A DNA stretch of 64,000 bases from Caprimulgus europaeus (taxonomy: Eukaryota > Chordata > Aves > Caprimulgiformes > Caprimulgidae), in the NCBI GenBank assembly GCA_907165065.1, contig OU015551.1, positions 1,922,001 through 1,986,000 of the forward strand, read 5' to 3'. The position numbers and the translations under genes were made by a program. Every line of letters begins with the position of its first letter. Position 1 is the first letter of the stretch. Shown here piece by piece: positions 1-64,000 of this stretch. The notes beneath the pieces are model-generated. The model had not been told where the DNA came from. It did not search any database and saw only the letters and a program-made list of their open reading frames with translations.

Positions 1-1830
1 CATTATTTCCTTTGCAAAAACTGTAGAAAACATGAAATCTATAGAAGCCAATATTTAAATATATTTGTACAGGAAAGCATACAAGAACCCACCTCCAGAA
101 ACTCCCTGAGGAGAAGCTCAAAGCTCTTCTAGGAGCTACATTTGGACCCATTCCTAACAACTATTGTACAAAGGAGACAACTCTGGTTCTCCAATGAACC
201 TGGAATATCTCAGCCTTCTTTGCAACTGCATTGCAGAACACAACTGAATTTTCTATTGTGTCCTTGTCAGGTCTAAACTCATCCTGGAATCACTACTGCA
301 TCAGTTCTTACAACCTGGGATTTTATATTTCATTGCAGCAGAAGGTTCCAGCCAATGCAGTGATGCCCCAAATGACAGAGTGTGTTTTAAACTGTGCTGT
401 TATAACTCATTAGAGAAAGTTTTCTTACATTATTTATTCCAGATGATGGCAAAATATATAATTTAATACTCTATACAAAAGATGTCAAGGTTAATGATTC
501 AATCAGGGGAAAAAAAAACAACTCCATATGACAGAAGTTTTGATTTTAAATGAATAAAAAGAATTAAAGATTTAAGAATTGAAGATGACACCTCCAAAAC
601 CCGACCTCCCCCACTTGCACAATAATAAGGCTGTACTTTACATTGAGGTTTCCCAAGTAAACAAACCTTTGCTCTTCCACATTATATTTTCACCAAACAA
701 ATTCACCAAGATCTATATATATATACCACAAAATACTTGAAAAAAAACCCCTTCAAACATGAAGTTTATTCAGGGGGTGGTGTGAAAAATCAGCCTGTTC
801 AACGCCAGCGTGCGTGTCACCCCATCTGTACCTTGGCACTCTGCCTGTAGGCACTGTGCACAAAAGCCAGGCTTAGGTTGGTATTTAAAGCTCTAATTCA
901 TCCCACCATCCCTGTACTATAGGATTTATGTGTTGAATATAAGGAAGACTTCTTTTATTCTATCAAATCTGACTGTTTGTTTTGCCATGAGCTAAGGAAT
1001 CATCATATTAAATACACTAAAGGGAACCCCCCCACACTCTACAAATTGTCTCTAAGTCTAAGTTTCTCATTTTTACTTAATATTATTAATTCTAAAATCA
1101 CCAGTAGGGTCCTAATTTTAAGTGGATGCTTTTAGTAGAGCACTTCAAAGATGTTTAGATGTTGAATTAGATCTGTTAAAGCCTCACTGAAGTAAAACAA
1201 TGACACGCTCCAGTGCTCTGCCTTGTCCCTAACCTACCTCCCTTGCCCTAACACCAGTCCTACAGCAAAGAAAACAAGACCCAAGCTCTGGTTTCCAAAG
1301 CAGACATGGGCTTTACAAGGTCCTTTGAAGCTCAACCTGTAAAAACTGGGTGTAAAATGCTACCAGAAGACACCATTATAAAGTCCAACTCATCTGACTG
1401 AGCTTAGGTTCTTTGTTGCTTTTTCTTTATGGTAAATCTTTGCCCCTTTCATTCTGAGTTGCTCCAGCAAAGCCCAAACACCTCATGTGTTAGTGCTGCG
1501 TGGTGACAAGGGCTGACCTCTCCCTCCACTGCCTCTACAAAGGCTTTTGTGTTTTACATGTTGCTAGGAGGAAAGACATGGAAGGACTCTACCTTGTTAG
1601 CTTTTCCTTCACCTCCTTCACGCCCCAAGGTGCTCTGCAATGGCCTCAGTCTTTACCCTTTGGCAGCCTCTACCAGAAGGAATAGATTCAATATGGAATT
1701 TAATCTGTAGTTAAACAGAAAGAGAGAAATGCACAGTCAGGCAGGAAAGGTTTTAAATATTGTCTTGTGACACTGCAATGATAGCAGGTGTAACTAAAAG
1801 ACTGTTGAATTTATACTGCTAATGAGAGCA

Positions 1831-1834
<4 letters not shown>
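1..1834. other. Upstream flank, no gene recognised
   Basis: AT-rich sequence with short stop-broken frames on both strands. I see no splice-bounded exon, RNA gene or repeat family that I can name. It may be intergenic DNA or an intron of a neighbour. Confidence 0.5.
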
Positions 1835-1866
<32 letters not shown>

Positions 1867-1985
1867 AATCTATAAATATATAAATATTTTTTATATTATA
1901 AATATTTATAATATAAATATAATATAAATATATTTATATTATTATATTATATTATATTATATAAAAATCTAAATATATATATATA
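1835..1985. repeat. AT-rich microsatellite
   Basis: Runs of AT dinucleotides followed by ATATAA/TTATAT blocks over about 150 bp. Confidence 0.95.
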
Positions 1986-2480
1986 CTGCTAATCTAGTGC
2001 AGTGCAGCACCTTTGTTCCATCAGTAGCAACTACTTCAGCAAATAACACACCAAACTCATAAGGGTGTGAGCAAAGAGCAACCTCTCCTGAAACAAACTG
2101 CTTGGTTTGCTTTCAAAGCATCTAGACTTTAATTAATCTTTTATGATTCCTTGCTGTTGTCCTTTATTCCTGATTCTTTATGAGGTATGGGATGGCCTCT
2201 AGTGGCTCACATGATGTTCAAGGAGAGACCCTGATTTTTTTTGCCTTAGCAGGGCACACACACAAGACACTGAGGCAAACACAGGCCTTGCACAGAAAAT
2301 AGACCAAAACAGTCTCCAGACACCAACTCTGTCCCCATGTCAAACAGTAAATGTCATATTCACTTAAAAATGTGTTTTTCATCCTGGAAATGAACACAGA
2401 GTATTTTCCAAATTATAATTTCATTTCATCTCTCTAAAAGCTGCTTTTGCAAAACTGCTGCTGAATTACCACAGAACCCC
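1986..2480. other. Flank, nothing recognised
   Basis: Single-copy-looking DNA between the AT satellite and the first CR1; no open exon stands out. Confidence 0.5.
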
Positions 2481-2913
2481 AGACTGGTTTGGGTTGGGAG
2501 GGACCTTAAAGCTCATCCAGTGCCAACCCCCCTGCCAGCAGCAGGGACACCTTCCACTAGACCAGGTTGCTCAAAGCCTCATCCAACCTGGCCGAGAACA
2601 CTTCCAGGGAGGAGCAGCCACAGCTTCTCTGGCCAACCTGGGCCAGGGTCTCACCACCCTCACACCAAACAATTTCTTCCTCACATCTCATCTCCATCTC
2701 CCCTCTGCCACTTTCAAGCCATCACCCCTTGTTCTGTCACTCCCTGCCCTTGGCCAAAGTCCCTCCCCAGCCTTCCTGGAGCCCCTTCAGGTACTGGGAG
2801 GCCACTGGAAGGTCTCCCCGGAGCCTTCTCTTCTCCAGGCTGAACAGCCCCAACTCTCTCAGCCTGACCTCACAGCAGAGCTGCTCCAGCCCTGGCATCA
2901 TCCTCGTGGCCCT
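2481..2913 (-). mobile_element. CR1 LINE fragment (5'-truncated)
   Basis: The left end reads GGTTTGGGTTGGGAGGGACC, the reverse complement of the conserved avian CR1 3' end; similarity stops near CATCCTCGTGGCCCT. It is the same family as the copies at 8660 and 13311. Open frames in it are too short for an active reverse transcriptase. Confidence 0.9.
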
Positions 2914-3082
2914 AAAAATTAGGACAGTAGGGACTTCAATAGCTTTAAGGTATGTGGGTAGCGGTATCACTTTGGTATGAAGTGAGATCAGTGATCTCAT
3001 TTTAGTCCCCAAAGGACAAGTAATGCTGCTTTTGGAGACCCACCTTGTTCCCAACTGGATAAGTAAACTTCAGCTCAATAAC

Positions 3083-3418
3083 TATTTTATTTATTTTATT
3101 TTATTTTATTTTATTTTATTTTATTTTATTTTATTTTATTTTATTTTATTTTATGTTTTTATTTTATTTTATGCTTTTATTTTATTTTATGTTTTTATTT
3201 TATTTTATGTTTTGTTTTATTTTATTTTATGTTTTGTTTTATTTTATTTTATTTTATTTTATTTTATTTTGTTATTTTATTTTATTTTACTTTATTTTAT
3301 TTTATTTTATTTTATTTTATTTTATTTTATTTTATTTTATTTTATTTTATTTTATTTTATTTTATTTTATTTTATTTTATTTTATTTTATTTTATTTTAT
3401 TTTATTTTATTTTATTTT
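3083..3418. repeat. TTTTA pentanucleotide microsatellite
   Basis: About 335 bp of nearly pure TTTTA units, with some TTTTATG and TTTTGT variants in the middle. It ends 330 bp before the first ATG at 3749. Confidence 0.97.
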
Positions 3419-3748
3419 TAATCCAAAGGCTTTTTCATGAATATTGCCCTAAATCCATCTCTGTGTACAAAGATTTAGCCCAAGCAACACGGTTCCTCAC
3501 AGAAGCTCTAAGTGGATGCACAACTGCAACTGCATTGTAATTACAAATCAACACATGGAGTCTCCAGTCTTCTCCCCCAGATACCAACAGCTTCTTAAGC
3601 TGAGCAGGACTTTAAGGTGTGTCAGCTAACAGAGCAACATGCTTGCATTACCCGAGTTACTTCCATAACACTTGGAATTTGCTTGCAAGAGGTCGCAGAG
3701 GAGCCTGAAGCAACCTCTCGTTTGGACAAGGAATCTCAAGGCAACAAA
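3419..3748 (+). promoter_or_regulatory. Putative 5' flank / 5' UTR of the first exon
   Basis: This lies directly upstream of the signal-peptide ATG at 3749. I see no convincing TATA box; a weak CTTTAAGG is near 3610. The role is inferred from position only. Confidence 0.3.
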
Positions 3749-3833
3749 ATGACTTGGAAACATTGCTCTGTGCAATATTTTATACTAAAGATATTTATAA
3801 TTTTGGCATTTTATTTCAACATAGAAGCAACAG
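3749..3833 (+). CDS. MUC16: Signal-peptide exon (first coding exon, copy 1)
   Basis: The ATG at 3749 opens 28 codons plus one base and ends at a donor CAG|GTAGGA (exon end 3833), so it splices in phase 1, as the next exons need. The peptide starts MTWKHC and has a hydrophobic core, [14 protein letters not shown], before a polar end, NIEAT: a typical secretory signal. The same frame is open further upstream back to about 3617, but 3749 is its first ATG and lies right before the hydrophobic core. The base at -3 is A, a fair context. The intron to exon 4456 is 622 bp. A second, similar exon lies at 9674-9749. I infer that this is the start codon of the gene; no transcript evidence is available. 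Confidence 0.72.
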
Positions 3834-6800
3834 GTAGGATGCACCTTGTGGTAATTATTTCATGGAATGCTCCAGGGAAATGGTCAGTTTTTATAAAGAA
3901 GGGGGGATTTTTTTTAAAGGGAACTGTGAATGAGTAGCTATAAATCAAATTTATCCATCTGTGCTTGACTGTATTTAAGCTGGGACTAATAGCAGCAGAA
4001 AGGATTAAAAAATATATAAAATCCTAGAAAATATTTGTACCTAACATGAGTTTACAGTGCAGAGGCACAAATTCAAGGCAGAACATAATTGAGATACTTT
4101 TGAGTAATTGTGTATTATTCTGGGAATAAAGAAGAGAGAGGAAAAAAAAGTCCAAACCAGTTAAAATTTGATCATGGAACCCGCTGTGCCAGCCACTCTG
4201 CATCCTGGAGGAGTGCTGGAGCAAAGAGGGATGGAGGTGGTCACTGGAAGGATCTTGGCTCTGCTACGTGCAGTGGCTCTGTTTGGAGAGGACAGATCAG
4301 GAGACCTGGTCCAGAAAATGTATCAAGGAATAAGCAGTGGGCTGAAATCTCACAGAAAGACTGAGTTAAAAAACTAGTGATAATTAAAATAATTATCCTC
4401 AGAAGATGCTTTTGTTAATGTTTGCTAAGTATTGAGACCATTATTTCACCAGCAGGTGCAGGCAGCGCGGCACACGGCCTAAATGACCCAGCAGCGATGG
4501 AGGGAACCCCACGAGAGGCCCAACCCGTGGCGCCGGGACTCGCCACAGCTTTGGAGGAGAACTGGGGCTCAGGTACAAGCAGAAAGACAGTCCCAGGAGA
4601 CAGAGTTGTGCCCAGGCCGCCTCTCCTCAGGCGAGGGGCTGCAGATGACGTGGGCCACCATCCTGCTGACATCACAGTAGCATCCACGGAGCCCTTGACG
4701 CACACGCCAAAGGCCACCATGACACCGACCACAGACACCTCACTGTCCCCCATCTACAGGGGTGAAGGCACAAGCTCTCCACAGACTTCCCCCCCGACAA
4801 CCCCCAACACCAGTGGCCGCTTTCCCCCACCAGCCCTGGGCAGCTCCTCAAGTGCCACAGGCCTGGATGTCCACCACGGAGCTGTCCCCGCTGTGCCTTG
4901 GGCTGACAGGAGCAGCAATGGCCTTTCCACAGCCACCATTTTGGCTCTGGCAGATCTCGTGGCACCCAGCATGGAGGGGCCTGGATGGAGCCCCCCAGTC
5001 CTTGGCTCCATGGGGCCCTCTGGCCTCACTTGCTCCATGAAGGATTCCTGCAGCGGGACACAGAGCACCACGGCCACTGCTGGGATGGCTGGCACGGCCC
5101 AGCTGGGCACCAGCACTGCAGGTAAAGAGGTTTTATAGCTTTTCTCTCATTTAGTAGTTTGAGACATCTCATTTTGGGTCAGATCATCTTCTTTCAGAGA
5201 TGTTTTCTCTCTTCCCCTGGTGTCATCTGAAATGAGTTAATATCCTTTAAGTTAGGGAGATTTTTGCATGGTTTTCTGGAAACTTTTTCAGTGTGATAGG
5301 TTATATATGTCTAGTTAGTCCTTAGAAACTCACTTTGTGCTGTGGAGTTAATTTGTTCACCATTGCAGACACAGTATTCCCTCCTTGGAGACGTCAGGGG
5401 GTGCTCTGGTCGCTCAGGCCTTCAGGGCATAAGGTTGGGTGTCAGGGCATGAGTTTGGGTGTCAGGGCATGAGTTTGGGTGTCAGGGCATGAGTTTGGGT
5501 GTCAGGGCATAGTTTGGGTGTCAGGGCATGAGGTTGGGTGTCAGGGCATGAGTTTGGGTGTCAGGGCATGAGGTTGGGTGTCAGGGCATGAGTCTGGGTG
5601 TCAGGGCATGAGGTTGGGTGTCAGGGCATGAGTTTGGGTGACAGGGCATGAGGTTGGGTGTCAGGGCATAGTTTGGGTGACAGGGCATGAGTTTGGGTGT
5701 CAGGGCATGAGGTTGGGTGTCAGGGCATGAGTTTGGGTGCCAGGGCATGAGGTTGGGTGACAGGGCATGAGTTTGGGTGTCAGGGCATGAGGTTGGGTGT
5801 CAGGGCATGAGTTTGGGTGTCAGGGCATAGTTTGGGTGTCAGGGCATGAGGTTGGGTGTCAGGGCATGAGTTTGGGTGTCAGGGCATAGTTTGGGTGTCA
5901 GGGCATGAGTTTGGGTGACAGGGCATGAGGTTGGGTGTCAGGGCATGAGGTTGGGTGTCAGGGCATGAGTTTGGGTGTCAGGGCATGAGCTTGGGTGACA
6001 GGGCAGTTTCTGGCCTTGGACAGGAGAGAGGTTTTTGTTTGAGAGTTCACTCACAGGAAACATTGTCCACATTCTCTGTTGAATTCACCTTTTTAACTCG
6101 ATAGTCCACCAACACTGCATCATGTTCTCCTCCTGCACTGAGGCAGCTCCCCACGTCACAGTGGTTTTGGGGTGTAGCTTAAGCTTGGCAAAGGAGCTGT
6201 TGAGAGGACACACAGCAAATAAATTATGCTCTATCCAGAAGTAAATGAAAATAAAATAGTAGGGAACTAGGGGAAATCACTTCCTTCCACAGCCCTCGCC
6301 TGCTTTGTGCTATAAATGCAGTTCTTTGTTAACACCAGCAGAAGGAAGTATTCAGTTATGAAACAGACTGTAAAAAATGATCAATAAATCAGAGTTAGTA
6401 TTTATCAACACAGGACAGTCAAAAAATTAAATTTATCATGAATTGCTTTTCAAGCTCTTTATAAAAGCACCTGTGATTTCCCCACTAACGTTTCTTCTGC
6501 CACACCAGCAGAAGTCCTGTTACAGAACTGAACTTCTCTTAAGAAAAAAGTTAATTCCTGGTTAAAATGGCAGGTTTAAAAAGGAAATTATCAACAGCCT
6601 TTCTGAAGGTGTTGCATGCTCTCCAGACTCATCAGGCCTTTCCCTTCACTTCCACTTCCACGTGCAAAATGAGGAGATGTTCCTACCAGGGTGGTACAAA
6701 CACCTGAGTGCTGCTTAAGATGGAATTATGCTGTTTTATGCAAATGTTACTAGAGAGACATCATGAAAATAACACTTTTTTTTTTTTTAAGGGATCTCAT

Positions 6801-9800
6801 GTCATCCCATGCAGCAACCATTGCATTTATATCACAAAGATGGGTAGATTTAGCCTGCAAATTCTATTTTTAATAGTATCAGGCCTGTCTCTTGCTGTAG
6901 GTGTCTGTGTAGCTCTCCCATCTAACATTTTGGTACTCAGAGGTCTAAAACAATAAGCAGACTCCACTGGTTACTTGTACTTAAAATTCAAAGTGAATTT
7001 TAATGGTGTATTAATTATATGTTAATTTTAATTGTTTATTTTTGCATAGACTTTTAAAATTATTTAGAATTATCCCCTAGCTCCTTTATTTCAACTTTAT
7101 TTGCCTCCATGTATTTTAATACCACATCTCTCTCTCCAAATAACTCTCCAGCAAGCTGGGATGATTCCCCACCCATTTTTTTAACCCTCTTTATGCCTAA
7201 AGATAAAGCAAAAGAAAGCTGAAGGTCAAAAGCAGTGGCAAACCAAGCAGAAATGAATTGTGAATCACAAATTTTTTCTCCCTTACTAACACTTGGGGAA
7301 AGGTCAAGGATGTGCGTTCAGCTTACCCAACTGCTTGCACAACCAGGTGAGAACACGTCAGTGCCTCAGACTGTGACATCTGAGCTTGCTGTAATCTCAG
7401 AAACTCAGGGAGGAACTTTTAGTCTTTATATATTATCCAACCAGTGCAAACCTGGCAGTTAAAAGTGTCTTTATATCACATTAAAAAATAGAAATTGCAT
7501 TTTACAGACAATATTTATGTGAATTAATCCAGGCTTCTAAGATATATTTAGTTATTTGAGTAGAAAAATTGAATTTAGTTTTGTTATGAATATATGAGCC
7601 AGTTTTATTAGGTCTTTAGGTGTGAAAAGGGCATTTTTCATGTAAATAATCTCAAGCATTTACCAAAAAAAATTGGATATTCAAAAGAGAACTGTACTCT
7701 ACAAGTTGTACAACACAACAAATATAATGATTTTTCAGTTCAATTAAACAAAATATTTCATTAATATGCATAAATCAGCTGACTGAATTATAACTGTGCT
7801 AGAGACTTTCTAGATCATGGAGGCAAACATCTACTTTTCTCCAGGCATTGCTGGTTACTGTGTGAAAATTTACCTTCTAAACTTAGAAGATTGGTGGTAA
7901 TGAAGCCTCTCCACCAGGAAGCAGGCATTAAAAAGGTGTTGGACCTCTCCCTAGTCAAAAAAAAAGGAGTTTAGTGACAACAGTTAACTAGAATTTAATG
8001 GAAAATGCTGATACTTTTTTTTCTGTGTCCATTTTGAACAAGAAATTTCAGATTTGGAAGTGTGAGGGGAAAGAGAAAAAGGATTTTGGAAAGAGAACAA
8101 GGACAGGAGCTCAGGGGTGAGGGAACCCCAAGCCAAACAGTCTGTACTCCTGTAGATTTTCATGTCCTTTGTGGATTAATCATGCTAAAGAATTCCAGAG
8201 GCACAAGTGTCAAACTCATTCCATATTGGCAATGGTCCAAAATAGTCAAAAAGCTTTTTAAATATCATCTGAATTTGGGAATGTGTCAGTTGTCCTTCCT
8301 TAAACCACTGCTAGCACTCCAGTTATCTGGCAATAGCAGCAAAAACATGAATTCGCTGTATTTTTCCACTTTATCCATCTGTCTACTTTTGTGTGTCCAC
8401 TCTAAGATGTTCTCCTGAATCCTTTTGTCCATTCTCTCAATGGAAGAAATCCCAGGAGACCACAGAGACCAAGCAGAGTGGTCTATTTGCAGTTACAGCA
8501 GTGGATGTAAGCTTGGCCCCAAAGAATTGGTGCAATACAGCCAGGAAGGATGAGACCAATGAGTTTTTTCTTCAGAATTAAACTGGGCCTTGATGAGCAC
8601 CTGGTGATTCACAAAACACCATCAGGAAATATTGTCTTGTTATCCATAAAAAAGTTGTAATCATAGAATGGTTTGGGTGGGAAGGGACCTTAAAGCTCAT
8701 CCAGTCCCAACCCCCCTGCCAGCAGCAGGGACACCTTCCACTAGACCAGGTTGCTCAAAGCCTCATCCAACCTGGCCGAGAACACTTCCAGGGAGGAGCA
8801 GCCACAGCTTCTCTGGCCAACCTGGGACAGGGTCTCACCACCCTCACACCAAAGAATTTCTTCCTCACATCTCATCTCCACCTCCCCTCTGCCACTTTCA
8901 AGCCATCACCCCCAAAGCCTCATCCAACCTGGCCGAGAACACTTCCAGGGAGGAGCAGCCACAGCTTCTCTGGCCAACCTGGGACAGGGTCTCACCACCC
9001 TCACACCAAAGAATTTCTTCCTCACATCTCAGCTCCATCTCCCCTCTTCCAGTTTCAAGCCATCACCCCTTGTTCTGTCACTCCCTGCCCTTGGCCAAAG
9101 TCCCTCCCCAGCCTTCCTGGAGCCCCTTCAGGTACTGGGAGGCCACTGGAAGGTCTCCCTGGAGCCTTCTCTTCTCCAGGCTGAACAGCCCCAACTCTCT
9201 CAGCCTCAATATATACTGAAATATAAACGTAAAACTCAGCACAACCACTGTCTTCCTTCCTGCTACATGTCCACCCTGAAATGAAATAGCTAAGAGCTGA
9301 ATGTGTGGCTGTGGCTCTCTGAAGGGTGTCAACTAGTCCCCATTCCTGATCATTTCATGCCTGGATTAATGCACAGTGACCTTTTCAAGCAGCAAGTTTC
9401 TTATTTACCTTCCCTAGAGGGAAAGCACCATATTCTAATTTTAAAATCCTTGGGCTGTAAGGTACAAGCAGGTGTGTCCCTCACCAAACCCTCTACAAAG
9501 TGCTGTGGCATTATGCAAGGTGCTTTGGTTTAAGAACATTTCACTTGGACCATCAGACTCATCTTCTTCACTTGGTTGTGAGAGTGGTTTCCGTGTTCCT
9601 GAGAGGGCAGCAGATACTGAAGGGAATTTTGGACTCAGCTGGTAAAACTAGAATCTTGTAAGGAAAAAAAAAGATGGATTGGACAACAAATTTATCTCCA
9701 TATAAGCAGAAGTTTATATTTATTATCATAGCATTGTGCTGCTTTTCAGGTAAGTTTAATTTATTTGCTACTTGGACAGAAAAAATCCATGAATTCTATA

Positions 9801-12800
9801 GAGGTTGATAGATTTTTCAAATGAAATTACTAGAATTAAAAATAACATTTTGTATTAATGTCTGTGGAAATGCTTCAAACAATAGTGTTGATGGAATCCA
9901 TTCAGAATTTACCTCGTGGTAGTACAAGTGGAAACCCCTTTGCCATCCACTTTGGAGTAGGACGTGTATCTTGCTCCTTGCCTTCTCATTTTTTAGTACT
10001 CAACATTTACTCAAGTTTCCATCAGTTAGAAGGAGAAAATCACAGAGAGGAAGATATAACAGTTTTCCAGCTGTAGTGAATATAAATGGGGAGGTAATCT
10101 AATTTAATTTAGCCAAAGGTAGAATATAAACTGTTATATTTGGGTTTAGCATGGAGATTTCTGATTTATTTGAGATTTATTCAAAGAATGAGTGAAATGT
10201 TAATATTTAGTTCATAAACTTCTCGTGTACAATTGGTAGTTAAGTTTTTAATTAATAAAAAAAGCAAAAAAATGCCAAAGCATAAAAGTTTCTAGAAAAT
10301 AATCAAGCCAGAAATATGTTGAAAATGTTACAATGCTTTCAAATTGTGTATTTTTTACCCATGAAAAAGTGCAATCTGAAAATCCAGAATGACATTTTCA
10401 ATGACATGGGTCTGAGGCTCTGCAATGCTCAAGTCATTGAAATGATATTTCCTATAAAATCAAAGTTAGCTTTGTAAATAGCTCTGAATTTAAATTTAAA
10501 ATCTAGAAGGCATTTAATCTAAAAATTCAAGACTTTTAAAAAGAAATTGAATTTGAATTACTTGATTTCTATATGGAAAAGCTGTTTTATGGTATTGGCT
10601 ACTCAAAGGAGTATAAGTCTCATTTTCTGAAATAAATAAGACATTTAGGATCCAAGCACAGATAATTAGGAGAATTAATTCAAATTAATGGAGAAGTTTC
10701 AAGTGTCTTGGTAAAAAAACCCATATAAAACCCCTTTGTTGACACAACCAGCAGCTTAACTGATATTAGTTAGTTTTAAAATAAAGACAATTAATGCTGT
10801 TTTAATTCTGAATTAAAGGGGAAACACGGGAGTTAAACATTGCTTTAACTGATACAGGCTCCAAAAAACTTGCATAATATAAAAACTGAATTAATTTAGG
10901 TGAATTTACTCTCTCCCAGCAGCCTGGTGGCTGTTTTCATCTTGACTGGTGTACAGAAACCCCCACAGGGATTTCAGCTGAGAGCCAGATTTTAAATGGG
11001 TACCATATTGAGGTGAAAATCCTCACTTTTGGCCACTGTATTGCAAAACATCTCAGCTTTGATTTACAGCACGAACACTCCTGTCCTCCTGTCCTCCTGT
11101 CCTCCTGTCCTCCTGTCCTCCAACTTTCTGCCCATGGATTCTGAAATCCATAGTGCATTGTAGTAGGCATTTTGTGATGAGACTTTGAGTCTTTTGGATG
11201 AATTCTTTGATATTTTGGTGAATTCTTTGTGAATACAGCTCCACCAGAAGGAGCTCCAAGGACAGGTAATCATGTCCTTGGTTCTACAGGTTGTCATTTC
11301 AACCCAATATTTCAATGTATGCAAAATTACAACTTAAATATGAATATGTGAAGTTATTGTTAGATAAAGTGGCCTTAAGTTGTGCCAAAGGAGGTTCAGA
11401 TTGGATGTCAGGAAATATTTCTTCACTGAAAACTTCTCAGGCATTGGGACAGGTTGCCCAGGGAGGTGGTTGAGTCCCCATCCCTGGAGAGATGTAAAGG
11501 ATGGGTAGATGAGGTGCTCAGAGATATGGTTTAGTGGTGGGCAGGTAGAGTTGGACTCGATCTCAGAGGTCTTTTTCAACCAAATGATTCCATGAATCCA
11601 TCTATGGTGCCACTTTGCCAGGAAGAGGATTTCTTTGGGATATAGAGAATTTTGCCTCTGTGAATCACTGAACCTCTCTACCAGGAGCTGCTTGCACAGC
11701 CTGAAAGCAAATTCTACATCTCACTGTGTAGAGAACAAACAGAGTTTGTCATTACATAAACATTGTGAAGATACCAACAACAAGGTAGAGATCTATCAGC
11801 TACACCAAATGAAGATACAAGGCAAAATCAGTTCATTGGGTTGGGTTCCCTTTGGTTTTCTGGAAAAAAAACCAACCCCAACCATAGCAAATCTATTAGA
11901 AGTTGCCAGGAATGGCTTAAAACCCCCCTGGTAGCACAGAAGAAAGGCAGAATTTAACCAGTTTATATATATATATATTTTATATATTTTATATATATGT
12001 GTATATATATATTTTATATATTTTATATATATGTATATATATATTTAATATATTTAATATATTTTATATATTTTATATATTTTATATATTTTATATATAT
12101 ATGTGTATATATATATTTTATATCTATATCTCTCTATATATATATTTTATATATATGTGTATATGTATATTTTATATCTATATATACACATATATTTAAT
12201 ATATATATATTTATATATAAAAATATATAAAACCACAACAGGCTTCAAAGATTCCAGTATCACTTCTTTTAGCAGAAGAGGATATTCTTGATGTTTATAC
12301 AGATTTGCATCCTTTCTTCTCATGAGAAATACACCTCCATTGACTCTTGCCTCTGAACTTTGGAGGCTTTGTTTTATTGTAATCATTAGTATTACCATGC
12401 TTATTATTTTTAATATTCTGCAGCCTCCCAAGCCCTCTCATGAACAAAAATGCTCCAGGCTCACTTGAATGAGTTTGGAATCTAAAAAGACAATAAAGAT
12501 AAAAGAAAAGGGAAGGGGCAAGGCGTTATTTTTTGCATATAAAGGCTGGAGCTGTGCTTTGCTGGATCACAGCCACCAAGTCATGCTCAGAAGGAGAGTT
12601 CATCAGTTTGCTTTGCACAACAGGTGAATGTGGAAATACAACCTCTGAGACTGGAGGTGGCTCATGGCCAGGTGGCTCCAGGTGGGTGCACGGCAAGCTC
12701 AGGTCTTGAGGCACTGCAAGCAGAACAAACATCAGCGTGGAAAAGTCCACACCAAAGTCTTCTCTTCAGTATTGTGACAACAAAGAAATTGTTGGCTGGG

Positions 12801-15800
12801 ACGCTGGGATGTGACAGTGATACCTTAGATTTTGAATAACTCTGGTCTGAGCACCTCTTCCTTTCTCCTGCTGTAACAGCACCGAGGCAGAACATCACCC
12901 ATATTAGTTTCCTAGTGGGTGTCAAGCACGAGTGTTACCTAACCAGGTTGGTATGTTTGACAAAAGGAGAATCTTTGGAGGTGACACAACCAACCTGACA
13001 CAACCTGGTCTCTCTGTGGGAGAGACCGTGGAGCCACGGGGTGTGATTGCTGTAAAGGATTATTTAGAGAATGAGCCCCTCCTTAGAAACAATCGAGATG
13101 ATTTGGAACGTTTACTTATACCTCAAGGGAAGGGTAATTCTTTCACGCTGACGAACACACAGGTATTGCATTGTCATTCACTGAGGTGGATGTGGGTGAG
13201 GAGCAGATTTTTCAGGTGCTGCCAATTCAGAAAATCTGACCAAAAAAAAGTATTAATATAGAATGCTTCCATAAAGAGCAATTTGAAAAATGTTTGGCTT
13301 CTTTTTTTTATCATAGAATCATTGAATGGTTTGGGTTGGAAGGGACCTTAAAGCTCATCCAGTCCCAACCCCCCTGCCAGCAGCAGGGACACCTTCCACT
13401 AGACCAGGTTGCTCAAAGCCTCAGCCAGCCTGGCCAAGAACACTTCCAGGGAGGAGCAGCCACAGCTTCTCTGGCCAACTTGGGCCAGGGTCTCACCACC
13501 CTCACACCAAAGAATTTCTCCCTCACATCTCATCTCCATCTCCCCTCTGCCACTTTCAAGCCATCACCCCTTGTTCTGTCACTCCCTGCCCTTGGCCAAA
13601 GTCCCTCCCCAGCCTTCCTGGAGCCCCTTCAGGTACTGGGAGGCCACTGGAAGGTCTCCCTGGAGCCTTCTCTTCTCCAGGCTGAACAGCCCCAACTCTC
13701 TCAGCCTGTCCTCACAGCAGAGCTGCTCCAGCCCTGGCATCATCCTCGTGGCCTCCTCTGCACTGGCTCCAGTAGCTCCATGTCCTTGTGCTGTTGGTGG
13801 CCCCAGCACTGCAGGGGGGGTCTCAGGAGAGCGGAGCAGAGGGGCAGAATCCCCTCCCTGGCCCTGCTGCCCACGCTGCTCTGGGTGCAGCCCAGGACAC
13901 GGTTATTGGCTCTGTGCTGCCAGCGCACGGTGCCGGCTCATGTTGGGCTTCTCCTCCCCCAGCACCCCAAGTCCTTCTCTCCAGAGCTGCTCTCAAGCCA
14001 CTCATCTCCCAGTCTGTATTTGTGCTTGGGACTGCCCTGACCCAGGTGCAGGACCTTGTGTTTGGCCTTGTTGAACTTCATGAGGTTGGCACAGACCCAG
14101 CTCTCAAACCTGTCCAGGTCCCTCTCTGGATGGTGTCCCGTCCCTCCAGCGTGTCAACCGCACCACACAGCTTGGTGTCATCAGCAAACTTGCTGAGGGT
14201 GCATTTTAACCCCTTTAGTGATCCATTTGGGTATCTACTACTGCCTCGACATCTGAGCAGGATGGACATCACTTCACAGTTTGCTCCTCAGTGAAATACA
14301 TCCAAAATCTGGAAATAGTCCAGAGTTCTCAAGAACCTGTTCCAGCAACCTCTGAACACTCAATCCTTGACTCTGTTCCATGGCTTCTGGAAAAGTGGGG
14401 AGGTCAACACCAAGTAGGGATGGGTATGAACATGATTTTTCACTGGGAAGGAATGCATTTGGTTTTTGGGGAACTCTCAACTCATATCTCTACTGCAATA
14501 AGAAGAACATTAGAACTCCCTGCTAAAAATTAACCAGGTCATAAAAAAATGGTTAAAAAGGATCAAAAAGAACAAAATTGTGACAATCCAAATTAATTTG
14601 TTTTTTTGAGAAGAGCTTTTGGCCAAAGGGAAACTTTCAATTATACCAAGTATTTAATCAGATCTTCACCAATAATTGATGTAACCCTTCCCTAAAAGAA
14701 GAAATTAAGTGGGGTTTAGGGGAAATCCTCGGGGGTGGCGGTAAATTCTAATTAAAAAAAAAGCAATTAATGGGTAGCTGTAAACTGAGACTGTGTTTTA
14801 AAGATCATCCATAACAGTTCCCTGCCTTAGGTCCATTTTTTTTCATGATTTCTTTGAAAGACACTCTGTAGAAAGACAAAAACTGGGAAATTTTGTAAAT
14901 ATTTTAGAAGACAAAATTCGAATTCAAATGGTTCTGAAAAAAACCCAAACAAACCAAAAAACCTGATTGTTCTGAGATCCAGTAGATAAAATTGAACCAC
15001 CAAGCAAGCTCAAATGCACATTTTGAGCTGTCAAAACTACGATATTTTCCTTTTTCTTCTCCAAAGTTCTCTCTAGAGAACTAAAAGCTGTACAGGTCTA
15101 TGAATTTGAAAGTAAAAAGAACATAAAAAATTTGGTGTATTTTCAGTTCAAATAGAAAAGGTGCAGAGATCCCTCTCAGACCTCTAAATGGTTCCTCATC
15201 TTTTCTTGTTTGAAACAGATGATAAAGTGGGAATATATTACAAATAAAAAAAGAGACAAAAAACCTGAAAATTATGATTCTGTACCATTAAAAAAAAAGT
15301 AATAAACCAATTTCACATAAAAGAGTTAAATAACAGAAAAATTAGATTTTTCCATACAAAAGTTACTTCACAGAAAGAACACCAAGTGTGCTAAATTATA
15401 GTAATAAAAAGAGTAAAACTATTAAAAACTTGACAAAGAAATCCTTCTTCTTCAATTTCAGACACATCATTCCAAGACACCACCCCCAACACAAAAAATA
15501 GCACAGAAATCACAGCAAAGGCTCTGACTTCAAAACCTCCTGGGAACTCCACAGAGATGCAGAGAAATTCCACAGCAATGAACATCAATGGAACAGTAGG
15601 AAATGAAATTCTGTCTGCAGCAGAAACATCGTCCTCTGCTCCTGGGACAGGCACACAAATTCCCAACACAACGTCAGTCTTCACTCTCAGAACTTCTCCA
15701 GACAACACCTCCACTACTGAGACCACCTCCAGAACTCTCACCACAGCTACACCCACCTCTTCTCAGCAGACAACCTCCACAGCTGCCACTACAGCCATGA

Positions 15801-18800
15801 CAACCCTGCACTCAACCACCGTGGCCACCTCTTCAACACTGGAATCCTCCAGCACAGCCTCCCAAGCCACCTCTGCTCCTCAGACTTCAGCTTCTCCCTC
15901 TTCCACACCTGCACAAACCTCTGCTCTTGGCACAACCTCCACACTCCTCTCCACCACTCCACCAACCTCCAGCCCAGGCTCTGCAACCACCACTGCAGGC
16001 ACTTCCATAACATCTGGAACAACCACTGCTGCTCCTGGCACCACCACAGCTAAAGAGACAACAGCCTCTGCCACCACAGTCCTCCCAGAAACATCCTCCT
16101 CTGCTTCTGGGACAACCACACCACAAGCCACCAGCACCTCACCTTTCACTCCCAAAGCTTCTCCAGACAACACCTCCACTACTGAGACCACCTCCAAAAC
16201 TCTGACCACAGCTACACCCACCTCTTCTCAGCAGACAACCTCCACAGCTGCCACTACAGCCATGACAACCCTGCACTCAACCACCGTGGCCACCTCTTCA
16301 ACACTGGAATCCTCCAGCACGGCCTCCCAAGCCACCTCTGCTCCTCAGACTTCAGCTTCTCCCTCTTCCACACCTGCACAAACCTCTGCTCTTGGCACAA
16401 CCTCCACACTCCTCTCCACCACTCCACCAACCTCCAGCCCAGGCTCTGCAACCACCACTGCAGGCACTTCAGGAGCACCTGGAACAACCACTGCTGCTCC
16501 TGGCACCACCACAGCTAAACAGACAACAGCCTCTGCCACCACAGTCCTCCCAGAAACATCCTCCTCTGCTTCTGGGACAGGCACACTACAAGCCACCACC
16601 ACCTCACCTTTCACTCCCAGCACTTCTCCAGACAACACCTCCACTACTGAGACCACCTCCAAAACCCTGACCACAGCTACACCCACCTCTTCTCAGCAGA
16701 CAACCTCCACAGCTGCCACTACAGCCATGACAACCCTGCACTCAAACACCGTGGCCACCTCTTCAACACTGGAATCCTCCAGCACGGCCTCCCAAGCCAC
16801 CTCTGCTCCTCAGACTTCAGCTTCTCCCTCTTCCACACCTGCACAAACCTCTGCTCTTGGCACAACCTCCACACTCCTCTCCACCACTCCACCAACCTCC
16901 AGCCCAGCCCCTGCAACCACCACTGCAGGCACTTCAGGAGCGCCTGGAACAACCACTGCTGCTCCTGGCACCACCACAGCTAAAGAGACAACAGCCTCTG
17001 CCACCACAGTCCTCCCAGAAACATCCTCCTCTGCTTCTGGGACAAGCACACCACGGGCCACCACCACCCTCAAAACTTCTCCAGACAACACCTCCACTAC
17101 TGAGACCACCTCCAAAACTCTGACCACAGCTACACCCACCTCTTCTCAGCAGACAACCTCCACAGCTGCCACTACAGCCATGACAACCCTGCACTCAACC
17201 ACCGTGGCCACCTCTTCAACACTGGAATCCTCCAGCACGGCCTCCCAAGCCACCTCTGCTCCTCAGACTTCAGCTTCTCCCTCTGCCACACCTGCACAAA
17301 CCTCTGCTCTTGGTACAACCTCCACACTCCTCTCCACCACTCCACCAACCTCCAGCCCAGGCTCTGCAACCACCACTGCAGGCACTTCAGGACCACCTGA
17401 AGGAGCCATTGCTGCTCCTGACACCACCACAGCTCAAGAGACAACAGCCTCTGCCACCAGTGTCCTCCCAGAAACATCCTCCTCTGCTTCTGGGACAGGC
17501 ACACCATGGGCCACCACCACCTCACCTTTCACTCCCAGCACTTCTCCAGACAACACCTCCACTACTGAGACCACCTCCAAATCTCTGACCACAGCTACAC
17601 CCACCTCTTCTCAGCAGACAACCTCCACAGCTGCCACTACAGCCATGACAACCCTGCACTCAACCACCGTGGCCACCTCTTCAACACTGGAATCCTCCAG
17701 CACGGCCTCCCAAGCCACCTCTGCTCCTCAGACTTCAGCTTCTCCCTCTGCCACACCTGCACAAACCTCTGCTCTTGGCACAACCTCCACACTCCTCTCC
17801 ACCACTCCACCAACCTCCAGCCCAGGCTCTGCAACCACCACTGCAGGCACTTCAGGAGCACCTGGAACAACCACTGCTGCTCCTGGCACCACCACAGCTA
17901 AACAGACAACAGCCTCTGCCACCACAGTCCTCCCAGAAACATCCTCCTCTGCTTCTGGGACAGGCACACTACAAGCCACCACCACCTCACCTTTCACTCC
18001 CAGCACTTCTCCAGACAACACCTCCACTACTGAGACCACCTCCAAAACCCTGACCACAGCTACACCCACCTCTTCTCAGCAGACAACCTCCACAGCTGCC
18101 ACTACAGCCATGACAACCCTGCACTCAAACACCGTGGCCACCTCTTCAACACTGGAATCCTCCAGCACGGCCTCCCAAGCCACCTCTGCTCCTCAGACTT
18201 CAGCTTCTCGCTCTTCCACACCTGCACAAACCTCTGCTCTTGGCACAACCTCCACACTCCTCTCCACCACTCCACCAACCTCCAGCCCAGCCTCTGCAGC
18301 CACCACTGCAGGCACTTCCAGAACATCTGGAACAACCACTGCTGCTCCTGGCACCACCACAGCTCAAGAGACAACAGCCTCTGCCACCAGTGTCCTCCCA
18401 GAAACATCCTCCTCTGCTTCTGGGACAACCACACCACGGGCCACCACCACTCTCAGCACTTCTCCAGACAACACCTCCACTACTGAGACCACCTCCAAAA
18501 CTCTGACCACAGCTACACCCACCTCTTCTCAGCAGACAACCTCCACAGCTGCCACTACAGCCATGACAACCCTGCACTCAACCACCGTGGCCACCTCTTC
18601 AACACTGGAATCCTCCAGCACGGCCTCCCAAGCCACCTCTGCTCCTCAGACTTCAGCTTCTCCCTCTTCCACACATGCACAAACCTCTGCTCTTGGCACA
18701 ACCTCCACACTCCTCTCCACCACTCCACCAACCTCCAGCCCAGGCTCTGCAACCACCACTGCAGGCACTTCAGGACCACCTGAAGGAGCCATTGCTGCTC

Positions 18801-21800
18801 CTGACACCACCACAGCTCAAGAGACAACAGCCTCTGCCACCACAGTCCTCCCAGAAACATCCTCCTCTGCTTCTGGGACGAGCACACCACGGGCCACCAC
18901 CACCTCACCTTTCACTCTCAGCACTTCTCCAGACAACACCTCCACTACTGAGACCACCTCCAAAACTCTGACCACAGCTACACCCACCTCTTCTCAGCAG
19001 ACAACCTCCACAGCTGCCACTACAGCCATGACAACCCTGCACTCAACCACCGTGGCCACCTCTTCAACACTGGAATCCTCCAGCACGGCCTCCCAAGCCA
19101 CCTCTGCTCCTCAGACTTCAGCTTCTCCCTCTTCCACACCAGCACAAACCTCTGCTCTTGGCACAACCTCCACACTCCTCTCCACCACTCCACCAACCTC
19201 CAGCCCAGCCTCTGCAGCCACCACTGCAGGCACTTCAGGAGCGCCTGGAACAACCACTGCTGCTCCTGGCACCACCACAGCTAAAGAGACAACAGCCTCT
19301 GCCACCACAGTCCTCCCAGAAACATCCTCCTCTGCTTCTGGGACAACCACACCACAAGCCACCACCACTCTCAGCACTTCTCCAGACAACACCTCCACTA
19401 CTGAGACCACCTCCAAAACTCTGACCACAGCTACACCCACCTCTTCTCAGCAGACAACCTCCACAGCTGCCACTACAGCCATGACAACCCTGCACTCAAC
19501 CACCGTGGCCACCTCTGCCATGGTGGAATCCTCCAGCACGGCCTCCCAAGCCACCTCTGCTTCTCAGACTTCAGCTTCACCCTCTGCCACACCTGCACAA
19601 ACCTCTGCTCTTGGCACAACCTCCACACTCCTCTCCACCACTCCACCAACCTCCAGCCCAGCCTCTGCAGCCACCACTGCAGGCACTTCAGGACCACCTG
19701 GAACAACCACTGCTGCTCCTGACACCACCACAGCTCAAGAGACAACAGCCTCTGCCACCAGTGTCCTCCCAGAAACATCCTCCTCTGCTTCTGGGACAGG
19801 CACACCACGGGCCACCACCACCTCACCTTTCACTCCCAGCACTTCTCCAGACAACACCTCCACTACTGAGACCACCTCCAAAACTCTGACCACAGCTACA
19901 CCCACCTCTTCTCAGCAGACAACCTCCACAGCTGCCACTACAGCCATGACAACCCTGCACTCAACCACCGTGGCCACCTCTTCAACACTGGAATCCTCCA
20001 GCACGGCCTCCCAAGCCACCTCTGCTCCTCAGACTTCAGCTTCACCCTCTTCCACACCTGCACAAACCTCTGCTCTTGGCACAACCTCCACACTCCTCTC
20101 CACCACTCCACCAACCTCCAGCCCAGCCTCTGCAGCCACCACTGCAGGCACTTCCAGAACATCTGGAACAACCACTGCTGCTCCTGGCACCACCACAGCT
20201 CAAGAGACAACAGCCTCTGCCACCACAGTCCTCCCAGAAACATCCTCCTCTGCTTCTGGGACAACCACACCACGGGCCACCACCACTCTCAGCACTTCTC
20301 CAGACAACACCTCCACTACTGAGACCACCTCCAAAACTCTGACCACAGCTACACCCACCTCTTCTCAGCAGACAACCTCCACAGCTGCCACTACAGCCAT
20401 GACAACCCTGCACTCAACCACCGTGGCCACCTCTTCAACACTGGAATCCTCCAGCACGGCCTCCCAAGCCACCTCTGCTCCTCAGACTTCAGCTTCACCC
20501 TCTGCCACACCTGCACAAACCTCTGCTCTTGGCACAACCTCCACACTCCTCTCCACCACTCCACCAACCTCCAGCCCAGCCCCTGCAACCACCACTGCAG
20601 GCACTTCAGGAGCACCTGGAACAACCACCACTGCTGCTCCTGGCACCACCACAGCTCAAGAGACAACAGCCTCTGCCACCACAGTCCTCCCAGAAACATC
20701 CTCCTCTGCTTCTGGGACAACCACACCACAAGCCACCAGCACCTCACCTTTCACTCCCAAAGCTGCTCCAGACAACACCTCCACTACTGAGACCACCTCC
20801 AAAACTCTGACCACAGCTACACCCACCTCTTCTCAGCAGACAACCTCCACAGCTGCCACTACAGCCATGACAACCCTGCACTCAACCACCGTGGCCACCT
20901 CTGCCATGCTGGAATCCTCCAGCACGGCCTCCCAAGCCACCTCTGCTCCTCAGACTTCAGCTTCACCCTCTGCCACACCTGCACAAACCTCTGCTCTTGG
21001 CACAACCTCCACACTCCTCTCCACCACTCCACCAACCTCCAGCCCAGCCTCTGCAGCCACCACTGCAGGCACTTCAGGACCACCTGGAACAACCACTGCT
21101 GCTCCTGGCACCACCACAGCTAAACAGACAACAGCCTCTGCCACCACAGTCCTCCCAGAAACATCCTCCTCTGCTTCTGGGACAACCACACCACAAGCCA
21201 CCACCACCCTCAAAACTTCTCCAGACAACACCTCCACTACTGAGACCACCTCCAAAACTCTGACCACAGCTACACCCACCTCTTCTCAGCAGACAACCTC
21301 CACAGCTGCCACTACAGCCATGACAACCCTGCACTCAACCACCGTGGCCACCTCTTCAACACTGGAATCCTCCAGCACGGCCTCCCAAGCCACCTCTGCT
21401 CCTCAGACTTCAGCTTCTCCCTCTTCCACACCTGCACAAACCTCTGCTCTTGGCACAACCTCCACACTCCTCTCCACCACTCCACCAACCTCCAGCCCAG
21501 CCTCTGCAGCCACCACTGCAGGCACTTCAGGACCACCTGGAACAACCACTGCTGCTCCTGACACCACCACAGCTAAACAGACAACAGCCTCTGCCACCAC
21601 AGTCCTCCCAGAAACATCCTCCTCTGCTACTGGGACAACCACACCACGGGCCACCATCACTCTCAGCAGTTCTCCAGACAACACCTCCACTACTGAGACC
21701 ACCTCCAAAACTCTGACCACAGCTACACCCACCTCTTCTCAGCAGACAACCTCCACAGCTGCCACTACAGTCATGACAACCCTGCACTCAACCACCGTGG

Positions 21801-24800
21801 CCACCTCTGCCATGGTGGAATCCTCCAGCACGGCCTCCCAAGCCACCTCTGCTCCTCAGACTTCAGCTTCTCCCTCTTCCACACCTGCACAAACCTCTGC
21901 TCTTGGCACAACCTCCACACTCCTCTCCACCACTCCACCAACCTCCAGCCCAGCTTCTGCAACCACCACTGCAGGCACTTCCAGAACATCTGGAACAACC
22001 ACTGCTGCTCCTGGCACCACCACAGCTCAAGAGACAACAGCCTCTGCCACCACAGTCCTCCCAGAAACATCCTCCTCTGCTTCTGGGACAACCACACCAT
22101 GGGCCACCACCACTCTCAGCACTTCTCCAGACAACACCTCCACTACTGAGACCACCTCCAAAACTCTGACCACAGCTACACCCACCTCTTCTCAGCAGAC
22201 AACCTCCACAGCTGCCACTACAGCCATGACAACCCTGCACTCAACCACCGTGGCCACCTCTTCAACACTGGAATCCTCCAGCACGGCCTCCCAAGCCACC
22301 TCTGCTCCTCAGACTTCAGCTTCTCCCTCTTCCACACCTGCACAAACCTCTGCTCTTGGCACAACCTCCACACTCCTCTCCACCACTCCACCAACCTCCA
22401 GCCCAGGCTCTGCAACCACCACTGCAGGCACTTCAGGACCACCTGAAGGAGCCATTGCTGCTCCTGACACCACCACAGCTCAAGAGACAACAGCCTCTGC
22501 CACCACAGTCCTCCCAGAAACATCCTCCTCTGCTTCTGGGACAACCACACCACGGGCCACCACCACCCTCAAAACTTCTCCAGACAACACCTCCACTACT
22601 GAGACCACCTCCAAAACTCTAACCACAGCTACACCCACCTCTTCTCAGCAGACAACCTCCACAGCTGCCACTACAGCCATGACAACCCTGCACTCAACCA
22701 CCGTGGCCACCTCTTCAACACTGGAATCCTCCAGCACGGCCTCCCAAGCCACCTCTGCTCCTCAGACTTCAGCTTCACCCTCTGCCACACCTGCACAAAC
22801 CTCTGCTCTTGGCACAACCTCCACACTCCTCTCCACCACTCCACCAACCTCCAGCCCAGCCTCTGCAGCCACCACTGCAGGCACTTCAGGACCACCTGGA
22901 ACAACCACTGCTGCTCCTGGCACCACCACAGCTCAAGAGACAACAGCCTCTGCCACCACAGTCCTCCCAGAAACATCCTCCTCTGCTTCTGGGACAACCA
23001 CACTACAAGCCACCAGCACCTCACCTTTCACTCCCAAAGCTTCTCCAGACAACACCTCCACTACTGAGACCACCTCCAAAACTCTGACCACAGCTACACC
23101 CACCTCTTCTCAGCAGACAACCTCCACAGCTGCCACTACAGCCATGACAACCCTGCACTCAACCACCGTGGCCACCTCTGCCATGCTGGAATCCTCCAGC
23201 ACGGCCTCCCAAGCCACCTCTGCTCCTCAGACTTCAGCTTCACCCTCTGCCACACCTGCACAAACCTCTGCTCTTGGCACAACCTCCACACTCCTCTCCA
23301 CCACTCCATCAACCTCCAGCCCAGCCTCTGCAACCACCACTGCAGGCACTTCCAGAACATCTGGAACAACCACTGCTGCTCCTGGCACCACCACAGCTCA
23401 AGAGACAACAGCCTCTGCCACCACAGTCCTCCCAGAAACATCCTCCTCTGCTTCTGGGACAGGCACACCACGGGCCACCACCACCTCACCTTTCACTCCC
23501 AGCAGTTCTCCAGACAACACCTCCACTACTGAGACCACCTCCAAAACTCTGACCACAGCTACACCCACCTCTTCTCAGCAGACAACCTCCACAGCTGCCA
23601 CTACAGCCATGACAACCCTGCACTCAACCACCGTGGCCACCTCTTCAACACTGGAATCCTCCAGCACGGCCTCCCAAGCCACCTCTGCTCCTCAGACTTC
23701 AGCTTCACCCTCTGCCACACCTGCACAAACCTCTGCTCTTGGCACAACCTCCACACTCCTCTCCACCACTCCACCAACCTCCAGCCCAGCCTCTGCAGCC
23801 ACCACTGCAGGCACTTCAGGACCACCTGGAACAACCACTGCTGCTCCTGGCACCACCACAGCTCAAGAGACAACAGCCTCTGCCACCACAGTCCTCCCAG
23901 AAACATCCTCCTCTGCTTCTGGGACAACCACACTACAAGCCACCACCACCTCACCTTTCACTCCCAAAGCTTCTCCAGACAACACCTCCACTACTGAGAC
24001 CACCTCCAAAACTCTGACCACAGCTACACCCACCTCTTCTCAGCAGACAACCTCCACAGCTGCCACTACAGCCATGACAACCCTGCACTCAACCACCGTG
24101 GCCACCTCTTCAACACTGGAATCCTCCAGCACGGCCTCCCAAGCCACCTCTGCTCCTCAGACTTCAGCTTCTCGCTCTTCCACACCTGCACAAACCTCTG
24201 CTCTTGGCACAACCTCCACACTCCTCTCCACCACTCCACCAACCTCCAGCCCAGCCTCTGCAGCCACCACTGCAGGCACTTCAGGAGCGCCTGGAACAAC
24301 CACTGCTGCTCCTGGCACCACCACAGCTAAAGAGACAACAGCCTCTGCCACCACAGTCCTCCCAGAAACATCCTCCTCTGCTTCTGGGACAACCACACCA
24401 CGGGCCACCACCACCTCACCTTTCACTCCCAAAGCTGCTCCAGACAACACCTCCACTACTGAGACCACCTCCAAAACTCTGACCACAGCTACACCCACCT
24501 CTTCTCAGCAGACAACCTCCACAGCTGCCACTACAGCCATGACAACCCTGCACTCAACCACCGTGGCCACCTCTGCCATGCTGGAATCCTCCAGCACGGC
24601 CTCCCAAGCCACCTCTGCTCCTCAGACTTCAGCTTCACCCTCTGCCACACCTGCACAAACCTCTGCTCTTGGCACAACCTCCACACTCCTCTCCACCACT
24701 CCACCAACCTCCAGCCCAGCCTCTGCAACCACCACTGCAGGCACTTCAGGACCACCTGAGGGAGCCATTGCTGGTCCTGGCACCACCACAGCTAAAGAGA

Positions 24801-27800
24801 CAACAGCCTCTGCCACCACAGTCCTCCCAGAAACATCCTCCTCTGCTTCTGGGACAACCACACCACGGGCCACCACCACTCTCAGCACTTCTCCAGACAA
24901 CACCTCCACTACTGAGACCACCTCCAAAACTCTGACCACAGCTACACCCACCTCTTCTCAGCAGACAACCTCCACAGCTGCCACTACAGCCATGACAACC
25001 CTGCACTCAACCACCGTGGCCACCTCTTCAACACTGGAATCCTCCAGCACGGCCTCCCAAGCCACCTCTGCTCCTCAGACTTCAGCTTCACCCTCTGCCA
25101 CACCTGCACAAACCTCTGCTCTTGGCACAACCTCCACACTCCTCTCCACCACTCCACCAACCTCCAGCCCAGCCTCTGCAGCCACCACTGCAGGCACTTC
25201 CAGAACATCTGGAACAACCACTGCTGCTCTTGGCACCACCACAGCTCAAGAGACAACAGCCTCTGCCACCACAGTCCTCCCAGAAACATCCTCCTCTGCT
25301 TCTGGGAGAACCACACCACGGGCCACCACCACTCCCAGCACTTCTCCAGACAACACCTCCACTACTGAGACCACCTCCAAAACTCTGACCACAGCTACAC
25401 CCACCTCTTCTCAGCAGACAACCTCCACAGCTGCCACTACAGCCATGACAACCCTGCACTCAACCACCGTGGCCACCTCTTCAACACTGGAATCCTCCAG
25501 CACGGCCTCCCAAGCCACCTCTGCTCCTCAGACTTCAGCTTCTCCCTCTTCCACACCTGCACAAACCTCTGCTCTTGGCACAACCTCCACACTCCTCTCC
25601 ACCACTCCACCAACCTCCAGCCCAGCCTCTGCAGCCACCACTGCAGGCACTTCAGGACCACCTGGAACAACCACTGCTGCTCCTGGCACCACCACAGCTA
25701 AAGAGACAACAGCCTCTGCCACCACAGTCCTCCCAGAAACATCCTCCTCTGCTTCTGGGACAACCACACCACGGGCCACCACCACCCTCAAAGCTTCTCC
25801 AGACAACACCTCCACTACTGAGACCACCTCCAAAACTCTGACCACAGCTACACCCACCTCTTCTCAGCAGACAACCTCCACAGCTGCCACTACAGCCATG
25901 ACAACCCTGCACTCAACCACCGTGGCCACCTCTTCAACACTGGAATCCTCCAGCACGGCCTCCCAAGCCACCTCTGCTCCTCAGACTTCAGCTTCACCCT
26001 CTGCCACACCTGCACAAACCTCTGCTCTTGGCACAACCTCCACACTCCTCTCCACCACTCCACCAACCTCCAGCCCAGCCTCTGCAGCCACCACTGCAGG
26101 CACTTCAGGACCACCTGGAACAACCACTGCTGCTCCTGGCACCACCACAGCTAAAGAGACAACAGCCTCTGCCACCACAGTCCTCCCAGAAACATCCTCC
26201 TCTGCTTCTGGGACAACCACACTACAAGCCACCACCACCTCACCTTTCACTCCCAAAGCTTCTCCAGACAACACCTCCACTACTGAGACCACCTCCAAAA
26301 CTCTGACCACAGCTACACCCACCTCTTCTCAGCAGACAACCTCCACAGCTGCCACTACAGCCATGACAACCCTGCACTCAACCACCGTGGCCACCTCTGC
26401 CATGCTGGAATCCTCCAGCACGGCCTCCCAAGCCACCTCTGCTCCTCAGACTTCAGCTTCACCCTCTGCCACACCTGCACAAACCTCTGCTCTTGGCACA
26501 ACCTCCACACTCCTCTCCACCACTCCACCAACCTCCAGCCCAGCCTCTGCAACCACCACTGCAGGCACTTCCAGAACATCTGGAACAACCACTGCTGCTC
26601 CTGGCACCACCACAGCTAAACAGACAACAGCCTCTGCCACCACAGTCCTCCCAGAAACATCCTCCTCTGCTTCTGGGACAGGCACACCACGGGCCACCAC
26701 CACCTCACCTTTCACTCCCAGCAGTTCTCCAGACAACACCTCCACTACTGAGACCACCTCCAAAACTCTGACCACAGCTACACCCACCTCTTCTCAGCAG
26801 ACAACCTCCACAGCTGCCACTACAGCCATGACAACCCTGCACTCAACCACCGTGGCCACCTCTTCAACACTGGAATCCTCCAGAACGGCCTCCCAAGCCA
26901 CCTCTGCTCCTCAGACTTCAGCTTCACCCTCTGCCACACCTGCACAAACCTCTGCTCTTGGCACAACCTCCACACTCCTCTCCACCACTCCACCAACCTC
27001 CAGCCCAGCCTCTGCAGCCACCACTGCAGGCACTTCAGGACCACCTGGAACAACCACTGCTGCTCCTGGCACCACCACAGCGAAAGAGACAACAGCCTCT
27101 GCCACCACAGTCCTCCCAGAAACATCCTCCTCTGCTTCTGGGACAAGCACACCACGGGCCACCACCACCCTCAAAACTTCTCCAGACAACACCTCCACTA
27201 CTGAGACCACCTCCAAAACTCTGACCACAGCTACACCCACCTCTTCTCAGCAGACAACCTCCACAGCTGCCACTACAGCCATGACAACCCTGCACTCAAC
27301 CACCGTGGCCACGTCTGCCATGGTGGAATCCTCCAGCACGGCCTCCCAAGCCACCTCTGCTCCTCAGACTTCAGCTTCTCCCTCTTCCACACCTGCACAA
27401 ACCTCTGCTCTTGGCACAACCTCCACACTCCTCTCCACCACTCCACCAACCTCCAGCCCAGCTTCTGCAACCACCACTGCAGGCACTTCAGGAGCGCCTG
27501 GAACAACCACTGCTGCTCCTGGCACCACCACAGCTAAAGAGACAACAGCCTCTGCCACCAGTGTCCTCCCAGAAACATCCTCCTCTGCTTCTGGGACAAC
27601 CACACCACGGGCCACCACCACTCTCAGCACTTCTCCAGACAACACCTCCACTACTGAGACCACCTCCAAAACTCTGACCACAGCTACACCCACCTCTTCT
27701 CAGCAGACAACCTCCACAGCTGCCACTACAGCCATGACAACCCTGCACTCAACCACCGTGGCCACCTCTTCAACACTGGAATCCTCCAGCACGGCCTCCC

Positions 27801-30800
27801 AAGCCACCTCTGCTCCTCAGACTTCAGCTTCTCCCTCTTCCACACCTGCACAAACCTCTGCTCTTGGCACAACCTCCACACTCCTCTCCACCACTCCACC
27901 AACCTCCAGCCCAGCCTCTGCAGCCACCACTGCAGGCACTTCAGGACCACCTGGAACAACCACTGCTGCTCCTGGCACCACCACAGCTCAAGAGACAACA
28001 GCCTCTGCCACCACAGTCCTCCCAGAAACATCCTCCTCTGCTTCTGGGACAACCACACTACAAGCCACCACCACCTCACCTTTCACTCCCAAAGCTTCTC
28101 CAGACAACACCTCCACTACTGAGACCACCTCCAAAACTCTGACCACAGCTACACCCACCTCTTCTCAGCAGACAACCTCCACAGCTGCCACTACAGCCAT
28201 GACAACCCTGCACTCAACCACCGTGGCCACCTCTTCAACACTGGAATCCTCCAGCACGGCCTCCCAAGCCACCTCTGCTCCTCAGACTTCAGCTTCTCGC
28301 TCTTCCACACCTGCACAAACCTCTGCTCTTGGCACAACCTCCACACTCCTCTCCACCACTCCACCAACCTCCAGCCCAGCCTCTGCAGCCACCACTGCAG
28401 GCACTTCAGGACCACCTGGAACAACCACTGCTGCTCCTGGCACCACCACAGCTCAAGAGACAACAGCCTCTGCCACCACAGTCCTCCCAGAAACATCCTC
28501 CTCTGCTTCTGGGACAAGCACACCACGGGCCACCACCACCTCACCTTTCACTCCCAAAGCTGCTCCAGACAACACCTCCACTACTGAGACCACCTCCAAA
28601 ACTCTGACCACAGCTACACCCACCTCTTCTCAGCAGACAACCTCCACAGCTGCCACTACAGCCATGACAACCCTGCACTCAACCACCGTGGCCACCTCTG
28701 CCATGCTGGAATCCTCCAGCACGGCCTCCCAAGCCACCTCTGCTCCTCAGACTTCAGCTTCACCCTCTGCCACACCTGCACAAACCTCTGCTCTTGGCAC
28801 AACCTCCACACTCCTCTCCACCACTCCACCAACCTCCAGCCCAGCCTCTGCAACCACCACTGCAGGCACTTCCAGAACATCTGGAACAACCACTGCTGCT
28901 CCTGGCACCACCACAGCTCAAGAGACAACAGCCTCTGCCACCACAGTCCTCCCAGAAACATCCTCCTCTGCTTCTGGGACAACCACACCACGGGCCACCA
29001 CCACTCTCAGCACTTCTCCAGACAACACCTCCACTACTGAGACCACCTCCAAAACTCTGACCACAGCTACACCCACCTCTTCTCAGCAGACAACCTCCAC
29101 AGCTGCCACTACAGCCATGACAACCCTGCACTCAACCACCGTGGCCACCTCTTCAACACTGGAATCCTCCAGCACGGCCTCCCAAGCCACCTCTGCTCCT
29201 CAGACTTCAGCTTCTCCCTCTTCCACACCTGCACAAACCTCTGCTCTTGGCACAACCTCCACACTCCTCTCCACCACTCCACCAACCTCCAGCCCAGCCT
29301 CTGCAGCCACCACTGCAGGCACTTCAGGACCACCTGGAACAACCACTGCTGCTCCTGGCACCACCACAGCTAAAGAGACAACAGCCTCTGCCACCACAGT
29401 CCTCCCAGAAACATCCTCCTCTGCTTCTGGGACAACCACACTACAAGCCACCACCACCTCACCTTTCACTCCCAAAGCTTCTCCAGACAACACCTCCACT
29501 ACTGAGACCACCTCCAAAACTCTGACCACAGCTACACCCACCTCTTCTCAGCAGACAACCTCCACAGCTGCCACTACAGCCATGACAACCCTGCACTCAA
29601 CCACCGTGGCCACCTCTGCCATGCTGGAATCCTCCAGCACGGCCTCCCAAGCCACCTCTGCTCCTCAGACTTCAGCTTCACCCTCTGCCACACCTGCACA
29701 AACCTCTGCTCTTGGCACAACCTCCACACTCCTCTCCACCACTCCACCAACCTCCAGCCCAGCCTCTGCAACCACCACTGCAGGCACTTCCAGAACATCT
29801 GGAACAACCACTGCTGCTCCTGGCACCACCACAGCTAAAGAGACAACAGCCTCTGCCACCACAGTCCTCCCAGAAACATCCTCCTCTGCTTCTGGGACAA
29901 GCACACCACGGGCCACCACCACCTCACCTTTCACTCCCAGCAGTTCTCCAGACAACACCTCCACTACTGAGACCACCTCCAAAACTCTGACCACAGCTAC
30001 ACCCACCTCTTCTCAGCAGACAACCTCCACAGCTGCCACTACAGCCATGACAACCCTGCACTCAACCACCGTGGCCACCTCTGCAACACTGGAATCCTCC
30101 AGCACGGCCTCCCAAGCCACCTCTGCTCCTCAGACTTCAGCTTCTCCCTCTTCCACACCTGCACAAACCTCTGCTCTTGGCACAACCTCCACACTCCTCT
30201 CCACCACTCCACCAACCTCCAGCCCAGCCTCTGCAGCCACCACTGCAGGCACTTCAGGACCACCTGGAACAACCACTGCTGCTCCTGGCACCACCACAGC
30301 TCAAGAGACAACAGCCTCTGCCACCACAGTCCTCCCAGAAACATCCTCCTCTGCTTCTGGGACAACCACACCACGGGCCACCACCACCCTCAAAACTTCT
30401 CCAGACAACACCTCCACTTCTGAGACCACCTCCAAAACTCTGACCACAGCTACACCCACCTCTTCTCAGCAGACAACCTCCACAGCTGCCACTACAGCCA
30501 TGACAACCCTGCACTCAACCACCGTGGCCACCTCTTCAACACTGGAATCCTCCAGCACGGCCTCCCAAGCCACCTCTGCTCCTCAGACTTCAGCTTCACC
30601 CTCTGCCACACCTGCACAAACCTCTGCTCTTGGCACAACCTCCACACTCCTCTCCACCACTCCACCAACCTCCAGCCCAGCCTCTGCAGCCACCACTGCA
30701 GGCACTTCAGGACCACCTGGAACAACCACTGCTGCTCCTGGCACCACCACAGCTCAAGAGACAACAGCCTCTGCCACCACAGTCCTCCCAGAAACATCCT

Positions 30801-33800
30801 CCTCTGCTTCTGGGACAACCACACACAAGGCCACCACCACCTCACCTTTCACTCCCAAAGCTGCTCCAGACAACACCTCCACTACTGAGACCACCTCCAA
30901 AACTCTGACCACAGCTACACCCACCTCTTCTCAGCAGACAACCTCCACAGCTGCCACTACAGCCATGACAACCCTGCACTCAACCACCGTGGCCACCTCT
31001 GCAACACTGGAATCCTCCAGCACGGCCTCCCAAGCCACCTCTGCTCCTCAGACTTCAGCTTCACCCTCTGCCACACCTGCACAAACCTCTGCTCTTGGCA
31101 CAACCTCCACACTCCTCTCCACCACTCCACCAACCTCCAGCCCAGCCTCTGCAACCACCACTGCAGGCACTTCCAGAACATCTGGAACAACCACTGCTGC
31201 TCCTGGCACCACCACAGCTCAAGAGACAACAGCCTCTGCCACCACAGTCCTCCCAGAAACATCCTCCTCTGCTTCTGGGACAGGCACACCACGGGCCACC
31301 ACCACCTCACCTTTCACTCCCAGCAGTTCTCCAGACAACACCTCCACTACTGAGACCACCTCCAAAACTCTGACCACAGCTACACCCACCTCTTCTCAGC
31401 AGACAACCTCCACAGCTGCCACTACAGCCATGACAACCCTGCACTCAACCACCGTGGCCACCTCTTCAACACTGGAATCCTCCAGCACGGCCTCCCAAGC
31501 CACCTCTGCTCCTCAGACTTCAGCTTCTCCCTCTGCCACACCTGCACAAACCTCTGCTCTTGGCACAACCTCCACACTCCTCTCCACCACTCCACCAACC
31601 TCCAGCCCAGCCTCTGCAACCACCACTGCAGGCACTTCAGGACCACCTGGAACAACCACTGCTGCTCCTGGCACCACCACAGCTAAAGAGACAACAGCCT
31701 CTGCCACCACAGTCCTCCCAGAAACATCCTCCTCTGCTTCTGGGACAGGCACACCACGGGCCACCACCACCTCACCTTTCACTCCCAGCACTTCTCCAGA
31801 CAACACCTCCACTACTGAGACCACCTCCAAAACTCTGACCACAGCTACACCCACCTCTTCTCAGCAGACAACCTCCACAGCTGCCACTACAGCCATGACA
31901 ACCCTGCACTCAACCACCGTGGCCACCTCTTCAACACTGGAATCCTCCAGCACGGCCTCCCAAGCCACCTCTGCTCCTCAGACTTCAGCTTCACCCTCTG
32001 CCACACCTGCACAAACCTCTGCTCTTGGCACAACCTCCACACTCCTCTCCACCACTCCACCAACCTCCAGCCCAGCCTCTGCAGCCACCACTGCAGGCAC
32101 TTCAGGACCACCTGGAACAACCACTGCTGCTCCTGGCACCACCACAGCTCAAGAGACAACAGCCTCTGCCACCACAGTCCTCCCAGAAACATCCTCCTCT
32201 GCTTCTGGGACAACCACACCACGGGCCACCACCACTCTCAGCACTTCTCCAGACAACACCTCCACTACTGAGACCACCTCCAAAACTCTGACCACAGCTA
32301 CACCCACCTCTTCTCAGCAGACAACCTCCACAGCTGCCACTACAGCCATGACAACCCTGCACTCAACCACCGTGGCCACCTCTTCAACACTGGAATCCTC
32401 CAGCACGGCCTCCCAAGCCACCTCTGCTCCTCAGACTTCAGCTTCACCCTCTGCCACACCTGCACAAACCTCTGCTCTTGGCACAACCTCCACACTCCTC
32501 TCCACCACTCCACCAACCTCCAGCCCAGCCTCTGCAGCCACCACTGCAGGCACTTCAGGACCACCTGGAACAACCACTGCTGCTCCTGGCACCACCACAG
32601 CTAAAGAGACAACAGCCTCTGCCACCACAGTCCTCCCAGAAACATCCTCCTCTGCTTCTGGGACAACCACACCACGGGCCACCACCACTCTCAGCACTTC
32701 TCCAGACAACACCTCCACTACTGAGACCACCTCCAAAACTCTGACCACAGCTACACCCACCTCTTCTCAGCAGACAACCTCCACAGCTGCCACTACAGCC
32801 ATGACAACCCTGCACTCAACCACCGTGGCCACCTCTTCAACACTGGAATCCTCCAGCACGGCCTCCCAAGCCACCTCTGCTCCTCAGACTTCAGCTTCTC
32901 GCTCTTCCACACATGCACAAACCTCTGCTCTTGGCACAACCTCCACACTCCTCTCCACCACTCCACCAACCTCCAGCCCAGGCTCTGCAACCACCACTGC
33001 AGGCACTTCAGGACCACCTGAAGGAGCCATTGCTGCTCCTGACACCACCACAGCTCAAGAGACAACAGCCTCTGCCACCACAGTCCTCCCAGAAACATCC
33101 TCCTCTGCTTCTGGGACAAGCACACCATGGGCCACCACCACCTCACCTTTCACTCCCAAAGCTGCTCCAGACAACACCTCCACTACTGAGACCACCTCCA
33201 AAACTCTGACCACAGCTACACCCACCTCTTCTCAGCAGACAACCTCCACAGCTGCCACTACAGCCATGACAACCCTGCACTCAACCACCGTGGCCACCTC
33301 TTCAACACTGGAATCCTCCAGCACGGCCTCCCAAGCCACCTCTGCTCCTCAGACTTCAGCTTCTCCCTCTTCCACACCTGCACAAACCTCTGCTCTTGGC
33401 ACAACCTCCACACTCCTCTCCACCACTCCACCAACCTCCAGCCCAGCCCCTGCAACCACCACTGCAGGCACTTCAGGAGCGCCTGGAACAACCACTGCTG
33501 CTCCTGGCACCACCACAGCTCAAGAGACAACAGCCTCTGCCACCACAGTCCTCCCAGAAACATCCTCCTCTGCTTCTGGGACAACCACACCACGGGCCAC
33601 CACCACTCTCAGCACTTCTCCAGACAACACCTCCACTACTGAGACCACCTCCAAAACTCTCACCACAGCTACACCCACCTCTTCTCAGCAGACAACCTCC
33701 ACAGCTGCCACTACAGCCATGACAACCCTGCACTCAACCACCGTGGCCACCTCTTCAACACTGGAATCCTCCAGCACGGCCTCCCAAGCCACCTCTGCTC

Positions 33801-36800
33801 CTCAGACTTCAGCTTCACCCTCTGCCACACCTGCACAAACCTCTGCTCTTGGCACAACCTCCACACTCCTCTCCACCACTCCACCAACCTCCAGCCCAGC
33901 CTCTGCAGCCACCACTGCAGGCACTTCAGGACCACCTGGAACAACCACTGCTGCTCCTGGCACCACCACAGCTCAAGAGACAACAGCCTCTGCCACCACA
34001 GTCCTCCCAGAAACATCCTCCTCTGCTTCTGGGACAACCACACCATGGGCCACCACCACCTCACCTTTCACTCCCAAAGCTGCTCCAGACAACACCTCCA
34101 CTACTGAGACCACCTCCAAACCTCTGACCACAGGTACACCCACCTCTTCTCAGCAGACAACCTCCACAGCTGCCACTACAGCCATGACAACCCTGCACTC
34201 AACCACCGTGGCCACCTCTTCAACACTGGAATCCTCCAGCACGGCCTCCCAAGCCACCTCTGCTCCTCAGACTTCAGCTTCTCCCTCTTCCACACCTGCA
34301 CAAACCTCTGCTCTTGGCACAACCTCCACACTCCTCTCCACCACTCCACCAACCTCCAGCCCAAGCTCTGCAACCACCACTGCAGGCACTTCAGGACCAC
34401 CTGAAGGAGCCATTGCTGCTCCTGACACCACCACAGCTAAAGAGACAACAGCCTCTGCCACCACAGTCCTCCCAGAAACATCCTCCTCTGCTTCTGGGAC
34501 AAGCACACCATGGGCCACCACCACCTCACCTTTCACTCCCAAAGCTGCTCCAGACAACACCTCCACTACTGAGACCACCTCCAAACCTCTGACCACAGCT
34601 ACACCCACCTCTTCTCAGCAGACAACCTCCACAGCTGCCACTACAGCCATGACAACCCTGCACTCAACCACCGTGGCCACCTCTTCAACACTGGAATCCT
34701 CCAGCACGGCCTCCCAGTCCACCTCTGCTCCTCAGACTTCAGCTTCACCCTCTGCCACACCTGCACAAACCTCTGCTCTTGGCACAACCTCCACACTCCT
34801 CTCCACCACTCCACCAACCTCCAGCCCAGCCTCTGCAGCCACCACTGCAGGCACTTCAGGACCACCTGGAACAACCACTGCTGCTCCTGGCACCACCACA
34901 GCTCAAGAGACAACAGCCTCTGCCACCACAGTCCTCCCAGAAACATCCTCCTCTGCTTCTGGGACAAGCACACCACGGGCCACCACCACCCTCAAAACTT
35001 CTCCAGACAACACCTCCACTACTGAGACCACCTCCAAAACTCTGACCACAGCTACACCCACCTCTTCTCAGCAGACAACCTCCACAGCTGCCACTACAGC
35101 CATGACAACCCTGCACTCAACCACCGTGGCCACCTCTTCAACACTGGAATCCTCCAGCACGGCCTCCCAAGTCACCTCTGCTCCTCAGACTTCAGCTTCA
35201 CCCTCTGCCACACCTGCACAAACCTCTGCTCTTGGCACAACCTCCACACTCCTCTCCACCACTCCACCAACCTCCAGCCCAGCCTCTGCAGCCACCACTG
35301 CAGGCACTTCAGGACCACCTGGAACAACCACTGCTGCTCCTGGGACCACCACAGCGAAAGAGACAACAGCCTCTGCCACCACAGTCCTCCCAGAAACATC
35401 CTCCTCTGCTTCTGGGACAACCACACTACAAGCCACCACTACCTCACCTTTCACTCCCAAAGCTTCTCCAGACAACACCTCCACTACTGAGACCACCTCC
35501 AAAACTCTGACCACAGCTACACCCACCTCTTCTCAGCAGACAACCTCCACAGCTGCCACTACAGCCATGACAACCCTGCACTCAACCACCGTGGCCACCT
35601 CTGCCATGGTGGAATCCTCCAGCACGGCCTCCCAAGCCACCTCTGCTCCTCAGACTTCAGCTTCACCCTCTGCCACACCTGCACAAACCTCTGCTCTTGG
35701 TACAACCTCCACACTCCTCTCCACCACTCCACCAACCTCCAGCCCAGCCTCTGCAACCACCACTGCAGGCACTTCAGGACCACCTGAAGGAGCCATTGCT
35801 GGTCCTGGCACCACCACAGCTAAAGAGACAACAGCCTCTGCCACCAGTGTCCTCCCAGAAACATCCTCCTCTGCTTCTGGGACAGGCACACCACGGGCCA
35901 CCACCACCTCACCTTTCACTCCCAAAGCTGCTCCAGACAACACCTCCACTACTGAGACCACCTCCAGAACTCTGACCACAGCTACACCCACCTCTTCTCA
36001 GCAGACAACCTCCACAGCTGCCACTACAGCCATGACAACCCTGCACTCAACCACCGTGGCCACCTCTGCCATGCTGGAATCCTCCAGCACGGCCTCCCAG
36101 TCCACCTCTGCTCCTCAGACTTCAGCTTCACCCTCTGCCACACCTGCACAAACCTCTGCTCTTGGCACAACCTCCACACTCCTCTCCACCACTCCACCAA
36201 CCTCCAGCCCAGCCTCTGCAGCCACCACTGCAGGCACTTCAGGACCACCTGGAACAACCACTGCTGCTCCTGGCACCACCACAGCGAAAGAGACAACAGC
36301 CTCTGCCACCACAGTCCTCCCAGAAACATCCTCCTCTGCTTCTGGGACAACCACACCACGGGCCTCCACCACCTCACCTTTCACTCCCAGCACTTCTCCA
36401 GACAACACCTCCACTACTGAGACCACCTCCAAAACTCTGACCACAGCTACACCCACCTCTTCTCAGCAGACAACCTCCACAGCTGCCACTACAGCCATGA
36501 CAACCCTGCACTCAACCACCGTGGCCACCTCTTCAACACTGGAATCCTCCAGCACGGCCTCCCAAGCCACCTCCGCTCCTCAGACTTCAGCTTCACCCTC
36601 TGCCACACCTGCACAAACCTCTGCTCTTGGCACAACCTCCACACTCCTCTCCACCACTCCACCAACCTCCAGCCCAGCCTCTGCAACCACCACTGCAGGC
36701 ACTTCAGGAGCACCTGGAACAACCACTGCTGCTCCTGGCACCACCACAGCTAAAGAGACAACAGCCTCTGCCACCACAGTCCTCCCAGAAACATCCTCCT

Positions 36801-39800
36801 CTGCTTCTGGGACAAGCACACCACAAGCCACCACCACCTCACCTTTTACTCCCAAAGCTTCTCCAGACAACACCTCCACTACTGAGACCACCTCCAAAAC
36901 TCTGACCACAGCTACACCCACCTCTTCTCAGCAGACAACCTCCACAGCTGCCACTACAGCCATGACAACCCTGCACTCAACCACCGTGGCCACCTCTTCA
37001 ACACTGGAATCCTCCAGCACGGCCTCCCAAGCCACCTCTGCTCCTCAGACTTCAGCTTCTCCCTCTTCCACACCTGCACAAACCTCTGCTCTTGGCACAA
37101 CCTCCACACTCCTCTCCACCACTCCACCAACCTCCAGCCCAAGCTCTGCAACCACCACTGCAGGCACTTCAGGACCACCTGAAGGAGCCATTGCTGCTCC
37201 TGACACCACCACAGCTCAAGAGACAACAGCCTCTGCCACCACAGTCCTCCCAGAAACATCCTCCTCTGCTTCTGGGACAAGCACACCATGGGCCACCACC
37301 ACCTCACCTTTCACTCCCAAAGCTGCTCCAGACAACACCTCCACTACTGAGACCACCTCCAAACCTCTGACCACAGCTACACCCACCTCTTCTCAGCAGA
37401 CAACCTCCACAGCTGCCACTACAGCCATGACAACCCTGCACTCAACCACCGTGGCCACCTCTTCAACACTGGAATCCTCCAGCACGACCTCCCAGTCCAC
37501 CTCTGCTCCTCAGACTTCAGCTTCACCCTCTGCCACACCTGCACAAACCTCTGCTCTTGGCACAACCTCCACACTCCTCTCCACCACTCCACCAACCTCC
37601 AGCCCAGCCTCTGCAGCCACCACTGCAGGCACTTCAGGACCACCTGGAACAACCACTGCTGCTCCTGGCACCACCACAGCTCAAGAGACAACAGCCTCTG
37701 CCACCACAGTCCTCCCAGAAACATCCTCCTCTGCTTCTGGGACAACCACACCACGGGCCACCACCACCCTCAAAACTTCTCCAGAAAACACCTCCACTAC
37801 TGAGACCACCTCCAAAACTCTGACCACAGCTACACCCACCTCTTCTCAGCAGACAACCTCCACAGCTGCCACTACAGCCATGACAACCCTGCACTCAACC
37901 ACCGTGGCCACCTCTTCAACACTGGAATCCTCCAGCACGGCCTCCCAAGTCACCTCTGCTCCTCAGACTTCAGCTTCACCCTCTGCCACACCTGCACAAA
38001 CCTCTGCTCTTGGCACAACCTCCACACTCCTCTCCACCACTCCACCAACCTCCAGCCCAGCCTCTGCAGCCACCACTGCAGGCACTTCAGGACCACCTGG
38101 AACAACCACTGCTGCTCCTGGCACCACCACAGCGAAAGAGACAACAGCCTCTGCCACCACAGTCCTCCCAGAAACATCCTCCTCTGCTTCTGGGACAACC
38201 ACACTACAAGCCACCACTACCTCACCTTTCACTCCCAAAGCTTCTCCAGACAACACGTCCACTACTGAGACCACCTCCAAAACTCTGACCACAGCTACAC
38301 CCACCTCTTCTCAGCAGACAACCTCCACAGCTGCCACTACAGCCATGACAACCCTGCACTCAACCACCGTGGCCACCTCTGCCATGGTGGAATCCTCCAG
38401 CACGGCCTCCCAAGCCACCTCTGCTCCTCAGACTTCAGCTTCACCCTCTGCCACACCTGCACAAACCTCTGCTCTTGGCACAACCTCCACACTCCTCTCC
38501 ACCACTCCACCAACCTCCAGCCCAGCCTCTGCAACCACCACTGCAGGCACTTCAGGACCACCTGAAGGAGCCATTGCTGGTCCTGGCACCACCACAGCTA
38601 AAGAGACAACAGCCTCTGCCACCACAGTCCTCCCAGAAACATCCTCCTCTGCTTCTGGGACAGGCACACCACGGGCCACCACCACCTCACCTTTCACTCC
38701 CAAAGCTGCTCCAGACAACACCTCCACTACTGAGACCACCTCCAGAACTCTGACCACAGCTACACCCACCTCTTCTCAGCAGACAACCTCCACAGCTGCC
38801 ACTACAGCCATGACAACCCTGCACTCAACCACCGTGGCCACCTCTTCAACACTGGAATCCTCCAGCACGGCCTCCCAAGCCACCTCTGCTCCTCAGACTT
38901 CAGCTTCACCCTCTGCCACACCTGCACAAACCTCTGCTCTTGGCACAACCTCCACACTCCTCTCCACCACTCCACCAACCTCCAGCCCAGCCTCTGCAGC
39001 CACCACTGCAGGCACTTCAGGAGCACCTGGAACAACCACTGCTGCTCCTGGCACCACCACAGCTAAAGAGACAACAGCCTCTGCCACCACAGTCCTCCCA
39101 GAAACATCCTCCTCTGCTTCTGGGACAAGCACACCACAAGCCACCACCACCTCACCTTTACTCCCAAAGCTTCTCCAGACAACACCTCCACTACTGAGAC
39201 CACCTCCAAAACTCTGACCACAGCTACACCCACCTCTTCTCAGCAGACAACCTCCACAGCTGCCACTACAGCCATGACAACCCTGCACTCAACCACCGTG
39301 GCCACCTCTTCAACACTGGAATCCTCCAGCACGGCCTCCCAAGCCACCTCTGCTCCTCAGACTTCAGCTTCTCCCTCTGCCACACCTGCACAAACCTCTG
39401 CTCTTGGCACAACCTCCACACTCCTCTCCACCACTCCACCAACCTCCAGCCCAAGCTCTGCAACCACCACTGCAGGCACTTCAGGACCACCTGAAGGAGC
39501 CATTGCTGCTCCTGACACCACCACAGCTCAAGAGACAACAGCCTCTGCCACCACAGTCCTCCCAGAAACATCCTCCTCTGCTTCTGGGACAAGCACACCA
39601 TGGGCCACCACCACCTCACCTTTCACTCCCAAAGCTGCTCCAGACAACACCTCCACTACTGAGACCACCTCCAAAACTCTGACCACAGCTACACCCACCT
39701 CTTCTCAGCAGACAACCTCCACAGCTGCCACTACAGCCATGACAACCCTGCACTCAACCACCGTGGCCACCTCTTCAACACTGGAATCCTCCAGCACGGC

Positions 39801-42800
39801 CTCCCAGTCCACCTCTGCTCCTCAGACTTCAGCTTCACCCTCTGCCACACCTGCACAAACCTCTGCTCTTGGCACAACCTCCACACTCCTCTCCACCACT
39901 CCACCAACCTCCAGCCCAGCCTCTGCAGCCACCACTGCAGGCACTTCAGGACCACCTGGAACAACCACTGCTGCTCCTGGCACCACCACAGCTCAAGAGA
40001 CAACAGCCTCTGCCACCACAGTCCTCCCAGAAACATCCTCCTCTGCTTCTGGGACAAGCACACCACGGGCCACCACCACCCTCAAAACTTCTCCAGACAA
40101 CACCTCCACTACTGAGACCACCTCCAAAACTCTGACCACAGCTACACCCACCTCTTCTCAGCAGACAACCTCCACAGCTGCCACTACAGCCATGACAACC
40201 CTGCACTCAACCACCGTGGCCACCTCTTCAACACTGGAATCCTCCAGCACGGCCTCCCAAGTCACCTCTGCTCCTCAGACTTCAGCTTCACCCTCTGCCA
40301 CACCTGCACAAACCTCTGCTCTTGGCACAACCTCCACACTCCTCTCCACCACTCCACCAACCTCCAGCCCAGCCTCTGCAGCCACCACTGCAGGCACTTC
40401 AGGACCACCTGGAACAACCACTGCTGCTCCTGGGACCACCACAGCGAAAGAGACAACAGCCTCTGCCACCACAGTCCTCCCAGAAACATCCTCCTCTGCT
40501 TCTGGGACAACCACACTACAAGCCACCACTACCTCACCTTTCACTCCCAAAGCTTCTCCAGACAACACCTCCACTACTGAGACCACCTCCAAAACTCTGA
40601 CCACAGCTACACCCACCTCTTCTCAGCAGACAACCTCCACAGCTGCCACTACAGCCATGACAACCCTGCACTCAACCACCGTGGCCACCTCTGCCATGGT
40701 GGAATCCTCCAGCACGGCCTCCCAAGCCACCTCTGCTCCTCAGACTTCAGCTTCACCCTCTGCCACACCTGCACAAACCTCTGCTCTTGGCACAACCTCC
40801 ACACTCCTCTCCACCACTCCACCAACCTCCAGCCCAGCCTCTGCAACCACCACTGCAGGCACTTCAGGACCACCTGAAGGAGCCATTGCTGGTCCTGGCA
40901 CCACCACAGCTAAAGAGACAACAGCCTCTGCCACCAGTGTCCTCCCAGAAACATCCTCCTCTGCTTCTGGGACAGGCACACCACGGGCCACCACCACCTC
41001 ACCTTTCACTCCCAAAGCTGCTCCAGACAACACCTCCACTACTGAGACCACCTCCAGAACTCTGACCACAGCTACACCCACCTCTTCTCAGCAGACAACC
41101 TCCACAGCTGCCACTACAGCCATGACAACCCTGCACTCAACCACCGTGGCCACCTCTTCAACACTGGAATCCTCCAGCACGGCCTCCCAGTCCACCTCTG
41201 CTCCTCAGACTTCAGCTTCACCCTCTGCCACACCTGCACAAACCTCTGCTCTTGGCACAACCTCCACACTCCTCTCCACCACTCCACCAACCTCCAGCCC
41301 AGCCTCTGCAACCACCTCTACAGGCACTTCAGGAGCACCTGGAACAACCACTGCTGCTCCTGGCACCACCACAGCTAAAGAGACAACAGCCTCTGCCACC
41401 ACAGTCCTCCCAGAAACATCCTCCTCTGCTTCTGGGACAAGCACACCACAAGCCACCACCACCTCACCTTTTACTCCCAAAGCTTCTCCAGACAACACCT
41501 CCACTACTGAGACCACCTCCAAAACTCTGACCACAGCTACACCCACCTCTTCTCAGCAGACAACCTCCACAGCTGCCACTACAGCCATGACAACCCTGCA
41601 CTCAACCACCGTGGCCACCTCTTCAACACTGGAATCCTCCAGCACGGCCTCCCAAGCCACCTCTGCTCCTCAGACTTCAGCTTCTCCCTCTTCCACACCT
41701 GCACAAACCTCTGCTCTTGGCACAACCTCCACACTCCTCTCCACCACTCCACCAACCTCCAGCCCAGCCTCTGCAGCCACCACTGCAGGCACTTCAGGAC
41801 CACCTGGAACAACCACTGGTTTTCTTATAACCCCCACATTTCCAGGTACAACAGACACACCCAGTATTATTTTTCTGATATTAAATTTATATCTGGAATG
41901 TGGATATTTAATAATTTTTATGTGGCAACGCACCTGATGGTTGATAAAATTAAATGATTTTTTATTGCCTTGTTCCTTCATAGGGTGTTCAATATTCAGT
42001 GCAATGTTATATCACGTTCCAGATTAAGGCAACAGAATATTTGCTTTTTATAGATATCTTATAATTAAGTGATAAAAATATAATTGAGATTTAAGCTATT
42101 GTAGCATTTCGTAAATATTTAAAAGACCAAATATAAGGTCTTTTTGTTTTGTAGAACTTGAATGGATTAAAAACAGGCTCCTTCATTTGACCCAGAGCCT
42201 TGACACCCCGGCTCTTGCATTTTGTCACTCTCCATCTGTGCTTCTTGCAGCTCCCAGCCACCCACCAACAACAGCTGCAGCCCTTCAGCATTTCACCATC
42301 AACTTCACCATCACCAATCTCCCCTACAAATCTGCCCTGGCAACTCCTGGCTCAGCCAAGTTCAACGCTACGAGGAGAGTCATGGACACCTTGGTAAGCA
42401 GCACACTAAACAGACATGGATGCTGTCTCTTATGGCCCCATAACCTTAGGTGAAGTGCAAGGAGGTGTCCAGGGCTTAACCTTGAAACCTCTCTCCTTGG
42501 CAGCTCAACCGCCTCCTGAAGGAGAGCAGCATTGGCCCCGCTTTCCTGGGATGTGAAACAACAGCCTTCAGGTATGGGTCACACCTGTGTGTCCCTTTGC
42601 CCATCCCACCATCAGTTTTGAGGACTCATCACCCTCATTCTCTGCTGCTGCATCAACTAAGGACACAGAATCTCCACCCTGACACTCTCCTGCCTTAGGA
42701 CCTTCTCCCCAATTCCCTTATTTGCCTTGGGACCTTCTCCCTGATGCACTTCATGCCACAGAACCTTCTCCCCAAGGCCCTTCCTTACAGCCTTACAGCC

Positions 42801-45800
42801 TCACCTCACTGCCTCCCTTCATGCCTCGGGGTGGACACAGCACAGCCCCAAGAGAACCCTAAAGTGCTGCCTGGCCCCGAGCTTCCTCAACAGCCCCAGC
42901 GTGGTATCAGAGCCAGAAGAGCAGTGGCCAGCCACGACGCATGGGCTGGGGAGGCAGAGCTTGTGTCCCCAGGCAGGGACGGCTGCAGAAGCCCCAGGGC
43001 CTGGCCTTGCAGGGAGAGGGTGCAGAGGAGGGGGCTCAGGCACGGCGCTGTGTTTTCCAGGCCGCTGAGGCAAGGGGACGCCACGGGGGTGGACGCCGTC
43101 TGCACCTACAGGAAGGAGCCCTCGGCCCCGGCCCTGGACAGGGTGGGCCTTTACCATGAAGTCAGCAACAAGACCATGGGCATCACACAGCTGGGCCCCT
43201 ACAGCCTGGACAAGGACAGCCTCTACGTCAATGGTGACCCAGGCTCCTCTCCCTGCCTCCCCTGGTGGCCCATGGCAGCCGGCCCCAGCCCTGCCCCGGC
43301 CCCAGCTCCAGCTCATGCTCCTCTGTCTCTCTTTTCCCAGGTTACAACGAACAGCCAGTCCTGCCTGGTGAGTACCTTGCAGGAGTGGGGTGGACTCAGA
43401 AGGCAGCAAGTGCCCCATGAGTTACTTTTGCCATTGAAGAGGTGTCTGAGGGTCAGGGATTATGATCCCATGGGGAAGTGCAGAGTCTGACAAACTTCCC
43501 TGTTGTCACCTGGGCTGGGGAGGAGAGGTTACTGGCAGGAGATCTCTGCATTTGTCTACCCAGAGCCTTGACATTCTTCCTCTTTCACCTTGTCACTCCC
43601 CATCTGTGCTTCTTGCAGCTCCCAGCCATCCACCAACAACAGCTGCAGCCCTCGAGCATTTCACCATCAACTTCACCATCACCAATCTCCCCTACAAATC
43701 TGCCCTGGCAACTCCTGGCTCAGCCAAGTTCAACGCTACGAGGAGAGTCATGGACACCTTGGTAAGCAGCTCACTAAACAGACATGGACACTGTCCCTCA
43801 GGGTACCATCAGAGTGGGGGGGAGTGCAAGGAGGTGTCCAGGGCTTAACCTTGAAACCTCTCTCCTTGGCAGCTCAACCGCCTCCTGAAGGAGAGCAGCA
43901 TTGGCCCTGCTTTCCTGGGATGTGAAACAACAGCCTTCAGGTATGGGTCACACCTGTGTAAGCCTCTGCAGGTGCCATCACACTCCTGCTCTGTTGCTCC
44001 ACAGAGGAAGCAGGCAGGATCTTCACTCAGACAACCTCCTGCCTTAGAGGTTCCCCTCATTGCCTGCCCTCGCCCTTTGGTCTGGTGATGTTGCTGCCCC
44101 AAAGCGACTCTGAAGTCCTGCCTGGCCCGGTGCTTCATGTCCAGTTCCAGGGCATTTGTGTGGCAGGAGAGCAGTGGATGGCCACCACAAACCCATGGGC
44201 TGGGGAGGCAGAGCTTGTGTCCCCAGGCAGGGACGGCTGCAGAAGCCCCAGGGCCTGGCCTTGCAGGGAGAGGGTGCAGAGGAGGGGGCTCAGGCACGGC
44301 GCTGTGTTTTCCAGGCCGCTGAGGCAAGGGGACGCCACGGGGGTGGACGCCGTCTGCACCTACAGGAAGGAGCCCTCGGCCCCGGCCCTGGACAGGGTGG
44401 GCCTTTACCATGAAGTCAGCAACAAGACCATGGGCATCACACAGCTGGGCCCCTACAGCCTGGACAAGGACAGCCTCTACGTCAATGGTGACCCAGGCTC
44501 CTCTCCCTGCCTCCCCTGGTGGCCCATGGCAGCCGGCCCCAGCCCTGCCCCGGCCCCAGCTCCAGCTCATGCTCCTCTGTCTCTCTTTTCCCAGGCTACA
44601 ACGAACAGCCAGTCCTGCCTGGTGAGTACCTTGCAGGAGAGGGATGGGCTCAGAAGGCAGCACATGCTTTGTGGGGGTCTTCTCTGGGACAGAAGCAGCT
44701 GGGGATCACAGCTTGTGATCCCTGGGAGAAGTACAGACCCTGCCAGCATTCCCCAGTGTGTCCAGAGCTAGGATAGAGTGGTCACTGGCAGTAGAGCTCG
44801 GCCTCTGTCTACCCAGAGCCTTGACACCCTGCATCTTGCACCTTGTCACTCTCCATCTGTGCTTCTTGCAGCTCCCAGCCACCCACCAACAACAGCTGCA
44901 GCCCTCGAGCATTTCACCATCAACTTCACCATCACCAATCTCCCCTACAAATCCGACCTGGCAACTCCTGGCTCAGCCAAGTTCAACGCAACAAGGAGAG
45001 TCATGGACACCTTGGTAAGCAGCACACTAAACAGACATGGACACTGTCCCTCAGGGTACCATCAGAGTGGGGGGGAGTGCAAGGAGGTGTCCAGGGCTTA
45101 ACCTTGAAACCTCTCTCCTTGGCAGCTCAACCGCCTGCTGAAGGAGAGCAGCATTGGCCCTGCTTTCCTGGGATGTGAAACAACAGCCTTCAGGTATGGG
45201 TCACACCTGTGTGTCCCTTTGCCCATCCTACAATCAGTTTTGAGGAATCATGACCCTCATTCTCTGCTGCTGCATCAACTAAGGACACAGAATCTCCATT
45301 CTGACACCCTCCTGCTTTAAGACCTTCTCCCCAATTCCCTTATTTGCCTTGGGACCTTCTCCCTGATGCACTTCCTGCCATAGAACCTTCTCCCCAAGGC
45401 CCTTCCTGCATTACAGTCTCCCCTCACTGCCTCCCTTCATGCCTTGGGGTGGGCACAGCACAGCCCCAAGAGAACCCTAAAGTGCTGCCTGGCCCCGAGC
45501 TTCCTCAACAGCCCCAGCGTCGTATCAGAGCCAGGAGAGCAGTGGCCAGCCACGACACATGGGCTGGGGAGGCAGAGCTTGTGTCCCCAGGCAGGGACGG
45601 CTGCAGAAGCCCCAGGGCCTGGCCTTGCAGGGAGAGGGTGCAGAGGAGGGGGCTCAGGCACGGCGCTGTGTTTTCCAGGCCGCTGAGGCAAGGGGACGCC
45701 ACGGGGGTGGACGCCGTCTGCACCTACAGGAAGGAGCCCTCGGCCCCGACCCTGGACAGGGTGGGCCTTTACCATGAAGTCAGCAACAAGACCATGGGCA

Positions 45801-48800
45801 TCACACAGCTGGGCCCCTACAGCCTGGACAAGGACAGCCTCTACGTCAATGGTGACCCAGGCTCCTCTCCCTGCCTCCCCTGGTGGCCCATGGCAGCCGG
45901 CCCCAGCCCTGCCCCGGCCCCAGCTCCAGCTCATGCTCCTCTGTCTCTCTTTTCCCAGGTTACAACGAACAGCCAGTCCTGCCTGGTGAGTACCTTGCAG
46001 GAGAGGGGTGGGCTCAGAAGGCAGCAAGTGCCCCATGAGTTTCTTTTGCCATTGAAGAGGTGGCTGGGGGTCAGGGATTGTGATCCCATGGGGAAGTGCA
46101 GAGTCTGACAGGCTTCCCTGTTGTCACCTGGGCTGGGGAGGAGAGGTCACTGGCAGAAGACCTCTGCATTTGTCCACCCAGTGCATTATACCCTGCCTCT
46201 TGCACCTTGTCACTCCTCATCTGTGCTTCTTGCAGCTCCCAGCCATCCACCAACAACAGCTGCAGCCCTTCAGCATTTCACCATCAACTTCACCATCACC
46301 AATCTCCCCTACAAATCTGACCTGGCAACTCCTGGCTCAGCCAAGTTCAACGCTACGAGCAGAGTCATGGACACCTTGGTAAGCAGCACACTAAACAGAC
46401 ATGGACACTGTCCCTCAGGGTACCATCAGAGTGGGGGGGAGTGCAAGGAGGTGTCCAGGGCTTAACCTTGAAACCTCTCTCCTTGGCAGCTCAACCGCCT
46501 CCTGAAGGAGAGCAGCATTGGCCCCGCTTTCCTGGGATGTGAAACAACAGCCTTCAGGTATGGGTCACACCTGTGTAAGCCTCTGCAGGTGCCATCACAC
46601 TCCTGCTCTGTTGTTCCCCAGAGTAAGCAGGCAGGACCATCACCCCAACACCCTCCTGCCTTAGAGCTTCCCCTCATTGCCTGCCCTCGCCCGTTGGTCT
46701 GGTGATGTTGCTGCCCCAAAGCGACTCTGAAATCCTGCCTAACCCTGTGCTCCATGTCCAGTTCCAGGGCACTTGTGTGGCAGGAGAGCAGTGGATGGCC
46801 ACCACAAACCCATGGGCTGGGGAGGCAGAGCTTGTGTCCCCAGGCAGGGACGGCTGCAGAAGCCCCAGGGCCTGGCCTTGCAGGGAGAGGGTGCAGAGGA
46901 GGGGGCTCAGGCACGGCGCTGTGTTTTCCAGGCCGCTGAGGCAAGGGGACGCCACGGGGGTGGACGCCGTCTGCACCTACAGGAAGGAGCCCTCGGCCCC
47001 GGCCCTGGACAGGGTGGGCCTTTACCATGAAGTCAGCAACAAGACCATGGGCATCACACAGCTGGGCCCCTACAGCCTGGACAGGGACAGCCTCTACGTC
47101 AATGGTGACCCAGGCTCCTCTCCCTGCCTCCCCTGATGGCCCATGGCAGCCGGCCCCAGCCCTGCCCCGGCCCCAGCTCCAGCTCATGCTCCTCTGTCTC
47201 TCTTTTCCCAGGTTACAACGAACAGCCAGTCCTGCCTGGTGAGTACCTTGCAGGAGAGGGATGGGGGGCTCAGAAGGCAGCAATTGCCCCAAGAGTTTCT
47301 TTTCCTATTTAAGAGGTGTCTGAGGGTCAGGGATTGTGATCCCATGGGGAAGTGCAGAGTCTGACAGGCTTCCCTGTTGTCACCTGGGCCAGTTTGAGGA
47401 ATGCCTGGCAGAAGACCTCTGCATTTGTCCCCGCAGAGCCTTGACACCCTGCGTCTTGTACCTTGTCACTCTCCATCTGTGCTTCTTGCAGCTCCCAGCC
47501 ATCCACCAACAACAGCTGCAGCCCTCGAGCATTTCACCATCAACTTCACCATCACCAATCTCCCCTACAAATCTGACCTGGCAACTCCTGGCTCAGCCAA
47601 GTTCAACACTACGAGAAGAGTCATGGACACCTTGGTAAGCAGCACACTAAACAGACATGGACACTGTCTCTTATGGCCCCATAACCTTAGGGTAAGTGCA
47701 AGGATGTGTCCAGGGCTTAACCTTGAAACCTCTCTCCTTGGCAGCTCAACCGCCTCCTGAAGGAGAGCAGCATTGGCCCCGCTTTCCTGGGATGTGAAAC
47801 AACAGCCTTCAGGTATGGGTCACACCTGTGTGTCCCTTTGCCCATCCTACCATCAGTTTTGAGAACTCATCACCCTCATTCTCTGCTGCTGCATCGGCTA
47901 AGGACACAGAATCTCCACCCTGACACTCTCCTGCCTTAGGACCTTTTCTACAATTCCCTTCCTTGCCTTGGGACCTTCTCCCCAAGGCCCTTCCTGCCTT
48001 ACAGCCTCCCCTCCCTGCCTCCCTTCATGCCTTGGGGTGGACACAGCGTAGCCCCAAGAGAACCCTAAAGTTCTGCCTGGCCCTGAGCTTCCTCAACAGC
48101 CCCAGCGTGGTATCAGAGCCAGAAGAGCAGTGTCAACCACAAACCCATGGGCTGGGGAGGCAGAGCTTGTGTTCCCAGGCAGGGACGGCTGCAGAAGCCC
48201 CAGGGCCTGGCCTTGCAGGGAGAGGGTGCAGAGGAGGGGGCTCAGGCACGGCGCTGTGTTTTCCAGGCCGCTGAGGCAAGGGGACGCCACGGGGGTGGAC
48301 GCCGTCTGCACCTACAGGAAGGAGCCCTCGGCCCCGGCCCTGGACAGGGTGGGCCTTTACCATGAAGTCAGCAACAAGACCACGGGCATCACACAGCTGG
48401 GCCCCTACAGCCTGGACAAGGACAGCCTCTACGTCAATGGTGACCCAGGCTCCTCTCCCTGCCTCCCCTGATGGCCCATGGCAGCCGGCCCCAGCCCTGC
48501 CCCGGCCCCAGCTCCAGCTCATGCTCCTCTGTCTCTCTTTTCCCAGGCTACAACGAACAGCCAGTCCTGCCTGGTGAGTACCTTGCAGGAGTGGGGTGGA
48601 CTCAGAAGGCAGCAAGTGCCCCATGAGTTTCTTTTGCCATTGAAGAGGTGGCTGGGGGTCAGGGATTGTGATCCCATGGGGAAGTGCAGAGTCTGACAGG
48701 CTTCCCTGTTGTCACCTGGGCTGGGGAGCAGAGGTCACTGGCAGAAGACCTCTGCATTTGTCCACCCAGTGCATTATACCCTGCCTCTTGCACCTTGTCA

Positions 48801-51800
48801 CTCCTCATCTGTGCTTCTTGCAGCTCCCAGCCATCCACCAACAACAGCTGCAGCCCTTCAGCATTTCACCATCAACTTCACCATCACCAATCTCCCCTAC
48901 AAATCTGACCTGGCAACTCCTGGCTCAGCCAAGTTCAACGCTACGAGGAGAGTCATGGCCACCATGGTAGGTGACCCATTGTGTAGCCATGGCTTTGCCC
49001 CTGGTAGCCCCTTAACCTTCGGGAAAATGCAAGGAGATGGCCAGGGCTTGACTGTGAAATCTCTCTCCTTGGCAGCTCAACCGCCTCCTGAAGGAGAGCA
49101 GCATTGTCCCCGCTTTCCTGGGATGTGAAACAACAGCCTTCAGGTATGGGTCACCCCTGTGTGTCCCTTTGCCCATCCTAGCACCACTTCAGAGAACCCA
49201 TTGCCCTTCCTGCTCTGTTGCTGCCTCAACTAAGGTGGCAGGATCTCTACCCTGACACCCTCCTGCCTTAGAGCTTATTCTCCCTCCCTGCCATTTTGCT
49301 TTGATGCTTGAGCTCGGGTAGTCCCAAGATGACTCTTAACTTCTATCTGCCCCTATGATCCTGAACAGTTCCAGGGCATTAGTGGAGCAGGAGAGCAGTG
49401 GCCAACCACGACACATGGGCTAGGGAGGCAGAGCTTGTGTTCCCAGGCAGGGACGGCTGCAGAAGCCCCAGGGCCTGGCCTTGCAGGGAGAGGGTGCAGA
49501 GGAGGGGGCTCAGGCACGGCGCTGTGTTTTCCAGGCCGCTGAGGCAAGGGGACGCCACGGGGGTGGACGCCGTCTGCACCTACAGGAAGGAGCCCTCGGC
49601 CCCGGCCCTGGACAGGGTGGGCCTTTACCATGAAGTCAGCAACAAGACCATGGGCATCACACAGCTGGGCCCCTACAGCCTGGACAAGGACAGCCTCTAC
49701 GTCAATGGTGACCCAGGCTCCTCTCCCTGCCTCCCCTGATGGCCCATGGTAGCCGGCCCCAGCCCTGCCCCGGCCCCAGCCCCAGCTCATGCTCCACTGT
49801 CTCTCTTTTCCCAGGTTACAACGAACAGCCAGTCCTGCCTGGTGAGTACCTTGCAGGAGAGGGATGGGCTCAGAAGGCAGCGACTGCTTTGTGGGGGTCT
49901 TCCCCTGGGTACATATATTTGGGGACCATGGCTTGTGATCCCTGGGAAAAGTACAGACCCTGCCAGCATTCCCCAGTGTGTCCAGAGCTAGGATAGAGTG
50001 GTCACTGGCAGTAGAGCTCGGCCTCTGTCTACCCAGAGCCTTGACACCCTGCATCTTGCACCTTGTCACTCTCCATCTGTGCTTCTTGCAGCTCCCAGCC
50101 ATCCACCAACAACAGCTGCAGCCCTCGAGCATTTCACCATCAACTTCACCATCACCAATCTCCCCTACAAATCTGACCTGGCAACTCCTGGCTCAGCCAA
50201 GTTCAACGCTACGAGGAGAGTCATGGACACCTTGGTAAGCAGCTCACTAAACAGACATGGACACTGTCCTTCAGGCTACCATCAGAATCGGGGGAAGTGC
50301 AAGGAGGTGTCCAGGGCTTAACCTTGAAACCTCTCTCCTTGGCAGCTCAACCGCCTCCTGAAGGAGAGCAGCATTGGCCCTGCTTTCCTGGGATGTGAAA
50401 CAACAGCCTTCAGGTATGGGTCACACCTGTGTGTCCCTTTGCCCATCCTACAATCAGTTTTGAGGAATCATGACCCTCATTCTCTGCTGCTGCATCGACA
50501 AAGGACACAGAATCTCCATTCTGACACCCTCCTGCTTTAAGACCTTCTCCCCAATTCCCTTATTTGCCTTGGGACCTTCTCCCTGATGCACTTCCTGCCA
50601 TAGAACCTTCTCCCCAAGGCCCTTCCTGCATTACAGTCTCCCCTCACTGCCTCCCTTCATGCCTCGGGGTGGACACAGCACAGCCCCAAGAGAACCCTAA
50701 AGTGCTGCCTGGCCCCGAGCTTCCTCAACAGCCCCAGCGTGGTATCAGAGCCAGGAGAGCAGTGGCCAGCCACGACACATGGGCTGGGGAGGCAGAGCTT
50801 GTGTCCCCAGGCAGGGACGGCTGCAGAAGCCCCAGGGCCTGGCCTTGCAGGGAGAGGGTGCAGAGGAGGGGGCTCAGGCACGGCGCTGTGTTTTCCAGGC
50901 CGCTGAGGCAAGGGGACGCCACGGGGGTGGACGCCGTCTGCACCTACAGGAAGGAGCCCTCGGCCCCGGCCCTGGACAGGGTGGGCCTTTACCATGAAGT
51001 CAGCAACAAGACCATGGGCATCACACAGCTGGGCCCCTACAGCCTGGACAAGGACAGCCTCTACGTCAATGGTGACCCACGCTCCTCTCCCTGCCTCCCC
51101 TGATGGCCCATGGCAGCCGGCCCCAGCCCTGCCCCGGCCCCAGCTCCAGCTCATGCTCCTCTGTCTCTCTTTTCCCAGGTTACAACGAACAGCCAGTCCT
51201 GCCTGGTGAGTACCTTGCAGGAGAGGGATGGGCTCAGAAGGCAGCAAGTGCCCCATAAGTTTCTTTTCCAATAGAAGAGGCAGCTGGGGGTCAGGGATTG
51301 TGATTCCATGGGGAAGTGCAGAGTCAGACAGGCTTCCCTGTTGTTACCTGGTCTGGGGAGGAGAGGTTACTGGCAGGAGATCTCTGCATTTGTCTACCCA
51401 GAGCCTTGACACTCTGCCTTTTGTACCTTGTCACTCCCCATCTGTGCTTCTTGCAGCTCCCAGCCATCCACCAACAACAGCTGCAGCCCTCGAGCATTTC
51501 ACCATCAACTTCACCATCACCAATCTCCCCTACAAATCTGCCCTGGCAACTCCTGGCTCAGCCAAGTTCAACGCTACGAGGAGAGTCACGGCCACCTTGG
51601 TACGTGGCCCATTAAAAAGCAGTGTCTTTGCCCCTGGTGGCCCCATAACCTTGGGGAAAGTGCAAGGAAATGGCCAGGGCTTAACTGTGAAATCTCTCTC
51701 CTTGGCAGCTCAACCGCCTCCTGAAGGAGAGCAGCATTGGCCCCGCTTTCCTGGGATGTGAAACAACAGCCTTCAGGTATGGGTCACACCTGTGTAAGCC

Positions 51801-54800
51801 TCTGCAGGTACCATCACACTCCTGCTCCGTTGTTCCCCAGAGTAAGCAGGCAGGACCATCACCCCAACACCCTCCTGCCTTAGAGCTTCCCCTCATTGCC
51901 TGCCCTCGCCCGTTGGTCTGGTGATGTTGCTGCCCCGAAGTGACTCTGAAGTCCTGCCTGGCCCAGTGCTTCATGTCCAGTTCCAGGGCATTTGTGTGGC
52001 AGGAGAGCAGTGGATGGCCACCACAAACCCATGGGCTGGGGAGGCAGAGCTTGTGTCCCCAGGCAGGGACGGCTGCAGAAGCCCCAGGTCCTGGCCTTGC
52101 AGGGAGAGGGTGCAGAGGAGGGGGCTCAGGCACGGCGCTGTGTTTTCCAGGCCGCTGAGGCAAGGGGACGCCACGGGGGTGGACGCCGTCTGCACCTACA
52201 GGAAGGAGCCCTCGGCCCCGGCCCTGGACAGGGTGGGCCTTTACCATGAAGTCAGCAACAAGACCATGGGCATCACACAGCTGGGCCCCTACAGCCTGGA
52301 CAAGGACAGCCTCTACGTCAATGGTGACCCAGGCTCCTCTCCCTGCCTCCCCTGATGGCCCATGGCAGCCAGCCCCAGCCCTGCCCCGACCCCAGCTCCA
52401 GCTCATGCTCCTCTGTCTCTCTTTTCCCAGGTTACAACGAACAGCCAGTCCTGCCTGGTGAGTACCTTGCAGGAGAGGGATGGGCTCAGAAGGCAGCAAG
52501 TGCCCCATGAGTTTCTTTTCCAATAGAAGAGGCAGCTGGGGGTCAGGGATTGTGATCCCATGGGGAAGTGCAGAGTCAGACAGGCTTCCCTGTTGTTACC
52601 TGGGCTGGGGAGGAGAGGTTACTCGCAGGAGAGCTCTGCATTTTTCCACCCAGACGCTTTACATCCTGCCTTTTGTACCTTGTCACTCCCCATCTGTGCT
52701 TCTTGCAGCTCCCAGCCATCCACCAACAACAGCTGCAGCCCTCGAGCATTTCACCATCAACTTCACCATCACCAATCTCCCCTACAAATCTGCCCTGGCA
52801 ACTCCTGGCTCAGCCAAGTTCAACGCTACGAGGAGAGTCATGGACACCTTGGTAAGCAGCACACTAAATAGACATGGACACTGTCCCTCAGGGTACCATC
52901 AGAGTGGGGGGGAGTGCAAGGAGGTGTCCAGGGCTTAACCTTGAAACCTCTCTCCTTGGCAGCTCAACCGCCTCCTGAAGGAGAGCAGCATTGGCCCCGC
53001 TTTCCTGGGATGTGAAACAACAGCCTTCAGGTATGGGTCACACCTGTGTGTCCCTTTGCCCATCCTAGCACCACTTCAGAGAACCCATTGCCCTTCCTGC
53101 TCTGTTGCTGCCTCAACTAAGGTGGCAGGATCTCTACCCTGACACCCTCCTGCCTTAGAGCTTATTCTCCCTCCCTGCCATTTTGCTTTGATGCTTGAGC
53201 TCGGGTAGTCCCAAGATGACTCTTAACTTCTATCTGCCCCTATGATCCTGAACAGTTCCAGGGCATTAGTGGAGCAGGAGAGCAGTGGCCAACCACGACA
53301 CATGGGCTAGGGAGGCAGAGCTTGTGTTCCCAGGCAGGGACGGCTGCAGAAGCCCCAGGGCCTGGCCTTGCAGGGAGAGGGTGCAGAGGAGGGGGCTCAG
53401 GCACGGCGCTGTGTTTTCCAGGCCGCTGAGGCAAGGGGACGCCACGGGGGTGGACGCCGTCTGCACCTACAGGAAGGAGCCCTCGGCCCCGGCCCTGGAC
53501 AGGGTGGGCCTTTACCATGAAGTCAGCAACAAGACCATGGGCATCACACAGCTGGGCCCCTACAGCCTGGACAAGGACAGCCTCTACGTCAATGGTGACC
53601 CAGGCTCCTCTCCCTGCCTCCCCTGATGGCCCATGGTAGCCGGCCCCAGCCCTGCCCCGGCCCCAGCCCCAGCTCATGCTCCACTGTCTCTCTTTTCCCA
53701 GGTTACAACGAACAGCCAGTCCTGCCTGGTGAGTACCTTGCAGGAGAGGGATGGGCTCAGAAGGCAGCGACTGCTTTGTGGGGGTCTTCCCCTGGGTACA
53801 TATATTTGGGGACCATGGCTTGTGATCCCTGGGAAAAGTACAGACCCTGCCAGCATTCCCCAGTGTGTCCAGAGCTAGGATAGAGTGGTCACTGGCAGTA
53901 GAGCTCGGCCTCTGTCTACCCAGAGCCTTGACACCCTGCATCTTGCACCTTGTCACTCTCCATCTGTGCTTCTTGCAGCTCCCAGCCATCCACCAACAAC
54001 AGCTGCAGCCCTCGAGCATTTCACCATCAACTTCACCATCACCAATCTCCCCTACAAATCTGACCTGGCAACTCCTGGCTCAGCCAAGTTCAACGCTACG
54101 AGCAGAGTCACGGACACCTTGGTAAGCAGCACACTAAACAGACATGGACACTGTCCTTCAGGGTACCATCAGAGTGGGGGGGAGTGCAAGGAGGTGTCCA
54201 GGGCTTAACCTTGAAACCTCTCTCCTTGGCAGCTCAACCGCCTCCTGAAGGAGAGCAGCATTGGCCCTGCTTTCCTGGGATGTGAAACAACAGCCTTCAG
54301 GTATGGGTCACACCTGTGTAAGCCTCTGCAGGTGCCATCACACTCCTGCTCTGTTGCTCCACAGAGGAAGCAGGCAGGATCTTCACTCAGACAACCTCCT
54401 GCCTTAGAGGTTCCCCTCATTGCCTGCCCTCGCCCTTTGGTCTGGTGATGTTGCTGCCCCAAAGTGACTCTGAAGTCCTGCCTGGCCCGGTGCTTCATGT
54501 CCAGTTCCAGGGCATTTGTGTGGCAGGAGAGCAGTGGATGGCCACCACAAACCCATGGGCTGGGGAGGCAGAGCTTGTGTCCCCAGGCAGGGACGGCTGC
54601 AGAAGCCCCAGGTCCTGGCCTTGCAGGGAGAGGGTGCAGAGGAGGGGGCTCAGGCACGGCGCTGTGTTTTCCAGGCCGCTGAGGCAAGGGGACGCCACGG
54701 GGGTGGACGCCGTCTGCACCTACAGGAAGGAGCCCTCGGCCCCGGCCCTGGACAGGGTGGGCCTTTACTATGAAGTCAACAACAAGACCATGGGCATCAC

Positions 54801-57800
54801 ACAGCTGGGCCCCTACAGCCTGGACAAGAACAGCCTCTACGTCAATGGTGACCCAGGCTCCTCTCCCTGCCTCCCCTGATAGCCCATGGCAGCCGGCCCC
54901 AGCCCTGCCCCGGCCCCAGCTCCAGCTCATGCTCCTCTGTCTCTCTTTTCTCAGGCTACAACGAACAGCCAGTCCTGCCTGGTGAGTACCTTGCAGGAGA
55001 GGGATGGGCTCAGAAGGCAGCGACTGCTTTGTGGGGGTCTTCCCCTGGGTAGATATATTTGGGGACCATAAGTAGTGATCCCTGGGAGAAGTACAGACCC
55101 TGCCAGCATTCCCCAGTGTGTCCAGAGCTAGGATAGAGTGGTCACTGGCAATAGAGCTCTGCCTCTGTCTACCCAGAGCCTTGACACTCTGCCTGTTCCA
55201 CCTTGTCACTCCCCATCTGTGCTTCTTGCAGCTCCCAGCCATCCACCAACAACAGCTGCAGCCCTCGAGCATTTCACCATCAACTTCACCATCACCAATC
55301 TCTCCTACAAATCTGCCCTGGCAACTCCTGGCTCAGCCAAGTTCAACGCTACGAGGAGAGTCATGGACACCTTGGTAAGCAGCACACTAAACAGACATGG
55401 ACACTGTCCCTCAGGGTACCATCAGAGTGGGGGGGAGTGCAAGGAGGTGTCCGGGGCTTAACCTTGAAACCTCTCTCCTTGGCAGCTCAACCGCCTCCTG
55501 AAGGAGAGCAGCATTGGCCCCGCTTTCCTGGGATGTGAAACAACAGCCTTCAGGTATGGGTCACACCTGTGTGTCCCTTTGCCCATCCTAGCATCACTTT
55601 TGAGGACTCATCACCCTCATTCTCTGCTGCTGCATCGACTAAGGACACAGAATCTCCACCCTGACTCCCTCCTGCCTTAGGACCTTCTTCCCAATTCCCT
55701 TCCTTGCCTTGGGACCTTCTCCCTGATGCACTTCCTGCCATAGAACCTTCTCCCCAAGGCCCTTCCTCCCTTACAGTCTTCCCTCAGTGCCTCCCTTCAT
55801 GCCTCAGGGTGGGCACAACGTAGCCCCAAGAGAACCCTAAAGTGCTGCCTGGCCCTGAGCTTCCTCAATAGCCCCAGTGTGGTATCAGAGCCAGAAGAGC
55901 AGTGGCCAGCCACGACCCATGGGCTGGGGAGGCAGAGCTTGTGTCCCCAGGCAGGGACGGCTGCAGAAGCCCCAGGGCCTGGCCTTGCAGGGAGAGGGTG
56001 CAGAGGAGGGGGCTCAGGCACGGCGCTGTGTTTTCCAGGCCGCTGAGGCAAGGGGACGCCACGGGGGTGGACGCCGTCTGCACCTACAGGAAGGAGCCCT
56101 CGGCCCCGGCCCTGGACAGGGTGGGCCTTTACCATGAAGTCAGCAGCAAGACCATGGGCATCACACAGCTGGGCCCCTACAGCCTGGACAAGGACAGCCT
56201 CTATGTCAATGGTGACCCAGGCTCCTCTCCCTGCCTCCCCTGGTGGCCCATGGCAGCCGGCCCCAGCCCTGCCCCGGCCCCAGCTCCAGCTCATGCTCCT
56301 CTGTCTCTCTTTTCCCAGGTTACAACAAACAGCCAGTCCTGCCTGGTGAGTACCTTGCAGGAGTGGGATGGGGGGGCTCAGAAGGCAGCAAGTGCTTTGT
56401 GGGGGTCTTCCCCTGGGCTGAAGTGCTGGGGAGCGCTTATTGTGATCCCTGGGAGAAGTACAGACCCTGCCAGCGTTCCCCACCATGGGCAGGGCTAGAA
56501 TGGAGTGGTCACTGGCAATAGAGCTCTGCCTCTGTTTACCCAGAGCCTTGACACTCTGCCTCTTGCACCTTGTCACTCCCCATCTGTGCTTCTTGCAGCT
56601 CCCAGCCACCCACCAACAACAGCTGCAGCCCTCGAGCATTTCACCATCAACTTCACCATCACCAATCTCCCCTACAAATCTGACCTGGCAACTCCTGGCT
56701 CAGCCAAGTTCAACGCAACAAGGAGAGTCATGGACACCTTGGTAGGTTGCCAACTGCACAGGAATGGCCAAGCCCTACATAGCCCTGCAAGAGTGAGGGA
56801 AGTACAGGGATATGGCCAGGGCTTAATTGTGACCACTCTCTCCTTGGCAGCTCAACCGCCTCCTGAAGGAGAGCAGCATTGGCCCCGCTTTCCTGGGATG
56901 TGAAACAACAGCCTTCAGGTATGGGTCACACCTGTGTAAGCCTCTGCAGGTCCAATCACACTCCTGCTCTGTTGCTCCACAGAGGAAGCAGGCAGGATCT
57001 CCACTCAGACACCCTCCTGCCTTAGAGCTTCCCCTCATTGCCTGCCTTTGCCCCTTGGTCTGGTGATGTTGCTGCCCCAAAGCGACTCTGAAGTCCTGCC
57101 TGACCCTGTGCTCCATGTCCAGTTCCAGGGCATTTGTGTGGCAGGAGAGCAGTGGATGGCCACCACAAACCCATGGGCTGGGCAGGCAGAGCTTGTGTCC
57201 CCAGGCAGGGACGGCTGCAGAAGCCCCAGGGCCTGGCCTTGCAGGGAGAGGGTGCAGAGGAGGGGGCTCAGGCACGGCGCTGTGTTTTCCAGGCCGCTGA
57301 GGCAAGGGGACGCCACGGGGGTGGACGCCGTCTGCACCTACAGGAAGGAGCCCTCGGCCCCGGCCCTGGACAGGGTGGGCCTTTACCATGAAGTCAGCAA
57401 CAAGACCATGGGCATCACACAGCTGGGCCCCTACAGCCTGGACAAGGACAGCCTCTACGTCAATGGTGATACAGGCTCCTCTCCCTGCCTCCCCTGGTGG
57501 CCCATGGCAGCCGGCCCCAGCCCTGCCCCGGCCCCAGCTCCAGCTCATGCTCCTCTGTCTCTCTTTTCCCAGGTTACAACGAACAGCCAGTCCTGCCTGG
57601 TGAGTACCTTGCAGGAGAGGGGTGGGCTCAGAAGGCAGCAAGTGCCTCGTGGGGTACTTCTCCTGGGTTGAAGTGGCTGGGGACCATGGCTTGTGATCCC
57701 TGGGAGAAGTACAGACCCTGCCAGCATTCCCCAGTGTGTCCAGAGCTAGGATAGAGTGGTCACTGGCAATAGAGCTCTGCCTCTGTCTACCCAGAGCCTT

Positions 57801-60800
57801 GACACTCTGCCTCTTGCACCTTGTCACTCCCCATCTGTGCTTCTTGCAGCTCCCAGCCACCCACCAACAACAGCTGCAGCCCTCGAGCATTTCACCATCA
57901 ACTTCACCATCACCAATCTCCCCTACAAATCCGACCTGGCAACTCCTGGCTCAGCCAAGTTCAACGCAACAAGGAGAGTCATGGACACCTTGGTAGGTTG
58001 CCAACTGCTCAGGAATGGCCAAGCCCTACATAGCCCTGCAAGACTGAGGGAAGTACTGGGATAAGGCCAGGGCTTAACCTTGAAACCTCTGTCCTTGGCA
58101 GCTCAACCGCCTCCTGAAGGAGAGCAGCATTGGCCCTGCTTTCCTGGGATGTGAAACAACAGCCTTCAGGTATGGGTCACACCTGTGTAAGCCTCTGCAG
58201 GTGCCATCACACTCCTGCTCTGTTGCTCCACAGAAGAAGCAGGCAGGGTCTTCACTCAGACACCCTCCTGCCTTAGAGGTTCCCCTCATTGCCTGCCCTC
58301 GCCCCTTGGTCTGGTGATGTTGCTGCCCCAAAGCGACTCTGAAGTCCTGCCTGACCCTGTGCTCCATGTCCAGTTCCAGGGCATTTGTGTGGCAGGAGAG
58401 CAGTGCATGGCCACCACAAACCCATGGGCTGGGCAGGCAGAGCTTGTGTCCCCAGGCAGGGACGGCTGCAGAAGCCCCATGGCCTGGCCTTGCAGGGAGA
58501 GGGTGCAGAGGAGGGGGCTCAGGCACGGCGCTGTGTTTTCCAGGCCGCTGAGGCAAGGGGACGCCACGGGGGTGGACGCCGTCTGCACCTACAGGAAGGA
58601 GCCCTCGGCCCCGGCCCTGGACAGGGTGGGCCTTTACCATGAAGTCAGCAACAAGACCATGGGCATCACACAGCTGGGCCCCTACAGCCTGGACAGGGAC
58701 AGCCTCTACGTCAATGGTGACCCAGGCTCCTCTCCCTGCCTCCCCTGATGGCCCATGACAGCCGGCCCCAGCCCTGCCCCGGCCCCAGCCCCAGCTCATG
58801 CTCCTCTGTCTCTCTTTTCCCAGGTTACAACGAACAGCCAGTCCTGCCTGGTGAGTACCTTGCAGGAGAGGGGTGGGCTCAGAAGGCACCAAGTGCCCCA
58901 TGAGTTTCTTTTGCCATTGCAGAGGTGGCTGAGTGTCAGGGATTGTGATCCCATGGGGAAGTGCAGTCTGACAGGCTTCCCTGTTGTCACCTGGGCTGGG
59001 GAGGAGAGGTTACTGGCAGAAGCCCTCTGCATTTTTCTACCCAGAGCCTTGACACCCTACCTCTTGCACCTTGTCACTCCCCATCTGTGCTTCTTGCAGC
59101 TCCTAGCCACCCACCAACAACAGCTGCAGCCCTCGAGCATTTCACCATCAACTTCACCATCACCAATCTCCCCTACAAATCTGACCTGGCAACTCCTGGC
59201 TCAGCCAAGTTCAACGCTACAAGGAGAGTCATGGCCACCTTGGTAAGCAGCTCACTAAACAGTCATGGACAGTGTCCCTCAGAGTATCCATAAGAGTGGC
59301 GGGGAGTGCTCCAGGGCTTAACCTTGAAACCTCTCTCCTTGGCAGCTCAACCGCCTCCTGAAGGAGAGCAGCATTGGCCCCGCTTTCCTGGGATGTGAAA
59401 CAACAGCCTTCAGGTATGGGTCACACCTGTGTGTCCCTTTGCCCATCCTACCATCTCTTCTGAGGACTCATCACCCTCATTCTCTGCTGCTGAATCGACT
59501 AAGGATAAAGAATCTCCACCCTGACTCCCTCCTGCCTTAGGACCTTTTCTCCAATTCCCTTCCTTGCCTTGGGACCTTCTCCCCAAGGCCCTTCCTCACA
59601 GCCTTACAGCCTCCCCTCACTGCCTCCCTTCATGCCTGGGGTGGACACAGCACAGCCCCAAGAGAACCCTAAAGTGCTGCCTGGCCCTGAGCTTCCTCAA
59701 CAGCCCCAGTGTGGTATCAGAGCCAGAAGAGCAGTGTCAACCACAAACCCATGGGCTGGGGAGGCAGAGCTTGTGTCCCCAGGCAGGGACGGCTGCAGAA
59801 GCCCCAGGGCCTGGCCTTGCAGGGAGAGGGTGCAGGGGAGGGGGCTCAGGCACGGCGCTGTGTTTTCCAGGCCGCTGAGGCAAGGGGACGCCACGGGGGT
59901 GGACGCCGTCTGCACCTACAGGAAGGAGCCCTCGGCCCCGGCCCTGGACAGGGTGGGCCTTTACCATGAAGTCAGCAACAAGACCATGGGCATCACACAG
60001 CTGGGCCCCTACAGCCTGGACAAGGACAGCCTCTACGTCAATGGTGAGCAGTTTTAAATTTTCCATATTTTTCTTGTTTTCCTTTTTTCACTTTTTCCCA
60101 TGTTCCTTCATTAAGGTATTTTATGTTTTTCTGAGTTTTTTTTTGTGCTTGTATTCCACTGTATCTGTAGGGTTTTTTGTGGTGGGTTTTGAAGTACATG
60201 TGTCATACCACAGTACACAATTCCACCTTCCTTTATATATTTTCATATTAAAATAGGATTATAACCTTGTTGCAGTATACTTATTTCTTACACTTATGTC
60301 TTCCTATCATGAGCTTTTCCTGCACTGTTCTGTGGTTTTGTTTTGTTTTGTTTCTTCCTCTTTTTTTTTTTAATATATTTTCTTTTAATGAACATGTCTT
60401 TTTTCCCTTTCAGATTACCATGAAGCACATCTTTTGTCAGGTAAATCTAAAATTGTTTATAATCTGCATAGAAACTAGTAATGTCACCTGTCAATCTCAG
60501 CATGTATCACACCTTGTCCAACAGTGATACTGGTTTTCTTCTAAAAAAAAGTAAATATAGCTATGTTCATTTTTAATCTAACTCCTTGCCTGTAGAAGAC
60601 AGATAAAATATTTCAAATTTGGCATTTACTTTTCCTTGGGTTTTATCTTTCAGCAACAGCTGTATCTCCAAGAACTGAGGATTTCACAGTGAATTTCACT
60701 ATAACTAATCTCCAGTACTCTCAGAGTCTGAGAAATCCTTATTCTGCCAAGTTTAATGCTTCAGCAAGAGTCCTGACTGCTCTGGTTAGTGAGATATATA

Positions 60801-63800
60801 TATAGATATATATATTTTTCCTTTGTGATATTGTTTGCTTTTCTACATGCATTTAACTTATAAAACACATTCTTTTTCAGCTTGATCAGCTGTTCAAAAA
60901 GACTCATATTCATTCTGTTTATAAAGGCTGCAAAATTATGGCTTTTAGGTAAGCATAATTATTTAGATTTAAAACTACATTTTTTTTCCTGATTACTATG
61001 ATACATAAATGGATCCTAATCCCTTAATTCATGTTTACATCTTTTAGTTTACCTCCTGATTCAAGAAAGCTGAGAAATCATTACACTTCTTTTCAACTAT
61101 GTCTTTATAGATTGACTTGAAGTCATTTTTACAGCACCTGAAAGCTCACGTGTGTTGTCATCATTTTGATCACACACTTGAAAACATCATCATGGGGGAG
61201 AAAAAAAATAGATTTTTCTTTTCTACCTGGCAAGGTGGTTGAATTAAATAAAAAAAACCATCAGTATGTATAATGAATATTGAATTCTGGACCAAAATAG
61301 TATATATATCTTAATTTTCCTAGACCTGCACAGAAAATTGAAGAGACTGGAGTAGATGCTGTGTGTACTTACAAAACAGATCCTGCTGCTTCCCAGTTTG
61401 ATCGAGTGATTCTATACCATGAAGTGAGCAACGAGACAAATGGCATCACCAGTTTGGGGATCTACAGCCTGGATCAGGAAAGCTTGTATCTCAGTGGTAA
61501 AAAGCTTGTATCTCCATGGTAAAAAGCTTGTATACCAGTGGTAAAAAGCTTGTATACCAGTGGTAAAAAGCTTGTATCTCCATGGTAAAAAGCTTGTATA
61601 CCAGTGGTAAAAAGCTTGTATCTCAATGGTAAAAAGCTTGTATCTCCGTGGTAAAAAGCTTGTATCTCCGTGGTAAAAAGCTTGTGTACCAGTGGTAAAA
61701 AGCTTGTGTATCAGTGGTAAATTGTTGATTTCCACCTGGATGAGGGGACATTTGAGGGCTGATAGTTCACAGCTGTCTTGTAGTTAAAGCACTGTAATGA
61801 CCAGTGTGCAGATGGAATAACATTTGCACATATATTTGAGCTTAATCTGTTGTTAGATAATTCACAAAGCTCCACCACCTACACCAATTCTGCTCAAACC
61901 AGCACCATTTATCTCCAGAGGTTTTGCAATGACAGTTGCAGGGTTTTTTTAAGTTGTAATTAACATCTGATAAATTGCCAAAACATGCAGAGCAGAAGCA
62001 CTTTTAACTTACCTTTAAAAGTAGTAAAAGTCACTAATTTCAGCTTAAATTTGGAACCTCCCTCCACCATTTCCAGTGGAGCTTTCCTCACAATAACACC
62101 TCACTGTTGAAAATAGTTGAAGTGACTGCTCAGAAACAGCTGATCTATTGTCCTTCTGTGGCATTGTTCACCTATACAAACACCTGCTTCAATTATTGCC
62201 TCTCATTAGTAGCATAATTAATGACTCCTTTGTCCTTTCCCCTTCTAGATTACCACGAAGCCCATCTCTTGCCTCGTAAGTACTTTTAAGTCATTAAAAA
62301 GCCATGATGCCTTGTCAATACACAAGAGATGAATGCCTATCCAGATACCTACTCCTTTGAATGGAACTAGAAGTAAAAATAAGGTGCAAGTGAGAGGAAT
62401 TAACTACTGAGCACTGGTGGTGTCAATGTCTCATGAAGCATTTGAATTAGATCAGGATAGCACAGGAGGTCAGAGGAGACCTGTTTGCAGAAACACAGAA
62501 TGACACTCTTGGAAGGCTAGAGGGTGATAGATGTTGACATGTGGGTCAGTCATTTCCAACAACACTACAAGTGAAAAGAATCAGAGGGTGAAAAAGCTGG
62601 ACTATCATCTAGGCCAGTGTGGGTGAAGGACATCAGGGTCTGTACCCACCAGGAAAAAAGGGGTGGAGGAGATAACCTCAGCTCTTCAGCTCAAGTGGTC
62701 AGATACCTGTTTACAGCCTGCTCAGCTACAATGGGCCTTCTGTAGGAATCTGGATGAGCTGGAGAGCCCTCACCTGCTCCACAGCTGTAGGCTCTACTCT
62801 GTTTCTGGTATCATCACTGCATCCTGAGCTGTTCAGCCCAGCTGATAGGAGCTTCTTTATCCCTGGCTTTAGCACGTTCATGAGTATTTTTCTTGTTGCA
62901 ACAAATCTTGTGCTTTTCTTTTGCAGCAACATCTCCAGCTCCTCCTCTTGTAAGAGAAGAACATTTCACAGTGAACTTCACCGTGACCAATCTCCTCTAC
63001 ACATCAGCATTAGGAAATCCAAATTCTAAAAAATTCATGGCTACAAAAAAAGTTCTGACACACTTGGTGAGTGTCAAGTAAGATTTCTCTTGTGGTTATG
63101 TTCTTATTGTTTTATTTATTCACTGTGATTTACCAACTACCTTTTTCTTGGCAGCTTGATGGTGTGCTGAAGAACAGCAGCATTAGCCCTGCTTACACTG
63201 GGTGTACAGTGGTGGCACTAAGGTAGGAACACCCTGGAAGTGTCATAGAAGAAAAGAGCAATTCTAATTTTAGTTGACAATAGGATTATGCAGAAATCTT
63301 TCCTTTGTATATAATTCCTTCCTGATTTTGTTTCCTCCTAGCCTGGTAGAGCCTGTTAAGTTCTAGAAAATACCAAGTAGAATTACACTTTATTTGTGAT
63401 CCCTTGTGATGGGGTGGTTATTAAATAATTTCTTTGGATTATGCTTGCATTGATTTCACACCAATTTGGCACTAGATAAAGAGGATAATCTAACTAATTT
63501 AAAATCATTATCTTAATCATGAGTGCTCTTCCAATTGTATAAAACAGCATAACACTAAATTTCCAGAATCTGAAGGTATTTTTCCATTTAATAAGATTGT
63601 TTTGCAGTAGTTTAAGGGGAAATCTAATTCCATGTTAGCATGCAAGCAAAATCAAATGCCCAGAGGTGTCATTCAGGTCTGTAAACATGCATATGATCTT
63701 CCAGGTCTGTGAAGAATGGAGAGGGCACTGCCATGGATGCAGTCTGCACGTACAGAGCCAACTCTACCACTGTGGAATTTGACCAAATCAAGGTTTATCG

Positions 63801-63877
63801 TGATTTCAGCCAGATGACAGCCAGCTGCACTGAGCTGGGACCTTACAGGCTGGATGCAGCAAGTGCTTATGTTAATG
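3749..63877 (+). CDS. MUC16: MUC16-type giant membrane mucin gene, 5' part (continues past the window)
   Basis: Spliced model: exon 3749-3833, exon 4456-5121, exon 15462-41845, then four exons per SEA module up to 63877. All junctions have AG acceptors and GT donors, and all phases agree (1-1 for the mucin exons; 1-0-2-1-1 inside each module). Known for the family: MUC16 has a very long Ser/Thr-rich N-terminal region followed by many SEA modules, and is a cell-surface mucin of wet epithelia. The SEA modules here match mammalian MUC16 closely, with GVDAVCTYR and [16 protein letters not shown] where human has GVDAICTHR and ELGPYTLDRNSLYVNG, and with the NFT and NAT/NTT glycosylation sites in the same places. 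About 11,200 residues are encoded here. The transmembrane segment and tail are not in the window. Which first exon is used, and whether exon 4456-5121 is always included, are inferences. Confidence 0.9.
3834..4455 (+). other. Intron 1
   Basis: A 622-bp intron with donor GTAGGA; before exon 4456 there is a moderately T-rich stretch and three AGs. It contains no other exon that I can support. Confidence 0.55.
4456..5121 (+). CDS. MUC16: Non-repeated Ser/Thr/Pro-rich mucin exon
   Basis: An open exon of 666 nt (222 codons), phase 1 at both ends. The acceptor region has three AGs in a row (ending 4452, 4455 and 4461), all giving the same phase. The donor is GCAG|GTAAAG at 5121/5122. The first third is mixed and slightly charged; residues about 75-145 are rich in Thr, Ser and Pro (for example [19 protein letters not shown] and [11 protein letters not shown]), as in the unique N-terminal parts of mucins. 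It shares no repeat with the giant exon. It is much more GC-rich than its flanks. Two Cys lie near the C-terminal end (TCSMKDSC). Its last base G joined to the AC at 15462 makes an Asp codon and keeps the frame. It could instead belong to a short separate transcript; see the second signal exon. Confidence 0.65.
5417..6005 (+). repeat. G-rich minisatellite, about 20-bp unit
   Basis: About 29 copies of a unit close to GAGTTTGGGTGTCAGGGCAT, with variants GAGG, GAGC and GTGACA and some one-base-shorter copies. It lies in the intron after exon 4456-5121. Each unit has two GGG runs on the + strand. Confidence 0.96.
6006..8659. other. Intron DNA, no exon recognised
   Basis: AT-rich sequence with a poly-T run near 6777. 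Several short frames are open (for example 7235-7462), but none is bounded by a good acceptor and donor and matches the phase 1 rule of this gene. Confidence 0.5.
8660..9207 (-). mobile_element. CR1 LINE fragment with internal duplication
   Basis: It begins TCATAGAATGGTTTGGGTGG (CR1 3' end in reverse). A 157-bp segment is present twice in tandem: CCTCATCCAACC starts at 8761 and again at 8918. The end joins unique DNA at CTCAGCCT/CAATATA. Confidence 0.9.
9208..9673 (+). promoter_or_regulatory. Putative 5' flank of the second signal-peptide exon
   Basis: Unique DNA before the ATG at 9674. No clear TATA box or other named site is visible; the role rests only on position. Confidence 0.25.
9674..9749 (+). 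CDS. Second signal-peptide exon (alternative first exon)
   Basis: The ATG at 9674 has a strong context (AAGATGG). It opens 25 codons plus one base and ends at a consensus donor CAG|GTAAGT (9749/9750), again phase 1. The peptide starts MDWTTN and carries a hydrophobic core, [12 protein letters not shown]. It resembles the exon at 3749: both read M-x-W, have Tyr at residue 10, and then a Lys followed by a run of Ile/Phe and small residues. It could splice directly to 15462 over 5.7 kb and skip exon 4456-5121. The start choice and the use of this exon are inferred from sequence alone. It may be an alternative promoter's first exon or a relic of a duplicated mucin gene. Confidence 0.6.
9750..11370. 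other. Intron DNA with a short 8-bp repeat
   Basis: AT-rich, many stops, no supported exon. At 11079-11121 there are about 5.5 copies of CTCCTGTC. Confidence 0.5.
11371..11600 (+). mobile_element. CR1 LINE 3' fragment, + orientation
   Basis: It reads GGCCTTAAGTTGTGCCAAAG, then GGTTGCCCAGGGAGGTGGTT, and ends with TTTTTCAACCAAATGATTCC, which follows the conserved order of the CR1 3' region. It is more diverged than the minus-strand copies. Confidence 0.85.
11601..11960. other. Intron DNA, nothing recognised
   Basis: A 99-codon open frame (11635-11934) crosses this stretch, but it lacks splice sites or family features that I can name. Confidence 0.5.
11961..12232. repeat. AT-rich satellite (TATATATTTTA units)
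   Basis: About 270 bp of TATATATTTTATATAT-like units with GTGTA and TCTATA interruptions. Confidence 0.95.
12233..12907. other. Intron DNA, TATA-like site, no supported exon
   Basis: There is a TATAAA at 12538-12543 and an ATG about 40 bp downstream, whose frame ends at a GT donor near 12622 in phase 2. That phase fits no neighbouring exon, so I do not call a gene. A good acceptor (CTCCTGCTGTAACAG, ending 12879) leads into a frame with a stop at 12905. Confidence 0.4.
12908..13162 (+). other. Unrecognised open stretch, possible exon or old insert
   Basis: A frame is open from 12908 to 13261 and contains [19 protein letters not shown] and [20 protein letters not shown], which look protein-like rather than low-complexity. 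A donor CAG|GTATTG follows at 13162 in phase 0, and a weak acceptor CCTAACCAG ends at 12946, also phase 0. These phases do not fit the mucin gene. I do not recognise a family; it may be chance or a decayed element. Confidence 0.2.
13311..14203 (-). mobile_element. CR1 LINE fragment, longest copy
   Basis: It starts TCATAGAATCATTGAATGG (reverse of the CR1 3' end) and extends about 890 bp, through CTTGTTGAACTTCATGAGG to CTTGGTGTCATCAGCAAACT, parts of the conserved CR1 3' region. Frames are broken by stops on the coding strand. Confidence 0.9.
14204..15461. other. Intron DNA before the giant exon
   Basis: AT-rich unique sequence. Only the final stretch is recognisable: the pyrimidine tract and CAG acceptor ending at 15461. 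Confidence 0.55.
15462..41845 (+). CDS. MUC16: Giant tandem-repeat mucin exon, 57 repeat copies, one frame break
   Basis: The acceptor is CTTCAATTTCAG|AC at 15461/15462 in phase 1. The exon opens with about 75 non-repeat residues containing NST sequons, then 57 copies of a 151- or 155-residue unit, from about 15690 to 41818. One hand-counted 151-residue unit has 53 Thr and 30 Ser, so heavy O-glycosylation is expected. There are no Cys residues in the repeats. Sequons such as DNTS recur once per unit. The reading frame is open from 15462 to 39217, where a stop follows the loss of one T near 39157-39160; the other frame then stays open to 41937. With one base added the exon is 26,385 nt, exactly 8795 codons, which fits phase 1 at both ends. 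The preferred donor is CCAG|GTACAA at 41845; a weaker one at 41818 has the same phase. The frame break is probably a homopolymer error. Confidence 0.9.
15690..41818 (+). repeat. Coding tandem repeat, 57 units of 453 or 465 bp
   Basis: Using the TTGGCACAACCTCC site as phase mark, units lie at 15927, 16392, 16857 and so on to 41717. The 56 spacings are 21 of 453, 33 of 465, one of 468 (20529-20997) and one of 464 (38940-39404). The 12-bp length difference comes from TSPF-type versus TL-type ends. Part of each unit is nearly fixed (from [10 protein letters not shown] to LHSTTVATS) and part varies ([24 protein letters not shown] or [23 protein letters not shown] or WATTTSPF). The last 7 kb shows a higher-order repeat of five units. 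Confidence 0.97.
41846..42250 (+). other. Intron between the repeat exon and SEA module 1
   Basis: 405 bp, AT-rich at first, ending in the CTTCTTGCAG acceptor shared by all SEA first exons of the homogeneous set. The GC-rich SEA-type intron sequence starts only near 42180. Confidence 0.8.
42251..43367 (+). CDS. MUC16: SEA module 1
   Basis: Exons 42251-42393, 42504-42571, 43061-43233 and 43341-43367 (phases 1-0, 0-2, 2-1, 1-1), 137 residues. The first exon carries the linker [14 protein letters not shown] and the strand [14 protein letters not shown]; the second has the Cys of FLGCETTAF; the third has the partner Cys in DAVCTYR and ends DSLYVN; the fourth, 27 nt, encodes the linker YNEQPVLP. 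Sequons are NFT, NAT and NKT. The second-to-third intron is 489 bp (class A). SEA modules of MUC16 are folded extracellular domains; the GSVVV self-cleavage motif of MUC1 is absent here. Confidence 0.93.
43619..44621 (+). CDS. MUC16: SEA module 2
   Basis: Exons 43619-43761, 43873-43940, 44315-44487 and 44595-44621. Its protein differs from module 1 only at LEHF in place of LQHF in the linker; it keeps YKSALAT. The last exon begins GCTAC rather than GTTAC, which is silent across the junction (Gly either way). The long intron is 374 bp and belongs to class B, unrelated in its left part to that of module 1. Confidence 0.93.
44872..45985 (+). CDS. MUC16: SEA module 3
   Basis: Exons 44872-45014, 45126-45193, 45679-45851 and 45959-45985. 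It is the first module with YKSDLAT (Asp for Ala), and it has NATRRV written with AAC GCA ACA. In the third exon it reads PTLDR where the others have PALDR. The long intron is 485 bp, class A. Confidence 0.93.
46236..47238 (+). CDS. MUC16: SEA module 4
   Basis: Exons 46236-46378, 46490-46557, 46932-47104 and 47212-47238. The linker reads LQHF, then YKSDLAT and NATSRV (Ser for Arg). The third exon has [10 protein letters not shown] with Arg in place of Lys. The long intron is 374 bp, class B. Confidence 0.93.
47492..48573 (+). CDS. MUC16: SEA module 5
   Basis: Exons 47492-47634, 47745-47812, 48267-48439 and 48547-48573. The second sequon is NTT (FNTTRRV), the form also found in human MUC16. 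The third exon has NKTTGI in place of NKTMGI. The long intron is 454 bp, a shortened class A. Confidence 0.93.
48824..49841 (+). CDS. MUC16: SEA module 6
   Basis: Exons 48824-48966, 49076-49143, 49535-49707 and 49815-49841. The first exon ends with Met (ATG|GTAGGT) where the others end with Leu. The second exon has SSIVP in place of SSIGP. The long intron is 391 bp, class C. From about 49153 onward the sequence is the same as that starting near 53040 in module 9. Confidence 0.93.
50092..51205 (+). CDS. MUC16: SEA module 7
   Basis: Exons 50092-50234, 50346-50413, 50899-51071 and 51179-51205. Typical sequence with YKSDLAT and all three sequons. The long intron is 485 bp, class A. The donor-side intron after the third exon has GTGACCCACG rather than GTGACCCAGG. 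Confidence 0.93.
51457..52457 (+). CDS. MUC16: SEA module 8
   Basis: Exons 51457-51599, 51709-51776, 52151-52323 and 52431-52457. It has YKSALAT and RVTATL in place of RVMDTL. The first donor is TTG|GTACGT, unlike the GTAAGC of most modules, and the first intron resembles that of module 6. The long intron is 374 bp, class B. Confidence 0.93.
52709..53728 (+). CDS. MUC16: SEA module 9
   Basis: Exons 52709-52851, 52963-53030, 53422-53594 and 53702-53728. It has YKSALAT and RVMDTL. The long intron is 391 bp, class C, shared only with module 6. Its third and fourth exons and the following intron are a recent copy of module 6 (offset 3887 bp). Confidence 0.93.
53979..54981 (+). CDS. MUC16: SEA module 10
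   Basis: Exons 53979-54121, 54233-54300, 54675-54847 and 54955-54981. It has [10 protein letters not shown]. The third exon is the most changed of the 14: [11 protein letters not shown] for [11 protein letters not shown], and [10 protein letters not shown] for [10 protein letters not shown]. The acceptor of the 27-nt exon is TTCTCAG rather than TTCCCAG. The long intron is 374 bp, class B. Confidence 0.93.
55232..56345 (+). CDS. MUC16: SEA module 11
   Basis: Exons 55232-55374, 55486-55553, 56039-56211 and 56319-56345. NLSYKS replaces NLPYKS, which creates a new N-glycosylation sequon (NLS), while SSKTM replaces SNKTM and removes one. The linker exon reads YNKQPVLP (Lys for Glu). The long intron is 485 bp, class A. 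Confidence 0.93.
56599..57599 (+). CDS. MUC16: SEA module 12
   Basis: Exons 56599-56741, 56851-56918, 57293-57465 and 57573-57599. It has YKSDLAT, with NATRRV written as in module 3. The first donor is TTG|GTAGGT and that intron is shared with module 13. The third-exon donor is AATG|GTGATA. The long intron is 374 bp, class B. Confidence 0.93.
57850..58850 (+). CDS. MUC16: SEA module 13
   Basis: Exons 57850-57992, 58102-58169, 58544-58716 and 58824-58850. It has YKSDLAT and [10 protein letters not shown], the latter shared with module 4. Both its first intron (110 bp) and its long intron (374 bp, class B) are close to those of module 12, so these two neighbours look like a recent tandem pair. 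Confidence 0.93.
59100..60440 (+). CDS. MUC16: SEA module 14 (last of the near-identical set, hybrid 3' end)
   Basis: Exons 59100-59242, 59346-59413, 59871-60043 and 60414-60440. The first three exons belong to the homogeneous set (RVMATL; long intron 457 bp, class A). The intron after 60043 switches abruptly to AT-rich unique DNA (370 bp), and the 27-nt linker exon encodes YHEAHLLS, like that of module 15, not YNEQPVLP. The boundary of the amplified unit therefore falls just after 60043. Confidence 0.92.
60654..62275 (+). CDS. MUC16: SEA module 15 (diverged)
   Basis: Exons 60654-60784, 60881-60948, 61324-61496 and 62249-62275: the same phases and nearly the same exon sizes (131, 68, 173, 27 nt), 133 residues. 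Protein features include [47 protein letters not shown] and [14 protein letters not shown]. Sequons are NFT, NAS and NET; the Cys pair is kept. The donor at 61496 lies in the first copy of a 22-bp minisatellite. Introns are AT-rich and unlike those of modules 1-14. Confidence 0.9.
61480..61721 (+). repeat. 22-bp minisatellite made of an exon end and its splice donor
   Basis: Eleven copies of AAGCTTGTATCTCAGTGGTAAA-like units (242 bp). The first copy is the end of the third exon of SEA module 15 plus its donor (CAGTG|GTAAAA); the rest lie in the intron. Variants are CTCCATGG, ACCAGTGG, CTCAATGG, CTCCGTGG and GTATCAGTGG. Confidence 0.97.
61722..62248 (+). other. Intron of SEA module 15, right part
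   Basis: Unique AT-rich DNA after the minisatellite; no exon seen before the 27-nt exon at 62249. Confidence 0.7.
62276..62926 (+). other. Intron between SEA modules 15 and 16
   Basis: 651 bp of unique DNA with no repeat family that I recognise; it ends in the acceptor CTTTTCTTTTGCAG. Confidence 0.7.
62927..63877 (+). CDS. MUC16: SEA module 16 (diverged, last exon beyond window)
   Basis: Exons 62927-63066 (140 nt), 63155-63222 (68 nt) and 63705-63877 (173 nt); the expected 27-nt linker exon would lie after 64000. Protein features include [33 protein letters not shown] and [15 protein letters not shown]. The usual second sequon is lost (FMATKK), and NSS in KNSSIS and NST in ANST appear. A third Cys (TASCTEL) has no counterpart in the other modules. 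The donor is AATG|GTAAGT. Confidence 0.9.
63223..63704 (+). other. Intron of SEA module 16
   Basis: 482 bp, AT-rich, nothing further recognised; acceptor GATCTTCCAG. Confidence 0.7.
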
Positions 63878-64000
63878 GTAAGTGGTTGAGCTGGGATTTG
63901 ATTTGAGGAGGAATTGAGTTACTCCATAAACCACAGAAACAATAAAACCTGTAGAGAGAGGGCAAAAGCAAACACCAACCAAAGCAGAGGAGCCACCAAC

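Follow-up and report, generated by a model that had tools for sequence, protein, structure and literature searches.

In chicken, Muc16 lies on chromosome 28 and encodes a PTS domain together with four or more SEA domains (Lang, Hansson and Samuelsson 2006, PMC1552070), and in bobwhite and scaled quail a putative segmental duplication overlaps genes with MUC16 homology (PMC5592930). Among human mucins, MUC16 is described as having the most degenerate VNTR exon, whose three alleles differ by 3–6 bp; MUC4 has alleles of up to 27,843 bp, and the largest human exon is reported to be that of MUC12 (PMC13345508, preprint). The chicken gene is already published, as is the fact that giant repeat exons are common in mucins, and a search of one library for a published repeat-unit description of bird MUC16 found none in the titles and text shown, among the matches listed.

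Here we describe a 64,000-nt stretch of the Caprimulgus europaeus genome (OU015551.1, 1,922,001–1,986,000, plus strand, assembly GCA_907165065.1; hereafter, the window, in whose coordinates all positions are given), with searches extended to the whole genome of 1.178 Gb in 121 contigs, in which exons of alpha-A-type and other alpha globins agree with an avian source. By its sequence, the gene at this locus is a MUC16 orthologue, encoding a tethered mucin, and its giant exon is of an ordinary sort for mucins save for one break of the reading frame near its end. The MUC16 stalk of a bird is fully assembled here, and the frame break marks a specific point that raw reads could decide. Very probably, the locus is MUC16 with an O-glycosylated repeat stalk in one giant exon, SEA domains and a membrane anchor, the copy number of the stalk shifting by unequal exchange and gene conversion, and the break being likeliest a sequence error.

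The identity of the gene is carried by its SEA region, where 14 near-identical MUC16-type SEA repeats of about 1.25–1.37 kb and four exons each occupy 42251–60045 on the plus strand (Pfam SEA and PDB Mucin-16 matches; the 3′ end is set from motif positions and is therefore approximate). When a SEA domain is joined from three exons of the first repeat, it matches the Mucin-16 chains 8vm1, 8gkl and 7sa9 at E-values from 1e-37 to 4e-36 (best, 1.2e-37); with a threshold of E 0.01, the PDB gave four matches in all, the fourth being 1ivz, a RIKEN hypothetical protein (E 7e-22). Pfam SEA was detected in 7 of 10 window proteins scanned, 4 of them above the curated cut-off, and 17 of the 20 SEA matches listed for the whole genome fall in the MUC16 gene. 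The splice sites at the start and end of exons A, B and C are present in 14/14 repeats and the small fourth exon, D, in 13/14, the last repeat having no recognised fourth exon. About seven diverged SEA domains follow, for about 21 in all: the first two, found by Pfam and motif scan, have start motifs at 60683 and 62965 (60683–64000, plus strand), and beyond the end of the window the same strand has later start motifs at 64814, 66009, 67449, 69403 and 71732. C-terminal to the last SEA domain, also beyond the window, a hydrophobic segment that appears transmembrane-like by eye follows an acceptor at 73678; we take it to resemble the human MUC16 segment.

The SEA repeats, too, form a tandem array, in which units of about 1,365 and 1,252 bp (exons and introns together) mostly alternate, which suggests that SEA number has also grown recently. 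The 13 repeats measured span 1.25–1.37 kb with a mean DNA identity of 89%, and repeats two apart (lag 2, 90.5%) are more alike than neighbours (lag 1, 88.6%). At the other end of the gene, four weak candidates for a signal-peptide first exon with a phase-1 donor lie upstream of the array, among them 9674–9750 and 6840–6901. The surroundings also hold a dispersed repeat (13301–13900, 2466–2911, 8659–9206 and numerous sites further upstream, as far as about −38 kb), of which several copies upstream of MUC16 are about 92–97% identical and more diverged copies lie on both sides, and tandem arrays of a 20-bp unit (29 copies, 5422–6005), of TATTT (67 copies, 3083–3418) and of a 22-bp unit (11 copies, 61479–61721). 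A search of the 64-kb window for RNA families gave no match.

Directly upstream of the SEA repeats, on the same strand, lies a Ser/Thr-rich region with no SEA domain inside it. Open frames and a donor scan place it in a giant PTS (mucin) exon at 15462–41845, measuring 26,384 nt from splice site to splice site as assembled, with an acceptor (TTTCAG/ACA) at 15461/15462 and a donor (CCAG/GTACAA) at 41845/41846. In translation, the exon opens with a non-repeated leader rich in Asn, Ser and Thr (15462–15620, plus strand), which grades into a diverged first repeat; no Pfam family matched the leader and first array units at E 1. From there, TRF reports 56.9 tandem copies of period 465 (15621–41818), and together with unit spacings and a genome-wide 30-mer search this resolves into 57 tandem units, mostly of 465 bp (155 aa) or 453 bp (151 aa). 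The spacings between the 57 unit cores are 465 bp in 33 cases, 453 bp in 21, and 468 and 464 bp in one case each. Across the whole genome, the conserved 30-mer has 57 matches at up to two mismatches (56 perfect, 1 with one mismatch), every one on the plus strand within the MUC16 exon, and the reversed 30-mer has none.

Pairwise identity between units ranges from 92.9 to 100% with a mean of 96.5% (from 55 units, as the first and last of the 57 were excluded here and in the order analyses below), so the 57 near-identical mucin repeats of the original prediction stand. So does its figure of about 55% Ser plus Thr per unit: we count 4,734 of 8,794 residues (54%), counted after joining the two frames, so that some 13 codons around the joint are out of frame. 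The units contain no Cys. The genomic sequence places Ser/Thr/Pro tandem repeats in one large exon, and the downstream SEA matches to Pfam and to PDB Mucin-16 bear out the proposal that the array is the Ser/Thr-rich domain that precedes SEA in MUC16. When the unit was compared with the 144 kb around the array, with the array masked, no protein match was found at E 1 and DNA matches were weak, the best (E 1e-4) falling on a minisatellite near 79.5 kb. This minisatellite, at about 79.4–79.8 kb beyond the window, can be read on the plus strand as Thr/Ser/Pro repeats and lies about 5.8 kb past the transmembrane-like segment, probably outside the MUC16 gene.

With this mean identity of 96.5%, the array is freshly homogenised. 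Unit order matters: the similarity at lags 3, 5 and 11 was reached by 0, 1 and 0 of 2,000 order shuffles, respectively. Adjacent units resemble each other slightly less than units paired at random do (in 1,981 of 2,000 shuffles the similarity equalled or exceeded the observed value), which argues that single-unit duplication has not been the main recent process. All four combinations of variants occur in 391 of 561 variable-site pairs, a count inflated by the inclusion of indel-linked columns, and the variable sites cluster, leaving one stretch of 47 bases without any variant (P 0.003 when columns are shuffled, a figure helped by clumped indel columns). The order pattern, the four-gamete counts and the clustering fit repeated block duplication together with exchange among units.

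A pair of five-unit blocks lies near the end of the exon, where units 45–49 (36809–39121, plus strand) are the source or sister of units 50–54 (39122–41433, plus strand), with 1, 2, 3, 3 and 5 substitutions between the respective partners. Further, units 41 and 52 are identical and units 40–42, 46–48 and 51–53 are nearly so. Such near-identical blocks are places where assemblers err, and an assembler that expanded or collapsed the array would make 57 an incorrect count. We consider this improbable, as most block copies have differences of their own, unit 50 has its own deletion, and no other contig was found to carry the array a second time.

That deletion, a single base missing relative to the other units at 39159/39160, shifts the reading frame. 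The frame in which the array starts is open from 15434 to 39214 (7,927 codons) and ends at a TGA (39215–39217, plus strand), the first in-frame stop past the deletion; downstream of the break, a second frame is open from 39067 to 41934. The shortened motif occurs once, in unit 50, compared with 31 copies of the full-length motif, and the remaining 55 unit spacings are all multiples of three. Because the exon as assembled measures 26,384 nt, the phases of its two ends mismatch; with the missing base restored it measures 26,385 nt and 8,794 codons, with matching phase-1 ends. The predicted single 26.4-kb coding exon is therefore supported in part: its splice boundaries and near absence of internal donors (below) agree, but the proposed open frame of about 8,800 codons is interrupted by this one break, and the copy as assembled cannot encode the whole protein.

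Comparison of the sister blocks bears on the age of the break. Apart from the deletion, which unit 45 does not carry, a single substitution separates units 50 and 45. The deletion therefore seems to postdate the most recent duplication of a five-unit block and, provided that unit 45 has not been repaired by conversion in the meantime, would rank among the latest changes in the array. This seeming youth points either to an error in the sequence or to a truncating variant of very recent origin, and of these a sequence error is most likely and our first choice, a private null allele being the second. If the deletion were real, this haplotype would have a recent truncating MUC16 allele, giving a stalk of about 7,900 residues without SEA domains or membrane anchor, or a transcript that is degraded. 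The lost base is the C in TTTCAC, outside any long homopolymer, and its absence from unit 50 but not from the near-identical unit 45 is what a new mutation would produce. However, splice sites look intact across the 14 SEA repeats, every other spacing in the array keeps the frame, and in long-read human haplotypes broken mucin frames are a minority, with 94.8–100% kept and 84.8% for MUC1 (PMC13345508); for MUC1, the authors blame likely sequencing error (PMC13345508). A real deletion is thus possible but rather unlikely. We give almost no credence to a bypass of the deletion by −1 ribosomal frameshifting, for which a slippery-type heptamer, CCCAAAG, lies in the right phase at 39163, between the deletion and the stop; this heptamer belongs to the ordinary unit and is found 24 times in the exon, which makes its presence here unremarkable. 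Whatever the origin of the break, a review notes that the absence of frameshifts from coding repeats lacks formal tests (PMC12776774), and the present array, where 55 spacings keep the frame and one breaks it, is a small data point on that question.

We also compared the differences among units with those expected without selection, using 384 of the 465 sites, with 56 variants (81 sites next to indels were dropped). Among these variants, which are not independent of one another, the numbers of synonymous changes (19 against 17.0 expected) and of non-synonymous changes are close to those expected in the absence of selection. Changes that lose Ser or Thr are fewer than expected (9 against 14.3, P 0.05, one of several classes), changes that gain Ser or Thr number 8 against 5.1, and stop variants, at 0 against 0.9 expected, are uninformative. 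These counts weakly suggest selection on the frame and on Ser/Thr content, and not on individual residues.

The single giant exon is accompanied by a scarcity of splice donors. Its 26,384 nt contain 154 GT dinucleotides and only two donor-like sites scoring at least 6 of 9 (one at 7, none at 8 or 9), compared with 115 such sites in the 15,461 nt upstream and 176 in the 22,155 nt downstream. The GT count of the unit (2) is low against composition-weighted codons (7.9 expected, P 0.002), but not against shuffles of its own synonymous codons (3.1 expected, P 0.24), and we rejected donor avoidance as a separate selection on the latter result. Instead, GT scarcity follows largely from codon content: the NCN codons for Ser, Thr, Pro and Ala hold no GT, and NCG codons are avoided in the unit, which removes most GT across codon borders. 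Elsewhere in the genome the effect is partial, as depletion is weaker in two other mucin-like frames that adjoin VWD matches and resemble gel-forming mucins: a 15.1-kb Ser/Thr-rich ORF (33% Ser plus Thr) has 2.9 donors of score 6 or more per kb against 9.8 in the rest of its stretch, and a 2.8-kb ORF (51% Ser plus Thr) has 5.1 against 10.5. The 15.1-kb frame (within C15:16711001–16730000, minus strand) is open throughout in the assembly and is apparently a second giant mucin exon in this genome. The scarcity suggests a simple reason for single giant mucin repeat exons, namely that almost no splice donors can arise in them. Our tentative proposal, which we think somewhat less probable than its negation, is that codons keep mucin exons free of donors, near totally here, such that unequal exchange can lengthen the exon freely, and that the array now turns over fast in this bird where that of human MUC16 is nearly frozen.

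As a working model, O-glycans set densely along the stalk, on as many as about 4,700 Ser/Thr residues, would hold it as an extended brush, which the SEA and transmembrane parts would anchor. Unequal exchange and gene conversion would alter copy number in steps of one to several units, and with changes in unit steps, birds of this species should differ in stalk length.

Chicken Muc16 and this locus share their order of parts, several SEA domains coming after a PTS domain, and lie on chromosome 28 and on a 6.26-Mb contig, respectively; the chicken gene differs in its at least four SEA domains, compared with 57 units and about 21 SEA domains here, and the text seen of PMC1552070 does not describe its repeat unit. 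Human MUC4 and MUC12 likewise are tethered mucins with a single giant repeat exon of variable length. They are other genes, MUC4 having a VWD instead of an SEA domain (PMC1552070), and their longest alleles exceed the exon described here (PMC13345508), so that ‘extreme even for mucins’, as the original prediction had it, is too strong. Human MUC16 has the same overall plan, with a large glycosylated N-terminal domain, SEA repeats (19 in the revised model) and a membrane-spanning region (PMC10829539, PMC13345508), and its SEA sequence is clearly homologous to the one here. Human SEA repeats include a Pro/Ser/Thr-rich linker, which is short here. The clear contrast between the human and bird MUC16 stalks is in the freshness of the repeats: the human array is reported as degenerate and nearly invariant in length, whereas the units here are 96.5% identical on average and bear fresh block duplications.
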